This document shows positions 1 to 64,000 of a stretch of DNA of 64,000 nt, in pieces. Each line of letters starts with the position of its first letter. Position 1 is the first letter of the stretch. The DNA lies in the NCBI GenBank assembly GCA_030272155.1, contig CP126194.1, forward strand, positions 1,240,001 through 1,304,000. Reading direction: 5' to 3'. The translations under genes and the position numbers were made by a program. This DNA comes from Tetradesmus obliquus (taxonomy: Eukaryota > Chlorophyta > Chlorophyceae > Sphaeropleales > Scenedesmaceae). The notes below the pieces were generated by a model. The model was not told where the DNA came from. It searched no databases and saw nothing but the letters and a program-made list of their open reading frames with translations.

Positions 1-464
1 ACATAGGTTTGCTGTGCTGTCCAGCTGCGCCCACCTGCACTTTGCGCCCCTCTGGCACTACGCCACAATGGTCACAGGCATCCTTGCACAGCGCTGCCCC
101 GCCAGCCACACCTGCAGATGTTGCTGCTGCTGCTGTAGTGCTGCTGCTGGCGCTGCTGCCGCTCTTCTGCTGCGCCTTGGCAGTTCTGCTGCGCAGGTGG
201 TTCTGGTACCTGCAGCACACCGCAGTACAACAGAGCAGAAGCCGCCCACATCCATGCACACACGGCACGTACCAGCATTGAGATCATCCTGTACTGCATC
301 AGCACAAAAAGCACCAGCGACACAGCCGTCGCAACTGAGCAACAGGTGCCTGGCATTGGCACGTGCATTGCGTGCAGATAGAAGCACTCCCCACACAGCT
401 GCAGTACAGGCTGCTGCATTTGCCACCAGCCTCCAACCCTGCATGCAAACAAACCTCTGCTTAC

Positions 465-1600
465 TTGTCCACGTGCTGCTTCAGCAGGGCCGTCACCGCT
501 GACTGTGTCGCCGCGCTGGGCCGCTGTGCGTTTGGTATGATGGGCTTTAGCGCAGCATCTAGTGGGCTGTTGCCTGCCACATCCAGCAGCAGCGGGTTCG
601 CGCCGCCCTCCAGCAGCAGCCGCAGCACTTCTATGTAGCCGTACCTGCAGTGCACAACGGCGCACAAAGGTATGTGTGTGAAGCAATGCCGCTGTATGTG
701 TGTGAGCTTGTTGTGTCGGGAGAAAAGACTAATAAGAGGGAGGTGACTAGACATCAGCTGAAGACGAGAATCCACGCAGTACGCGCTGCTTTCAAAACAG
801 CCAGATGGCAGAGTGCAACTTTGCAAAGGATTGATCACATGCTTTATTAGACTGGCAACGGGTAAATTTGGCCATGTTCCACCAAGAGCAGTGTCAGACA
901 CTTCAGTAGCTGAGCACTGCCAGGGCGCTGATAGCACAGCACACCTATTATGCTGGCAGTTGATAGTCACGAATGAGGAGTGTAGTCAAACCTCCTACCT
1001 TGCTGCAATGTGCACGCCAGTCTCTCTGCTGTGGGCCGACTGCTCGTTGGGGTCAGCACCTGCTCACAAACAAAGCGTCAACGGTCATATTTGTGGCAGC
1101 GCTGCATATTATAAGCACTCGCACTGTGCAGATTCACCTATTGGGAGTTACTACTCCTTTACATGGCTGCTTCAGCATGAGAGTTGCGCAGGCATGGCAG
1201 CATCAACAGCGCTGGAAGCGCTACTGGTCCGACTAGAGGAGTCCTCTACCACATCTGACAGCAGGTTGCAAGCTAGCCGCGCACCATGCTTCAGCAGCAC
1301 TCGCACACGTGCAGGCCCGTTGCTAAGAGCCGCCATGACCAGAGCTGTAGCGCCGCTCATCGATTTCGCCTCCAGGTTGCATGGCTTGCCCTTGCTCTTT
1401 GCTGCCTTGAGCAATTTGTCTAGCTCAGCTGCCTACTTCTCATCCTTGTCCTTCTCAGCGGTAGGTGAGTCGTGGCAGCACAGTTCAAGCATTTTATCCT
1501 CCTCTGCGGACACCTTGGAGCCCTTTCCAGGCTGCAACATGCCTTCCAGGAACTGCATCATACCCATAGCATCCATCCGCTGCAGCTCGTCCATGTTCAT
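465..1600 (-). CDS. Ankyrin-repeat protein, partial gene model
   Basis: The minus strand has an ATG at 1600 opening a Met-rich segment (MNMDELQRMDAMGMMQF), followed by ankyrin-type helices near 1400-1260 (ATALVMAALSNG, VRVLLKHGARL) and 644-465 (YGYIEVLRLLLEGGANPLLL). Ankyrin repeats are protein-binding scaffolds, so no reaction can be assigned. A likely exon is 465-644: its acceptor follows TGCAG and its donor reads GTAAGC, so the gene probably continues left, perhaps beyond the window. In the frame of the ATG a TAG lies at 1433-1435. It is best explained as the end of a ~78-bp intron (donor GTGTCC after Lys29, acceptor TAG, both phase 0). The exons between 1250 and 644 are not resolved. A pseudogene remains possible. 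Confidence 0.5.
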
Positions 1601-1700
1601 GATGCACTGCTGTTGATAAAGAGACGGAGATATACTTGAATGTGTTCAGGATGACGATGGGTCCGCAGATCGCGGGATCGCCCCTTTCGCACAACGCAGC

Positions 1701-3387
1701 ACCGCATTAGTGACACCTGCGTATGCCTCGCGAAAGCACAAGATTTGTTTGATCACGACATATATGTTGCATTACATCAGCATTACTCAGCACACGTGAA
1801 CTTGTTCTTTGATGACCCTGGTGTCACTTTTTCAAACCATTTTGCATGACAGCTCCCGCCACAGCCCCAGTGCCGGCTTCATGCCGCAGCGAGCTTGGAA
1901 ACCGGGTCACAGAATTGGTAGTAGTAGCAACGTATATTTTTGAATGGTCATTTGGACGGCAAAGAAGGTGACCCAGTACGCCAACTCAGGGGCAGGCGCC
2001 CAGATCTTGTAAGAAGACAATTTCTAGCCAGGGTCTTGTCACAGGACACAAGTAGTAACAGCACGTATGCATACGGTGACTCCCAAAACCATTATAAATG
2101 CATCGTTACACACCTTCGAGCATTGCTGGACCAGGAGATCCCCTGCCCGACGTCTCCTGACGGTCTGCGCTGATCAGATCTGGGATGGCTGCTGCTACCG
2201 TAGCATATGTGACATATGTAGCATGCACGGCACTAGCACTCACATTTTGGAAGTCACACAAGTAACCTCGCATGTTGGGCAGCCAATGACAGGCATTTTG
2301 GCACAGAGTAAGCAACCTGACCGCACCAATCCAGAAAGATAGAAACTGCAAATCTCATTCTGGAAAACGCCACACATAAGATTCAATCTTATGCAAGTTG
2401 CATGAAGGCGCCTGGCGGCGTTCATCGATCAAGTGCACCAGGTGTGCAGCAGCACCAGGTGGGCAGCAGAACTTTGCTCAGTCTAGTTGTGAGGTACACA
2501 GACACAGGCCCAGGGTGCCTTGACAGCCAGGCACAGCTATGACAGCAAGCACTGCCGGGCCAGGTGCACCAATTGCAACTGCGCAGTGCATGCACCGTCC
2601 TCACTAAACTACTGGCCTCGCAGAACAAAGTGCTGCAGCCTCTGCTGCATCTCTACTGCTGCGGCAGGCTGGGAGGACACAACAGCAAGGTAGATCAGCT
2701 GGACCGCACCGCTCTGACATGAGCCATGGGATGATGGAGGACTGCTGCAGCACTGCCCATCAATGTATGAAAACGCCAGCAGCCAAGCTGCGGCAACAAT
2801 GCCAGCACGTATTCCTTGACAGCAGTGCTCCCCCGCCCTGTACAGTTGTTGCCATCCTAAGCAGCTTAAGATGCCTTTTCAACACACTTCAGTGAAGCTT
2901 CGAAACACTTCAGTAAAGCTACAAAACACAGCAGTACACATAGAGGTCCACCAAACCACCCAAGCACATCAGTCAACTGCAACATCAAAACTACAGCACA
3001 GAGATTGCACAATATTGCAGCGCAACCAGGCAAGGGCTTGATGTCATCGATTTTACTACCTCTCAGCTGAATCGGGAGAGCAAACCAACAGCGAATGTGG
3101 CAATCATTGGAAATCAACACCACACGCAGGCACGCTGTGCAGAAGTCAGCCCTTTCACCCCCATATTAATTGGTACAAACTTGCATGTACAAATTACTTG
3201 TACGCACATGCCAACGACCTGGCTCCAAATGGAAGTGATCGTACACACAAATCGCCTAGGGCGCGTTGATGCATGGCATCCAGATAAAAGATGAACATTA
3301 CTCACACAGCTGGGCAGAGTGGGCTGCTCCGACATGCACAACACACTTTCTGCGTGCAGTAGCCTGACCTGCCGTGGCATGTGGCTT
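1701..3387. other. Intergenic, no gene seen
   Basis: Only short, low-complexity open frames occur here. None shows a recognisable motif or a consistent exon structure. It lies between the 5' end of the ankyrin gene and the 3' end of the BTB gene. Confidence 0.5.
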
Positions 3388-3407
3388 TTACAAATACTTG
3401 TGGGTGC

Positions 3408-5813
3408 TCACTCAAGGGTACTGATCACACACCTGATGTGCAGGCGGCCGTCAGCACCCACCACCCTGCGAGCTTGCAGCGCCTGCTCAACCTCCTGCCA
3501 CTGAGTGACGTCACCATCGAACATGAGTGCCCCATTACCCCATCCGCTGCCGCATTCGGTAACCTTGGTAAAGCTGTGGCTTGCCCCTGTCCTGTCAGTG
3601 CCAGGCTGCATCAGGAGCAGCTCACAGGCGCAAATGCACAGCTCGTCAGCACCCCACTCATCTGCACTTTTATCTGCGATTTCGCCTTCACTCTCGCTTT
3701 CACTTTCGCCCTCACTCCTGCCTTCACTCCCGCCTTCACTGCCACCTGCACCTTTGCGTTCTCTCCCGCCTTCGCTTTCATTTGCAATCTTGCCTGCGGC
3801 TGTGCCTGCTGCCGCGCTTGCACTACCAGCCTCTGCAGCAGCTTGCCCTGCACCAGGTGTTGACTGCGCCAGCGCATCACGGAGAGACAGGTACACCCCT
3901 ACTTCGATGGCCTTGGCAATGCTAGCTGGCTCTGCAGTAGCTTCACTAATCTCCTGGCGGTCAGCGGCGCCGACCTCGACTGTAACGCGGCAGCTGCGGC
4001 CTTGCCAATGGTATGATTCGCTGATTACTGGAAATGAGTGAGTGCGCTGCTGCAGGTGCTGCTGCACCAGCTGCTTGATGTCATCCAGCGGCACATGCCA
4101 ATCAATCACCAGCTGATCCATCGCTGATGATGGCCGCTGCTGCTTGAACCAGTCAGGATAGCGCTTCTGTACAGCATGCTCGGCTGTGTCCTGCACAATT
4201 AGCTTGCCGATGCTGCTGCAGAGGGCTGCATACTGCAGCGGGAACCTGCCGACTGCGCGCACCAGCTGCTGCTGCTGCAGCAGCACCGTGGTGATGTACA
4301 GCTGGCTGCAGTGCGACATATGCACGAGGCTCGCCTGCATGCGAACAGTGCAGCAAACGGTTTCATTGATCTGCTGACAACAGCACCACAGAGCATTGTT
4401 GCAAAGCCTGCAACCTGAACACCAGGTGGTGTTGGACAACAGGAAGCAAGCTTCGTTGTTTGAACTGATCACGCACTGTGCTGGCTAGAACATGTGTAAT
4501 CATGCACAGCTGGGCAGTCAAGGCGGACTGACTCTATGGTGCGCTGCTCATGCACGATATCTCTGCTGCGTAGTCAGTTGTTGTCGCCCACAGTGCCAGT
4601 GCACATAACGCAAACCATCCTCTACTTCTGGTGGTGGCCTTGCATTGCACTTTGCAAATGTCTTTGCTTGACACCAAATGTAACAAGCATTCTTAGCTTA
4701 CACCCTCACCACCACTCAACAGCATCATACATGCAGTGCGCGGCTAGGGCTTTGGATCGGGATGTGACCATGGACATGCATTTGTTACGAACGCAGAACA
4801 CACTTCAGCTGGGACTCACCAGCTGCAGCAGCTGTTGGTCAGTGACGCCACCCGTCTGCGCCTGTGCCCATGCCAGCACCGCATGTGCTGCTGTGTTCTC
4901 CGATGCCACGCGTGTGCGCTCATCCCGCAGCAGCTGCTGCATTGCTGCGTGCGGCAGGGCCTTGAGCTGCTGCTGCTTCTGGCCCTGCCGATCCGCAAAG
5001 ACCAGCTCCAGATCACCCAGCTCTTGCTGCAGCTTGTCTGCGACAGCTGCATGCACTGGTCCCAGGGCTGGATTCTCTGCATATGCTGCAGGCAGGCTGT
5101 ACACTTCTGTCACTGCATCCCATGGCAGCTGCTCTGCAGGAATGCTGATGTAGGTCCTTGACGCTGCTGCCATCACTGTTGGCACGTGATACTTGTCAGC
5201 GAGGAGCAGCAGCTGCAGCAGGGTGTGTGGATCGCTGCCTGATAGCTCTGGCTGCTGCTCGTACATGCAGCGCAGCAGCTGCCGGCCGACCTCCAGCTGT
5301 CCAACAGGCACATCCAGGTGCACGATTGGAAGTTTGGAGGACTTGCTGCGCTCCATTTGCATTTCAGCAGCAGAGCCGACAATCTGCAGGGCAACAGTCA
5401 ACAGATATAATTACAATGCAGCTCGCAATGATGGGCATCAGTTTGATTGCGGAGCTGCTGCTGCACAAGGTGAGCAGTTGGCAGATACAGTACAGGAAGG
5501 CTGATCACAGCACTTTGCGCAATCCTGGTGCTGCCAAGGTGTTTCCCGCTTGTGTGACATGCACTGAAGTCAACTTTAAGTGTGTTAGGCCTCACCTGAG
5601 CTTCAAGCACAGTGCTTGCACCACACAGCACCAGCTTATGCCCGGGCAGCGCCAGCTGCCCCGTACGGCCCCGCTTGCGACAGTAGTAAGTAGGCAACGC
5701 AAATGCGTTGCCTACTTACTACTGCGACTGCCATTAGCGATCTGTTCTTCACGTATTACGACCTCCACATCTGCAAGCTCTGGCTTGCCCCAGTAGCTGA
5801 TGATCCCCGCCAT
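3408..5813 (-). CDS. BTB/POZ-BACK domain protein
   Basis: The model starts at the ATG at 5813 (MAGIISYWGKPELADVEVVI), a typical BTB opening strand. The BTB core continues in 5596-5697 (LPGHKLVLCGAS). Exon 4819-5383, after acceptor CTGCAG, holds the end of the BTB fold and a BACK-like helical region (DLELVFADRQ, HAVLAWAQAQTGG). Exon 3408-4334 carries the C-terminal part, with an acidic Ser/Glu/Gly-rich linker. BTB-BACK proteins usually act as dimeric adaptors for cullin-3 ubiquitin ligases; that role is inferred from the family. The stop is TGA at 3408-3410 unless a further intron starts at GTGTGT (3432), and a TGTAA-type poly(A) signal follows at 3388-3392. A 44-nt hairpin at 5681-5724 breaks the frame between the first two coding segments, and I found no GT-AG intron of the right phase there. 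The gene may be damaged, unusually spliced or misassembled. Confidence 0.7.
5681..5724. repeat. Perfect 21-bp inverted repeat inside the BTB exon
   Basis: Two 21-nt arms (CAGTAGTAAGTAGGCAACGCA on the coding strand and its exact complement) are separated by 2 nt. The hairpin contains GTAAGT and a TAG in the reading frame. It sits exactly between the first BTB segment and the LPGHKLVLCGAS segment. Confidence 0.95.
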
Positions 5814-6160
5814 CTTGCCTCAGCACCGTGCCGTGTCGTGCTAGCCGCACTCAGAGCGATGATGACTGTGTAGCACTCCGGCTTGTTGAACGCTCATTAC
5901 ACCATAGATACACGGGCTGGTGCTGCGGTGGGGCGAAACTGGTGGGGTAGGGTTCTGCAAGGTGCAGATTCAAAGGCTGCAGTGGCGCCCAATCTCACGT
6001 CTAACTCAATTAAGTTTGATACTGGGCTTTAACTCTCAATGGCACGTCTCAAAGCGCTGCTGGGCTTCTGAGTGCAGCAGTTACACAAGCCCATCACCTT
6101 GGACCGTGTTACTCCAACATATAAGCAGCTAACAGGGGCCAGGGGCAGCAGCACTCGCTT

Positions 6161-7992
6161 CTACTGCTGATCACTTTGAAAGGCGTCCGAGAACAGCACT
6201 GCTGCAGACAGCAGTGCCATTGCTGCCGTCTCCGTCCTTAGCCTGTTGCTCCCCAGGCCAACAGGCAGAACCCCGGCATCTGCCAAGCCCTGAACCTCAG
6301 CAGGTGTGAAATCTCCCTCCGGGCCCACTAACAGGTAGCAGCGCTGCCCCTGCCTGCATCCAAGGGAACACGGATGACACAGTGGTGAATGACTGTTTAG
6401 ACTGTTGCACATGGCTAACAGTGCGGACAACTGGCATATGGCGGTAGCCGCAACTTGCTTGAAGCTGCAGAGGTGGGTGCGCTGCAAAGGTTGGCAGTCG
6501 AACCAGTGCTGCACTCTGGCAGCTTATGCGAAAGTCCACAAAGCCATCTGCTTTACATGCTAAAACACTCTGAAAACTCCATGTTAAAAGCAAGTCCAAG
6601 GCAACAAACCCAACACTCACCATAAATTGCTAGCCGGGCTCTCTGCCACGTGCTGCTGCAGACCTGCCTGTTGCAGCGCCTGCAGCACAGGCGGCCCCCC
6701 TGCAGTGGCCACCAGGCTGACAGGGGCCTGCTGCAGCTGCGGCAGCAGCTCACTGAGCTGTGTCACCGGCAGCAGCTGCAGCCCATGTGCACGCAAGCTC
6801 TGCTTTGTTGCTGCCAGTGCTAGCCGCTGCAGCCTGCTGGGCTGGAAGTCATCACCATCTGCTACAGCTGCTGCTGCTGCTTGCTTGCTGCCTTTGCTGC
6901 TGAGCGACTTGAACTTCGACTTGGTGGTGCCTGTCTGGCTGCGCTCTGTGACCAGCGGCAGCAGGGCGTATGCGCCTAGCTCTGTGGCCTTCTCTATGAG
7001 CCAGTCAGTGCGGCCTCCTTTGAGGGTGAGGCAGGCTGCTGCCACAACCCACTGCGGACCCTGCCAGGGCACTGCTGCTGGCGCTGATGTGGCAATGACC
7101 TGGATTGGGCGGGCAAGTGGTGTTGCAGTCGGCAGTTTCCAAGCAGATTGGACCAAACCCGGGCAGGCAGAGTCAGCACAGAGTGTAGGTTGCTCTAGGA
7201 CATGCTGGCGGGCTGCTGGTCAGCTGTGCAGGTGCAGCAGATCTGCGCAAGCGTGTCTGCTGCTGGATGATGCAGTGCAGTGCTGCCAGGCGCTGCACCT
7301 CGGTGCTGTGACTGAAATGTCCTTGCTGCAGCCATGTCTGACATACAACCCCGTTCAGCGGCAACTGCACCCTGCTTGAGCACGTGACTGCTCACCGTGG
7401 CTGAGCTCCTGTCGGTGTATGCCACCTCACACTGCACCAGGTTGCCCTTGCCATCACACAGCTCTACTGCGTCGCCTTGCTTTAGGCGCAGCACTTTTAC
7501 TGCATGGCGGGCCTCCTCCGGCTCCAGCTGCACTGCTGCCCCAATGGATGTGGGCAGCTGTGGGGCATAGAAGCGTGGCAACTGCTTTTCAGATGTCTGC
7601 TGTTGCTGTAGTTGTGCTGTTGCTGCGCCAGGGCTGGCTGCAGCTGCCTGCAGTGCGTGTATTGGCAACCGCAGGCATCCATGATGAGGCAGCTCTGCCG
7701 AAGGAGCAAGCGTATACTTTTCCAATGCACATCTCACACTGCAAGTGCCGACAGACGCACGAAAGCAAGCATGTGCACAGAAAGTCACCTGGTGTGGGGC
7801 AAAGTGCCGGCAGCGCACTGTCTGCTTGCTGTGCTGCTGCTGCTGTAGCAGCCATGTTGAACTGCCCGCTGGAACCAAGAAACCTTGTCTGACAGCCGGA
7901 GCGTTTATCCAGGTATTGGAGAGCATGTGGGACCGCGCAAGGGCAGCACATGCTGCGACCCTAGCGCTGCTGCTGCAGCAAAGGGTCCTCAT
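6161..7992 (-). CDS. rsmE: RsmE-type rRNA (uracil-N3)-methyltransferase
   Basis: This is a homologue of RsmE, the SPOUT-fold enzyme that N3-methylates U1498 of bacterial 16S rRNA using S-adenosylmethionine. The N-terminal PUA-like domain reads LPRFYAPQLP and EEARHAVKVLRLKQGD (7370-7600). The SPOUT domain shows KGGRTDWLIEKATELGA and LLVGPEGDFTPAEV, and ends with RLRTETAAMALLSAAVLF. The start at 7992 gives a Ser/Ala/Arg-rich leader (MRTLCCSSSARVAACAALAR) that looks like an organelle transit peptide, so plastid or mitochondrial rRNA is the probable substrate. Exons: 7371-7992, 6621-7099 and 6161-6353. The last junction (donor GTGAGT, codon TG|G) is consistent; the junction of the first two is not settled in phase. 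The stop is TAG at 6161-6163, and TGTAA follows about 80 nt downstream (6081-6085). Confidence 0.85.
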
Positions 7993-8474
7993 GATGCTGT
8001 ATGGCTGAGACCTGCTTGAGGCCAACGAGACAGTAGTGGGGAAAAAAACGTTAACGTGTGATTGAACGCCCATTGAAAGCCATGTGACCGCAGCCAAAAT
8101 GCCAAGTTGTCACTTCATTCAAACGGCATGGCACGCTCCGACACCCAACGCCAGTGGCTTTGGTTTCTCCAAGGAGTACTAGCATACTTCTGAGTTTCAA
8201 GTTAAAAGCTGTCACCTGGCTGGTCGTCGGGGCATGCTGATGGTGCAAAAATGCACAGCACGTTCGCAACGTTGCATTTCATACACCTTTACCGTCATCT
8301 ATTACCAAAGTAAAAAGTTTCCGACCGGTTCTCCATCGCCGAGCTGGCCTACTTGAGAACATTGTGGCCGTTGCGAACTGAGGTGCACTGTTTGAACACT
8401 TGGCCACGCTAGTCATAGTACGCAGTTATAGATAATTTTCGCAGCTACTCAGACGGCTACGGCTCCAGGGCAAA
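7993..8474. promoter_or_regulatory. Bidirectional promoter region
   Basis: The rsmE gene starts leftward at 7992 and the CENP-C-like gene starts rightward at 8475, so about 480 bp separate two divergent starts. No specific element was recognised. The call rests on gene arrangement alone. Confidence 0.45.
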
Positions 8475-11400
8475 ATGTGGGGCAGCAAGCGAGACCTGGT
8501 GCCAAGGAGACAGGGCACAGGACGGCAGACATCATACAGATTGTTTGCTGTAACAGCCAAGTAAGCTTCTGAAAGCTGGGGCAAGGATGTGGGCAGCCAG
8601 TGCTAGGTAGCAAGCGCGCTCACCGCTGTGCTGTGCTGTGTTGTGCTGCTGCTGCAGAGACTTCGACTTTCTGGGCGACTCAAGTGCTCCTGACACAAGT
8701 GATGCTGGTAGGCTTGGCGTTGATACTTGCAACACCTTATTCAGCTTTAGCACATCGGCTTTTGGCACTTGCATTCTCATGTCAAGTGACAATGCAGTGC
8801 TTTCACTGGCCTGTCACAGGCACACCATGCAGCATTGTGTTGGCACTGACACTTGTTCACAGTTTGAAACAGTGATTGCAAAGCCATTAGCAGTATGTGC
8901 ACCAGCAGCAGCTGCACCCTTCAATCATCCAGAACTGCGGCTGGTCTCTTCAACCACGCCCTCCTTGGTTTCTTTCACTCAGGTGCTGAGCAGGATGCGC
9001 AGCAGCAGCAGCAGCAACAACAGCAGGGCCATCTGTCTGAGCAAGCTGCGCTTGCAGCGGAGCAGCCAGCTGCAGCTGTCTTGCTGCCAACAGCAGCAGT
9101 TGCTGTAGCAGGCCCTGCTGAGGAGGTAGAAGAGCCGACAGTGCTTCCACCAGCACCTCCTGCAGCAGCTGGCCAGCAACAGGCACCATCGCCTGCAGCA
9201 GCTGCAGCAGCAGGTGTGGCATCTCCAATGCCATTGGATGCCTCAGCAGCACGCACTGCATGCGAAGCTCCTGAGCGGCTGCTGCCAGTGGCTCAGCGCC
9301 TGCTGTCTGGAATGCCGCGGCCTTGGCATGCACGCGGCAGTGGCAGGCCAACCAAGCGCTACAATTTTGCTGTCAACATTGCCCCGCTTGAGGAAGCCGA
9401 GCAGCAGTGGCATGCAGAAAAGGCGGCAGCTGCAGAGGCAGCGGCTGCACGTGCCAGGGCTGCAGCTGAGGCAGAAGCAGCGCGGATCAAGGCAGCAGAG
9501 GAGGCTGCTGCTAAGGCTGCAGCAGAGGCTGAGGCAGCAGCAAAGGCAGAAGCGGAGGCTGCTGCTAAGGCTGCAGCGGAGGCTGAAACAGCAGCAAAAG
9601 CGGAAGCAGATGCTGCAGCAGCAGAGCTTGCTGAGGCTGAGGCTGCGCTGGCTGAAGCGGAGGCAGCAGCTGCCGCAGAAGAAGCAGAAGCGCGCGCAGC
9701 AGAAGAGGAGGCAAGAGCTGCTGCTGAAGCAGAAGAAGCAGCAAGGGCAGCAGCAGAGGCAGAGGCGGCAGCTGCTGCAGCAGCAGCTGCAAAGACGCCT
9801 GCCGCAGGCAAGGCGCGCTCGACAGCAGCAGCGCCTGGCAGCGCCACTAGCATGGGCTCAGGCTGGTCACCAATCGAGGGTATCCCTGAGATGCACACGC
9901 GGCCGCGCCCGCGCCGCGCAGCAGCAGCTGCTGCTGCTGCCACACCTGCCGCCTCACTGGCATTTACTCCCATGGAGGGTGTGCCAGAGACTGCGCGTGG
10001 CTTCCGTCGCCAGGCGACAGGCAGCAAGGGCAGCTCTGCAGGTCGGCGTGCTGCTGCGTTCACGCCCATTGAGGGTGTGCCTGAGAAGGATGCAGTGTTT
10101 GCGCGCACGCCTGCGGGCAACTGGGCCTGGCAGGCGCAGCTGGCACAGCAGCTGGAGGCAGACCTGCAGGCAGCAGGCGAGGCAACGCCGCCGCCTGCAA
10201 GCCGCAGTGCAGCTGCTGCAGCTGGTGGTGTTGATGCTGCTGTGGGAGTGGGCGGCAGTCAGGGCGAGGACGAGGCCGGCGTCACTGCATCTGACATGGC
10301 TGACGCAATGCAGAATGTGGACAGCCTGGTGGCAGGTGAGGTGCTTTGGAGCACGGCGCAACGGCGAATAGAGGTTTGCCAGGGGAAATTGCCGTAGTTG
10401 GGGACCGTTGGGACCGATTGAATGTCCTTTTTTGCCACGACCGGTTGTTGTGGCTTGGAAGTGCAGTCATCAGCCGATTGGAATGTGTTGTTGTGGCGTA
10501 CAGTGCGCATGCCCTCCGCTGCATTATTTTGATGAGCCTGCATGCAATAGTCATGCAGTGGCACATGCGCTGCACCTCAAGCTGCTGCTGCTGCTGCTGC
10601 TGCGTACTTGCACTTCTGCCTTGAATCCTGTAAGTCAACTCAAACACATACTGTGGTTGCGCTGCAGGCATCACCAGCGCCAGCCCCAACACCCCACTCA
10701 CCAGTCAGCTGCAGGTGCACCTGCTGAGCGCAGCACGCACATCAGCAGCAGCAGCAGACCCAGCTGCCAAGCCAGCTGCAGCAACCAGCGTGTTCAGGGG
10801 AGAGGCGGCAAAGGCAGGCCACATGGACGTGGCCATTCAGTACAGCGCGCCACGCACACAGCAGCACACAGCTGCAGCGCCGCAGCGTGCCGCTACTGCT
10901 GCAGGTGCTGTGAGTGCACGAGTGGCGCTTGCGCCGCACACGGCAGCCTCTGCTGCAGCTGCAGCGGCCTCTTCTGCGGGTGAGCCGGCTGCGGACGCTG
11001 CAGCTGCAGCTGCTGCTGGTGACAACGAGGTGTGGGCGGATGATGACGGAGATGAGTATGCTGGAGCAGGTGGTGATTACGATGATGGCTTTGATGCTGA
11101 TGATGCGGACCGCATGGCAGCTGCAGCAGCAGCAGGGGCGGTGCCAAATGGAGCAGACAGCTCCCCAGCTGCTGCTGCAGCAGCGCGGTCAGCAGCAATG
11201 CGATCAGAGTGCCCCATCAGGCTCACGCCAGAGAGCCCTGGGGCGCGGCGCAGGACAGCAGCTGCACATGGTGACGCAGCAACGGAGGCAGCAGCTGAGC
11301 CTGACAGTGGCAACGAGGCAGCAGCAGCTGCAGGCAGGGGCCGGGCCAGCAAGCGCTCGTATGCGGCTGTTGCCACGCCACGGGAGGGCCGCGCAGCCAA

Positions 11401-12298
11401 GAGCAGGAAGAGCCTAGCAGGTGCGGCAGGGTCTGGTGGATGGCTGGTGGTACCTGTGGTTACTGCATCCGCCGCATGGGCAGGGAACAAATATCGTTAT
11501 GGTCAGGTGTGTAGTGAGGTGTGTATGCTTCTGTGCTGCTAGCAGCATGGTTCCTGGGGCATTTGCCATGATGAAGCTGCTTAGCTCTGCATAACTCCCT
11601 GGCACCTGGTGCCACTTATGAGTGCTCACTCTATACGTGCTGGCTGCTGCTGCTTGCACCACGCAAATGCGCACGCTGCTTGCGCCGTGCACAGGTGACG
11701 GGCTGCAGCTGGGCGCTGACGGCCGGCGCGTGTCCACGCGGCAGCGCCAGAAGCCGATGGAGTTCTGGCGCAACGAGCGCGTGGAGTATGCGCGCGACCA
11801 CAGGAGTGAGTGGCGGCACTGCATGCAGGCGTGCATGCCAGCACAGCGTGGACAGCCAGGCTGGCAGCTAGTGTCATGAAAGCTGTTGGCAGTCTGCTAG
11901 TGTGTGCTGGGTTGCTTGTGGTGGGGTCTTGCAGCTCTTCTCAATGAACTGAAGCGGTGTAAAGTTCATGTGGCCTGGGCAAGAACAGCAGCAGCTGTAG
12001 CCTTTACCAGAACTGCATTCTCTGGCATTGACGCGGTGTTGGCCTGCATCCTGCGCTGCATGCTGCAGGCCTGCCCACTGTGAAGACGCGGGTGGCTGTC
12101 ACGCCTGACCCAGCGTGGCCAGCACCCGACCCGCAGCACGACAGGAAGCGCAAGCAGCAGAAGCAGCTGGAGCAGGAGCAGCTGGAGCAGCAGCAGGAGC
12201 AGCTCGAGCAGGAGCAGCAGGCAGCAGCAGCTGCTAGCAGTGGTGGGTCGAAGAAGGGCAGGGGCAGGCCCGCGGGCAGCAAAAAGGGGAAGCATTGA
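8475..12298 (+). CDS. CENPC: CENP-C motif protein, probable inner-kinetochore CENP-C
   Basis: Six exons join in phase: 8475-8560, 8658-8707, 8983-10335, 10668-11420, 11695-11805 and 12069-12298. They give 860 residues ending in TGA. Residues 758-772 read RRVSTRQRQKPMEFW, matching the CENP-C motif (Arg-Arg, Ser, Arg, Pro, aromatic-Trp) that binds CENP-A nucleosomes. It is followed by NERVEYARDHRSLPTVK, like the tail of plant CENP-C. The end has an AT-hook-like GRGRPAGSKKG. Residues ~181-318 form an Ala/Glu-rich coiled coil. Three copies of [WF][ST]P[IM]EG[VI]PE lie near residues 338, 371 and 404. A strongly acidic patch (DDDGDEYAGAGGDYDD) precedes the motif. No cupin dimerisation domain is visible; from memory, plant CENP-C also ends near the motif. 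KNL2, which can carry a similar motif, is the alternative, but I see no SANTA domain. A possible TGTAA signal is at 13008. Confidence 0.7.
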
Positions 12299-13323
12299 AT
12301 GGCTGGCTGCTGGCTGCTGGCTGCTGGCTGCTTCGTGCTGTTGCGCAGCAGTTGCTGCTGCGCTCCCGGACCGAAAAAGGGCTTGGGTGCGCCCGCTTTG
12401 GAAGCATGGCGCTCGATGCATATACTGGGCATTGGCACAGTTCTGGTACAGTTCTGACACATCGTACAATTTGATTCAGCAGTTGCAGTTCAAAGTCAGT
12501 TGTGGTGGGTGACTGCAAGATGCATGCAGCTGACATGTGTGCAGTGGCTGCTAACACGGATGACAATCAGGGTGTTGACTACTGCTGACGTGCTCAACTT
12601 AAATTGGTGTACTTATGAGACGCGTTTGACTCTGTTGGGTGTGCTGGCACCCCAGCCTGAGCAAATGCATGGTGGCTACACTCACCAACAGCGCATGGAG
12701 ACGGTGATCCTTTCCTACGTAGCTGCAAGGCGAACATGCTTTTGTCTGATTTTGTGCACCTGCCAGCTTGGCAATGTGCCGTCGTGCTGTGACAGCATGC
12801 TGCTCTTCTGGCAGGTTTGTAGCATGGGATGAAGTGCGACATGCAGGCTCATACTCCTGGCAGCCGGCTTACATGCCATGCGCATACTATGAATGGTGAA
12901 TGGTGTTTATGTGCCTGTATTTTGTGATTGTGGTTGTCCGTGCGTCACGGCAAATGATGCATGATGGCATCTGCTGCCAATCCAGCATGGTATCCAGGGT
13001 TGTAGCTTGTAACATCATGTTACAATGATTGTGCTGCTTTTCACGAGCGTTTGGCTTCTTATGCAGTGATGGTGCATTCGTGTCTTGGACTGCTGTGAGT
13101 ACGTGACATCTCTAAAGTGCCATGCCCTGATGAGATGCTGGGACGCATTGCACTGAGTGCCAGACTGTACTTGTCCCCTGCCACCACTTCCCTGCTAGCA
13201 ACTGGACTAACCCGCTCCTCTACACGCGCATCGTAAGTGAAATACTGCAAAACAGCCTTCCCGAATAGAGCGTGCGCTGAAAGCGGCTTCGCCACTGTTG
13301 CCAGGACAAGGGCTCTTAGCGTC
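12299..13323 (+). other. 3' UTR of CENPC and intergenic
   Basis: No coding region is supported. The stretch separates two genes on the same strand and probably holds the CENPC 3' UTR and the AP endonuclease promoter. Confidence 0.45.
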
Positions 13324-16300
13324 ATGGGCAAGCAGGACGCCGACGGAGGGGCGAAACTGACGCCCAGCAGGTGCGATCTATACTGATCAGAACGTGTTAT
13401 GTACGGTTGGACGGGCAATGCCGTCGAAATCTTACACCTGCCCGTTGATCAGCTGTACAGCATTCAAAAGCAGGCATACCTGACGGGGCAGCAGTTCTGC
13501 CCATCCTACCTATGCTGCTCATCCTGTTGCACTGCTTACAGGCGAAGGAGAACCAAAGCAGCTGCAGAAGATGAGAATGGCAATGCACAGCAGGACGATG
13601 GTGCAGCAGCTAGCAACCCCAAGCCAGCTGCCAAGCGCAGCAGGACAACCAAGTGAGCACAGAGCCCTGCATGATCAGCCTTGCATAGACACAAGCAGCA
13701 TTGTAAGACGACACTCATATCTATGACTGCAACAACGTTAGTACGATGACCAAGTCGTGCAGTCTGCTTGCCTGTGAGTCCTGAAGTCCTGCAAGGTACT
13801 GCAATGTCGTACATGGACAGGGGCATGCTGGTTGTGCCTGCAGGTCAAAGAAGGATGCAGCAGCAGCTGAAGCAGATGCGCAGCCAGCAAGTGAAGGAGC
13901 AGCAGCAGCAGCAAACGGTGAAGCAGCTGCTAATGGGGATGCAGCAGCAGCAGAGAAGCCAAAACCCAAACGGAAGCCAAAGGAGCCCAAGCCGCCACCA
14001 GGTCTGCATATACGACCGTATATTCCTCATTCCAATGGTCATGCACAATGCGCAGAGCCTGTGTTTGTGGCTGTTGTGATCTGTCTTTCCTGTGTAGTGC
14101 CAGCCGGCCAGACTTCGCGGGATGCCCTGAGCGCTGCTGAATAGGCCGAGTGCAGTTTGAAGCAGCTTGTAGGAATGCTGTTAGTGCTTGTTGAGGCCGC
14201 ACGTCACCTCCGCTGTAGTACCAGTGGCGCAGGTGCAAGTGCGCCAATGTCTGCATATAGCAGCTGGGACCAAGAGCGTGCCTTGTGTGTGTGCAGGCCC
14301 ACTGTACGACGTGAGCATGCGGCCGCCCCGCTTTGAGGGCCCAGCGCACCGCTTCCTGTCATGGAACGTGGCAGGCTTCAGGGCACTCATCAAGAAGGTG
14401 CGGCGCTGCTGCAGCAGTGGCCATTGCAATGATACTAGCAGCTGCTGTCACTTTGCCTGGATTGTACGGGAAAGCGAGGGTTGGCCATCAGCGTGTGGCA
14501 GGACGCAATTGATTGCACGCTGCAGGCGCCGTGGGCACGCCTTGCCTTGTGCACACCCCGTGTCTGGTTGTTAGGTGCTGCCTGTCTTCATTCCAGCAAC
14601 CCAAGTGACTGCCTTTTACCAGTGCCTGGCGAACTGCCTGCCTGCCTACCTGCCCTGCCCGCTTGGCTGCTTGCAGGACGCTGAGGCGCTGAAGAAGCTG
14701 GTAGCGCTGGAGCAGCTGGACGCTGTCTGCTTGCAGGAAACTAAGCTACAGGTAAGCACTCAGCATGCGGCCGCTGCAGCAGAGGTGGGTGCCAGCAGGT
14801 TCACAGCTGCGTGTGGATTGCTTGCAGCGTTGTGACATGCAAAGCAGCAGCTGTTGGGCAAGACATATATGTCGCATAGCTGTAGCCTCCCTGTTGGTAA
14901 ATCGTGTGGTGGTGCTGTGTGGTGTGTCGCGCAGGAGCGTGATGTGGAGAAGATTGTGCAGGAGGCTGGGCTCACTGACTGGCATGTGACGTTCAACTGC
15001 TCAACAGCAAAGAAGGGCTACTCAGGCACAGCAACACTCTGCAGGTGGGACACAGCAGCAGCTGAAGCAATAGCTGTTTGAGCCACAGGCATGCTTGGTG
15101 ATTAGAGCCACTGCCGCTGGTGATGCCAAGCCAGCACCCTGCAACTCAAGTTGCGCTGCTTCTTTGGCTGCAAGCGTGCATGCAAGTAACCTTATGAGGC
15201 AGCACTTCGCCCTGCATGATGCAACTGCCAGTCAGCACTGCTGCTGCTGTGCTTGCTGCTGCTGCCGCCGCGCCTCTGCTGCTGCTATGGCCTCTGCTGC
15301 TGCTGCCCCTGCTGTGCCTGCTGCTGCAGGGAGAAGCCGCTGAGCATCCGTGTGGGCATGGGTGTGGAGGCACACGACGATGAGGGGCGCGTGGTGGCAG
15401 TGGTGAGTGTTGCAGTAAGCAGCAGATACTAATGTTAGTCACTCCATGGTACACTGGGGCTCACAGTCGTGACACTGCCGAGTGCTGCTGCTGCCACAAG
15501 AAGTTGACAAAGCAATAGTTGCATTGCTGATGCTGTGTATGCCCGCATAGCAGGTTCCCTGCAGGCGGGTGTGCCAGGTGGTATGTCAGCTGTTGGGTCC
15601 TGTCTGCCTGCAAGAACGTGCCTGCCTGGTGCTGCGTCACTTAGGTGTGTCTCACCCTCCCTGCTGTTGTAACGCTGCCAATCGCCGCACCCTGCAGGAG
15701 CTGTCTGACCTGTGGCTGGTCAACGTGTACGTGCCCAACAGCGGGGACGGGTGAGTGGTCAGAGTTGCAGTTGCGTTAGGCTCACATGTCATCATCACAT
15801 GCCCTGCATGCAGGCTAGCGGTGACCGAGCTCAGCTTTCATGTCAAGCCCAGCTGCCCAGCACAGAACGCTTGCGGGTGTCTCCAGGCTACCAAAAACCG
15901 CTGCTGACAACAAGGTTTGCTGCATGTTGTCCTGCACCTGCTGCAGGCTGAAGCGACTGGACTACCGAGTGGGAGAGTGGGACAAGGCCTTTGCACACTT
16001 CCTCAAGGTGTGAAACGCAGCCAGCAGCATGGCTGGGCCCACACCCCGTTAGTGGCCATCACCTCTCTTGCAGCGCAAGAGTTTTGTGTCAGTCTCCTGC
16101 CGCAGCCATCCTGATGCTTTCCACTACTAAACTGACAACACCACTCAACCAAATAACTGCTTGGGAGTTGGTTAAGGACATCAACAACAATTTACGGGTC
16201 CATCCTTGCTCATCATGAACCTCATGTGAACTTCCATGCGTGCAGGAGCTGCAGCAGGGCCCTGGCGGCAAGCCTGTGGTGCTCACCGGCGACCTCAACT

Positions 16301-17849
16301 GGCATCTCGGACTGCGCAAGCGTAACCTGTATCGCTGTTCTGCATCTCCTGTTAACCTATACGAACCTCCTGTCAATCGCTGTGACCCCCCTGTATCCGC
16401 CTGTAGGAGCTGCAGCAAGGGCCGGGCGGCAAGCCTGTGGTGCCCACCGACGACCCCACATGACATACCCGACCGTACAAGCATGAACTTCATTGCTCTG
16501 CTCCCAACCTTCTGTATCTGTTTGCAGGAGCTGCAGCAGGGCCCCGGCGGCAAGCCTGTGGTGCTCACCGGCGACCTCCACTGTGCGCACTGCGTCAAAA
16601 CCCACCCTCATCCTGTTGAACCCGCCTGCAACACTCCATGCTTGCAGGAGCTGCAGCAGGGCCCAGGCGGCAAGCCCGTGGTGCTCACACGCACGGCGAC
16701 CTCAACAACACATCAAATTCCCGCCCATGCTGCTAAACCTGTTGCACCACCTCCCTTTCTGCTTGTAGGAGCTGCAGCAGGGCCCCGGCGGCAAGCCTGT
16801 GGTGCTCACCGGCGACCTCCACTGTGCGCACTGCGTCGAAACCCACCCTCATCCTGTTGAACCTCCTGCAACACTCCATGCTTGCAGGAGCTGCAGCAGG
16901 GCCCAGGCGGCAAGCCAGTAGTGCTCACAGGGGACCTCAACTGTGCGCACTGCGAGATCGACATCCACAACCCCAAGGGCAACCTGCGCTCAGCAGGCTT
17001 CACACAGGAGGAGCGAGACTCCTTCGGGCAGCAGGTGCTGGGGCACGCGGGGCTGGTGGACAGCTTCCGGCAGCAGCACCCAGGCGTGGTGGGGTACACC
17101 TACTACAGGTGCGCGCATGTAGTGTTTGGGTGAGGGTGCAGCAGCAGCAAAGGCAGTGAGGTTGGTGGCTCGTATACAGCTTCAGGCAGCAGCACCCGGG
17201 CGTGGTGGGTTACACCTACTACAGGTGGGTGCTTTTGTTTGGGTGAGGATGCAGCAGCAGCAGCAGCAGCAGGTGCTGGGCCATGCGGGGCTGGTAGACA
17301 GCTTCAGGCAGCAGCACCCGGGCGTGGTGGGGTACACCTACTACAGGTGAGGCCTAACTTAAGGGGTAGGCATGCTTTACAGTTTTGTTTGGACAAAAAA
17401 GGCAGCAGCAGCAGCATGTGCACTGCCGCTGGTGACTGGTGGACAGCTTGCAGCGGCAGCACCCGGGCGCACCTACCACAGGTGCGGCAGCGATATCAAT
17501 GCACACACACAACCGCTTCTGTCACAAGCTTGATCATCGACTCCTGGCTCAGATGCATTGCTGCTGCATCTGCTGCTGCTGCAGCTACCGGTTCAACGCG
17601 CGGGCCAGCAACAGGGGCTGGCGGCTGGACTACTTCCTGGTGAGCCTGCCAGGGGGACGCCAGGCGAGGACAGCAGCAGTGACAGAACATGCCTGGGGCT
17701 GTTGCAATTTATCCTTCCCAGCACCTTTGCTGTTGAGATGAAGCATGATGTATGCCGCAATAGCTTCACTGCTGCACCTGCTTGTCTCCTGGTACGGCAG
17801 AGTTCAGATAGGGTGGTGTAACCTGCTGCTGCTTGCTTGCTTGTCTGTG

Positions 17850-17882
<33 letters not shown>

Positions 17883-17986
17883 AGGTGTCATCTGACCTGG
17901 CTGACAAGGTGCACGACAGCTACATCCTCAAGGAGATCACAGGCAGCGACCATGTGCCGCTGGGACTGGTGCTGAAAAAGGCGTAA
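13324..17986 (+). CDS. APE1: AP endonuclease, ExoIII/APE1 family
   Basis: Class II apurinic/apyrimidinic endonuclease of base-excision repair, which cuts the DNA backbone 5' of an abasic site with Mg2+. Twelve exons join in phase: 13324-13370, 13542-13652, 13844-14001, 14297-14397, 14677-14751, 14935-15044, 15330-15402, 15698-15750, 15947-16007, 16888-17108, 17585-17639 and 17885-17986. They give 388 residues ending in TAA. Residues 1-115 are a Lys/Ala-rich tail with likely nuclear signals ([24 protein letters not shown]). The catalytic set is complete: Asn129 (SWNVAG), Glu160 (LQETK), Tyr in NVYVPNSG, Asp279/Asn281 (GDLN), Asp352 (WRLDYF) and Asp377/His378 (GSDH). The intron before exon 10 holds five broken copies of that exon's start, and the following intron holds copies of its end. 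Only the last start copy reads on into the catalytic exon. Confidence 0.93.
16245..16887 (+). repeat. Five tandem copies of the start of AP endonuclease exon 10
   Basis: Copies of acceptor plus exon start ([17 protein letters not shown]) begin at 16245, 16407, 16528, 16648 and 16769. The working exon begins at 16888. Spacing is 162, 121, 120, 121 and 119 bp. Each copy keeps a TGCAG- or TGTAG-type acceptor but loses frame or sequence after the GDL segment, so the extra copies lack the rest of the exon. Confidence 0.92.
17109..17482 (+). repeat. Tandem copies of the end of AP endonuclease exon 10
   Basis: After the working donor at 17109, the exon end ([13 protein letters not shown] plus GTG donor) recurs ending at about 17224 and 17347, with a decayed piece near 17440-17480. 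The second copy is longer and starts with [13 protein letters not shown]. Confidence 0.88.
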
Positions 17987-18189
17987 TTGTGGCTCTGCTC
18001 AATGGTAGTGCGGCGGCGGCAGCACAATGTGATGGTGCAGCACCACCTAGTCTGGGTGAAACTCGGCAGCAGCAGGAATGATGCACTTGCTGCTAGCTGT
18101 CACAACACCACGTGTTGAAGTCTTATCCTGAGTAAACAGGCCTGGCACCTCGGCAGCACCAGAAGCATCGCAGGCGTGAATGCTGAGCA

Positions 18190-18830
18190 TGGTACCCAGT
18201 TTCGTCCTTGCTGAAGGGACTCGTCAGTCGGCAGGTGTTGCGAGCTGGCCCATTTGATGGGTGCAGCATCACAACAAGCAGCCAAGACTGGGACCAAGTG
18301 TCTACCTCACTTGACACTGCACCGGACAGCCTCTTGGCACAGGACACACTGCCGCGGGGCACCCGAGCAGGGCTCCTTCCGCAAAGCATGCACACAATGC
18401 AGCTGCACATAAAGTGCACAAACGGCCGAGGTCACGGACGCACTGCTCAAGCCTACCCAGCATCCCGCCAAGCTCGACAACAGCTCTGCTAGCAGTGCTC
18501 AAGGCCCCAGCACATAGCTAGAGAAACTGATGTCTTGCTCAGTGAAAGGATGTGGCGCCCACAAGCACAACCTGGCGCGACTGCTAGCTTCTGCTCAGGC
18601 GGAAGCAGGAGCAGCTCGCGCTGGGCTGTGCATGTGTGAGACAGAGTGCAAGGCTAGACGTATCCGCTTTGAAAACACCCTGAGTGGGCTAAAGATGCAG
18701 GATGGGGCTCCCGAGGGTGCTCATATAGGCCCGAAGGCGTGTGACAGGGCAGGCAGAACCCTGCTGCTCGCGGCTCGGCATTTGATGTCGGCGAGTCCCG
18801 GCCACGGGTTTCGATGTTTTCAGTGGACAA
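18190..18830 (+). repeat. Dispersed ~620-bp repeat, copy 1
   Basis: The sequence from CCCAGTTTCGTCCTTGCT to TTTGATGTCGGCGAGTCC is repeated with moderate divergence at 21740-22383. Both copies keep an open frame with AEAGAAR and CMCETECKARRI. However, the differences I compared fall at all codon positions, so coding constraint is not evident. The family was not recognised. Confidence 0.85.
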
Positions 18831-20531
18831 GACAGCTCAAACTTGAACCATCCAAGCCTTTTGACAATGCGTTACCGCTGGACAGCAGGGCCTGGTGTTC
18901 CCAGGCCAGCAGTCAAGGCAGCGGCTGATCCAACTGCAGCTTCCAGCTGGACAGCATGCTTCTGCGGATGCCAGCTTGCTGGCATCTTTGCGCTTTGGCC
19001 GCAACAAAAGTTTCACAACTCGTAACACTGGTGTTTCAATCAAGGGTTGGCATGCTGGGCACTCGGTGCACACCCAATGTTCCAGCACTGAGTCAGCGCT
19101 TACGCACAAAGTGCCAATGCACACGGTACAGCCGGTGTTGCATCATCAGCATCATGTTACTCATCAATCCGGTGTTGCGATTGGGAATTGTTTGTATTTA
19201 GACGGCTGTGCCAGCACCCCACGTCTTGCAAATGCAGTGCGCCGGCAAAAATAACAGCGATAGAGAAAGCTGCTGCTGCTGACGCAGCGGTTTGAGGAAC
19301 AGCTGTGGCAGCAGTTCAGCTTTACTAAAGTGCACTCAGGGTCTTTACCATGTGCGCTCTACATGGAGTTGATGCAGCACATGACACACCTCACCTCACA
19401 AGGCAATCCAACCAAACACGACACAACATATCCAACTTGTCACTTCGTCCTGATTGCTGTTCACGATATATTTCAAAACTTGCCAAGCTTATCTCAGCAT
19501 TTGCAAAGCCAGTGCCACACCTGCGCTCACAACAAAGCGGCTTGCGTAGTGCGTTGCGCATTTCTAGCCTTCCGCAACCAGGAAATTGCTTAGCTGCACA
19601 GCAGCAGGCTGCTGCTGCTGTGGTTCACCAGCTCATCACACACAATGCTAAGCCACACATGCACTACACTGCTTTGGCACGCGAGTAGCAGATAGACACA
19701 TGGTAGCAGCTACCGTGGGCTTGATGTCACACCAGCAACTGCTGCTGGCTCACCACTCCTCACAGGGCATCGCCATTGCCGCCGCATGGGCCCTGCCACC
19801 AGCCTTGCTTGCGAAAAGACAGTTGGTGCTGTGCGCAACTGTCACTGCCTCCAGCGCCGCTGTCGGCGACAATGCTCTGCAGCGTCAATAAGAATAGCAT
19901 GCGCCATACTGCATGCAGGCGGCAGCGGTGGTCTGGTGCTGTGTTGTTGCGCCACCCCACAGTCTGCAGCAGCACCAGAAGCAACATAAGCAGTTGAGTT
20001 GACAACTTTTTGCTGAATAAGGCAAACCTTGTACTTCAGCACATGACTGGAGATACCACATAGCAGCCCAGGTGCAACTCAGCCAGAAGTGAGGTAGCTG
20101 AGTTGCCTGCTACATCAACACAACACCATCGTTGACGTGCGACGATTATGCGACAAATCATGATATGTTTGCTCAGCTTCGCTGTCACTGCTCAACCAGG
20201 CAACTACGGCGCTCCATGCACTGCCGCTGCGACATATTGACACGGCAACTTTGACCTCCAGCTGCTGCAGGCGTTGCTGGCCCTGCTGCTGCCGTCGCAA
20301 CACAATCGCCCAATGCTGGGCTGTTAGCTAGCCAGCCCTGCCACGCGTTGAACCTATCCACTGTGGCAATGGATGTGGATGTAGATGTTAGCCCAAGAGA
20401 CATGTTGCGCAGGCAAGCTGTCACTTGCTGAACCTCACTGCGCAGCATGCACAACACCAGAGCATTTGAGTGCGTGCCATCCACGCTCTCCCTTCCTCGC
20501 CGCCTCACGCATGTCTCCCCCATCATTGTAC
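18831..20531. other. Intergenic, no gene seen
   Basis: Short open frames only, with no motif and no consistent splice structure. The region lies between the first dispersed repeat and the copied exon fragment. Confidence 0.4.
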
Positions 20532-20667
20532 GCATGCCCTGCCCGACCTTCCACATCAGCACGGCGCCTGCCAGGCGCACAGACTGCTGCACGGCCCAGT
20601 TCCAGTGGCTCTGCTGCGTAATGTAGCTGAAGGTGTTCCAGGATTCGCTGCGCGCAGCAGCACAAGC
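20532..20667 (-). pseudogene. Copied exon fragment of the PTGES2-like gene
   Basis: These ~136 bp are almost identical to 31492-31612, which covers the start of the last exon of the PTGES2-like gene (SESWNTFSY, HWNWAVQQSV) plus about 15 bp of its upstream intron. Intron sequence is included, so the copy arose from DNA and not from mRNA. It is cut off after VGQGM and has no partner exons. Confidence 0.88.
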
Positions 20668-20958
20668 ACTGCTGGCAGCAGGGCATTGCAGGAACACGGT
20701 GGAACAGACAGGTGTCCTCAGACATTGCGCTTGCAGGCTCACTGCAGGAGTCCCTGCTGCTCTATCATATGCAATGGCATGCAGAAAAGGTGCTGTGGTT
20801 GCTGCTGCTGCTGCTGTTGGCGCAGGAAGCGCTGGCCCTGCCATGTAGTTATGCAGCAGAAGCTAATGCCGCAGTGGTGTTTAAAACGTCCCATGCCATA
20901 GATGTTGCCTGTCAGGACAATTGCACTCAGCCGCAACCTGACTCCAGCGCAGCTCCTG

Positions 20959-20959
20959 A

Positions 20960-21007
<48 letters not shown>

Positions 21008-21105
21008 GCTGCTGCTGCCGTCGCTGCTGCTGCTGCTGCCGCTGCTGCCGCTGCCGCTGCTGCTGCTGCTGCTGCAGATGATATGATGATGATCATGATG
21101 ATGAT
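20959..21105. repeat. Large CTG/CCG microsatellite followed by ATG repeats
   Basis: A long interrupted (CTG)n run reaches about 21075 and is followed by ATG/GAT repeats to about 21105. It lies in a gene-free stretch, so the poly-Leu and poly-Ala frames across it are not credible genes. Confidence 0.9.
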
Positions 21106-21739
21106 GATGTTAGCACTGCTGTTCCTGCTGCTGCAGCTGTCGCTGCTGCTGCTGCTGCTGCTCGCCTTTGCGCCTGGCCAGCAACAGCAACTGAACCAAC
21201 AGCAGGTGCACCTGCAAACATGATGCTGTTGGTGCTGCGCTGTATGCTTGTACTACAACTTTAGTAATAGGACACACGTGTACTGTGCTCAGCCCTCATG
21301 CCCTGCCATGACATTACTTTGCTACCATGCTCCCACAATATGACTCATGGCATCCGATAATGGCAAATGCACAGGGCATGCATGAACACATGTGACTGCA
21401 ACTCCACAAGGCAGATGTTGCATTTCATGCTGCCTCTGCTGGCTATCAACACTGCACCTGGCTCACCAGCCCTTGTCGCCCTTGCTTGTGGTGTTGCTGC
21501 TGATGCCACCACCACAATATTGTCCGTGGTCGAGGGCGACAGACGTGGGGTCCATGGCTGGCTGTCAACTCCTACCACCACATGTCTACTGTACCTGTGG
21601 CTGCAGCAGCATCACGCCTGCTTAGTGCGCAGCCTTGCACACATATAGCATGCATGACATATACATAGGAAAAAGATCAAGCTGCTTCGTCTGCTGCGGA
21701 GGCACGCACACCAATGCAGGAGTCACTTGCAGCATGCAG

Positions 21740-22383
21740 TGCACCCAGTTTCGTCCTTGCTCAAGGGACTCGTCAGTTGGCAGGTGTTGCGAGCTGGCCC
21801 ATTTGATGGGAGCAGCTCGCGACGAGCAGCCAAGACTGGGACCAAGCGTCTACCTCTCTTGACACTGCATGCGGGCAGGCTCAAGGCATAGGAACACTGC
21901 CGCGGGGCGCGCGAGCAGTGAACCTTTCCAGGATGCCATGCACACACAATGCAGCTGCACAATAAGTGCACAAGCGGCCGAGGTCATGGACGCACTATGC
22001 AAGCCCACCCAGCATCCCCCACAAGCTCGACAACAGCTCTGCTAGCAGTGCTCAAGGCCCCAGCACATAGCTAGAGAAACTGAAGTGACGCTTATTGAAG
22101 GATGTGGCACCCACAAGCACACCCTGGTGCGGCTGCTAGCTTCTGCGCAGGCGGAAGCAGGAGCAGCTCGCGGTTGGCTGTGCATGTGTGAGACAGAGTG
22201 CAAGGCTAGACGAATACGCCTTGAAAACACCCCGAGTAGGCGAAAGAGGCAGAATGGGTCCCAAGCTGGTGCTTATATAGGCCTCAACAGCTTGTGGCAG
22301 AGCAGGCTGAACCCTGTGCTCTCGGCTGGGCATTTGATGTCGGTGAGTCCCGGCTACAGGATTTGATGTCGTTTGTAGACAAG
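21740..22383 (+). repeat. Dispersed ~620-bp repeat, copy 2
   Basis: Second copy of the element at 18190-18830, in the same orientation, 3.5 kb downstream. Small gaps and substitutions are scattered along it. Neither terminal inverted repeats nor a poly(A) tail was evident. Confidence 0.85.
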
Positions 22384-24289
22384 CAGAAGGCCGGCTTATC
22401 ATGCATACTTGGAGCAGTGTTGAGGTGGCACTCTGCGCAGCAAAGCCTGAAGTTCATTGATTTTCATGGACAGCTGCTGATGCCAGGTAGGCAACACTTT
22501 TGCCCATCATGGCATGTCTTGTGAGAATACAAGTCTCAGCAAATTCAATGATTGTGCTTTGATTGCGCATAACAGCACCGGTGATTTCAGGGAGTGGGTG
22601 CATGCAGGTGGGTCCACTGGCCTTTTTACGCCCGCTGTGCTGGACACTCATTGAGGCCTGGTTGACGAAAAACGGTCACATGTTTGCTTTATTTTCGGTG
22701 CAGCATAATGAGCACCCCTCTATCTATCTAACACAACATAATGAGTACTCACATAGCGTGACGTCAACGTCGCCAGACGCCAGACGTCTGGCGTCGCGGC
22801 CACTCAGTAGTGCACTGGCAGGCTGCCGCCACACCAAGGCGTTCAGCCGAATGTGACGCTCAACGGTTCTAGCTGCTAATGCAAGGAGGTGCCGAGGCTT
22901 GCAAATGTGCAGTAGAGGTGCGTGCTTGCCTGGTCATTGTACACGTTTTTGCAAGTGGCACTGTTTAGGCGAGGTTGCCAAAACCTTGCCCCGCCTCAGT
23001 AACCCACTGAGCCTTGCCTCTATGACACTTCTCTTATTGATATCTCTTATGTATAGAGCACGCTTCATTGATATAGCCAATAGCACTTCAGGCTCAAACC
23101 AAATGGCTTTTGTGGTATGTTACACAATTTCCCTTCCACACCGGGTCTAACCTCCTTTGCTGCGCAACAGCTTGCTGCTGTGGATCACCAGTTTCCTGAG
23201 GCACGACTGTTGCACAAAAGCCGCTGCTCCTAGGGTAGTCTGGCAACTGGCTACCAGACAAAACCTTGGCCAACAATACGCTGCCAAAGCACCTGCTAGC
23301 AGACGTCTTGGATTTCAGCTTTGGCTTCCGCTGAGGGTGTGACACCAGTCTGCAAAGGACACCGCTCTGGTCTGGAAAACCACACACAGTTGTAGTTTGG
23401 TAAACCAAATCAAGCCAACATGTTACACATCCCTGACGGTTGTTGACATAGAATGTGCATCAGGTGCATGCAAGCAGGCTCTTGAAGCATCCAAGGTATT
23501 ACCAGGCAATATGTTTCGTGACATGTGGGATGTTTGTGCCCATGATTGCAGTCGTCACGTGCACCGGCATCAGCTGAGGGTGTGGCATGGACAGCTATGC
23601 CGCGCCGAACGCTGCGTGCTGCCAGTCTGCTGTTCGGTTGCTGCACATGTGCAGACGTACACCTGCCAAGGGTTGTGCTGATGAACATCACTCTGCTGCT
23701 GGATTTGTTCGCTCGGATGCCAACAATGGAAGCAGAGCCGTGCTGCGGCTGCAGCCGTCAACACATGACACGAACATGCAAACCCAGCAAACAGAGGCCA
23801 CGTCAGACACAGTCCTAATTGCGTCAGCCAGAGGCACTGCAATACAAGTCAGACACAATCCTACTTGGGTTCCAAGGAGATACCAAGTGCCTGGCCCAGA
23901 CCGCAGGGGATTTCAAATCAAAACGGTGTGCTACAGCATACGCCTTACACACCTGACTTGCTCTCTTGAGGGCATAAAATGACCATAAACAGCGCGCTGA
24001 GCGGAATCTGGCACTGCAGCCAGCCGTCCGCAACACAAGGTTTCCATTGCAGCATAACAGCTGAACCACTTGTGCGGCTGCTGTACGGCACCAGCTGCAC
24101 AACCTGGGCACGCTGCTGACCCCCAGCAGCTCTACACTGCATGACATGCCAGCAGCACTACACTGCGTGATACACCAGCAGCTGACAAAGTGCATACATG
24201 TTGGCACCTGCTGCTCGCTGCTCACCATGCTGTACACAGAGCTTGCCACCAGCCTTGCCCTGGCACGCACCCATCCCATCCATGCCCCA
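22384..24289. other. Intergenic, no gene seen
   Basis: No supported coding region. A perfect 20-bp palindrome (GACGCCAGACGTCTGGCGTC) lies at 22776-22795. Confidence 0.4.
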
Positions 24290-27200
24290 TTACAGCGCAG
24301 TACCCGCAAAATCCTTTGCCATGTTCAACCGATCCTGCTGTGTGACTGTCTGCTGCACCGGAGCTGTTGGCGCCACTGGCGCAGGCAGCCGCTGCTGCAG
24401 CTGCAGCAGCGCGGGGTGCCGCTGATCTGCAGGTACTGCCTGCAACTTGTACAGTAGCAGCAGCATGGCTTTCAGCCGGTGCACAGCCTGCCTGGCCCCA
24501 GCAGCGACGGCATCCTTGGCGTCACGAAATGGCGTCGTGACACCGCAGCCGCCGCTGTTTTCTACCTGATGCTTGCAGACCAGCATCTCTGCCCCTGGAT
24601 GCTTGGCTGCGTAATTTTTGGGCGTGATGGTTAAGAACACCGACCTCAGCTTCAAATAAGGCGTGTTGTAGGCTGCCTCGAACTTGTTTGGGTTTGTGGC
24701 ATAACTGCTGTCAGGGATGTCTGTGTACTCCTCCTGCAGCCACTGTTTCTGCTGCTCCTCAGGCAGCTGCTGCAGCTGCTGCTTGACTGCTGCCGCTGGT
24801 GTATTGCCAGCCAGCACTGTTATCTGCAACCCCATCACCATCCGCTTCAAGTTGCCGTGATCTGAACTGTGCTCGTTCTCATTGTCCATTCTGATACAGC
24901 CTTCAGCCTTCAGCCGCAACACCAGCTGCCACAGCTCAGCCATGTCTGCTGCAAACTTCTGCATAACATCATAGCTGCAATTTGGCGTCAGGCCCAAGCT
25001 GTCCGCCAGCCGCCTGCCTCCTTCCAGGAACCATTCAGCAAATATGCGCTGCCCACCTGTTCCTGCAACTGCAGTAGGGGCTGCAAAGCCAGCTGCCACT
25101 GCTGGGACGCCGTCAACCTGCATACGCTGCTGACCCATTTCTGCTGCTGCCACTGCACCATCTCCTGTCATCGCCACATGGCCTGCAGGTGCTGCAGGCT
25201 CTTGCTGCACCGCCGGCGGCTGGTTTCCAGTCCCAGCCACCCGCCCAATGGCTGTCCGCTGGTGCTTGGAAGGTGACCCACCGTCGCCAGCAGCGCCTGG
25301 AGCCAGGTGCTGCTTCTTGGGGCTGCTGTTGCCCACCCCAGCAGCAGCACGCCCGGCCACAGCTGCCGCCAGCCCAGCAGCGTATGAGTTGCTCGATGCA
25401 GCTGCTGCTCTGGATGACAGGCCCATGCCCATGGCCACTTTGCCAGCGCTGGCCGCCGATGCTGGCCATGAAGCAGCGGGAGCAGCGGCAGCAGCTGGTG
25501 AAAGCATGATAGTCTGCTGGCTACTGGGGGTGAATGAGTCAAAATCGCCATGGCTCCGCTGTGACAGGCCACCAAGGCTCTGCTGCGCCAGCTGCCCTGG
25601 GCGTTGCACTGCTGTGCCAAAGCCTGCCATATAATCCTTTTTGGCCTGTTCACTCAGCTGCAGTGCCCGCAGGTGTTGCTTGCCAGGCTGAAAACCCTGC
25701 GCTGCCGGCGGTGCAAATGGCACAGACGCTACCTGCTGCTGTGCGCACGTCATCATGCGGCGGGAGTCTGCTGCTGCCAGTGGTGCCGGCGCTGCTGCTG
25801 CAGTCATGCCACGCTGCGCTGGGGATGTGCTCGCGCTGGAAAACAGGCTCCTGCTGGAATTGGGCATGCAGTTGTTTGCTGCATGCAGCACTCCCTTCTG
25901 CTGCATAGTGGGCTGCAACTGGCTGTATGGCACTGCTGCTGAAGGCTCGCCTATGCTGCGGCCCTGTAACATTCGTACCCTGGGAGAATCAGCTGCAGCC
26001 GCTGCAGTTGCGCTGAGAGACCATGTTGTAGCAGATGCGCGGCCCTTTGCTGCTGCTGCTGCTGCTGCAGGTGGTGTTGGTGTACTCTGCAGCAGGGGCT
26101 TGGTTACCAACACACTCTGGCTGGCCATGCCTGACGTCAGCTCCTTCTTTGCACTGCTGCAGCCGGCCACAGCAGCAGCAAGCCTGCCTGGAGTTGACCA
26201 CACATCATCATCATCAGCAGCAGATGAGCTGCTTGATGCAGCTGCCCTGTCTGCTGGTGGCCCAGCCTTAGTGCACAGGCCAACAGCACAAGGTGCCGGG
26301 TTTTTCAGTGAGGATGCTGGGGGATGTGGTGCGGGCGCTGCGCTCTTGTTGTAGCTGCTTGCTGCTCGAAACCTGCTGGGGTCAGTCAGGCCACTTTGGC
26401 TGAGCTGCATTAGCTGCTCCGTGCGGTCCATTGCAGTGCTTGCCATGGCTTCTCCAATGACCCGTGCGCCAAGCCTTGTTGCCAGGGAGTGCCGCTTCCC
26501 AGCCTCAAAGTCTCCTTGCAATTCTTGCACTGGCAGCAAGCTGGGCACCACTGGCGCCTGCTGTGGCGTGCTTGCCACCAAACTCTGCAGACGACCTCCT
26601 GCTGTCAGCACTGCTGCTGCTGATGCTGTTGAGGCAATGCCGGGCTGCTCCGGCGAGATGCTGTGGGCCGGTAGTTGGCTGCCGTGCATGCTAGGAAACA
26701 GATCTGCCACAGGCGGTGCCTGCTGCTGGTTGATGATTGTGTGCAGCTTGCTGTCTGGCGTTGCAGCCGAGTGCACGCCTATGCTGCAGCCCGCTAAATC
26801 TTCAGCAGGCGGCCAGGCAGCAGCATACAAATCCCAGCCTCCGCTTCCTGCTACTGCTGCTGCTGATGAGGATGGTGGAGGAGATGCTGCTGCTGCTGCC
26901 GAGGATGGTGGAGGGGATGCTTTTGCTGCTGCCGCTCCTGATGCCGGTGGAACTATTGCCCCTGCTGCTTCCACAGCTGGTGGGGGTGCCGCTGAAGGTG
27001 CTGTCGTCGATGGTGGTGAAGATGTTCGCGCCGAAATGCCCTTTATGTACCCATCCAGCTTGTGTGTGTGGAACAAACAGGACCGTACCTTGTTGGCATC
27101 TCTGCACGCTGCAGCTGGCACGCTGCGAGCTATCCTGATGCTGCTCTCCATCTCCTGCTCCTCCTGCCTCTGCATTGGCTTAGACAGTCCTGCGAAAGAG

Positions 27201-30139
27201 CGCTCAAACTTGACATAGAGCACAAATGCTGCCCTGTACATTTTTTCGACATCTTGGCACTGCTTCATGACGCCTGCGAGTGGCTGCGGTGCTTTTGTGG
27301 GTGTGGTGGCAACTGCAGGCCATCCTGCAACCTGCAGCAGCACCACAAAAGCAGCTGTGGTCAGCAATGCTGTGCATGTCGAGAACACATGAACCACCCA
27401 GCATCGGCCACAGATGAGTGTAATGGCCTGCAGCCAACTACGAGCAGCTTCGAGCTCAGGCAGCTGAACTGTCATGCCGCTGGCTGCATTGCAGCACTGC
27501 AGCAAATGGTTGGTGCCAAATCACCAACACATGCCCCTTCAAAGAGCCAGCATAAAACGCACCGCTGCTACGTTGTCCAGCTCTGCTTCAATGTTGTCCA
27601 CGTCTTTGCCTAGCAGCGGCTGCAGCATGTTGCCGCTGGCCGGTACTGCCTGCAGCCCTCGCGCCTCCTTGAGCTTCCTGACGTTGCTCTCGTTGCCGGG
27701 AATGTTGAACTCGGTGGTGGTCAAATAGGTCCAGACTTCAGCTGATGATGCTGTTTGATGAATCACAAAAGCAGAAAACAAACAAGTGGCGGCAATTCTC
27801 GGTTGGATTTTGACAATTTCAACGTTTTCAAGAATGAGAGACATCCACCCTACTCCTGGATGCAGCAATCATTGCTGATGCTGACATCAGCAGCATCATA
27901 AAGTTAGCTTACCTACTGCTTACAGCCCCGCTGCTACTGGCAGCGGCTGCCTGTCCCTTGAGCTGCCATTGTGTGTGGTGATTAGCGTTGCAGGGTCAAA
28001 CACCTGCAGGTCATCAGCCTTGAACACCTCGCACAGAGCGTCCAGCGCCAGCCGCACCAGCATCAGTGCCTCAGCAGTCACACCGCCCGGGCAAGCCAGC
28101 CGCGGCACGAATCTCTGCGAGCGCGTATCAGTAACACCAAAGCTGTATGTTATGACGTGCAGTCGCATCAAGCTTCCTGCATGGGAAGGGGTTGCTGTGA
28201 TGGCGCTGCTGGAGGGAAACAACACTCCTGAGCGCCAGTGAAAGGCATGAAGGGTTGTCCGAGATGCCTGCCATGCAAACTATGATGCTTGCTTGGCAGG
28301 CAGCCACACGGCATTCTGATAGCTTGTTGGTGGGTCTAGCACAAGTAGCACTGGCAGGGGCTGCAGGAAACACAAGCATAGATTGCTGTTGTTGCTGCTG
28401 CCCTTTACTACATGCTGCGCTTTACTAGATGCTTGATGCGGCGAGCACAATGATGGCTGTGCTGTCTAGTCTTCAGCCATCATGCAAGCCTGCACACACC
28501 TGAAGTGCTTGTGTTGCTGATCGTTGCTGTAGCCACATGACATGTACGCCAGCTTGTGTAGTAGGTGCTCGATGCCAGGTGGCAGCAGTGCGCAGAAGAA
28601 CAGCGCCGGGTCGTTCCTGTCCAGGCGCTGCGCCTCGGGGACACTGAAGCGGCTTTGAACTGGGAACCCTTCTGCCTTGGCCCTAGCCAGGTCCACGATC
28701 AGCTTCTTTGGTGTGCGGTAAAGCTGTACCCGGCCCTCTTCAGCTGTCACCTGCTCTACAACATAGTAGTTGATGCCGCCTTGCCTGCCATCGGGGTTGT
28801 CTGGGAACTTGGCCACCAGCACGCGGTTCCTGCAAGTGGGATAGTCAAGCGACAATCAGCACACAGCATATTGCTGGCCAAGCAAAGTGCGCCGAATGGA
28901 CATATTGACATGATTGCATCTTGTTGGTGCTGTGTCTGCCTTGCCCCCCAGCCAGAGCTGCATGAAATGCTGAGCTGGCAAGCAAGCACAGCCTGTTGCA
29001 CTGGACTGCGACAAATGATGCTTCAAACTGCCAGTTTGAGTCAACAGTGTATATAACGACTGTGAATGCCATGAAGCCGAGTGCTGCAGTTGTTGTACAA
29101 ACTATGCAGGACTTACAGCCACTCAAAGCCCTGTGCCCCAAAAGTCTCCGGCAGGGGCGGTGACACCTTGTCTGCAGCGGCAGCAAAATGCTCTGCTTTC
29201 TTCTTCACTGCTTCCAGGCCCAGCTCAGCCAGAGCCTTGAGGTCAGCCACAAGCTCTGAAGCAGGTGGCAGCCCTTCCTGCGTGCTGCTGCAGAAGTGTT
29301 CTCTGAAGCGCTCCAGCAGCAGCTTCATCAGACACAGGTTGTCGGGGTCAAACCCCACACTGTGGATCTGAGAACTTCTCTCCGCCATGCGCTCGTAGCA
29401 ATCCAGTCCTTCCTCCAGCAGCCGCAGCTCTTTCTGCCGCCGTGGTCGATCTCGCATTGTATAGTGGCTGTCCTCACTCTGCTGCTCCTGCTCCTTCTGC
29501 TGCCTGATCTGCAGTTCTAGCTGCCGCCTTCTGATGATCAGGGACTCGTGGTGCATCTGCGTCGGCATCATGGCGCTGCAGGGCCACATTGTATAAATGC
29601 TGGCCAGGGACTTGCTGTGGGCAAGGACGCCAAGGGAGAAGCAGGCGGTGAAGTCCACTGTGCCTGCAGGAGAATACACGAGCATGTAAGTGGCAGCACG
29701 GGAAAAACAAACATGCTGAACAAACCCTGCTTTGAAGCTTGGGGATATTTGGTGATGTTATTACAAGCAGAGAGAAGCAACACGACTAGGTGGACTCAAC
29801 CCCTGGCTGGTCTGCACAGGTCTGCAGCAGTTGGTTGTGGCTGTGCTGCTCGCGCTGCATCAACTGTTGCAGAGTCCAGTGCAGATACTGCAATTGCCGC
29901 AGGTTAACATACACTCACGATATTGTGGCAAGCAGGAGAAGTCCAAGTGCTTTGTTGGCTGACAGCTCTTGGATGGACCACTGAGTGATTCCTGCTGTGC
30001 AGCAGGTTGAGCACCAACTGAACTAGCACTGTACGGCCTTGGCTCCTCAAGTTGCGTTTCATGTGTGCTTGATTTGGGTAGGATGGTATCCATTCTTGGT
30101 TCCAGCGCAGAAGCTGGCTTGTCCAGGGCAACAGTTAGC
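24290..30139 (-). CDS. Large multi-exon protein of unknown function
   Basis: I do not recognise this gene. Likely exons, 5' to 3': 29919-30139, 29117-29663, 28500-28829, a piece ending near 27924 (from ~28172), about 27540-27750, and a long final part down to TAA at 24290-24292 that includes at least one small intron near 27080. The first three junctions agree in phase. The N-terminal half has a charged helix (ESLIIRRRQLELQIRQQKEQ) and a conserved-looking block (NRVLVAKFPDNPDGRQGGIN, RTPKKLIVDLARAKAEGFP). The middle is a long Ala/Ser/Pro/Gln-rich, probably disordered stretch. The C-terminal ~350 residues look folded (WLQEEYTDIPDSSYATNPNK, LKLRSVFLTITPKNYAAKHP). The start codon is uncertain: ATG at 30093 is in frame, and an upstream exon is possible. 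Confidence 0.55.
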
Positions 30140-31188
30140 CTGCAGGCGGGCACAGGTGGTGTCAGCTAATCTGACCATCGCTTCAGACTTGGGCTACATG
30201 CTGTAGCGTAATACGGAGATGAAATGAGGCCTATGTCGCTAGCATCAGCAGCCATACATCATAGACGTGTTAACCTTTGCCACTGCTGGACCTGCTGCTT
30301 TGAACTGCACCTGCAGTGCCTGTCAAGCAGGTGACCGTTTGTCAGGCGAGGGTGGACGCATCTGCGAGCAGGAGGCACTACTTATGAAACAAGCTGGTTG
30401 CAGGGTGTCCAAACAAGTATGAGGAGCATACTAGCTCATGCGCCTGCTGTGCTGGGCGGGACCTGCGGTGTCGCTGGTCTCGCTCCTACTGGCCGCACCA
30501 GAAGCGCTGAACCTTGTAGTTTGCTGATGATTCTTCTTTACCAATATGATAACGTGGCATTGAAGCAGTCTCTTCTCGTCGCGAATCCTGATACTATAGT
30601 AGTGGACAGCAGCAGTATAATGGCAGCAGCAGCACTCGTCCCTAGGCATGCTTCTCGCAAGGAGTAGCTTGACGTGATAACAAGACCTGCTCTGAGAACG
30701 GCTGTGCCGTGCCCCTCCCCTGAAACCCAATATGCATCATGCTGCTCGTCGGGTAAACCCAATGCGTCCCTGCACGGACGTTTGTCATGACATTACTATC
30801 ACACCAAATGCAAGCGAACCAATCTACAGCCGAGCAAGCTGTGCAGGGCTGGCTACACAGCGATGCCAGAAGTCAAACGCCCACGTCACACATCGCCCGG
30901 AAATGCACGGCGAAATTGCCTGCACGGCACATGAACTTCGTGTCGAGTCCTGCAGTAGACACAGTTGCAGTGATCCCAGTTCGCAAAGTAGGTGCAACAT
31001 GATGCAGCTCTTACTTACGCGAAGTTGGCCGAGCTGTAAACTGCGACGGCTCTAACATGGGACTTGGATGAGACCGTTACTGCAAGGTGTTGCAGAGTAC
31101 CACGCAGTACAGCCAGCCATGCCAACGCCCCTGCATGGACCAGCATCTTCTGCAAACGATCTGCTGCCACCGCTGCTTGCGCTCACGC
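30140..31188. other. Intergenic, no gene seen
   Basis: It lies between the 5' end of the unknown gene and the stop of the PTGES2-like gene, both on the minus strand. It probably holds the promoter of the unknown gene. No supported coding sequence. Confidence 0.4.
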
Positions 31189-33728
31189 TCAGGCTGCTGC
31201 TGGCGGTGACAGCGCCTCCCTGCCCGGCACCTGCTTCACTTCGCAGCTCTCGCCCACCACCTGCACCATGCGGCTCAGCCACGGCCCAATCTTGCTGTGC
31301 ATCACGATATCATTGTACGTGTCTGTGCCGCGGATGGCCTGCAGCACCCCAAACACCGCCAGGTCAGCCAAATTGGGCTGCTGCCCTCCCAGGAACTGCC
31401 GGTTGCCCACAGCAGCCACAAAGCTGTTTGCATCAGCATACAGCGCCTCCCGCAGGTCTCCCTCGATGTTGTACTTCTTTGGCATGCCCTGCCCGACCTT
31501 CCACATCAGCACGGCGCCTGCCAGGCGCACAGACTGCTGCACGGCCCAGTTCCAGTGGCTCTGCTGCGTCATGTAGCTGAAGGTGTTCCAGGACTCGCTG
31601 CGCGCAGCAGCATAAGCAGCAAGCATCATGTTTAGGAAAAAACATAATGAAACAAACAGGCATGAGGGGAAAGACGTGTTGACTTTCACACCATGCTCGC
31701 CAGGTCACTGCAGGGTCAGCTGATAATCAATGCTGCAGCAATAAAGATGCACAGCAAAGGCAACTCAACAGGCACCAAACACCTCCCAAAGCAGATGTAG
31801 CTGGTGCTGCACGAATTTACAGCACATGCTGCAGAGAGCAACTGCATAAGCACCGCCTGTGGTCGCTGCTGCTGTGCATTGATTGCTGCTGGTGTTGCTG
31901 GAGAGGTCTATTGACACAGCCCCAGCTGCCATGCAACCGTGCTGCAAAGACCAAAGCTGCAGCAGCAGCGCGACTCACTCCCATGTGCGGTAGATGTTGG
32001 CTGTCATGACCTTGACAAAGCGCTCATCCACCCACTTCCGCCAGCGCCGTTCCTCTTCTGCACTGCTGCTGCTGTCGCTGCCGCCGATGCTGCTGGACTT
32101 GCCGCTGAACCTGCGGAATGACAGATAGCAAAACAGCAGTGACACAAAACCTGTGTCATGACAATTCTGCGGCTGCCAATCCTGTTGGCGGTTAGCCACT
32201 GCTGCAGCGGCTGCTTGCCTGCATCTCTGCTGCCGTCCCCTGCACCTGCTGCAAGTGTTTCCTGGCTTTCACATAACATGCTCGCAACATCAAGTACAAA
32301 TGGCTTTGGCACACATGGTCTCTTCCAGCACCACACCCACTCCCTGCCATCAGAGCAACTAAGCCCTGCGTGCTGCCCCTGCTGAAACTCCAAACCACCA
32401 TCCCCTACTCACCAGCTCTTGCTGCCCTTGCTGCTGCCGTCGCTGCTGCCGCTGCTGCTGCTGCCGGCCTGCAGCTCTGCCGCCAGCCTGCTGATGATGG
32501 CACTGCTGTCCACGAGCACATCATCACCCATTTGCACCACAGGCACCTTGCGGTAGCTGCTCCAGCGCAGCTCGCCCTTGGTCAAAGGGTTGACCTCCAC
32601 TGTGCTATACGGCACCTGCACAAATATCACATAGAGGCGGCAGATATGCTGTTCAGTAGCTGCAAGAAGTGCTCCGGCGTTGCTGCTGCAAGTGCTAGTT
32701 CAAGTGCAACACTTCACCCAGCCCCCTGCTGCTGGCTGGCATACGGCAGGTTGCAGGAACACCCGGGGTTACTGCAGGCTGCACCACACCTGCAGAATGC
32801 CATGTATAATGATCTGCCAAACAGCTGGCTAGAAATGTGTTGGACAAACTGTTTGCCATGGGCATCTTGCTTATAAAATATATCCATAACTGGCAGTGGC
32901 TGCAGCCCGCACCTTGTGGTAGTCCAGGAAGGCTTTCACCTTGCAGCAGAAGGGGCACACCTCGTACTGGTACAGCGTGATGTTGCTCGGCAGCTGCCCG
33001 GTAGGCCTGGGCAGGGTGTAGGGGTCGGCTGGCGGGCTGAGCGCCTGCAGGAAACATGCACAGGGGCAGCTGGCGGGATGAGGGCTTGCAGGCAACAGGC
33101 ACGGGCAACTTCCTGCAAACTGCATAGCTGTGCATGCAGCCATGCGCCACATGGCTGGCGCTGGGGCTTGTTACTAGACGCCAGGTTGCACAGACACCCT
33201 GCCAAACACACCACAAGCGCGCCGCAGGAACACTGCTGTTGCCTGTGAACGTACACAAGCAGTGCCTGACATCCCTCAGTGCAACTGCTGTGTAGGGAGT
33301 CAGCTTACCGCTCTACCTGGTGTCATTGTCTGAGCTATTGCTTCCTACCATCCGATGAACAATCCTGATGGTTGCATGTACAGCAGCTGTGTATGTGCTT
33401 ACCTGCTCAGGAGCAGCTGCATCTGCCTGCGCCACTTTCGACTGCGCTGCTGCGACTGCCGAGGCAGCCACTGCCAGGGAGGCACCAGCCCATGCAGCTG
33501 ACGGACTCCATGTGCTCTGCTGACTGCCACTGCAAAACGAACAAGCAGTTTATCTGGTGTCATGAGAGGATCAAGTGGGAGTGACAGCAGCAGCAGGATG
33601 TGGTGCACATACCTACTGCTAGTGGAGAACGCTGCCGGGACGAGGTGAGAAGCTTGCGTAATGCAAGGAGCAGATGCCTTCAAAACATGTGGCAGCCTGG
33701 GCAGCTGCTGCGCTAGCACGCGCAGCAT
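31189..33728 (-). CDS. PTGES2: Prostaglandin E synthase 2-like thioredoxin/GST-fold protein
   Basis: Six exons join in phase: 33613-33728, 33403-33529, 32913-33044, 32413-32615, 31979-32110 and 31189-31597. They give 372 residues ending in TGA. The N-terminal segment (MLRVLAQQLPRLPHVLKASA, ending AAFSTSSS) resembles a mitochondrial presequence; an in-frame ATG at 33824 would add 32 residues. The glutaredoxin-like domain has the Cys-Pro-Phe-Cys site at residues 111-114 (VCPFCCKVKAFLDY) and the cis-Pro region VPVVQMGDDVLVDSSAII. The GST-C-like domain has the family signatures IYRTWDESW, HWNWAVQQSVRLAGA, PKKYNI and PNLADLAVFGVLQAIRGT. In plants and algae a prostaglandin role is not established; a redox or heme-binding membrane-associated role is more likely. 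A piece of its last exon is copied at 20532-20667. Confidence 0.88.
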
Positions 33729-33857
33729 CCTTGCGAGACGTGCGTGGGAGAATGTCACTACTGGGCGGTGACGGTGATGATCTGGCGCAGCGAACTCTGC
33801 ATATATTGCAAGGAGCCGTAGCATCAACGACGCGGTGACCACGCAGCTGATCTGCAC

Positions 33858-35180
33858 TCTTCAACAGAACCTTGCCCGATGACACCCCCCTCGTAACACC
33901 TCTGGGTGGTTGGGGCATTGTTTTTCTGGTGCTGTTGGTTGAAGTTTCTGAAATTTGTTTGAATCTTGAATTCGTATCAATGCATCTGCTGGCATGGAGT
34001 ACCCCTTGGAGCTCCAGCTGCAGGGCACGTGCTTGTTGGCAGGAGGCACATCAGCCAGCATGGAGACCCTCAACCCTCAACTGTGGCAACGCTGCTGTTA
34101 TGGAGGTTTCCCGTGACAGACAGTTTCGAAAGTTCAACCCAGTGGCAGCACACGTAAGCACATGCTCGTCTCCCTGCAACCAGCACATCCCTGTCATCAC
34201 CCAGCAACGTTCCGTCACAATTCACCAAGAAGGCACACAGGTATGCTGGCATGCACCTCACACACCAAAGATAGTACACGGGAGATGCCCACGGCACAGC
34301 AGGTGCTGCATCTGCTGCAGCGACACAGCCTAGCGTGGCCAGACACCAGATGGAGGAACACAGCTGAGTAGCCTTGGTGTGGCCATAGTTGAGCAACACC
34401 AACTGTAGAGAGAGCTGCTGCTCCAGGTACCTGACAGAAATGAGCCATGCATACCTAAAAGAGAGTGCTGCCGCACATACACTAGCCTTTTACAAGGCCA
34501 ACCACACGATCTAGATTCCAGCAGCAGTACACGTGTACAGCGTGTTAACATGACTGTCATGATACAGACCAACAGTTGGTTCCTGAGCAACAAGGGTGCA
34601 CTGTGCATACCACAACATGCGTAACAATAACGCCAACCCCTGGTGGACGGTCTCGCCGCCATGCAGCTGGCTGTGCCCTTGGACAACAGTGCAAACAATC
34701 CTCCCAGCCTCAGAGCAAAACACCTGACTGTTGTATATGCTGACAATCCACAAGACCAACTCCACGAGACGCGGGCAGCTATGGAGACAACGGTGGATTT
34801 GTGATACATGCAAGCGCTAGTACATGCGCACAGCGCGCAATGCCCGCTGCAGCCTGCCTGCCCATCGGCTGACCAACAAGAGACTTGGTCCAAGTCTTAC
34901 AATTAGATGTTTGGCATTTTGGACTATGCTCACCACATGCCAAATATGCGCACCCATTGCACAACCCATAAAGAGGCAAAAACTGCGCACACAGTGCACC
35001 CTCCAACTGTGTGCGCGGTCGGCGCTAGCACGCCATGTCAATTGATCCGCACTTAAATCCGGCCTCGACCCACTGCGCTGAGTGATGCTTGATGCCAACC
35101 GCCGCGACAGGTCCGCCTGTGGGCTGGTCTGCGCACCGTACACACCCGGCAGCCACAGTGCATGCTACTTCGCCACAACC
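33858..35180. other. Intergenic, no gene seen
   Basis: It lies between the 5' end of the PTGES2-like gene and the decayed exon copies beyond the GWD stop. No supported coding region. Confidence 0.4.
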
Positions 35181-35372
35181 GGCTCACACCTGCAGGCGCG
35201 TCTGCACCACGTACACGGTGTTCTCGGGGTCCACCACTACCTCAGCACCCCAGCAGCAGCAGCAGCTGCACAGCGGGCTTGTGGCAAAACGCCGAGATAC
35301 GCCATATTAAGCTTACACCTGGGGGCGCGTCTGCACCACGTACACGTTGCCCTCAGGACTTCACAGCACTTC
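35181..35372 (-). repeat. Two decayed copies of the last GWD exon end, beyond the stop
   Basis: The segment coding VYVVQTRPQ plus the following GTGTAAG/GTGTGAG recurs at about 35185-35235 (VYVVQTRLQ) and 35318-35360, roughly 120 bp apart. The true terminal exon is 35437-35562. The copies lack the upstream half of the exon. Confidence 0.88.
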
Positions 35373-35436
35373 TGCCACCCCAGCAGAAGCAGCAGCAGCC
35401 GCAGCAGTACAGCAAGCCAACTACACCAAAACTGCC

Positions 35437-35564
35437 TTACACCTGGGGGCGCGTCTGCACCACGTACACGTTGCCCTCTGGGTCCACCACTCCCTCAATG
35501 TCCTGCGCACTGCCCAGCGCAGCCTCAATGGCGGCACCCACCTTGCAGATGTCGCTCATCACCT

Positions 35565-35596
<32 letters not shown>

Positions 35597-38500
35597 GTGG
35601 GGGCAGACGTCAGTTAGGTGGCAGCTTGTGTGCATTGCAAAGTGCTGGGATGCCTAGCCTCCGCACGTCCTCTATCATGCCCTGCTCTTGAGCGCAATGC
35701 AGTGCCGCTTCCAGTAACATGTTGAATGACATGACAAGCCTCACCCTGCGCCTGTATTTGCGGTGCTTTGGTGATAGGACCATGGAGGCATCCCCAGAGA
35801 CATCTTACAACCCAACACAAAACACGCCGTACACACTGTCACATACCATGTTACGTAACATGTTGCATCCCTCACCTTGCGCCTGAAGTTGGGGTTCTTG
35901 GTGATGGGGTCCCCGATGCATCCCAGCAACGTCCTCGACCACCAGAGCCGCAGTGCAACACGCCACACAACATGTCACCGAAGATGTTACCTCCCATGTT
36001 ACATAACATGTTACACCTCCCACATTGAGCCTGAAGTTGGGGTCGTTGGTGATGGGGTCGTCGCTGCATCGCAGTTACACCCCTGACCAACAAAGCAAAG
36101 AACATGACAACCGACACAACCTGTCACTCAAGATGTTACCTGCCATGTTACATAACATGTTACACCTCTCACCTTGCGCCTGAAGTTAGGATCCTTGGTG
36201 ATGGGGTCGTCGTTGTAGTCAACGCGCACCAGCTGCGTCTCGTCCATGGTGATGGACTCGTACAGGCCCGCACCCGCATAGCCCTCCAGGTCCTCGCCGT
36301 TGCTGTCAGACCTGCAAGGGGACAAATGCAAAACAAAGGTTGAAGCTTGCAAAACATGCTTTTGCTTTGTGTGCGTGTGATTGTAGCCCTCCTCAGCATC
36401 TCTGTCAGACCTTGCACGCAGGTGCATGCATGCGTGACAGTGAGGGTTGTGCCGAGGTGAAGCGCGAGGTGATTGTCAGATGGCAAATGCAACGCATGAT
36501 GGCAGCTCGCGCTGCTCGTGGCTGCTGCCAGCAGCAGCATCGTACAAGGAGCAACGCCTGCATGGCGCATGCAGACCAAAGGCCTGCTGCCGCAGCCACA
36601 CAATTTGCTGGCTCCCCCGCCGCACCTGAAGATGAGGCTCTCTCGCACAAACATGCCCTCGCTCTTGCTCGCGTAGCTGAGCGTCTCCGGGTGCTCCAGG
36701 TTGTCCTTGCGCGCCGCAAACGCGATGCTGCTGCCCGGCACCATGCCCGACACCAGGCTCTCGCCCAGGCCCTTCACCAGCTCACAGAACACCTGCCAAC
36801 AACAGCCAGAGGGCGAAAGGCGGTGGCAGAACAGTCGTAAGGGGCCACGCCTGCACAAGACACCAGGCTCTCGCCCAGGTGGCAGAACAGTCGTAAGGGG
36901 CCACGCCTGCACAAGACCAGGCTCTCGCCCAGGCCCTTCACCAGCTCGCAGAACACCTGCAGGCACGGAGACAGGCGGCAGCGCAGCAGTTGTGAGGGGC
37001 TACACTTGCACAAGACACCAGGCTCTCACCCAGGCCCTTGACCAGCTCACAGAACACCTGCAGGCAGTGATAGAGGTGGGATCGGAGGTGTAGTGGCGCG
37101 GCAGGAGAGGGTTTGTCAAATTGCGCCAAGAGAGAGCAACAGCGCTAGGCGGGGACAGGCAGCAGCAGGCCAAACACTTACAGGAGACCTGGCATGGCAG
37201 TTTAGCATAACAACAGCAGGAGACGCATAATCGACTGCTGCAGCTGCCTCCATCCTGTGCAGCAGCATCCTCGCGCCGCACCTCGTTGGCGTCGTTGTTG
37301 CTGGGGTTCTTGGTGTGGATCACAAACGCGTAGCGCGCAGGCACCACGCGCATCACGCACACCGCCATGCGCACATCGTCCGCATCAATGCCGCACTTGC
37401 GCAGGCTGTAGAAGGCCCTGTCATTGTACTTGCTGGCCCACACGCCCCTCAGCGCCTCAACGGCCATGCTCCAGCGCTGCTCGTTCTCGGGCACTGGGAT
37501 GCCGCTTTCTTTCAGGGCGGCTGCCAGCTGCTGCCGCAGCTCCCCAGGCACCTGCATGCAGGGCAAAAGCAAGGTGTCATACTCTGCTTCAGTTGTTCAG
37601 ATAGGTGTCATAGTCTGCTTCTGTTGTGCAAGGGCGGCAAATCCATACCACAGCCACAGGGACGAGGCACATGATCAGAACGAGACACTGGGCAGGTGAT
37701 ACACAGCACTTCGTACGACTACCTCCATCTGCTTCACATGCTAAAAAAACTCTGACAACTTCCTGTTAACAGCAAGACACAGCATGTACAGCTTGCATGA
37801 TATGTGTCCCGCAAGCGGCACTGTGCACAAATCCTGCTGCCGCCAACGCACCTGGACCTGCATCGCCAGCTCCCTGCAGCGCGCCAGCAGCGCCTGCGGG
37901 CCCTCAGGCTGGTGACCGTTGCCGCTGCGCCCGTTGCCGGCTGCGCCAGGCAGCTGCATGGGCGCCGGCACGTTGCGCGGCAGCTGCTTGAGCTGCTGCA
38001 CCAGGCCGCGCAGCTGGTCGCGCACGCCGTGGTTCTCCTGAAGCTCCAGCGCCTGCATCAAAAGGGCGAATTCCATGGCATATGTGGCAGGCAAAGACAG
38101 TATTCAGCGTTGGGATGAGAGCAAATCGTGTGCCAGCAGACCTCATCCCGGCCGCAACACCAACCCGACAGCTCGACAGCGTGTCTTTCGCAATTATTGA
38201 AACACGCAGGGGCCTGCTACTGCCGCAGATTGCCGCACCTGCTCGAAGCTGCTGAAGGGCACCGTGACTGCAGCCGGCAGCCTGATCCAGTCTGGTATCT
38301 TGCCGCGCAGGTTGGCGATGTTCTTGGACTTGGCGCCGACCACGCCGTCCTTAAATTCGTTCATGGGCAGCACCCACTTGCCGCACCAGCTGGGGATGTC
38401 AATGGTCAGGTTGAGCACCTGCAGAGGAAGCAGTGCAGCACAGCACAGCACAGCGCAGAAAATGTGAGGCAAGATGGAGGCAGAACTGTCGGCGGCTCAT

Positions 38501-39823
38501 CAGCTACACAGTGACGATGTTGATGGTTAGCTGGGGATGTTGATGGTGAGGTTGAGCACCTGCAAGAGGACACGTGCAGTGCAGCACAGCAGACGGCAGC
38601 GGGCCGCCAGGCAGTTAAGCAGCATTCTATCAGCTACTGCTAGCAAGCACATCCGTGTGATCTTGTTTGCACTCCATACTGCCAGCAACCAGCACAGTTG
38701 TTTCAAAGTCAATACGCAGATTCAGGGAAGCCTAGTTGTGCAAATCACGCCGAAACAACACCCACCTGGTTGAGGCCCTGCTGGCTCTCGCCCGACAGGA
38801 TGCCGCCCGTGAAAGCATCAATTGACTGCAGACTGGGTGACACCCACGTCACCGCACCAGCAGCAGTGGGCTTGAAGCGCAGGTACCTGCAAGCAGCACG
38901 GCACAGCAGTGGCTTGTTCAGCACGCAAGCAAGCAAGCAGGCAGGCAGGCAGGATGTTCACACACCAGACCCCCGCTGTGTGCATCAGTCTGCAGTCCGT
39001 CATAACCCCAAACCAGAATCCCGCCATAACCCCGCCATAAACACAGCTGCACGCAACAGGACCGTTTGTGCTGTGCCGCAAAGGCGATGTACACCGCCGC
39101 GAACAGCCGCAACACAGCAGCAGCCGCGTGCACTCACTGTCCCGCGGCGTCCTTGATCTGCTTCAGCGGCTCCTCATCATGATCTAAGTTGCTAACTGAA
39201 GTTTGAACAGCCGCATGCGCCACACAGCCGCATGACTCACTGTCCTGCGGCGTCCTTAATCTGCTTCAGCGGCTCCTCGTCGTGGCAGGTGGCGAACAGC
39301 ACGTGCATGTTGCGCGCGCGCACGCTCACGTGGCTCAGCACGTCCGGGGCATCGGGGGTGAGCAGGCCCACCACGCCCTCAGGGATCTCCTCCTCGCCTG
39401 GCGGGAAGAGAAAGACAAATAAGGTTCGAGTCAGAAATGACTTACTGTACATCACAGGTTGAAGGTGCCAAGGGCATAGTACAGGTGTGTACATGCTGTT
39501 CAGGGACAATCAGGCCCAGCATGCGGGAGCTGCTCTCTTTGCCTAACCGCAGTCGGCCGACACGCAGTTACAGTTGGTGTTAACACATTGTAGCTGCACA
39601 TGCTGTGCAGCACACCAAGGGCTCCTAAGCCGAACCCCAAGCCACAGTGCGCAAACGCAAGTGTCGTACAGCAAGCTGCGGAGTCAGAGCCCCGCTGTGA
39701 ACAGCAGCTCACCTGTCACGTTGTGCACCACCAGCACTGTGGGCTCCTCGTAGACCTTGTCCTGCACAGTGCTCAGGTGCTCCACCACCTCCACCAGACC
39801 CATCACCTCGTGAGGGCTGATCA

Positions 39824-39878
<55 letters not shown>

Positions 39879-42800
39879 GCAGGATAAACCATCTGCAATT
39901 AAATGGACTGCACAGTGCCCTTCCATGCTGCTTATAAAAAGCACCTACAAACCCTCAACTACTACAGCAGCAACTGCGAAAACCAGTTTCAACTCTGTCG
40001 CAACGCACCTGCCATGCGCCAAGCTCCGCCAGCTGCCTCAGTGTGGGTTCAATCGCGCTGATGACCAGGCTGACCGCAAAGGCAGGGCCCCCCCGCACCA
40101 CCTCCTCAGCAAAGATATTCAAACCCTTGCTACTCCATCAAAACAACAGCCGCGTCCTCAACTACAGCCACAGCTTCAACAAGCCCGCCCTTGCTAGTGC
40201 TGACCCTGGCGTACAGCGCTGCCACAACACCGCTGTTCACTCTGCGCACCTGCCACGCGCCAAGCTCTGCCAGCTGCCGCAGTGTGGGCTCAATGGCGCT
40301 GATGACCAGGCTGACCGCGAAGGCAGGGCCGCCACGCACCACCTCCTCAGCAAAAATCTCCACGGCCCAGGGGTCGCACTTAGCAGCAGTGCCCAGCGCG
40401 GTTGAGAAGGCGCCAATCGTGTTCACGATGTGATCTGCGTGTAGGGGCAGCAGCACAGATAACAGCAGCAGCAGCAGCAGGCAGCATGTGTATAGCTGTT
40501 GAACGACTACCAGACCACGTACCAGATCCACTGCTGCCAGCACCAGGCACAGCAGCAGCACCAGGCACAGCAGCAGCACCAGGCACAGCAGCAATGCAGT
40601 CCAATAGCGGTAGCAACAGCAACAACAGCAGCAGCAGCAATGCAGCCCTGCCCCCGTACCTGAGGTCTCGCTGAGCAGCCGCCGCACCCTGTTGAGCACC
40701 GCCACCGCCTGCAGCGCCTCCTCACGGCTGGGGCGGCCGCCGCTGCGTACACTGCCTGGCAGGCTCGTCCAGGCCTGCGGTTGGCAATGGCGGTTTGTGT
40801 ACGAGGGCCAAAGCAACACTTACTCGATTGTACGCTGAAGGGTGTATGCGAGGTAATGATGCTGCGTATATGCCTGAGCTTGCCTCACACAGCAGGAGCA
40901 AGTACTCCCTCAGACTCTGCTGTACATGCTGCAAGCACATAAGCTGTACATAGACATGAGCTGCGGAGGCCAGGAAGCTGCTGTAAATGCCACAAGCACA
41001 AAGCTGTATATAGACATTAGACAAGCATCAACTATATTCAAGCTGCTGCCTGCAGCCCCGCACCTTGAGGCAGTAGCAGGCCTCCTCGTTGTCTCCCTTG
41101 CTCAGGCACAGGTTCTGCAGCAGCGGCGCCATGAAGGCGGCAGCGCCAAAGCCTGCAGCACAACGGCAGCACATGGCAGTATTGTGTTGGTTCAAAAGCC
41201 AGCTGTCGGCAGTTACTGCCTGAAAAGTAGGCTCGCTGCTCAACAAGCAGCGATACCGATGCACGGCACATATGATGCACTGTATAGCACCACAGCTGTA
41301 AACACACAAGCTCCGCACCTGCGCTGCCAAGGCCGCGCTCCGCTGCTCCCCGGATGCTGTTCTCCAGCGCCACATCAAGTCACAGCAGGTCCAAGTTGCC
41401 CACCAGAATATAACATGGTTATACAAACCAACACAAAAACAGCATACCAGGTGAAGTACAGCGCACCTGCGCTGCGCACGCCGCGCTCCGCTGCTCCGCG
41501 AATGCTGTTCTCCAGTGCCACATCCAGGTACAGCAGGTCCCTGTTGCCCACCAAACCATCACACTAACACCAACCTCATGTAACAAGTATTAAACAGTGG
41601 CCCCGCACCTGCGCTGCCCACGCCGCGCTCCGTTGCTCCTCGGATGCTGTTCTCCAGTGCCACATCCAGGTACAGCAGGTCCCTGTTGCCCACCAGAATA
41701 TAACCTAACAACATCAGCATACAAACACAAAATAAATCCCACCTGCGCTGCCCACGCCGCGCTCTGCTGCTCCTCTGATGCTGTTCTCCAGCGCCACATC
41801 AAGGTACAGCAGGTCCCTGTTGCCCACCAGAATATATTCAACATAACATCAGCATGCAAGGTGAACTACAGCGCACCTGCGCTGCCCAAGCCGCGCTCCC
41901 CTGCTCCTCGAATGCTGTTCTCAAGCGCCACATCGAGGTACAGCAGGTCCCTGTTGCCCACCATGCACATAACATAACCATCAACAATAGCATTGATAAA
42001 ACCACACTTCAAACGGCGCGCCCACCTGCGCTGCCTACGCCGCGCTCCGCTGCTCCGCGAATGCTGTTCTCCAGCGCCACATCCAGGTACAGCAGGTCCC
42101 TGTTGCCCACAAGGCTCTGGCTAATCTCTGTGCGGGCCTCAACAGCAGCCTCCAGAAAGGGCAGGATCTGCGGGCTGTTGATGTGGCTGGTCACATAGCC
42201 CAGGTAGCCGCGCGCACCACCGGGCAGACTGTTGCCCACATTGGCTGCGCTGGCCTGCAGGTCGGCGCCTGCATGGTGGAAAGGTGCAGCAGCAGACAGA
42301 GAGAGGCAGGAGAAACGTGTGAGCGGAGTGAGTGTGCGGGCTGTTGATGTGGCTGGTCACATAGCCCAGGTAGCCGCGGGCACCACCGGGAAAGCTGTTG
42401 CCCACATTGGCTGCGCTGGCCTGCAGGTCGGCGCCTGCATGATGGAAGAGAATGTGTCCAGGTGCAGGTGCAGATGTGGCCGCAGCGGTACACAGCGAGG
42501 AAAGGGGTCGACACGTTCTGTGATCAGAGGGAGGGTGGCATAGCTGAATAGCACAAGCAATGCCACAGCTGCTCCGTTCTTGCCTGAGTTGCGCACACGG
42601 TTTAGCCAGACAGATACGAGCTCTTCTATTGTAACAGGACACCAGCATGCGCCATAACGATCAAACCACCTCAGCCAGCAAACCAAACAGCAGCCCCACC
42701 TGAGTGCATCCCCTTGAGGATGCCCAGGTGGTTCCTGACTCTCGAATGGGGAAGCTGCTGCAACAGGACAGAACCTTGTGCCATTGCAACAAAAGCTCAA

Positions 42801-43564
42801 TACAATCAACAACCATCGTAACATCCCACCTGAGTGCACCGCCTTGAGGATGCCCAGGTAGTTCCTGAACTCCCTGATGAGCGCGTCCTTCTTGCCGCTG
42901 CCAAACCACTCCGGCTCACACACAATGGGCCGGTCGAAGCTCTCCAGGCGCTGCCGGCTGATGCCAGCGTCACTCAGCACGCGCCAGTATGCGCCGCGGT
43001 CGCCATTGGCCTGCAATAAGGTGGATGCAGGAAGTGAACGTATGAGGATCTTCCCATAATCAACAGCAGCCGTGCCTCAGCGCATCTCCAGGAAGGCCAG
43101 GTATGTGGAGCAGATGGGCTGCCGCTGCAGCACTACATGCACAACAACCGCACGATAAAGACGTCGCAACACGAACAGCAAGGCCCTGACATCCTCCACA
43201 AATGAAGGGCACAGCATTTACACAAAAGTTGATTGAAACAGAGACAACACCCCCGCATGCGGACACACAGCCACGGCAGCAGTGCCTCAGCGCACCTCCA
43301 GGAAGGCCAGGTATGCGGAGCAGATGGGCAGCCGCTGCAGCAGACCACCCTCCCCCCCACATTGAAAGACGCAGCATCCACTAACAACCACACACTGAGA
43401 CCAACCCCACAAGTGGGCACCCCGGCAGCAGCAGTGCCTCAGCGCACCTCCAGGAAGGCCAGGTATGCGGAGCAGATGGGCACGTCATCGGGTGTGGTGT
43501 TGTTGTGCAGCTTCTGGTGCCACTCCTCCATCCAGGTGCCCTTCTTCTCGGGAATGTGGTTCCT

Positions 43565-43623
<59 letters not shown>

Positions 43624-44717
43624 GAGCATGCAGGCAATGCTGCAGACGTCAACAAGATGCTGACCAATGATCAGGTATCATGCACTTTCCGCAATGCTCG
43701 TTGAGCCCCGGCTATCCACACAGCAACAGAAGGCACTGCGTGCATGATGCGCCGCCCTCTTAAGGCATGCAGCAGCTGCAGCACCTAGTACTACAGACGC
43801 GGCTGCACCGCGTTTCCTCTCGCACCCATGCATGAAGTGCAGCATCTCGCCGCACATGTGCTGGCCGCCATGACACACTGACCAACAGTATCCAATCCTG
43901 CACTTCCTGCATTTTCACTTCTCCGCCACGCACCTGTACATAATGTGCAGAATCTCATCGCGGATGCGCTGGCCATCTGCCCCGAAGCAGTTTTTGTACA
44001 AAGCACTGCGACTAAGGGTTATGTTGCATCCCGCACCTGTGCATGATGTGCAGGATCTCATCGCGGATGCGCTGGCCGTCGCCGCCGCGCCCCACGCATG
44101 ACAGCATGAGCCGCACCCACTCCTGCGCTTCCCCGGTGGTCTTGGAGTGCGCCTTGGCGATGGTGTGCGTCAGCCGCTCCTGCGCATGTGGAGGATGGTT
44201 TGTTTGGCAGAGGAAAAATGTGTGTCGCATTTGCATTTGCATTTGCAATGGTTGATGGACAGGGAATGTGGAGCGCAGCGGGGAGGGGCGGAGCAGTGCA
44301 GTGGCAGCAGGGGCTGCGCAGGGCACAATACGCTAGGCGGCGACTTGCATCTGGTGTCAACAGAGAGATGCAGTTGCAGACATCCGGCTGCTGACAGCAG
44401 GGAGATGTTGTTAATCGCTGATGCACTTGCAGGCGCATTGTTTGCATCGCATTGGAGGCAGCAGTGGTGGAGCACAGCACCAGCACCCAACTGAATGCAG
44501 CAGCCGCGATGCAACCGCCGCAGCTGTCGCAGCCGCCAAACACAAAAAGTAACATCTAGAAGTAACACAGTAGCTCGCACCTGTGCTGCCGACAGGATGC
44601 GTGGCTGCGTGTTGTAGTTGCGCTGCCAGGTCAGCTGGCGGCTGGCTGAGTAGCGCAGCCACACGTAGATGTCGCCCATGGCCTCAGCAGTGTCCACCTC
44701 AAAGAAGCCATCAACCA

Positions 44718-44762
<45 letters not shown>

Positions 44763-47700
44763 GTCACACACCCTGCTGCACAGCACGTGGCAAAAAGTGG
44801 ACAATGCCCCATACCCGGCTCGAACGGATGACCTTGGCGTTATTAGCACCACGCTCTAACCAACTGAGCTAATAGGGCTGCACTCCACTGCAGCTGTTGA
44901 TGCCAGCTCTGCAGCGCTCGCTCTTCACCGGCCAGCGGCGGCCGTCGCTGCTGCTCTCGCGGCGCCTCGTCCTAAACCTCGTCCTAAACCCTAAACCCTG
45001 ACTCGCTCTAGGGCGATAGCTTGCCCACCCCTGTAACAGACCTCTCCGGCGCCTGCAGGTTTCCCTGCCACGGCACTGCAGTCGAGGCTGTGCCTGCCCC
45101 TACCATATGCTGTTCTGTCTACACTACTGGTGCGAATGGCAAGCCACTTGCTGAATGCGCGGGCGATAGCTTGCCCACCCCTGTAACAGACCTCTCTCCC
45201 GAATGCAGCAGACTGCACTGCCTGGCTGCCTGATGCACATCAACATGACGGTCGCGCTGCATCAGCTGCAACCTTGAGGCTCGTCTCTATCCAACCCCCG
45301 ACCACGCAGCCCCCGCACGACAGCATAACATGGGCACGATACACCCACAACAGCAGCAGCAGCAGCAGCAGCAGCGCACCTCGTTGATGATGTCTGCCGC
45401 CTTGTGGTAGCGGTGCATGAGCGTCCAGTGGTAGGTGTTGACCTCATTGTCGGCGATGGTGCGCTGCAGGTCGTTGCGGAAGCTGCAAGGCGGGACAGCA
45501 GCAGCAGCAGCAGCAGCAGCAGGGCGAGTCAGGCGTCAGGTGCATGTTGCAGTGGAAGGTGCGCTGCAGGTCGTTGCGGAAGCTGCAGGGCGCGGCAGCA
45601 GCAGCAGCGGCAGCAGCAGCAGCAGCAGCAGCAGGGCGTCAAGTACATATGCGAGTGCATATCAGTAAGGCGTCGCGCGCGGCGCATATTGTTGTAAGAG
45701 TTGATAACAGTCCAGGCCAGGGTAGCAGCTTGGGATGATGTGGGTGTTGCTCCAGTTGGCACAACACCTTGGCCACACCACTGCAGCAGCCACCCTCAGC
45801 AGTGCAGCCACACCACTGCAGCAGCCACCCTCAGCAGGGTGCAAAACAGCTGCATGAGCAGCTGCTGCCATAGTCTTCATGGCTGTGATACTGCAACCAC
45901 CCAGGATCGAACTGGGGACCTTGTGCGTGTGAGGCACACGTGATAACCGACTACACCATGGTTGCTGACAAGATATGACAGCAGCAGGAAATGCCATCTG
46001 TTATCACGCAACAACGCGATTTCGGCTGCGCTGCGGCGCCGCGCCGCTGCACGGATCGCTGCCACAATCCGGTTCCAGGCGCCAGGCAGCCTGCCATCTT
46101 GCTGGCACACCCTGCATGCGGGAAGAGTCCTGTGGCCACTCCTGGCACGTTTCCAACAACTGCAGGCCAGAATCCGCTGCGGCTGCTGGCTAGCAGCACG
46201 CAGTGCTTCGCCATATGCGCTGCCATGCGTCTGGTGGCTTTTACAGCTGCGCGGGCCTCACCACACAAGCACGAATAGGCAACGCCACATACGTAATGGT
46301 GCAATAGCAGCCGTCAGCAGCACAAGGATGCACAATGCGTATGATCAATGCAACAGCCGGTGCTGGTCACCGCCAGTGGACAGCAGCGCAAGTTGCCCTC
46401 TAAAGAATGTAATGAGTGCTCCTTGGACCCACCCAGCTCAAGCTGCTGAGACACCCCTGTAACAGACCTCTTTTTTTTTGCTGAGAAACAGGAGAAGCAC
46501 AATACACAAAAACAATGCATTGTATCAAATCACCTGCTGCGCAGGCTACAACAGTAGCATACATGCAACCACCCAGGATTGAACTGGGGACCTTGTGCGT
46601 GTGAGGCACACGTGATAACCGACTACACCATGGTTGCTTGTCAGTTGTTGGTGCAGCAAGCTGGAGCCGCAGTGCAAGACCGACAGCAAGCTGGTTTCGA
46701 CAGCGCTGCGGTGCGCATCGGACACGCAAACGCCGATGGAGCCGTCGCAGGCGTTCCCTCAGCAATCCCTCCCTCCCCCGCCGCTGCGCCGCATGATTGC
46801 TGGTCTTCAAGCGCTAGGCAAAGTTTGTGATGTGAAGGCGTTGGCGCCTGCGGCGCCTGCCCCTGCACTGCCGCCGCCACATCCTCAACAACTGTCAGAC
46901 GTGCACCAGCTGCGTGCACAGCTACAGGCTGTGCAGGATGCGCCGGTGCTGCAGCCCGGGGCTTGGTGTAGTTTGGCTCCTGTCTTTGCTAACCCTTTTT
47001 TGCAAGCAATGGTTGGGTTTGTGCCCGGTGGGCTGCAAATGCATCCCGTGCCCTCTGTGCACGGGCCACATGCATGTTCTGGCGGCAAGTGTCGGCCGCG
47101 CATCCGCACTGTGGCCGATCTCTGTCGCGCTTGGCATGTGATCCAGCATGCTGCACGGCAGCAGCTGCCACACCCATTGCTGCCGTACGGCTCCAACTTC
47201 AGCAATGCAGACAACGAATCGGCAGATTTGACAGACTTGGTTAACTTGCTGCCCGTGCCGTGGCATCGGGCTGCCTTGGCTGTTGTGCGGCATCCTGCAG
47301 CAGACCGGCCCTGGCCGCCTGCGGCTGTGCCAGACCCGCCATGTATGCCTTCTGCAGCAGAGCAGCATGTTGAGGCCATGTTGGTGGCGCGGCTAGGCTG
47401 GCGGAATCATCGCGGCAAGACGGTGTCTGTTGCGCAATTGTCTGTTCGTGAAGCTACCTCGTTGCAGCTTGGTCCCCTGCGTGCTGAGCGCCAGGAGCGG
47501 CGCACTAGGTTTGTCAGTGTTGCGATCGGTGCGGGTGCCCCGCCCGCGGCGTTGACTCGTGGTTTGCAATGTGTGGCAGCCGCCCAGGGCGCACTATGGA
47601 AGATGCGCTGGGATAATGCGTACAAGGAGACGTAGTGGCGGCTGATCGTGGATGGCTTGCCTACGTCGCAGCGCATGCACCAGCAGCATGATACCTGCAT

Positions 47701-50700
47701 GTGTGGCGCTGCGTGCCCTGGTCTGGTGCACCATTTTTGGGAGTGCCCAGTTGCGGTGGCGGTGATTGACAGCCTGCTGTCTGCGTTGCCTGCAACATGG
47801 TGTACGCGGGCTGCAGGCCGCCCGCCGCTTGCTATGCGGCATGTCTGGTTGATGCAGCGGCCTCCCGGCCCTAAGCGGCTCCACCAGGGTGTTTGGGGGG
47901 TTATTTGTTTAGCTGCTCTGAATGCCATGGATGTTGGCCGACGGCAGGCTAACACGCTGCACATTCGGCCGCCCGCGCCTGCTGCGCCGCGGCCGTCTGC
48001 GCCGCCGCCGCAATGGCAGGTACCTATTACAGATGTGTTTCAGCCTGCAGCTCTCACTGCTGCGCAGCAACAGCATAACCAGCTGGTTGAGCAGCGTAGG
48101 CAGCAGCATCAGCTGCAACAACAACAACAGCGACAGCAACTACTAGCGCAGGTGTTACAGGAGGCGAAGCAGCAGGCAGTTTTGCGGTTTTGGGAATTGC
48201 TTGCTGATTTTGTGGCAATGGAGGCTGCGCCGGCTCATTGGCGTGTTGCGGTGCCTGGAGATCACCCGTTCTTGCGATCTGATCCAGCACAGCTGCGCAT
48301 TGTACTGGCGCCCCGCTCTGGTTGACCTTCCTGCTTTTACATGATGTGCTGTCAGTAGTTGTCCAATTTCCACTTTCTGGCAAGGCCATGTTGCATGTCG
48401 TGTGTCACTGTGCTTGATTTTCCAGCTCTGTGTGTCGCATGCGTGCTTCTGTGCTTGTCAGCCATGAGGATTGCAGAAGCAGTAGCACCTTAGTTTGCAT
48501 GTCACATGCAGTGTCTCCTGTCGGTCCCGCGTGCTCCTGCTTGCTGCAGTCTGGTGTGTACAGCAGTGCCTTGGTGCAATCATGCCAAACACCTATGGTA
48601 AGCAGCACCATTGTGCATCCCGCTTGCTGTTTGGACCATGCCTGCCTTCCCTTGTGCGTTTTGTGCCCTGTGCTTTGAGCACCCTGCTGCTTTTCGTGCT
48701 GCACTTCGCACATGCTGCACTGCATGTACTTGTTGGTTTATGGGGAGGTAGGGGCTGCAAGATGCCTCTGGAGTTTTACTTTGGTTGCATCTTGTGGCTT
48801 GCTATCGGGTTCTCATGATATGTGAGCTGAAAGAGGGGCAAGTGACTCGCTCTAGGGCGACAGCTTGCCCACCCCTGTAACAGACCTCTCTCTCTGCGCA
48901 TCGTAGTAGTTGTCCAATTTCCACTTTCTGGCAAGGCCATGTTGCATGTCGTGTGTCACTGTGCTTGATTTTCCAGCTCTGTGTGTCGCATGCGTGCTTC
49001 TGTGCTTGTCAGCCATGAGGATTGCAGAAGCAGTAGCACCTTAGTTTGCATGTCACATGCAGTGTCTCCTGTCGGTCCCGCGTGCTCCTGCTTGCTGCAG
49101 TCTGGTGTGTACAGCAGTGCCTTGGTGCAATCATGCCAAACACCTATGGTAAGCAGCACCATTGTGCATCCCGCTTGCTGTTTGGACCATGCCTGCCTTC
49201 CCTTGTGCGTTTTGTGCCCTGTGCTTTGAGCACCCTGCTGCTTTTCGTGCTGCACTTCGCACATGCTGCACTGCATGTACTTGTTGGTTTATGGGGAGGT
49301 AGGGGCTGCAAGATGCCTCTGGAGTTTTACTTTGGTTGCATCTTGTGGCTTGCTATCGGGTTCTCATGATATGTGAGCTGAAAGAGGGGCAAGTGACTCG
49401 CTCTAGGGCGACAGCTTGCCCACCCCTGTAACAGACCTCTCTCTCTGCGCATCGTAGTAGTTGTCCAATTTCCACTTTCTGGCAAGGCCATGTTGCATGT
49501 CGTGTGTCACTGTGCTTGATTTTCCAGCTCTGTGTGTCGCATGCGTGCTTCTGTGCTTGTCAGCCATGAGGATTGCAGAAGCAGTAGCACCTTAGTTTGC
49601 ATGTCACATGCAGTGTCTCCTGTCGGTCCCGCGTGCTCCTGCTTGCTGCAGTCTGGTGTGTACAGCAGTGCCTTGGTGCAATCATGCCAAACACCTATGG
49701 TAAGCAGCACCATTGTGCATCCCGCTTGCTGTTTGGACCATGCCTGCCTTCCCTTGTGCGTTTTGTGCCCTGTGCTTTGAGCACCCTGCTGCTTTTCGTG
49801 CTGCACTTCGCACATGCTGCACTGCATGTACTTGTTGGTTTATGGGGAGGTAGGGGCTGCAAGATGCCTCTGGAGTTTTACTTTGGTTGCATCTTGTGGC
49901 TTGCTATCGGGTTCTCATGATATGTGAGCTGAAAGAGGGGCAAGTGACTCGCTCTAGGGCGACAGCTTGCCCACCCCTGTAACAGACCTCTCTCTCTGCG
50001 CATCGTAGTAGTTGTCCAATTTCCACTTTCTGGCAAGGCCATGTTGCATGTCGTGTGTCACTGTGCTTGATTTTCCAGCTCTGTGTGTCGCATGCGTGCT
50101 TCTGTGCTTGTCAGCCATGAGGATTGCAGAAGCAGTAGCACCTTAGTTTGCATGTCACATGCAGTGTCTCCTGTCGGTCCCGCGTGCTCCTGCTTGCTGC
50201 AGTCTGGTGTGTACAGCAGTGCCTTGGTGCAATCATGCCAAACACCTATGGTAAGCAGCACCATTGTGCATCCCGCTTGCTGTTTGGACCATGCCTGCCT
50301 TCCCTTGTGCGTTTTGTGCCCTGTGCTCTGAGCACCCTGCTGCTTTTCGTGCTGCACTTCGCACACGCTGCACTGCATGTACTTGTATCTTTATGGGGAG
50401 GTAGGGGCTGCAAGATGCCTCTGGAGTTTTACTTTGGTTGCATCTTGTGGCTTGCTATCGGGTTCTCATGATATGTGAGCTGAAAGAGGGGCAAGTGACT
50501 CGCTCTAGGGCGATAGCTTGCCCACCCCTGTAACATACCTCTTCTGCGCATCCATGGGGAGGTAGGGGCTGCAAGATGCCTCTGGAGTTTTACTTTGGTT
50601 GCATCTTGTGGCTTGCTATCGGGTTCTCATGATATGTGAGCTGAAAGAGGGGCACGTGACTCGCTCTAGGGCGATAGCTTGCCCACCCCTGTAACAGACC

Positions 50701-52985
50701 TCTCTGCGCATCCACAGCAGTGGATGACTTGCCTCGTTTGGTGCAGCACAGCAGCCGCTTCTGACCCTCATACTTATGCTACTTATGGCAGGCACCATGA
50801 GCGATGACGTCCCCATAAATGTCTGCTTCTGGAGCCAAACTGGAGGATCTGCTCCAGGACCAGCAGTCGCAGTGTGATGTAGCAGCAGCAGGAAGCTGGA
50901 AGTGCAGCCAGTTAGTCAGCTGTGCGTGGAGAAGTGATGAGTGCAGCAGTCTGGCGCTGTCTTTGCAGTGTTGTGTTAGCTACCGACTGGCAGATGCTGG
51001 TTCTGAATTGCCTTTAGAAAATCCTGGGTGCCTGCTTGCTGTCAGTGCTGGAGGTTGCGCTGTTGCAGCAGTTGGGACTTTGGGGGCCCACATTCTACAT
51101 GCCAGCACCAGTAGAAGGCGGTGGGCAGGTGGCGTTGTGGAGTTGACTTTTGTCAGCTTTGATTGCAGGCGTATCCAGCCAACTCCTGTGGGCACCATAG
51201 GTTTATAGCCGTGGTCGTGGGACATTGACCTCAAAGTGGCCGGTGTCGTTGTCTGCTAGGGGGCGGTGTTGTTGTCGTGTCAAGGGACCCTTGACACTGC
51301 ACGCTGTGATGGGACGGGGGTTCTGTGTGCGGGTTGCAGCAGTCCAGGCCTTTTGGCCCCGAGTGTCGCTGGTTGTTGTCGAGTCTATTGAGTTAGGCCT
51401 GGCCAACCTTCGTGTTGCATGTGTGTTGTGTTGCCAGATGTTGTGCAGGTGAGTGTTGTAGGGGCTTCTGCAAGCCTGTCGACCAGCAGCTAACTATGGG
51501 TTGACTCAGGAGGATCACCCTGTTTTTGCGTCAGGCGGCATAAGCACACCTGTATTTATGTTTAGTTTGCTTATGCGGGTGATCGTAGCGTTGTATGCCG
51601 GCAGCTTCTGCATTCCATGTGCTAGCCTGCTTGTAATGCATGCATGCTTGCGTTTACGGTGGCATGTTACCGCGGTGTGGGGAACTGGAGGTTGGACAAA
51701 TACCCACTGGTCCTTATGATACGAGGGCTTACTTGGCGGCGTGTTGGCTTGACTGGCAGTACCTAGCCCCTGCGGGGTTGGGGAGACCGCCTCCGTGTAA
51801 CAAATGCAATGCAAATGCAATGCAATGCGCGCTGCAGCTGCTATGCTGCCAGCAGGCTCAAGCTGACTGCCAGCCGCTGCAGCTCAGCCACTGGCCAGCT
51901 TGCAGCCAGCACGGCACAGCAGGGTGGCTGTAGAGGACACACAGCTGCCGCGCTACTCAACTTTAAGCTGCTGTTTCACCCGTGAAGTCATTTGTAGTGA
52001 ACGCTAGTACCGTTTTTGGTGGAAAAGATAGTTGGGTCGGTTGTGTCTGTCAAAACAAGGCAGTGATCAAATCTCTCACCTGGACATGGGGTCAGCTGCC
52101 TGCAGGTCCTCGCCGCGCTTGGTGGGGATGGGGATGAAAAAGTTGCCGTTGGCGTCACGGTACCAGCGCGTCTGGTCAGCACTGCGGCGCGGCACAGCAG
52201 CAGGCACACAGCACATGACACAAAAAGGGTAAGTAAGCAGCAACCACAGCGCTTGCAGTTGCGTTGTCTGTTAGGCTGAACCAGCAGGTTCAATTTGGGC
52301 TGTCCGGTGCACATGCAGCAAACAGCAGCACTCAACCAAGGCACCTGCAGAGTTGCTGTTGCGCAGCCAGGCCAACTGACAGAAGCCTTGCATCAACTGC
52401 CTTTACACAGGTACACTGTTTCTGACCCTGACACAACTGCTCGCATGCTGTCAAGCACCCCTTTCATGAGCACACACCATCACCCCACCCACCCCACCCA
52501 CTGGCCACAAACAGAAAACTGCACTTTCTCCGCCACCCACACTATCCCCTGCTTCCCGCAAACACCACACACACAAAGTAACACACACATCCTCACCTGC
52601 GCAGCACAAATGTAATACCGCCCACGTCCTGCTGCCCCGCAGGCAGTGTCAGCGCCAGCCGCTGCAGTGGCACCTTGGCCCCCGCAATCTCCACATCACA
52701 CTCCTCCTCGCCCTGGCAGTCCTGGAAGTGCGTCTCGCAGGCAGTGCCGCCCTCCAGCACGATGGTGTGCTCGGGGCGCAGGTCTTCCGGGGCACGGCGC
52801 CAGTCGCGCGAGCCTGCGGCAGCAGCAGCAGCAGCAGCAGCAACAGCAAGGAAAGAGTAACAGAGAATGTATGTGCATGCAAATATGAGTGAGCAGGGGG
52901 CAGGTTTGGAAGCTAAAGTTGCTGCTTGTTGTGCCATCGCAACTGCCCGCATGTGGCCACACCCTCAGCAAGACAGACACGGCAA

Positions 52986-53018
<33 letters not shown>

Positions 53019-54177
53019 CCGCACCTGCTTTGCTGACTCCCCAGTGCAGCACCAGCTGGTTGGCATTGTCAGTGACCAGGCTGATGTGTGTGGGCCCCTC
53101 AAGGCCCTGAGGCTGCTTCACCACAGCAAACAGCTCGCTCTTGCTGCAGGGGGTTGATACAGAGCACGGCACGGCACAGCGGCGGGCAGCAGCACAGCAA
53201 GCTTCAGTGGCAGAGCGCTGTGAAAGGCACTGCTGCACATGCAGGCTTGGCACGTCACAATAATGCCCTGCAGACCGTTCACGCATCGACACATGCACGC
53301 ATACACACGCACATTCCTGTGATGTACCTTGAAAGAGACATGTTAAACACACACAAAGCAACGAGGATTTGGTCCTTGCTCGCACCGCACCTGCCCAGCT
53401 GGTACACGCGGCGCCACTTTGTGGCTGGGTCCACTGCCGCCTGCTGCACCAGGAAGTCCAGCGGCTTCTCCTGTCGGGAGCGCTTGTCCTGGGACAGGTC
53501 GGGCGCCTCGCTCTTCTGCGAGTAAACAAGGTACAAACACCAAGAACAGTGAGAAGACAGCGAAATGGCATGCAGCGGCTTCTCCTGGCGGGAGCGCTTG
53601 TCCTGGGACAGGTCGGGCGCCTCGCTCTTCTGCAAGGAGTAAACAAGGTACAAACACCAAGAACAGTGAGAAGACAGCCAAATGGCATGCAGCGGCTTCT
53701 CCTGCCGGGAGCGCTTGTCCTGGGACAGGTCAGGCGCCTCGCTCTTCTGCAAGGTGGCAATATGGGACAAACACCAAGAACATTGAGAAGACAGCGAAAT
53801 GACATGCAGCGGCGGCTGGCAGGAGCGCTTGTCCTGGGACAGGTCCTGCGCCTCGCTCTTCTGCAGGATTGAGATTATGGTGTTAATTTTCAGTAGAAGG
53901 AATGAGGAGCCAGCAGGAAGACATGCGGCCTAAGCAACACCAGCAGACAGAGGCATGGTGTGCAGCCAGTTTCATTGCGGAAGGTATGTGCCGTTGCAAC
54001 AAGCTGAAGTACACAACATACAATCATATGCTACCAAACGTCTGTTGCTGCTGCTGCTGCACCGACGCACCTTGATGAGGTTGAGGGGGTCGCGCTTGAC
54101 CTCCCCACCGATCATGGACTGGCCCACCTCCACCTTGGGGGCTGGCGGAGGCGAGGGAGCCCTGGGAGCCTCCTTGA

Positions 54178-54209
<32 letters not shown>

Positions 54210-57200
54210 TGGCAGCAGCAGCAGCAGCAGCAGCAAAGGCGTGTACGTGTGTCAGTTCTGTGTATGTGCAGGCAAGACATTGCAGCAGCAGGATGTGAAA
54301 GAGGACCGCCAGCCAGTGATGTGTCACGTGATAAAGCGCAGCTGGGCGTAAGGGTCGGTGTTTTCTCCAGACACAGCGGAACAGCAGCTGCAGCCACCCA
54401 CGCAGCCGCACCCCCACCTTTGCCTGCGCCTGCTGCTGCTGCTGCTGCGCCTGCTCCTGCTTCTGCCGCTGCTCCTTGGCTGCTGCCTGCTTGTTGTACT
54501 CCTTGCCCGGGTTCTTCAGCCGCCACTCAATCTCCTCTAGGGTTTGGCCCTGCCGCAGCTTGGCCTCAATCTCCTTGCGCGCCCCAGCACCAAAGTCGGC
54601 ACCCTGCAGGGACATTCAAAGCAGAAAGAGTGAACTTGCTGCACAACCTCAGCTTGGCCTCAATCTCCTTGCGAGCACCAGCACCTGTTGACGCATTGCA
54701 CTCTCTGTTGATTTTGCAATCTGCAGATGATACTGAAATGTGCAGCAAACGGCAGTGTGTTGCGGATGCGCACGTGCAGATGCCTATTGAAACGCCATCT
54801 GCATTGCAAGACAGCAAGGAAGCATCGGCGCAACCCACCTGCGGCTTGCCGGCCTGCTCCCACATCACGAAGGCCTGCACCGCCACCAGGCTGTCAGGGA
54901 TGATGACCGGGATGTCCGCATCAGGCCCGGCACGTGACTGCACAGGCACCTGCAGGGGGCAAGCACAGGAGACAAGGGAAATTAGGCAGCAAGATGCAAA
55001 GTGGTAGTGAGCATCAGTGTGGTGCCCGAGGAGTGGCATCATGGCTTGTAAGCAACAAGCACGCGCACATGTACACTACAGTTGCAGCAACACTACAGAC
55101 GGCTAGTTGAGTATGGCGCAACCACCTCTAACCCCTCAGGCTGGACCCCACCTGCATGCTGGGGTCCAGCGCCGACAGCCCCAGCATGTGACACCAACAA
55201 CACTACAGCAACAGTCACACCTCGCGTTCAATCCATCATGCCAAAACCATCTCAAATTCTCAGGGCCGCACCTGCATGATGGAGTCCAGCGCTGACAGGC
55301 CCAGCATGGGGTCGATGACCTCCATGCGGTAGTTGCTGTACATCAGCTTGCCGTCAGCCACCGCCTGCAGCTCCGCCAGCGACCTGGTGCGGCAGCAGCA
55401 GCAGCAGCAGCGGTGGCGGCAATGCGGCAGATGGACGCGAGTTACACCTCTGCTGCAGCCGCCTCGTACTCCAGGTTGTGCAATAACCACCAAATAGAGA
55501 GACAAATGGACATGCATTCACAATAACATACATGTTTCACAAACACGCGCCTGCCAGCCGCCAGCAAGCCACTCATCTCAGCCACAGCAGCCTCATACGA
55601 TAATTCATGCAGTAGCCCAGCAAACAGACACAAGTACATGAACATGCACTTGCGCTGTTTAACAACCACGCACCTGCCAGCCGCCAGCAACCCACTCATC
55701 TCAGCCACGGCAGCCTCATACTCCAGGTCATGCAGCAACCCACCTGAATCAACAAAACAGTGTGCATGCACTCGCGATAATGTACATGATACTACGCACC
55801 TGCCAGCCGCCAGCAGCCCACTCATCTCTGCCACAGCCGCCTCATACTCCAGGTCATGCAGTAACCCACCAAGTAGACAATTCATGTACATACACTCGCA
55901 ATAACATACATGTTTAACAACCACGCACCTGCCAGCCGCCAGAAGCCCGCGCATCTCCGCCACAGCCGCCTCATACTCCAGGTCATGCAGCAACCCACCT
56001 GAGTTGACAAAACAATGTTCATGCACTCGCAATAACATACATGTTTCACAAACACGCACCTGCCAGCCGCCAGCAAGCCACTCATCTCAGCCACTGCAGC
56101 CTCATACTACCAAGTCATGCAGCAAGTCATGCAGCAACCAACCAAGAAGACACGATAATGTACACGCACTCGCGACGTTCAACAAACACGCACCTGCCAG
56201 CTGCCAGCAGCCCGCTCATCTCCGCCACAGCCGCCTCATACTCCAGGTCGGCCTGCTCCTCGCTGCGGTGCGGCCTGCCCGCGTGGTCCCATCGGATCCA
56301 CGCCCACGTGTCACACAGCGCCTGCGGCAGCTTCTGGCGCTCGGCTGTCTTGACCACCGCCTGCCCTGCCTCCTCCTTGCCAGAGCGCAGGGGGACTGCA
56401 AAGTTTGACCCCAGGTGGTCGTACCTGCATGCAGCAACAGCAGGCAGTACGGTTAAGGCTTGCATGCAGCTTGACTTGGCCCGGCTTCCCCCCTTGCTGG
56501 AGTGCTGCGTCGCGATAAAGTTGAAGCCTAGGTGGTGGTTGTACCTGCACGTGCGACGGAGTATTATTGATGGAGAGGGGCAACTGGCACTATTACAAGC
56601 ATGTTTCACTGTTGCACGCAGACTGCGTCAACAGGCGTGATCGTTCGTTTCCTTGCGTGTGCGAGGCACACACCCATTCACACGGGCCAGTGCTTCCTTC
56701 AGGCCATTGGGCGATTTGCTGACTGGTTCGTGCTTGTGCTGTACTCATCAAGTACAGCACAAAGAACGAACCAGTCAGGAAGTTCCTAATGACCCGAGGG
56801 TAGCCCATGTGAAAGGAAAACTGCAACAACACAACACGTGGAAGGCTGTGTGCCGCATGCCACTGCAGCCGCCTGCATGGCTGTCGGTTACCCACCATGT
56901 GTTGGTGGCGTCGTCCTTGTTCATGAAGCAAATGACATCAGACACCACACAACGTGCACATGCAGGGCTGCATATCACATGGGCAAAACTGCACCTGCAG
57001 CCGAGGTGCATTATTGTGGGACACCCACCATGTGTTGGTGGCATCATCTTTGAGCACAAAGTTGATGATGTCAGACGCCTCATCGCCATCCAGCCGAATG
57101 CGCAGGGAGCCATTCCTGCAGCCAGCAAGGCGCAGCGGCAGGCAATGGCAACAGCAGCAGAGCAACACAGGCAAAGCAACACAGGCAGCAGAGCATGCGG

Positions 57201-58295
57201 TGTCGGCGTGTCTGTGTGGGGCGCGTCGGGCCCTTGCCTTAAGCTGGAGACTGCCGCTGCTGCGGATGTGGGGCAAATGCAGGGGTGGGACTTGCAAAGA
57301 TACTGCTGCTGCAGCCAACTGCCAATTGTTGGAGTTGCTGAAGTTGGTTGCGCTGCCACCAAGCTCACTCCAAACTGCCTCTAGCTGCTGCGGCATGCAC
57401 CTTGCTGCGGCTTGTTGCAGTTGCAGCACTGGCATTGCTGCAGCCACATTATGCCACTGCAGCCTGCTGCTTGCACTTGCAGGAGACAGAACACCTTGTG
57501 GGTTTGCACGCACCTGAACGGCGTCTGCAGCGCCCTGTCTTTGTACTGCTGCGTGCCCTCTGGCCTGCACTCGCCGCCCGGCAGACGCCAGCCGCCCTTG
57601 TAGTTCCTGCCTCCCTCCACTCCCCAGTGCAGCAGCAGCCTGCCTGCCTCAAGATCAGTCTTCAAGTCGATGATCTGGTCGCTGCCATCCAGGCTCACAG
57701 TGACCTGGAAATGAAGCGCAACCAAAGCGTGCAAGCAGCATGGCGGTGGTGTTGACAGGTTGGTGCAAGTGAGTGTGCTTTGCAGGGTGTGCTGCTGTGG
57801 CGCAAGGAAAGGCGCAAGGAAACAGTGGAGCCTCAGGTTTCCAGGTGAAGCTGGCGATGATACTTGCATCATGTGCACAAGCTGCATTGCTGGTGATGCC
57901 CGCGAGCAGTGGTTATGCAAGTCAAATTGCATGACCTGTACAGCTGCTGTGAATGACTGGTGGCTGCTGTACAGGTGGTACTGAGCCTGGTGCATGCATA
58001 CTGGGCTGCTGCTGGTCAGTCGGCAGCCACTGGGTGCTACGGTTGAATGCAGGCCCGTCTAAGCGTCTAAGCGTCCGACCAGCCTGCTGAGAGCTCTGCA
58101 CCATCTGTCGCCACCATGTTGTGTTTCATTAATCACATCATTTTGAAGCAATGAGCCGCTACAGCAGGGGCCTCAGCTATGTGTGCTGCTGTGCCCACCG
58201 TAATCTTTGAGCCCTTGGGGAGGTCAAACGTCTGACTGTCCACCTTTTTCAAAGGCCGCTCTGTTGCAGCCACAGCCTGCACTTGGACACTGCTC
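35437..58295 (-). CDS. GWD1: Alpha-glucan, water dikinase (starch phosphorylation)
   Basis: Phosphorylates C6 of amylopectin glucose units with ATP and water, opening starch granules for breakdown in the plastid. Thirty exons join in phase: 58199-58295, 57514-57704, 57029-57115, 56194-56424, 55272-55383, 54839-54949, 54418-54603, 54071-54178, 53391-53515, 53025-53143, 52597-52813, 52080-52181, 45380-45482, 44581-44718, 44037-44179, 43448-43562, 42830-43010, 42026-42268, 41064-41152, 40660-40774, 40250-40434, 39713-39824, 39241-39397, 38766-38886, 38239-38418, 37852-38052, 37282-37551, 36626-36792, 36173-36311, 35437-35562. Total about 1,490 residues plus an upstream transit exon. Two CBM45-like starch-binding regions carry LLLHWGVEGGRNYKGGW and LVLHWGVSKAG. 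The middle has EEWHQKLHNNTTPDD. The phospho-His domain has LTPDAPDVLSHVSVRARN. The ATP-grasp end has RSDSNGEDLEGYAGAGLY and VYVVQTRPQV before TAA. The redox CFATC site of potato GWD reads LFATC here. At least fifteen introns carry tandem copies of neighbouring exon edges. Confidence 0.95.
35743..36070 (-). repeat. Three tandem copies of the GWD exon end DPITKDPNFRRK
   Basis: The exon end with its donor, coding roughly NDDPITKDPNFRRK, recurs at about 36019-36068, 35873-35925 and 35743-35790 after the working exon 36173-36311. Spacing is about 130-150 bp. The intron part is copied too, including a palindromic CATGTTACATAACATGTTAC-like stretch beside most copies. Confidence 0.88.
36850..37065 (-). 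repeat. Copies of a GWD exon start (VFCELVKGLGESLV)
   Basis: Upstream of the working exon 36626-36792, its first ~45 bp with the TGCAG acceptor recur at 37015-37062 and 36900-36960. A shorter piece lies near 36855-36885. Confidence 0.88.
38524..38566 (-). repeat. Copy of a GWD exon start (VLNLTINIPS)
   Basis: One extra copy of the acceptor and first ~30 bp of exon 38239-38418 lies about 145 bp upstream of the working acceptor. Confidence 0.85.
39134..39180 (-). repeat. Copy of a GWD exon end (EEPLKQIKDAAGQ)
   Basis: One copy of the end and donor of exon 39241-39397 lies about 105 bp downstream in the transcript. Confidence 0.85.
39825..39881 (-). repeat. (CTG)n tract abutting a GWD 3' splice site
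   Basis: Another long CTG run on the coding strand ends in CCAG immediately before exon 39713-39824. Confidence 0.92.
40004..40115 (-). repeat. Copy of a GWD exon end (AISAIEPTLRQLAELGAW region)
   Basis: About 110 bp matching the 3' part of exon 40250-40434, including its donor, recurs 245 bp further along the transcript. Confidence 0.88.
41315..42022 (-). repeat. Five tandem copies of a GWD exon end (DLLYLDVALENSIRGAAER)
   Basis: After working exon 42026-42268, its last ~80 bp plus donor and intron recur with donors near 41875, 41741, 41607, 41465 and 41317. The period is 134-149 bp. All five keep a GT donor context (CGCAGGTG), so each could compete as a 5' splice site. Confidence 0.93.
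42341..42440 (-). repeat. Copy of a GWD exon start (GADLQASAANVGNS)
   Basis: The first ~95 bp of exon 42026-42268 with its acceptor recur about 170 bp upstream. One codon differs (Phe for Leu in the Asn-Ser-x-Pro-Gly-Gly stretch). Confidence 0.9.
42697..42750 (-). repeat. Copy of a GWD exon end (LGILKAVHSG region)
   Basis: About 50 bp including the donor of exon 42830-43010 recur 130 bp further along the transcript. Confidence 0.85.
43080..43340 (-). repeat. Two copies of a GWD exon end (PICSAYLAFLE)
   Basis: The end of exon 43448-43562 with its donor recurs at 43291-43340 and 43082-43130. In the second the splice site is altered to GCGCAT on the plus strand. Confidence 0.87.
43564..43622 (-). 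repeat. (CTG)n tract abutting a GWD 3' splice site
   Basis: On the coding strand about 19 CTG units run directly into the acceptor CAG before exon 43448-43562, taking the place of an ordinary polypyrimidine tract. Confidence 0.92.
43800..43990 (-). repeat. Two copies of a GWD exon end (GQRIRDEILHIMHR)
   Basis: The end of exon 44037-44179 recurs at 43934-43990 (well kept) and 43820-43870 (degraded). Confidence 0.82.
44719..44761 (-). repeat. (CTG)n tract abutting a GWD 3' splice site
   Basis: A CTG run ends in CCAG directly before exon 44581-44718. The tRNA-Ile gene lies 45 bp further upstream in the same intron. Confidence 0.92.
44806..44878 (-). tRNA. trnI-AAU: tRNA-Ile (anticodon AAT)
   Basis: The minus strand folds as a 73-nt cloverleaf: acceptor GCCCTAT with ATGGGGC (one G-T pair), D arm GCTCAGTTGGTTAGAGC, anticodon arm TGGTG-CTAATAA-CGCCA, and T arm ATCCG-TTCGAGC-CGGGT. 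The anticodon loop gives AAT. No intron. A TTTTT Pol III terminator lies about 10 nt after the 3' end (44792-44796). It sits inside a GWD intron on the same strand. Confidence 0.95.
44971..44999 (+). repeat. Interstitial plant-type telomere repeats
   Basis: The stretch CCTAAACC...CCTAAACCCTAAACCCT contains two exact and further partial CCCTAAA units. It lies in the GWD intron directly beside a copy of the 47-bp motif. Confidence 0.8.
45000..45046 (+). repeat. 47-bp motif, copy beside telomere repeats
   Basis: GACTCGCTCTAGGGCGATAG followed by CTTGCCCACCCCTGTAACAG and ACCTCTC. The same motif closes every 551-bp unit at 48354-50548. A shortened copy is at 45161-45198, and a 20-bp remnant at 46452-46472 is followed by a run of T. 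Confidence 0.9.
45161..45198 (+). repeat. 47-bp motif, shortened copy
   Basis: Begins at GGGCGATAGCTTGCCCACCC and lacks the first ~10 bp. It is 115 bp from the end of the telomere-linked copy. Confidence 0.88.
45548..45592 (-). repeat. Copy of a GWD exon start (SFRNDLQRT)
   Basis: The acceptor and first ~25 bp of exon 45380-45482 recur about 110 bp upstream. CAG runs flank both copies. Confidence 0.85.
45893..45965 (-). tRNA. trnV-CAC: tRNA-Val (anticodon CAC), copy 1
   Basis: A 73-nt cloverleaf on the minus strand: acceptor GCAACCA with TGGTTGC, anticodon arm TGTGC-CTCACAC-GCACA (anticodon CAC), and T loop TTCGATC. A TTTT run lies about 46 nt downstream. It lies in the 6.6-kb GWD intron. 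Confidence 0.94.
46565..46637 (-). tRNA. trnV-CAC: tRNA-Val (anticodon CAC), copy 2
   Basis: Identical to copy 1 except in the T loop (TTCAATC instead of TTCGATC), which falls in the internal B-box promoter. The 5' end of the gene abuts the retrotransposon fragment. A TTTTT run lies about 53 nt downstream. Confidence 0.93.
46638..48325 (+). mobile_element. 3' part of a non-LTR retrotransposon ORF
   Basis: An open frame of ~560 codons is broken by one TAG at 47633-47635. The part after the stop carries a zinc-binding motif of the zf-RVT type (CMCGAACPGLVHHFWECPVA), which in LINE ORF2 proteins follows the reverse transcriptase. From memory, relatives have KEALWRL or KETLWRL where this reads KET-stop-WRL, so a Leu codon (TTG) probably mutated to TAG. 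The region before it (DNAYKET, VARLGWRNHRGKT) is weaker. The end is Gln-rich (QQHQLQQQQQRQQ) and stops at TGA (48323-48325). No reverse transcriptase or endonuclease is present, so this is a 5'-truncated dead copy inserted at the tRNA-Val gene. Confidence 0.72.
48354..50548 (+). repeat. Tandem array of 551-bp units, four copies
   Basis: Units begin at AGTAGTTGTCCAATTTCC at about 48354, 48905, 49456 and 50007. The first three are practically identical. The fourth has a few changes (for example TCTTTATGGGG for GGTTTATGGGG). Each unit ends with the 47-bp motif and CTGCGCATC. The array starts 28 bp after the retrotransposon stop codon, so it is probably the element's 3' UTR amplified in tandem. 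The short frames repeated in each unit are by-products. Confidence 0.95.
50552..50713 (+). repeat. Partial fifth unit of the 551-bp array
   Basis: It restarts at ATGGGGAGGTAGGGGCTGC, keeps only the last ~160 bp of a unit, and ends with the 47-bp motif at about 50657-50703. Confidence 0.93.
50714..52079. other. Remainder of the 6.6-kb GWD intron
   Basis: No supported gene. Frames on the plus strand (for example 50819-51208) show no motif. The region may be further decayed mobile DNA. It ends at the donor of GWD exon 52080-52181. Confidence 0.4.
53516..53870 (-). repeat. Three tandem copies of a GWD exon start (KSEAPDLSQDKRSRQEKPL)
   Basis: Upstream of working exon 53391-53515, its first ~55 bp with acceptor recur at about 53572-53632, 53692-53750 and 53810-53865. 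The period is about 117-120 bp. The two nearest copies match the exon closely and the farthest has drifted (QDLSQDKRSCQPPL). Confidence 0.92.
54648..54692 (-). repeat. Copy of a GWD exon start (GAGARKEIEAKLR)
   Basis: About 40 bp matching the early part of exon 54418-54603 recur 80 bp upstream. Confidence 0.82.
55145..55192 (-). repeat. Copy of a GWD exon end (LGLSALDSIMQ)
   Basis: About 40 bp of the end and donor of exon 55272-55383 recur 120 bp further along the transcript. Confidence 0.83.
55445..56190 (-). repeat. Six tandem copies of a GWD exon end (DLEYEAAVAEMSGLLAAGR)
   Basis: After working exon 56194-56424, its last ~60 bp plus donor and intron recur with donors near 56058, 55927, 55798, 55672 and 55550, and a shortened copy at 55445-55485. 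Spacing is about 125-133 bp. One copy has a GC instead of GT donor. The copies remain nearly identical at protein level. Confidence 0.94.
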
Positions 58296-58576
58296 CTGCG
58301 GCTGGCTGCTGCTGAGAGGCCTGCATGCAGCGCAGATCACGGCATGAGCACTTGACAGGCCTTGACCGGTAGCTGCCTGCTAGGCAGTTGCTGCTCAAGT
58401 GCTCGAAAGCATGCAGACACGCTCGAGCTGCAGTATTCCTGCCAACTACGTGCGTAAAATCATGTTCACAAGCAGGAACACCTCGATCACGCACCATGGC
58501 GAGCGCAGAGCAAGCTGCGTCCGGTGTTTGCGGGTGAAGCCACTGCCCTAGCTGCTGGCCTGACTCTGCCGGCACT

Positions 58577-58760
58577 TAGCCTGCAGGAAAGAAGAGTTAG
58601 CGAGCGCAGGACGAAAGCGATCTGGCAACCTCAAACGGCCCCTGCTGCCGTGAGCAAGCCTATTGCTGCTGTCGCTGCACCTGTGCATCCCGAAGGCAGG
58701 GGCTCCGCTTTTGCCAGTTCGACAGGCGAGGGCCTCTTCGGCCCTCCCTGTAAGTAGCTG
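58577..58760 (-). CDS. Possible transit-peptide exon of GWD
   Basis: An open frame from ATG (about 58760) gives an Arg/Ser/Ala-rich sequence (MQLLTGRAEEALACRTGKSG, ending with ALANSSFLQ) typical of a plastid transit peptide. It lies 300 bp upstream of the first solid GWD exon, whose codon is completed by one base. A GCTAAGT donor would be needed. Tentative. Confidence 0.3.
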
Positions 58761-59688
58761 CATCTGCTTTCAGGCCGAACCAGACTCCTGCCAAATCAAC
58801 GTGAGTGAGCCAGCTGTGCACGCAAAGTCTCTCAATGCTCTCACAGTGTCGATCCGTGTACAGCAAGCCGCATGCAGTGCAGGAAGCGTGCGTTGATGCA
58901 TGCCGGAAGACGTCAAACATCGTTAAGGGTTTGGTTGAGTGCACAACCCCAAAGAGAGTGATAACGACGCACTGGCAACAATATCCTGTCCAAAAGATAT
59001 CAGAGTAGGTGCATTTATCGATGAAGGGTTGCTGAGGCTGGGCTGGTGGCTGCTTGATGGACTGATGCACTTCATTGTTGGACACCTGCCACAGCGCCAA
59101 CTTCTTTTTCATGATTCATGGCTGCCACTTCAATGCCCCTTTGAGCATCGACACCTGAGCACTATCCACTTTCATTTCTTGATGAACGATGTACTTGGTT
59201 ACCAGGGCGATGACATCTGCGGATGACCACTGCTGCCTGTACAAGTTCACATGCAGTCGGCTCACCCCCAACAGATCACTGCTGAAAGCAACAGCTCGCC
59301 TGCCACGGCTACAGCAGAGCAGCAGCAATGCAGGTGACTCCCTGATACACAGATAGTGAGCCCTGAAACGCATGGCCCAGCACACCAACCAAACACTGCC
59401 ATGAACGCATCGCAGCGCCACAGCAACTCTCAACCCCATCCCAACCACCATCGCTTGCAGGACAGCTGAAGCTGGCACAGCTTCCAGCACCCCAAAAGCA
59501 CTGCTGCTGCTGCCAACCAGTCACAGCGCAGCGCAGCCTGCGGGAGGCACCTGCAGCCTCGGCTGCTGCCAACCAGCAACAGCACACTGCTGCATGCCTC
59601 AACATGCCAACATCCCCTGCAGCCTCACTACCAACAAGCTGTGGTGTAGACGTTCTAAGGCTCCTCAAAACCCTTGCAGCCTTGCACC
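58761..59688. other. Intergenic between eIF3b and GWD
   Basis: About 0.9 kb between the stop of eIF3b and the 5' end of GWD on the same strand. It probably holds the eIF3b 3' UTR and the GWD promoter. No coding region seen. Confidence 0.45.
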
Positions 59689-62600
59689 TTAGGCGTTGTA
59701 GGGCTCCTCCCGCACATCCAGCAGCTGCTCCACCACCACTGTTGTCATGCTGTACTCCTTCTCCTTGGCTGCCTCGCCATACGTTGCCTCGTAGAAGGCG
59801 CGCAGCTGCGCGGCATACTCCTGGCGTGCTGCTGCTGCAGCATCCCACTCCTCCTGCTGCTTCGCGCGCTCCTGCAGCACGTCCGCATCAGCCTGCAGGC
59901 ACGGAAAAAGGTTGCGCATGGATAGACGTTAGTGAAGTGATACAGCAGCTGCAAGCGCAGCGCGGTGACTGCCGCTTCTGCAGCACGTCCACGTCAGCAT
60001 GCAGGCCGTCGCAGGGCGGTTGCAGAGCACAACCACGCAACGCCAGATGCATTGAAAGACAGACGTAAATTCAGCCGCTTCGCCGGCACAGCATATGCAA
60101 AGGTAGGACACCAAGCACGCTATTACTGCAGTCATAGCATGATGCCGTACGCATCATTGCAACACGCAGCACACAGCGCACGCACCTGCAGCAGCAGCGC
60201 CTCGTCCTCCTCGTCGTAGCGCCTGCTGTACTCCTTGAGCCCCTTGCGGATCTCCTCCTCCTTCTCACGAGGCAGCAGACTCGGCACGCGCGGCCGCCAG
60301 CTCAGCTGGCCAAAGCGGTCGCGAGGCATGCTGCAAAGAACAGATGTACAGTAAAGAGGTGCGGCGGTAGGCGGCAAGTGGAACATCAGCAGTCAGTGGC
60401 GTGCAGCAAGCAAGGAACAGAAGAGCCCACTAGGAGGCTGCCAGCTCAGCTGGCCAAAGCGGTTGTGAGGCATGCTGCAGGGTTGGAATATGGTTGATGC
60501 CAGACGGTGTGGGGGTAGGCGGCAGGCAACAGCAGCAGTCAGAGTCGTGCAGCAACGCCAAGGAGAGAAAGAGCCGACCCATGGAGATGCTGATGACAAG
60601 GCAGTTGCAGGAATCCGCGCTTGCAGGTGCAGCAGGGGCCATAGTAGCTGCAGGAGAAGCATATACGTTACGGGTGCAGCTGTGAAGCCAAAGTGCATGA
60701 TTGCGAGAGCAAGCCTGTCCGATGCATATTGTGTCGCCCAGAACAAGCGCCAGTGCAGATCCTTATTCGGCAACTGCGCGGTTGAATGTTTGGTGTTGCA
60801 GCTGGCTGTGTGCACAGCAGACTCACGTGTAGAGCAGCTTGCCGTTGAAGCTCCACATGTTGAAGCCGTTCTCCATCTGGTGGATGCTGGTCACACTGCT
60901 CGCCACGTAGCGGCCAGTGGGGTCCCACTCCACGTCTGGCGGCAGCAGCAGCAGCAGCAGGAGAAGCAACAGCTTGATGCATGTGTCAGAACAGCGAAGG
61001 ACAGCACCACATTGGAACAGCACAGCTAGAGGACGAGCCGCAACCATGGCCATGAAGCGCTGCACTGCCGACAGCCGTGCAGTTGAATGTTCAAAAACTC
61101 CAGCCCAACACTGGTGCAGCTCAACTGAGCTGTGGCCGTGAGATGCTCCAATGCCGCCAGCGATGACAACACATTTCTCAAAAGACAAACGTATAGGCGG
61201 ATTCAAAGATGAAGCAACTGCACACCCACCTGTGGCCATGAAGTGCTCTGCTGCCGCCAGCACCTGCAACTCGTCCGCACAGCTGAAAACGATGTTCACA
61301 ACACATATCTGCATTCAAACACATTTGACACTGAAGCCGACCCTCACCTGTGGCCATGAAGTGCTCTGCCGCCGCCAGCACCTCGAACTCGTCCACGTTG
61401 AAGAACTCCAGCTGCCCGTTGAGCGCCTTGAGCCCTGACAGCACGATGTTGTGGCCCATGGGGCTCCAGTGGATGCCGTTGCAGGCCTTGTTGGCCAGCG
61501 TGCCTGGAAGAAAACAAGAAACAGCAGAGCAGAAAGACAGTTGGTATGATGTTGTGGCCCATGGGGCTCCAGTGGATGCCGTTGCAGGCCTTGTTGGCCA
61601 GCGTGCCTGCAGGTGAAAGAGAACCAGCACGGCAGGGGTGAGCGAGGAGTATAGTTTGACTTCTGCAGCAAGATAGGCTTGGCGCCGCAAGCTGCACAGA
61701 GCCACAGCTGACAGCAGCAACGGGTAACCGGTGTCAAGCCGGACCCCTCCTTGCCATGCGATGCTCAACATCACTGCAATGGCTGACAATATATCAGGCT
61801 GATGACACATTACCCGACCGCTCACCCAGGTGCTTTACGCCCAGCTTGCCCTTGCCGTCCTTCACCATGTCATGTCACAACATACAAAGGTAACAACTGA
61901 AGACATTTAGCCTCACAAACTCACCCAGGTGCGTCAGGCCCAGCTTGCCCTTGTCGTCCTTCACCATGTCATACAACACGCCATACGGAAATAAATGCTG
62001 AAATGAGGATATGCAACCTCAGCAACTCACCCAGGTGCTTCACGCCCAGCTTGCCCTTGTCGTCCTTCATGCTGTCACACCACAACATACACAGATGAAA
62101 CCGGATAAAAGATGTGCAATCTCAAAAACTCACCCAGGTGCTTAACGCCCAGCTTGCCCTTGCCGTCCTTCACCGCATCAAACTCATGTCACGATGACAT
62201 CAAATGCAACACCATCATCACTCTACACCAACTCACCCAGGTGCTTCACGCCCAGCTTGCCCTTGCCGTCCTTCACCATGATATATCCCAACATCAACTA
62301 CAATCAAATCATATTGAACTGCTGACCATATCAAACCACAATCACCGCTCACCCAGGTGCTTCACGCCCAGCTTGCCCTTGTCGTCCTTCATGCTGTAGA
62401 AGGACACGCTGGGCCGCGCGCTGTCGCCGTGCACCAGCGCAAAGCGGTGGCCCTTGGGCTCCCACGCAAACGACAGCACCTTCTCGCTCTTGTTGGGCAG
62501 CTCCAGCACCTGCAAGTGATGATGCAGCCACAAACATAAATTACGATGCTGTGCCGATGAGATGCAGTGGCGCAGAGGATGTCAAAGCTTGCAGGGGAAG

Positions 62601-63309
62601 TCAGGCAAGTCAGGCAGACGCAGCGCAGCAGCCAAAGCCCACGCACACCAAAAAACTACTGTTGGGCGCACACAATCTGTGACTCGGCTGACATCAGCAA
62701 GCACAGATATACAAACGGCTGGTAGCAACTGCGGCTGCAGCTGCAACAGCAACACAGTGTGGCACTCACGTCCATGGGGATGTCCTTCTCCCGGATGCTG
62801 AACAACTCAAAGCCTGTGTAGGTGGACTTCTTGGTCTTGGTGAAGCGGTCCACCTTGACAGCAAGGTAGTCGCCCTGGGGGTGCCAGAAGATCTTCACGT
62901 CTGCGCCAGTCAAAGTGACAAGTGACATGGTCAGATGATCAGAAATAATTGATGACTCCAGATGAGGACTAGTACAAGCTCAGCACTGGAGTGCCCTGTT
63001 GATGCATACGAGCTGCAGGATCACCTGCTCAACAATTCAATCAACAAAACAACGTATGCTGATGGCATCTCAGTGACCCCTGCAAATCTACAAGCATCTG
63101 GCAGCACATACACCAAATTAAACACACGATCCAACTTTGTAAGACGTTACTCACCGCTGACGTTGAAGAGCTGCTTGCTGCGCACGTTGGTGCGCTCCGG
63201 GATGCGGTACAGCGTGATGTTGGCGGGCCTGTCGCCCACCTCCTGCGTGTAGGCAGCCAGCAGCGGCTCCGCCGGGCTCCACTCAAAGTCCTGGTGGCGG
63301 CAGCAGCAA

Positions 63310-63342
<33 letters not shown>

Positions 63343-63855
63343 GGTGAGGCTACAACACTACCAGGCCTGCTACAGCTCCTTCCAAGTGTTGAACCCAATA
63401 GCAACACCAGGCAGATATCCCAGAGCAGCTCAACCTGCTACTCCTGCTACTCCCAAAGAAATAGGCGATCACGCCATGCCTGTGCAATCAACCAGCATTA
63501 ATCACCACGTCATGCGGCAGCCGCAGCATCCCCCTCTCACCTGCACGCCCTCCAGCTTGAGGTCCTTCTTGTCCATGAAGTTCAAATCAAGTACAACCGA
63601 GAAAGAAAAACCGCAAAACACATGGGCTCATCCCCCTCACACCTGCACTCCCTCCAGCTTGAGGTCCTGTATCAGTCAAATATCAGACACACCAGCTGCA
63701 GCTCTCGCACTGATAACAGCAGACCATCACGCACCTGCACTCCCTCCAGCTTGAGGTCCTTCTTGTCCAGCTGCGTCATCTCGGGCGTCTCGTAGATCTT
63801 GATGGCGCCCTTGGCCAGCCGCGCAAAGTACTTGTCCTCAAGACCGCCAGCCCAC
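59689..63855 (-). CDS. EIF3B: Translation initiation factor eIF3 subunit b, C-terminal part
   Basis: Core scaffold of the eIF3 complex that loads mRNA on the 40S ribosome. Eight exons join in phase: 63735-63855, 63155-63290, 62770-62900, 62353-62509, 61348-61503, 60827-60935, 60186-60330 and 59689-59892 (TAA). They give 386 residues. The order matches the family's beta-propeller and C-terminal helix: DKYFARLAKGAIKIYETPEM, DFEWSPAEPLLAAYTQE, YLAVKVDRFTKTKKSTYTGF, FAWEPKGHRFALVHGD, GLKALNGQLEFFNVDEFEVL, EWDPTGRYVASSVTS and FNMWSFNGKLLY, then a charged helix (REKEEEIRKGLKEYSRRYDE). The N-terminal RRM and first propeller blades lie beyond the right edge. Several introns hold tandem copies of exon edges. 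Confidence 0.95.
60422..60478 (-). repeat. Copy of an eIF3b exon start (MPHNRFGQLSWQP)
   Basis: The acceptor and first ~45 bp of exon 60186-60330 recur about 145 bp upstream with three residue changes. Confidence 0.85.
61222..61265 (-). repeat. Copy of an eIF3b exon end (EVLAAAEHFMATG)
   Basis: The end and donor of exon 61348-61503 recur about 120 bp further along the transcript, with a good GTGGGT donor. Confidence 0.87.
61547..61610 (-). repeat. Copy of an eIF3b exon start (TLANKACNGIHWSPMGHN)
   Basis: The first ~60 bp of exon 61348-61503 recur with their acceptor about 107 bp upstream, without coding changes. Confidence 0.9.
61822..62280 (-). repeat. Five tandem copies of an eIF3b exon end (KDDKGKLGVKHLG)
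   Basis: After working exon 62353-62509, its last ~40 bp plus donor and intron recur with donors near 62234, 62131, 62029, 61922 and 61823. The period is 99-115 bp. All keep the CTGGGTGAG donor context. Confidence 0.94.
63540..63670 (-). repeat. Two copies of an eIF3b exon end (KDLKLEGVQ)
   Basis: The end and donor of exon 63735-63855 recur at 63648-63668 and 63540-63583, about 90-105 bp apart. Confidence 0.88.
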
Positions 63856-64000
63856 CTGCAGGTGAGGAGGTGCAGCAAGAGGTGCAAGGTGCTTAGGCCA
63901 GGTACACTTCCAGGTTCTGGATGTTTCGACTGAAAGGGCTGCTGTAGGTGCAGATTGCTTCGCAACAGCACAAGCACACACTGCACACTAGCAGCACGCA

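Follow-up and report, generated by a model that had tools for sequence, protein, structure and literature searches.

Introner elements are splice-site-bearing repeats in introns. Tandem duplication beside splice sites is also known. The potato RdRp gene underwent a tandem duplication of intron-exon structure (Ma, Lan and Niu 2016, PMC4974935); in the passages of that paper considered here, a head-to-tail duplication spans a junction with its branch site, pyrimidine tract and 3' splice site, and the event gave this one gene an additional intron as well as an inserted exon. In a model reviewed in PMC3443670, as given in the section drawn on here, exonic sequence is tandemly duplicated beside splice sites and yields a new intron, leaving the coding sequence unchanged. 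DNA break repair makes small, local, head-to-tail tandem duplications through fill-in by CST and Pol alpha-primase and end joining, and the excerpted text of PMC8355091 describes them as the commonest short (<100 bp) insertions of the human genome.

In the introns of Tetradesmus obliquus described here, many junctions have copies confined to the intron. The head-to-tail duplication across a junction is shared with the cited part of the potato report; in the alga, however, many junctions are affected, the copies lie within old introns, and the two checked proteins are unchanged. Duplication beside splice sites with unchanged coding sequence likewise agrees with the reviewed model as excerpted, whereas in the alga it is existing introns that grow. 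The local, head-to-tail arrangement is that of the repair duplications; in contrast to the lengths quoted from that source, most detected algal units measure about 105-165 bp, in an offset scan that is poor below about 40 bp. No title or abstract opening describing the pattern was found in a literature search that left most subscription journals outside.

The window, the whole stretch of 64,000 nucleotides analysed, belongs to a genome assembly of 104.7 Mb in 17 contigs. The exon models of the AP endonuclease (10 exons), GWD (29 exons) and the in-window part of eIF3b (8 exons) are each open in one frame. The GWD model aligns with a T. obliquus protein record over 1456/1456 residues with 0 gaps (99.8%), and the AP endonuclease model is identical to a T. 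obliquus protein at 328/336 residues (98%), the sole gap falling in a low-complexity stretch. Both proteins, as far as their published models show, lack the edge copies.

For each of the 88 junctions of the three genes, a 24-bp exon edge was searched for in the adjoining intron only, with at least 20 of 24 matches required. At least one copy was found at 23 junctions (14/44 donors, 9/44 acceptors), whereas the antisense search of the same introns matched at 0/88. The presence of duplicated exon edges with splice sites inside introns of these genes is thereby confirmed. The 45 copies (Table 1) consist of exon parts of 24-105 bp with 85-100% identity, and 42 of them keep GT or AG. Seven window arrays have units of 103-149 bp with 74-91% matches. 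When both sides of the exon were searched in the window and a further 250 kb, 52/59 donor copies lay downstream and 34/42 acceptor copies upstream. The earlier note had described such repeats in at least 20 cases, affecting both exon starts and ends, with edges of 20-110 bp and a period of 100-160 bp, and all of this stands. Its 1-6 repeats are 1-5 per junction in the three genes and reach 10 at another locus (L021). Its statement that no copy spans a whole exon is correct for the three genes, in which the largest copy amounts to 57% of its exon, but it is not shown for the genome at large, since 20/159 copies in the wider sample cover at least 90% of a predicted exon.

Table 1. Copies of exon edges in the introns of three genes (window coordinates; spacings and offsets in bp)
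Gene	Strand	Span	Individual copies	Edge copied	Remarks
AP endonuclease	+	16246..16835	16246-16301, 16407-16447, 16528-16594, 16648-16689, 16769-16835	start of 16888-17108	5 acceptor copies, all AG; spacing 119-161; edge search and alignment
AP endonuclease	+		17176-17224, 17266-17346	end of 16888-17108	2 donor copies, both GT
GWD	-	35190..35354		end of 35443-35562	2 donor copies; offsets 124, 253; donor at 35442 lies beyond the model's last exon, outside the 88 junctions
GWD	-	35876..36063		end of 36173-36311	donor copies; offsets 297 (35876-35911), 149; 24-bp edge search caught offset 297 only, separate search both
GWD	-		36916-36956, 37014-37057	start of 36626-36792	2 acceptor copies, AG
GWD	-	38529..38559		start of 38239-38418	acceptor copy, AG
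GWD	-	39138..39175		end of 39241-39397	donor copy, GT
GWD	-	40009..40113		end of 40250-40434	donor copy, GT; 105 bp, 57% of exon, longest
GWD	-	41319..41961	41319-41403, 41467-41551, 41609-41693, 41743-41827, 41877-41961	end of 42026-42268	5 donor copies, 85 bp each, all GT; exon part identity >=0.87, filler 0.49-0.82
GWD	-	42335..42434		start of 42026-42268	acceptor copy, AG; 100 bp
GWD	-	42700..42738		end of 42830-43010	donor copy, GT
GWD	-	43086..43330	43296-43330, 43086-43119	end of 43448-43562	2 copies; the first GT, the second with donor lost (AT)
GWD	-	43934..43974		end of 44037-44179	donor copy, GT
GWD	-	45558..45582		start of 45380-45482	acceptor copy, AG
GWD	-		53573-53629, 53690-53746, 53822-53860	start of 53391-53515	3 acceptor copies; spacing 114-117
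GWD	-	55152..55188		end of 55272-55383	donor copy, GT
GWD	-	55551..56108	55551-55598, 55674-55729, 55800-55855, 55929-55984, 56060-56108	end of 56194-56424	5 donor copies; spacing 123-134; the first GC, the others GT
GWD	-	56896..56919		end of 57029-57115	donor copy, GT; weakest donor case, 24 bp, 87.5%
eIF3b	-	59973..59998		start of 59716-59892	acceptor lost (AT); weak, 26 bp, 88.5%
eIF3b	-	60436..60474		start of 60186-60330	acceptor copy, AG
eIF3b	-	61230..61276		end of 61348-61503	donor copy, GT
eIF3b	-	61548..61606		start of 61348-61503	acceptor copy, AG; 59/59 bp identical, adjoining intron 0.70
eIF3b	-	61826..62275	61826-61864, 61925-61963, 62031-62075, 62134-62172, 62237-62275	end of 62353-62509	5 donor copies, all GT; spacing 99-116
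eIF3b	-		63541-63575, 63643-63668	end of 63735-63855	2 donor copies, GT

The pattern is not confined to the window; such confinement is what the earlier note had named as counting against a habit of the genome. In a wider sample of 25 loci of 10 kb (L002-L026), 69 of 403 predicted exon edges have a copy within 1.5 kb, spread over 16 of the loci. Beyond the three genes, exons were predicted ab initio; L002-L021 were included in the training set of the exon model (62/319 edges with copies) and L022-L026 were kept out of it (7/84). A first self-trained gene model, which drifted into CAG-rich pseudo-exons, had been dropped for a stricter one. Antisense matches numbered 5 (4 in L002-L021, 1 in L022-L026), and exon edges compared with a random other locus gave 0-1 matches per class. 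Exons below 40 bp were skipped in the scan and in this control, below 45 bp for offsets and below 100 bp for the donor-edge 30-mers discussed later; low-complexity 30-mers were dropped in all four. Successive edge copies are spaced by a median of 124 bp (quartiles 107-151, n = 159), and predicted introns with edge copies have a plain median length of 361 bp (n = 70) vs 300 bp for those without (n = 239). That the copies were created by faulty assembly is extremely unlikely, because those within arrays differ from one another by 7.5% on average; their recurrence in so many sampled loci also speaks against it.

Like introner elements, the edge copies are splice-site-bearing repeats within introns, but each algal copy derives from its own neighbouring exon. 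Introner elements were rejected as one family in many introns is not what is seen: the one array searched, 53459-53865, has a single match (at least one) in 104.7 Mb among the matches listed, and exon edges recur at most once per class at another locus. Repeats within 1 kb in masked introns comprise 109 direct and 0 inverted HSPs, an arrangement that is head-to-tail without inverted copies, as in local small tandem duplication. The offset scan, which required 40-bp matches and dropped low-complexity runs and so misses two-copy units under about 40 bp, found a unit of 75-180 bp in 66 of 99 local direct-repeat clusters; 22 of the 99 are contiguous, and these mostly have more than two copies or are diverged. 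Exon-free intron repeats have offsets similar to those of edge copies.

A strong preference for junctions seemed indicated by 28 recent clusters (21 at junctions, 4 in introns only, 3 intergenic), but it shrank when clusters were judged by their intron part alone: 18/47 lie next to an exon edge and 29 lie elsewhere, vs 11.2 predicted by random placement (binomial P 0.015-0.019; 22/46 and P 3e-4 if four stand-alone clusters are misannotated). The edge copies are not an element, because direct repeats occur throughout introns, none was found inverted, and junction cases are 1.6-2 times as frequent as under random placement. Of the local genome habit proposed in the earlier note, the duplication, the lengthening of introns and the multiplication of splice sites are supported, whereas the counts only weakly suggest that duplication is aimed at exon-intron junctions.

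We consider it probable that tandem duplications were tolerated because splicing removes the copies, and that sequence was then exchanged among exon-edge copies. Judging from the repeats, segments of roughly 80-180 bp would duplicate head to tail at many sites in the genome, and a duplication across an exon-intron junction would leave the intron with an additional exon edge, carrying a donor or acceptor of its own. Since the recorded GWD and AP endonuclease proteins are unchanged, the spliceosome presumably continues to join the edge that is part of the exon proper, and the additional copies would be discarded with the intron. Duplications within introns would be tolerated likewise, while those within exons would be removed by selection. 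From the divergence patterns we infer that sequence later passed between the true edge and its copies, either through gene conversion or as the array shrank and grew again; the exon part would thereby stay alike and its variants would be mostly synonymous, whereas the intron pieces would diverge.

The exon parts share about 90% identity, and their differences are mostly synonymous, vs a drift of about 30% in the intervening intron, whose filler identity is comparable to a simulated divergence of 0.3. We also note that this difference between exon and intron parts was missed by the earlier note. Real edges and the 159 copies mismatch at rates of 0.048, 0.044 and 0.147 at codon positions 1, 2 and 3. 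Nearest copies at 84 junctions differ by 217 synonymous and 132 nonsynonymous changes (56 to 293 and 58 to 293 in wrong-frame controls), those at window junctions by 63 and 22 (ratio nonsynonymous/synonymous 0.35), and the 48 single-copy junctions by 128 and 91 (0.71). These counts are given beside that for all pairs in the three genes (110 and 36) because all-pair counts repeat real-edge changes in multi-copy arrays. Exon-part identity within arrays is 0.925 between copies and 0.922 between the real edge and copies.

These counts bear on plain tandem duplication followed by neutral decay without exchange, in which the junction pattern would be what selection leaves. The near-random ratio of junction to intron-only cases and the exclusively direct orientation agree with it, but for a copy evolving neutrally next to an exon under constraint the ratio should be at least about 1.3, well above the single-copy and window values, and this reading is disfavoured as very improbable. 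CpG hypermutability was rejected as the cause of the synonymous bias, which persists without CpG sites (83 nonsynonymous to 108 synonymous; both-neutral expectation 2.81, with base-context rates from 14 hand-picked repeat arrays). Exon-part and filler identity are moreover uncorrelated in 12 arrays (mean rho 0.03; single arrays -0.28 to 0.69), although the shortness of the exon parts, just 29-85 bp, may be partly behind the low correlation.

Alternatively, though we regard this as unlikely, selection could maintain each copy because it can serve as an exon edge, whether in alternative splicing or in competition between splice sites. The scarcity of nonsynonymous changes in the window and the GT or AG of nearly all copies in the three genes would be expected from it, as would the better conservation of donor positions +3 and +5 (0.88, 0.85) than of +4 and +6 (0.62, 0.66) and the rarity of indels (20 per 9475 bases in copies vs 57 per 4648 in alignable filler). 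However, 11 of these 20 indels are frameshifting, GT is kept in just 77/104 donor copies of the wider sample, and the published GWD and AP endonuclease proteins are without the copies. Changes private to copies comprise 61 nonsynonymous and 2 stops vs 50 synonymous, compared with 7 vs 22 for those private to the real edge. Each copy is an exon edge with one splice site, and the inner ends, checked for exon parts under 88 bp, show no splice consensus, so the copies are neither cassette exons nor mutually exclusive ones. Offsets show no excess of multiples of 3 (26/104 donor, 19/55 acceptor), which ruled out that copies are generally retained in frame.

A further alternative, quite improbable in our estimate, is that exon edges and a few splice-site bases were copied into introns without the remaining intron, for example from RNA or a repair template. 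It accords with ungapped identity dropping abruptly at intron position +7 and with the local copying of 39/167 donor exon-edge 30-mers vs 6/167 of 30-mers lying 30 bp into the intron. It also accords with the 27 pairs having at least 96% exon identity over at least 35 bp, in 17 of which (12 junctions, six pairs from one L021 junction) the filler does not exceed the 95th percentile of random introns; the 59/59 bases at 61548-61606 are among them. Against it, many arrays are regularly spaced with partly alignable filler, as in the seven window arrays; the filler is clearly alike in 67/159 junction pairs by local score, or in 36% by the random-intron cut-off. Positions +4 and +6 have diverged in part, as expected of splice sites with a common origin, and exon-free intron repeats have similar unit length.

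Duplication with subsequent exchange, which we prefer, has its own difficulties. The nonsynonymous deficit at single-copy junctions calls for arrays in the past or for selection acting on copies, and the 17 pairs with unlike filler are awkward, being at odds with recent plain tandem duplication. The excess of junction-adjoining clusters over random placement and the loss of GT from donor copies in the wider sample also count against it. A more far-reaching reading is rather unlikely, namely that a process writes exon edges and the attached splice site into adjacent introns and repeatedly overwrites them with the sequence of the true edge; perhaps a fifth of junctions would then face near-identical competitors about a hundred bases away for the spliceosome to reject.

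If the pattern is genome-wide, an extrapolation from 314 kb, it would offer many natural tests of spliceosome choice among near-identical donors or acceptors, and T. obliquus would show introns in the course of growing. The figures quoted from PMC5966456 give a mean intron of 462 bp in T. obliquus vs 230, 302, 284 and 270 bp in four other chlorophytes. In such genomes, gene prediction would invent exons, as 33 predicted exons overlap edge copies by at least half.

The GWD model aligns gap-free over 1456 residues with a Tetradesmus obliquus UniRef protein at 99.8% identity, and the AP endonuclease model matches a second T. obliquus protein at 98% identity; these published GWD and AP endonuclease records are protein-level and probably gene predictions rather than RNA. 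The species, taxid 3088, belongs to the Sphaeropleales among the chlorophytes. Pfam matches were obtained for GWD (PF23166, PF22973, PF01326), AP endonuclease (PF03372) and eIF3b (PF08662), and the eIF3b model also matches eIF3b chains of solved structures. Outside these three genes the exon model is ab initio, and the exons there are predictions only.

When the adjoining introns were searched, 23 of the 88 junctions of the three genes (14 of 44 donors and 9 of 44 acceptors) were found to have edge copies, in which an exon start or end is repeated with its splice site (45 copies in total), while the antisense control on the same junctions and introns gave 0/88. This bears out the earlier note, which had claimed at least 20 such cases affecting both exon ends and exon starts and none spanning a whole exon; in the three genes the largest share of an exon covered by any copy is 57%. 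GT is retained in 27 of 29 donor copies (the other two have GC and AT) and AG in 15 of 16 acceptor copies (AT in the remaining one). The aligned copies have exon parts with sharp borders, and mismatches fall mostly at third codon positions.

No copy is present in the published GWD protein, for which 15 copy-bearing junctions were tested, or in the published AP endonuclease, for which 2 were. Neither a splice consensus at the inner ends of copies nor an enrichment of copy offsets for multiples of three was found. In the GWD acceptor array the spacings are divisible by 3, and from 53770 the exon's reading frame stays open across two of the three copies. Splicing to an upstream acceptor would therefore insert repeats in frame; the published GWD protein is without them.

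The window occupies C4:1240001-1304000 in a genome that comprises 104,662,953 bases in 17 contigs. In the sample scan, 30-bp edges of predicted exons were used and copies were sought within 1.5 kb. In the window and L002-L021, the sampled loci that trained the exon model, local copies were found for 54/224 donor edges and 40/245 acceptor edges, compared with 15/185 exon middles and 15/222 and 28/237 intron pieces. Antisense matches numbered 3, 1, 1, 2 and 0 for these classes in the same order, and matches at a random other locus 0, 1, 0, 1 and 1. Edges of predicted exons with a local copy amount to 32/150 in the window, 62/319 in L002-L021 and 7/84 in L022-L026, which lay outside the training; the last has the lowest rate, which therefore depends on the place in the genome or on the quality of the exons. 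Exon-edge copies are a real feature, with at least one copy in 16 of the 25 sampled loci. They are not confined to the window; confinement to it was what the earlier note had named as refuting its claim.

Introns often carry local direct repeats, both with and without contact to an exon. After masking of exons and edge copies, 47 clusters of direct repeats were obtained from 109 direct HSPs, against 0 inverted ones; 18 clusters adjoin an exon edge and 29 do not. Random placement predicts 11.2 junction clusters, and the feature is junction-directed only weakly. Successive edge copies are spaced by a median of 124 bp (quartiles 107-151, n=159 intervals). In an offset scan of 15-600 bp over a 314-kb sample, 66/99 clusters lie at 75-180 and 4/99 below 75, the scan being poor below ~40 bp, where two-copy units escape. 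Repeats with a 40-75 bp unit are scarce in this sample, and the duplication process may therefore have a preferred or minimum size. The alike unit length in junction and intron-only clusters argues for one process behind both classes. Of the described routes found, break repair with fill-in (PMC8355091) comes nearest as a possible mechanism. The edge copies are not an element; the feature is a variant of local tandem duplication of small segments, one in which the copied exon edges later evolved in an unusual way. No description of such a pattern was found in the open-access literature searched.

Features and repeats in the window and in sampled loci
Feature	Location	Strand	Details
GWD acceptor array	window 53391-53860	-	three copies; spacings 114, 117, 114 bp, all multiples of 3
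Gene encoding glutaredoxin and GST N-terminal domains	window 31189-33044	-	after GWD; ab initio model fused both
Tandem array	window 48354-50552		551-bp unit, 99.4% identity; within large GWD intron 45483-52079
ORF beside 551-bp array	window 46634-47635		no Pfam match
Donor-edge array, largest seen	L021, about 635-1700		10 copies, spacing about 106-113 bp
Satellite-like arrays	L018, 1-4800		units 274-279 and 345 bp

The exon part of the copies (median 47 bp, n=159 copies) has a mean identity of 92% for donors and 88% for acceptors, with mismatch rates of 0.048, 0.044 and 0.147 at codon positions 1, 2 and 3. The adjoining 40 bp of intron has a mean identity of 0.72-0.73 versus 0.60-0.63 for random introns in gapped alignment; a second measurement of this filler gave 0.71 versus 0.57, similar to the outcome of a simulation in which divergence was 0.3 and the indel rate was assumed. 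Single-copy junctions have 91 nonsynonymous and 128 synonymous changes (12 to 34 in the window), a ratio of 0.71, where a copy evolving neutrally next to an exon under constraint would need at least about 1.3; nearest copies without CpG sites have 83 and 108, respectively. Partial function of the copies would account for much of the observed patterns. The copies are nevertheless less constrained than the real edge attached to the exon body, as seen in changes private to copies (50 synonymous, 61 nonsynonymous and 2 stops) and to the real edge (22 synonymous, 7 nonsynonymous), in frame-shifting indels (11/20 in copies) and in the partial loss of splice sites in the wider sample (GT retained in 77/104 donor copies, AG in 50/55 acceptor copies).

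In 12 arrays of at least 3 copies each, exon-part identity does not track filler identity (mean rho 0.03; range over individual arrays, -0.28 to 0.69), and a copy resembles the other copies as much as it resembles the real edge. Of the 27 pairs whose exon parts are nearly identical, 17, from 12 junctions, have unlike filler, which plain recent duplication does not yield. Copying of the exon part only would account for these unlike fillers. Our preferred reading is tandem duplication whose copies are presumably removed by splicing, after which edges would exchange sequence among themselves while selection acts on whichever edge is the real one. Such putative exchange can account for the divergence patterns; the unlike fillers, the junction clusters somewhat above random placement and the reliance on predicted exons outside the three genes speak against the reading as a whole. 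We also note that, in 14 repeat arrays (window, L003, L007, L012, L015, L016, L018, L020 and L021), CpG sites mismatch at 0.062 (29/466), compared with 0.024 at C or G outside CpG and 0.042 at A or T, hinting at CpG methylation.
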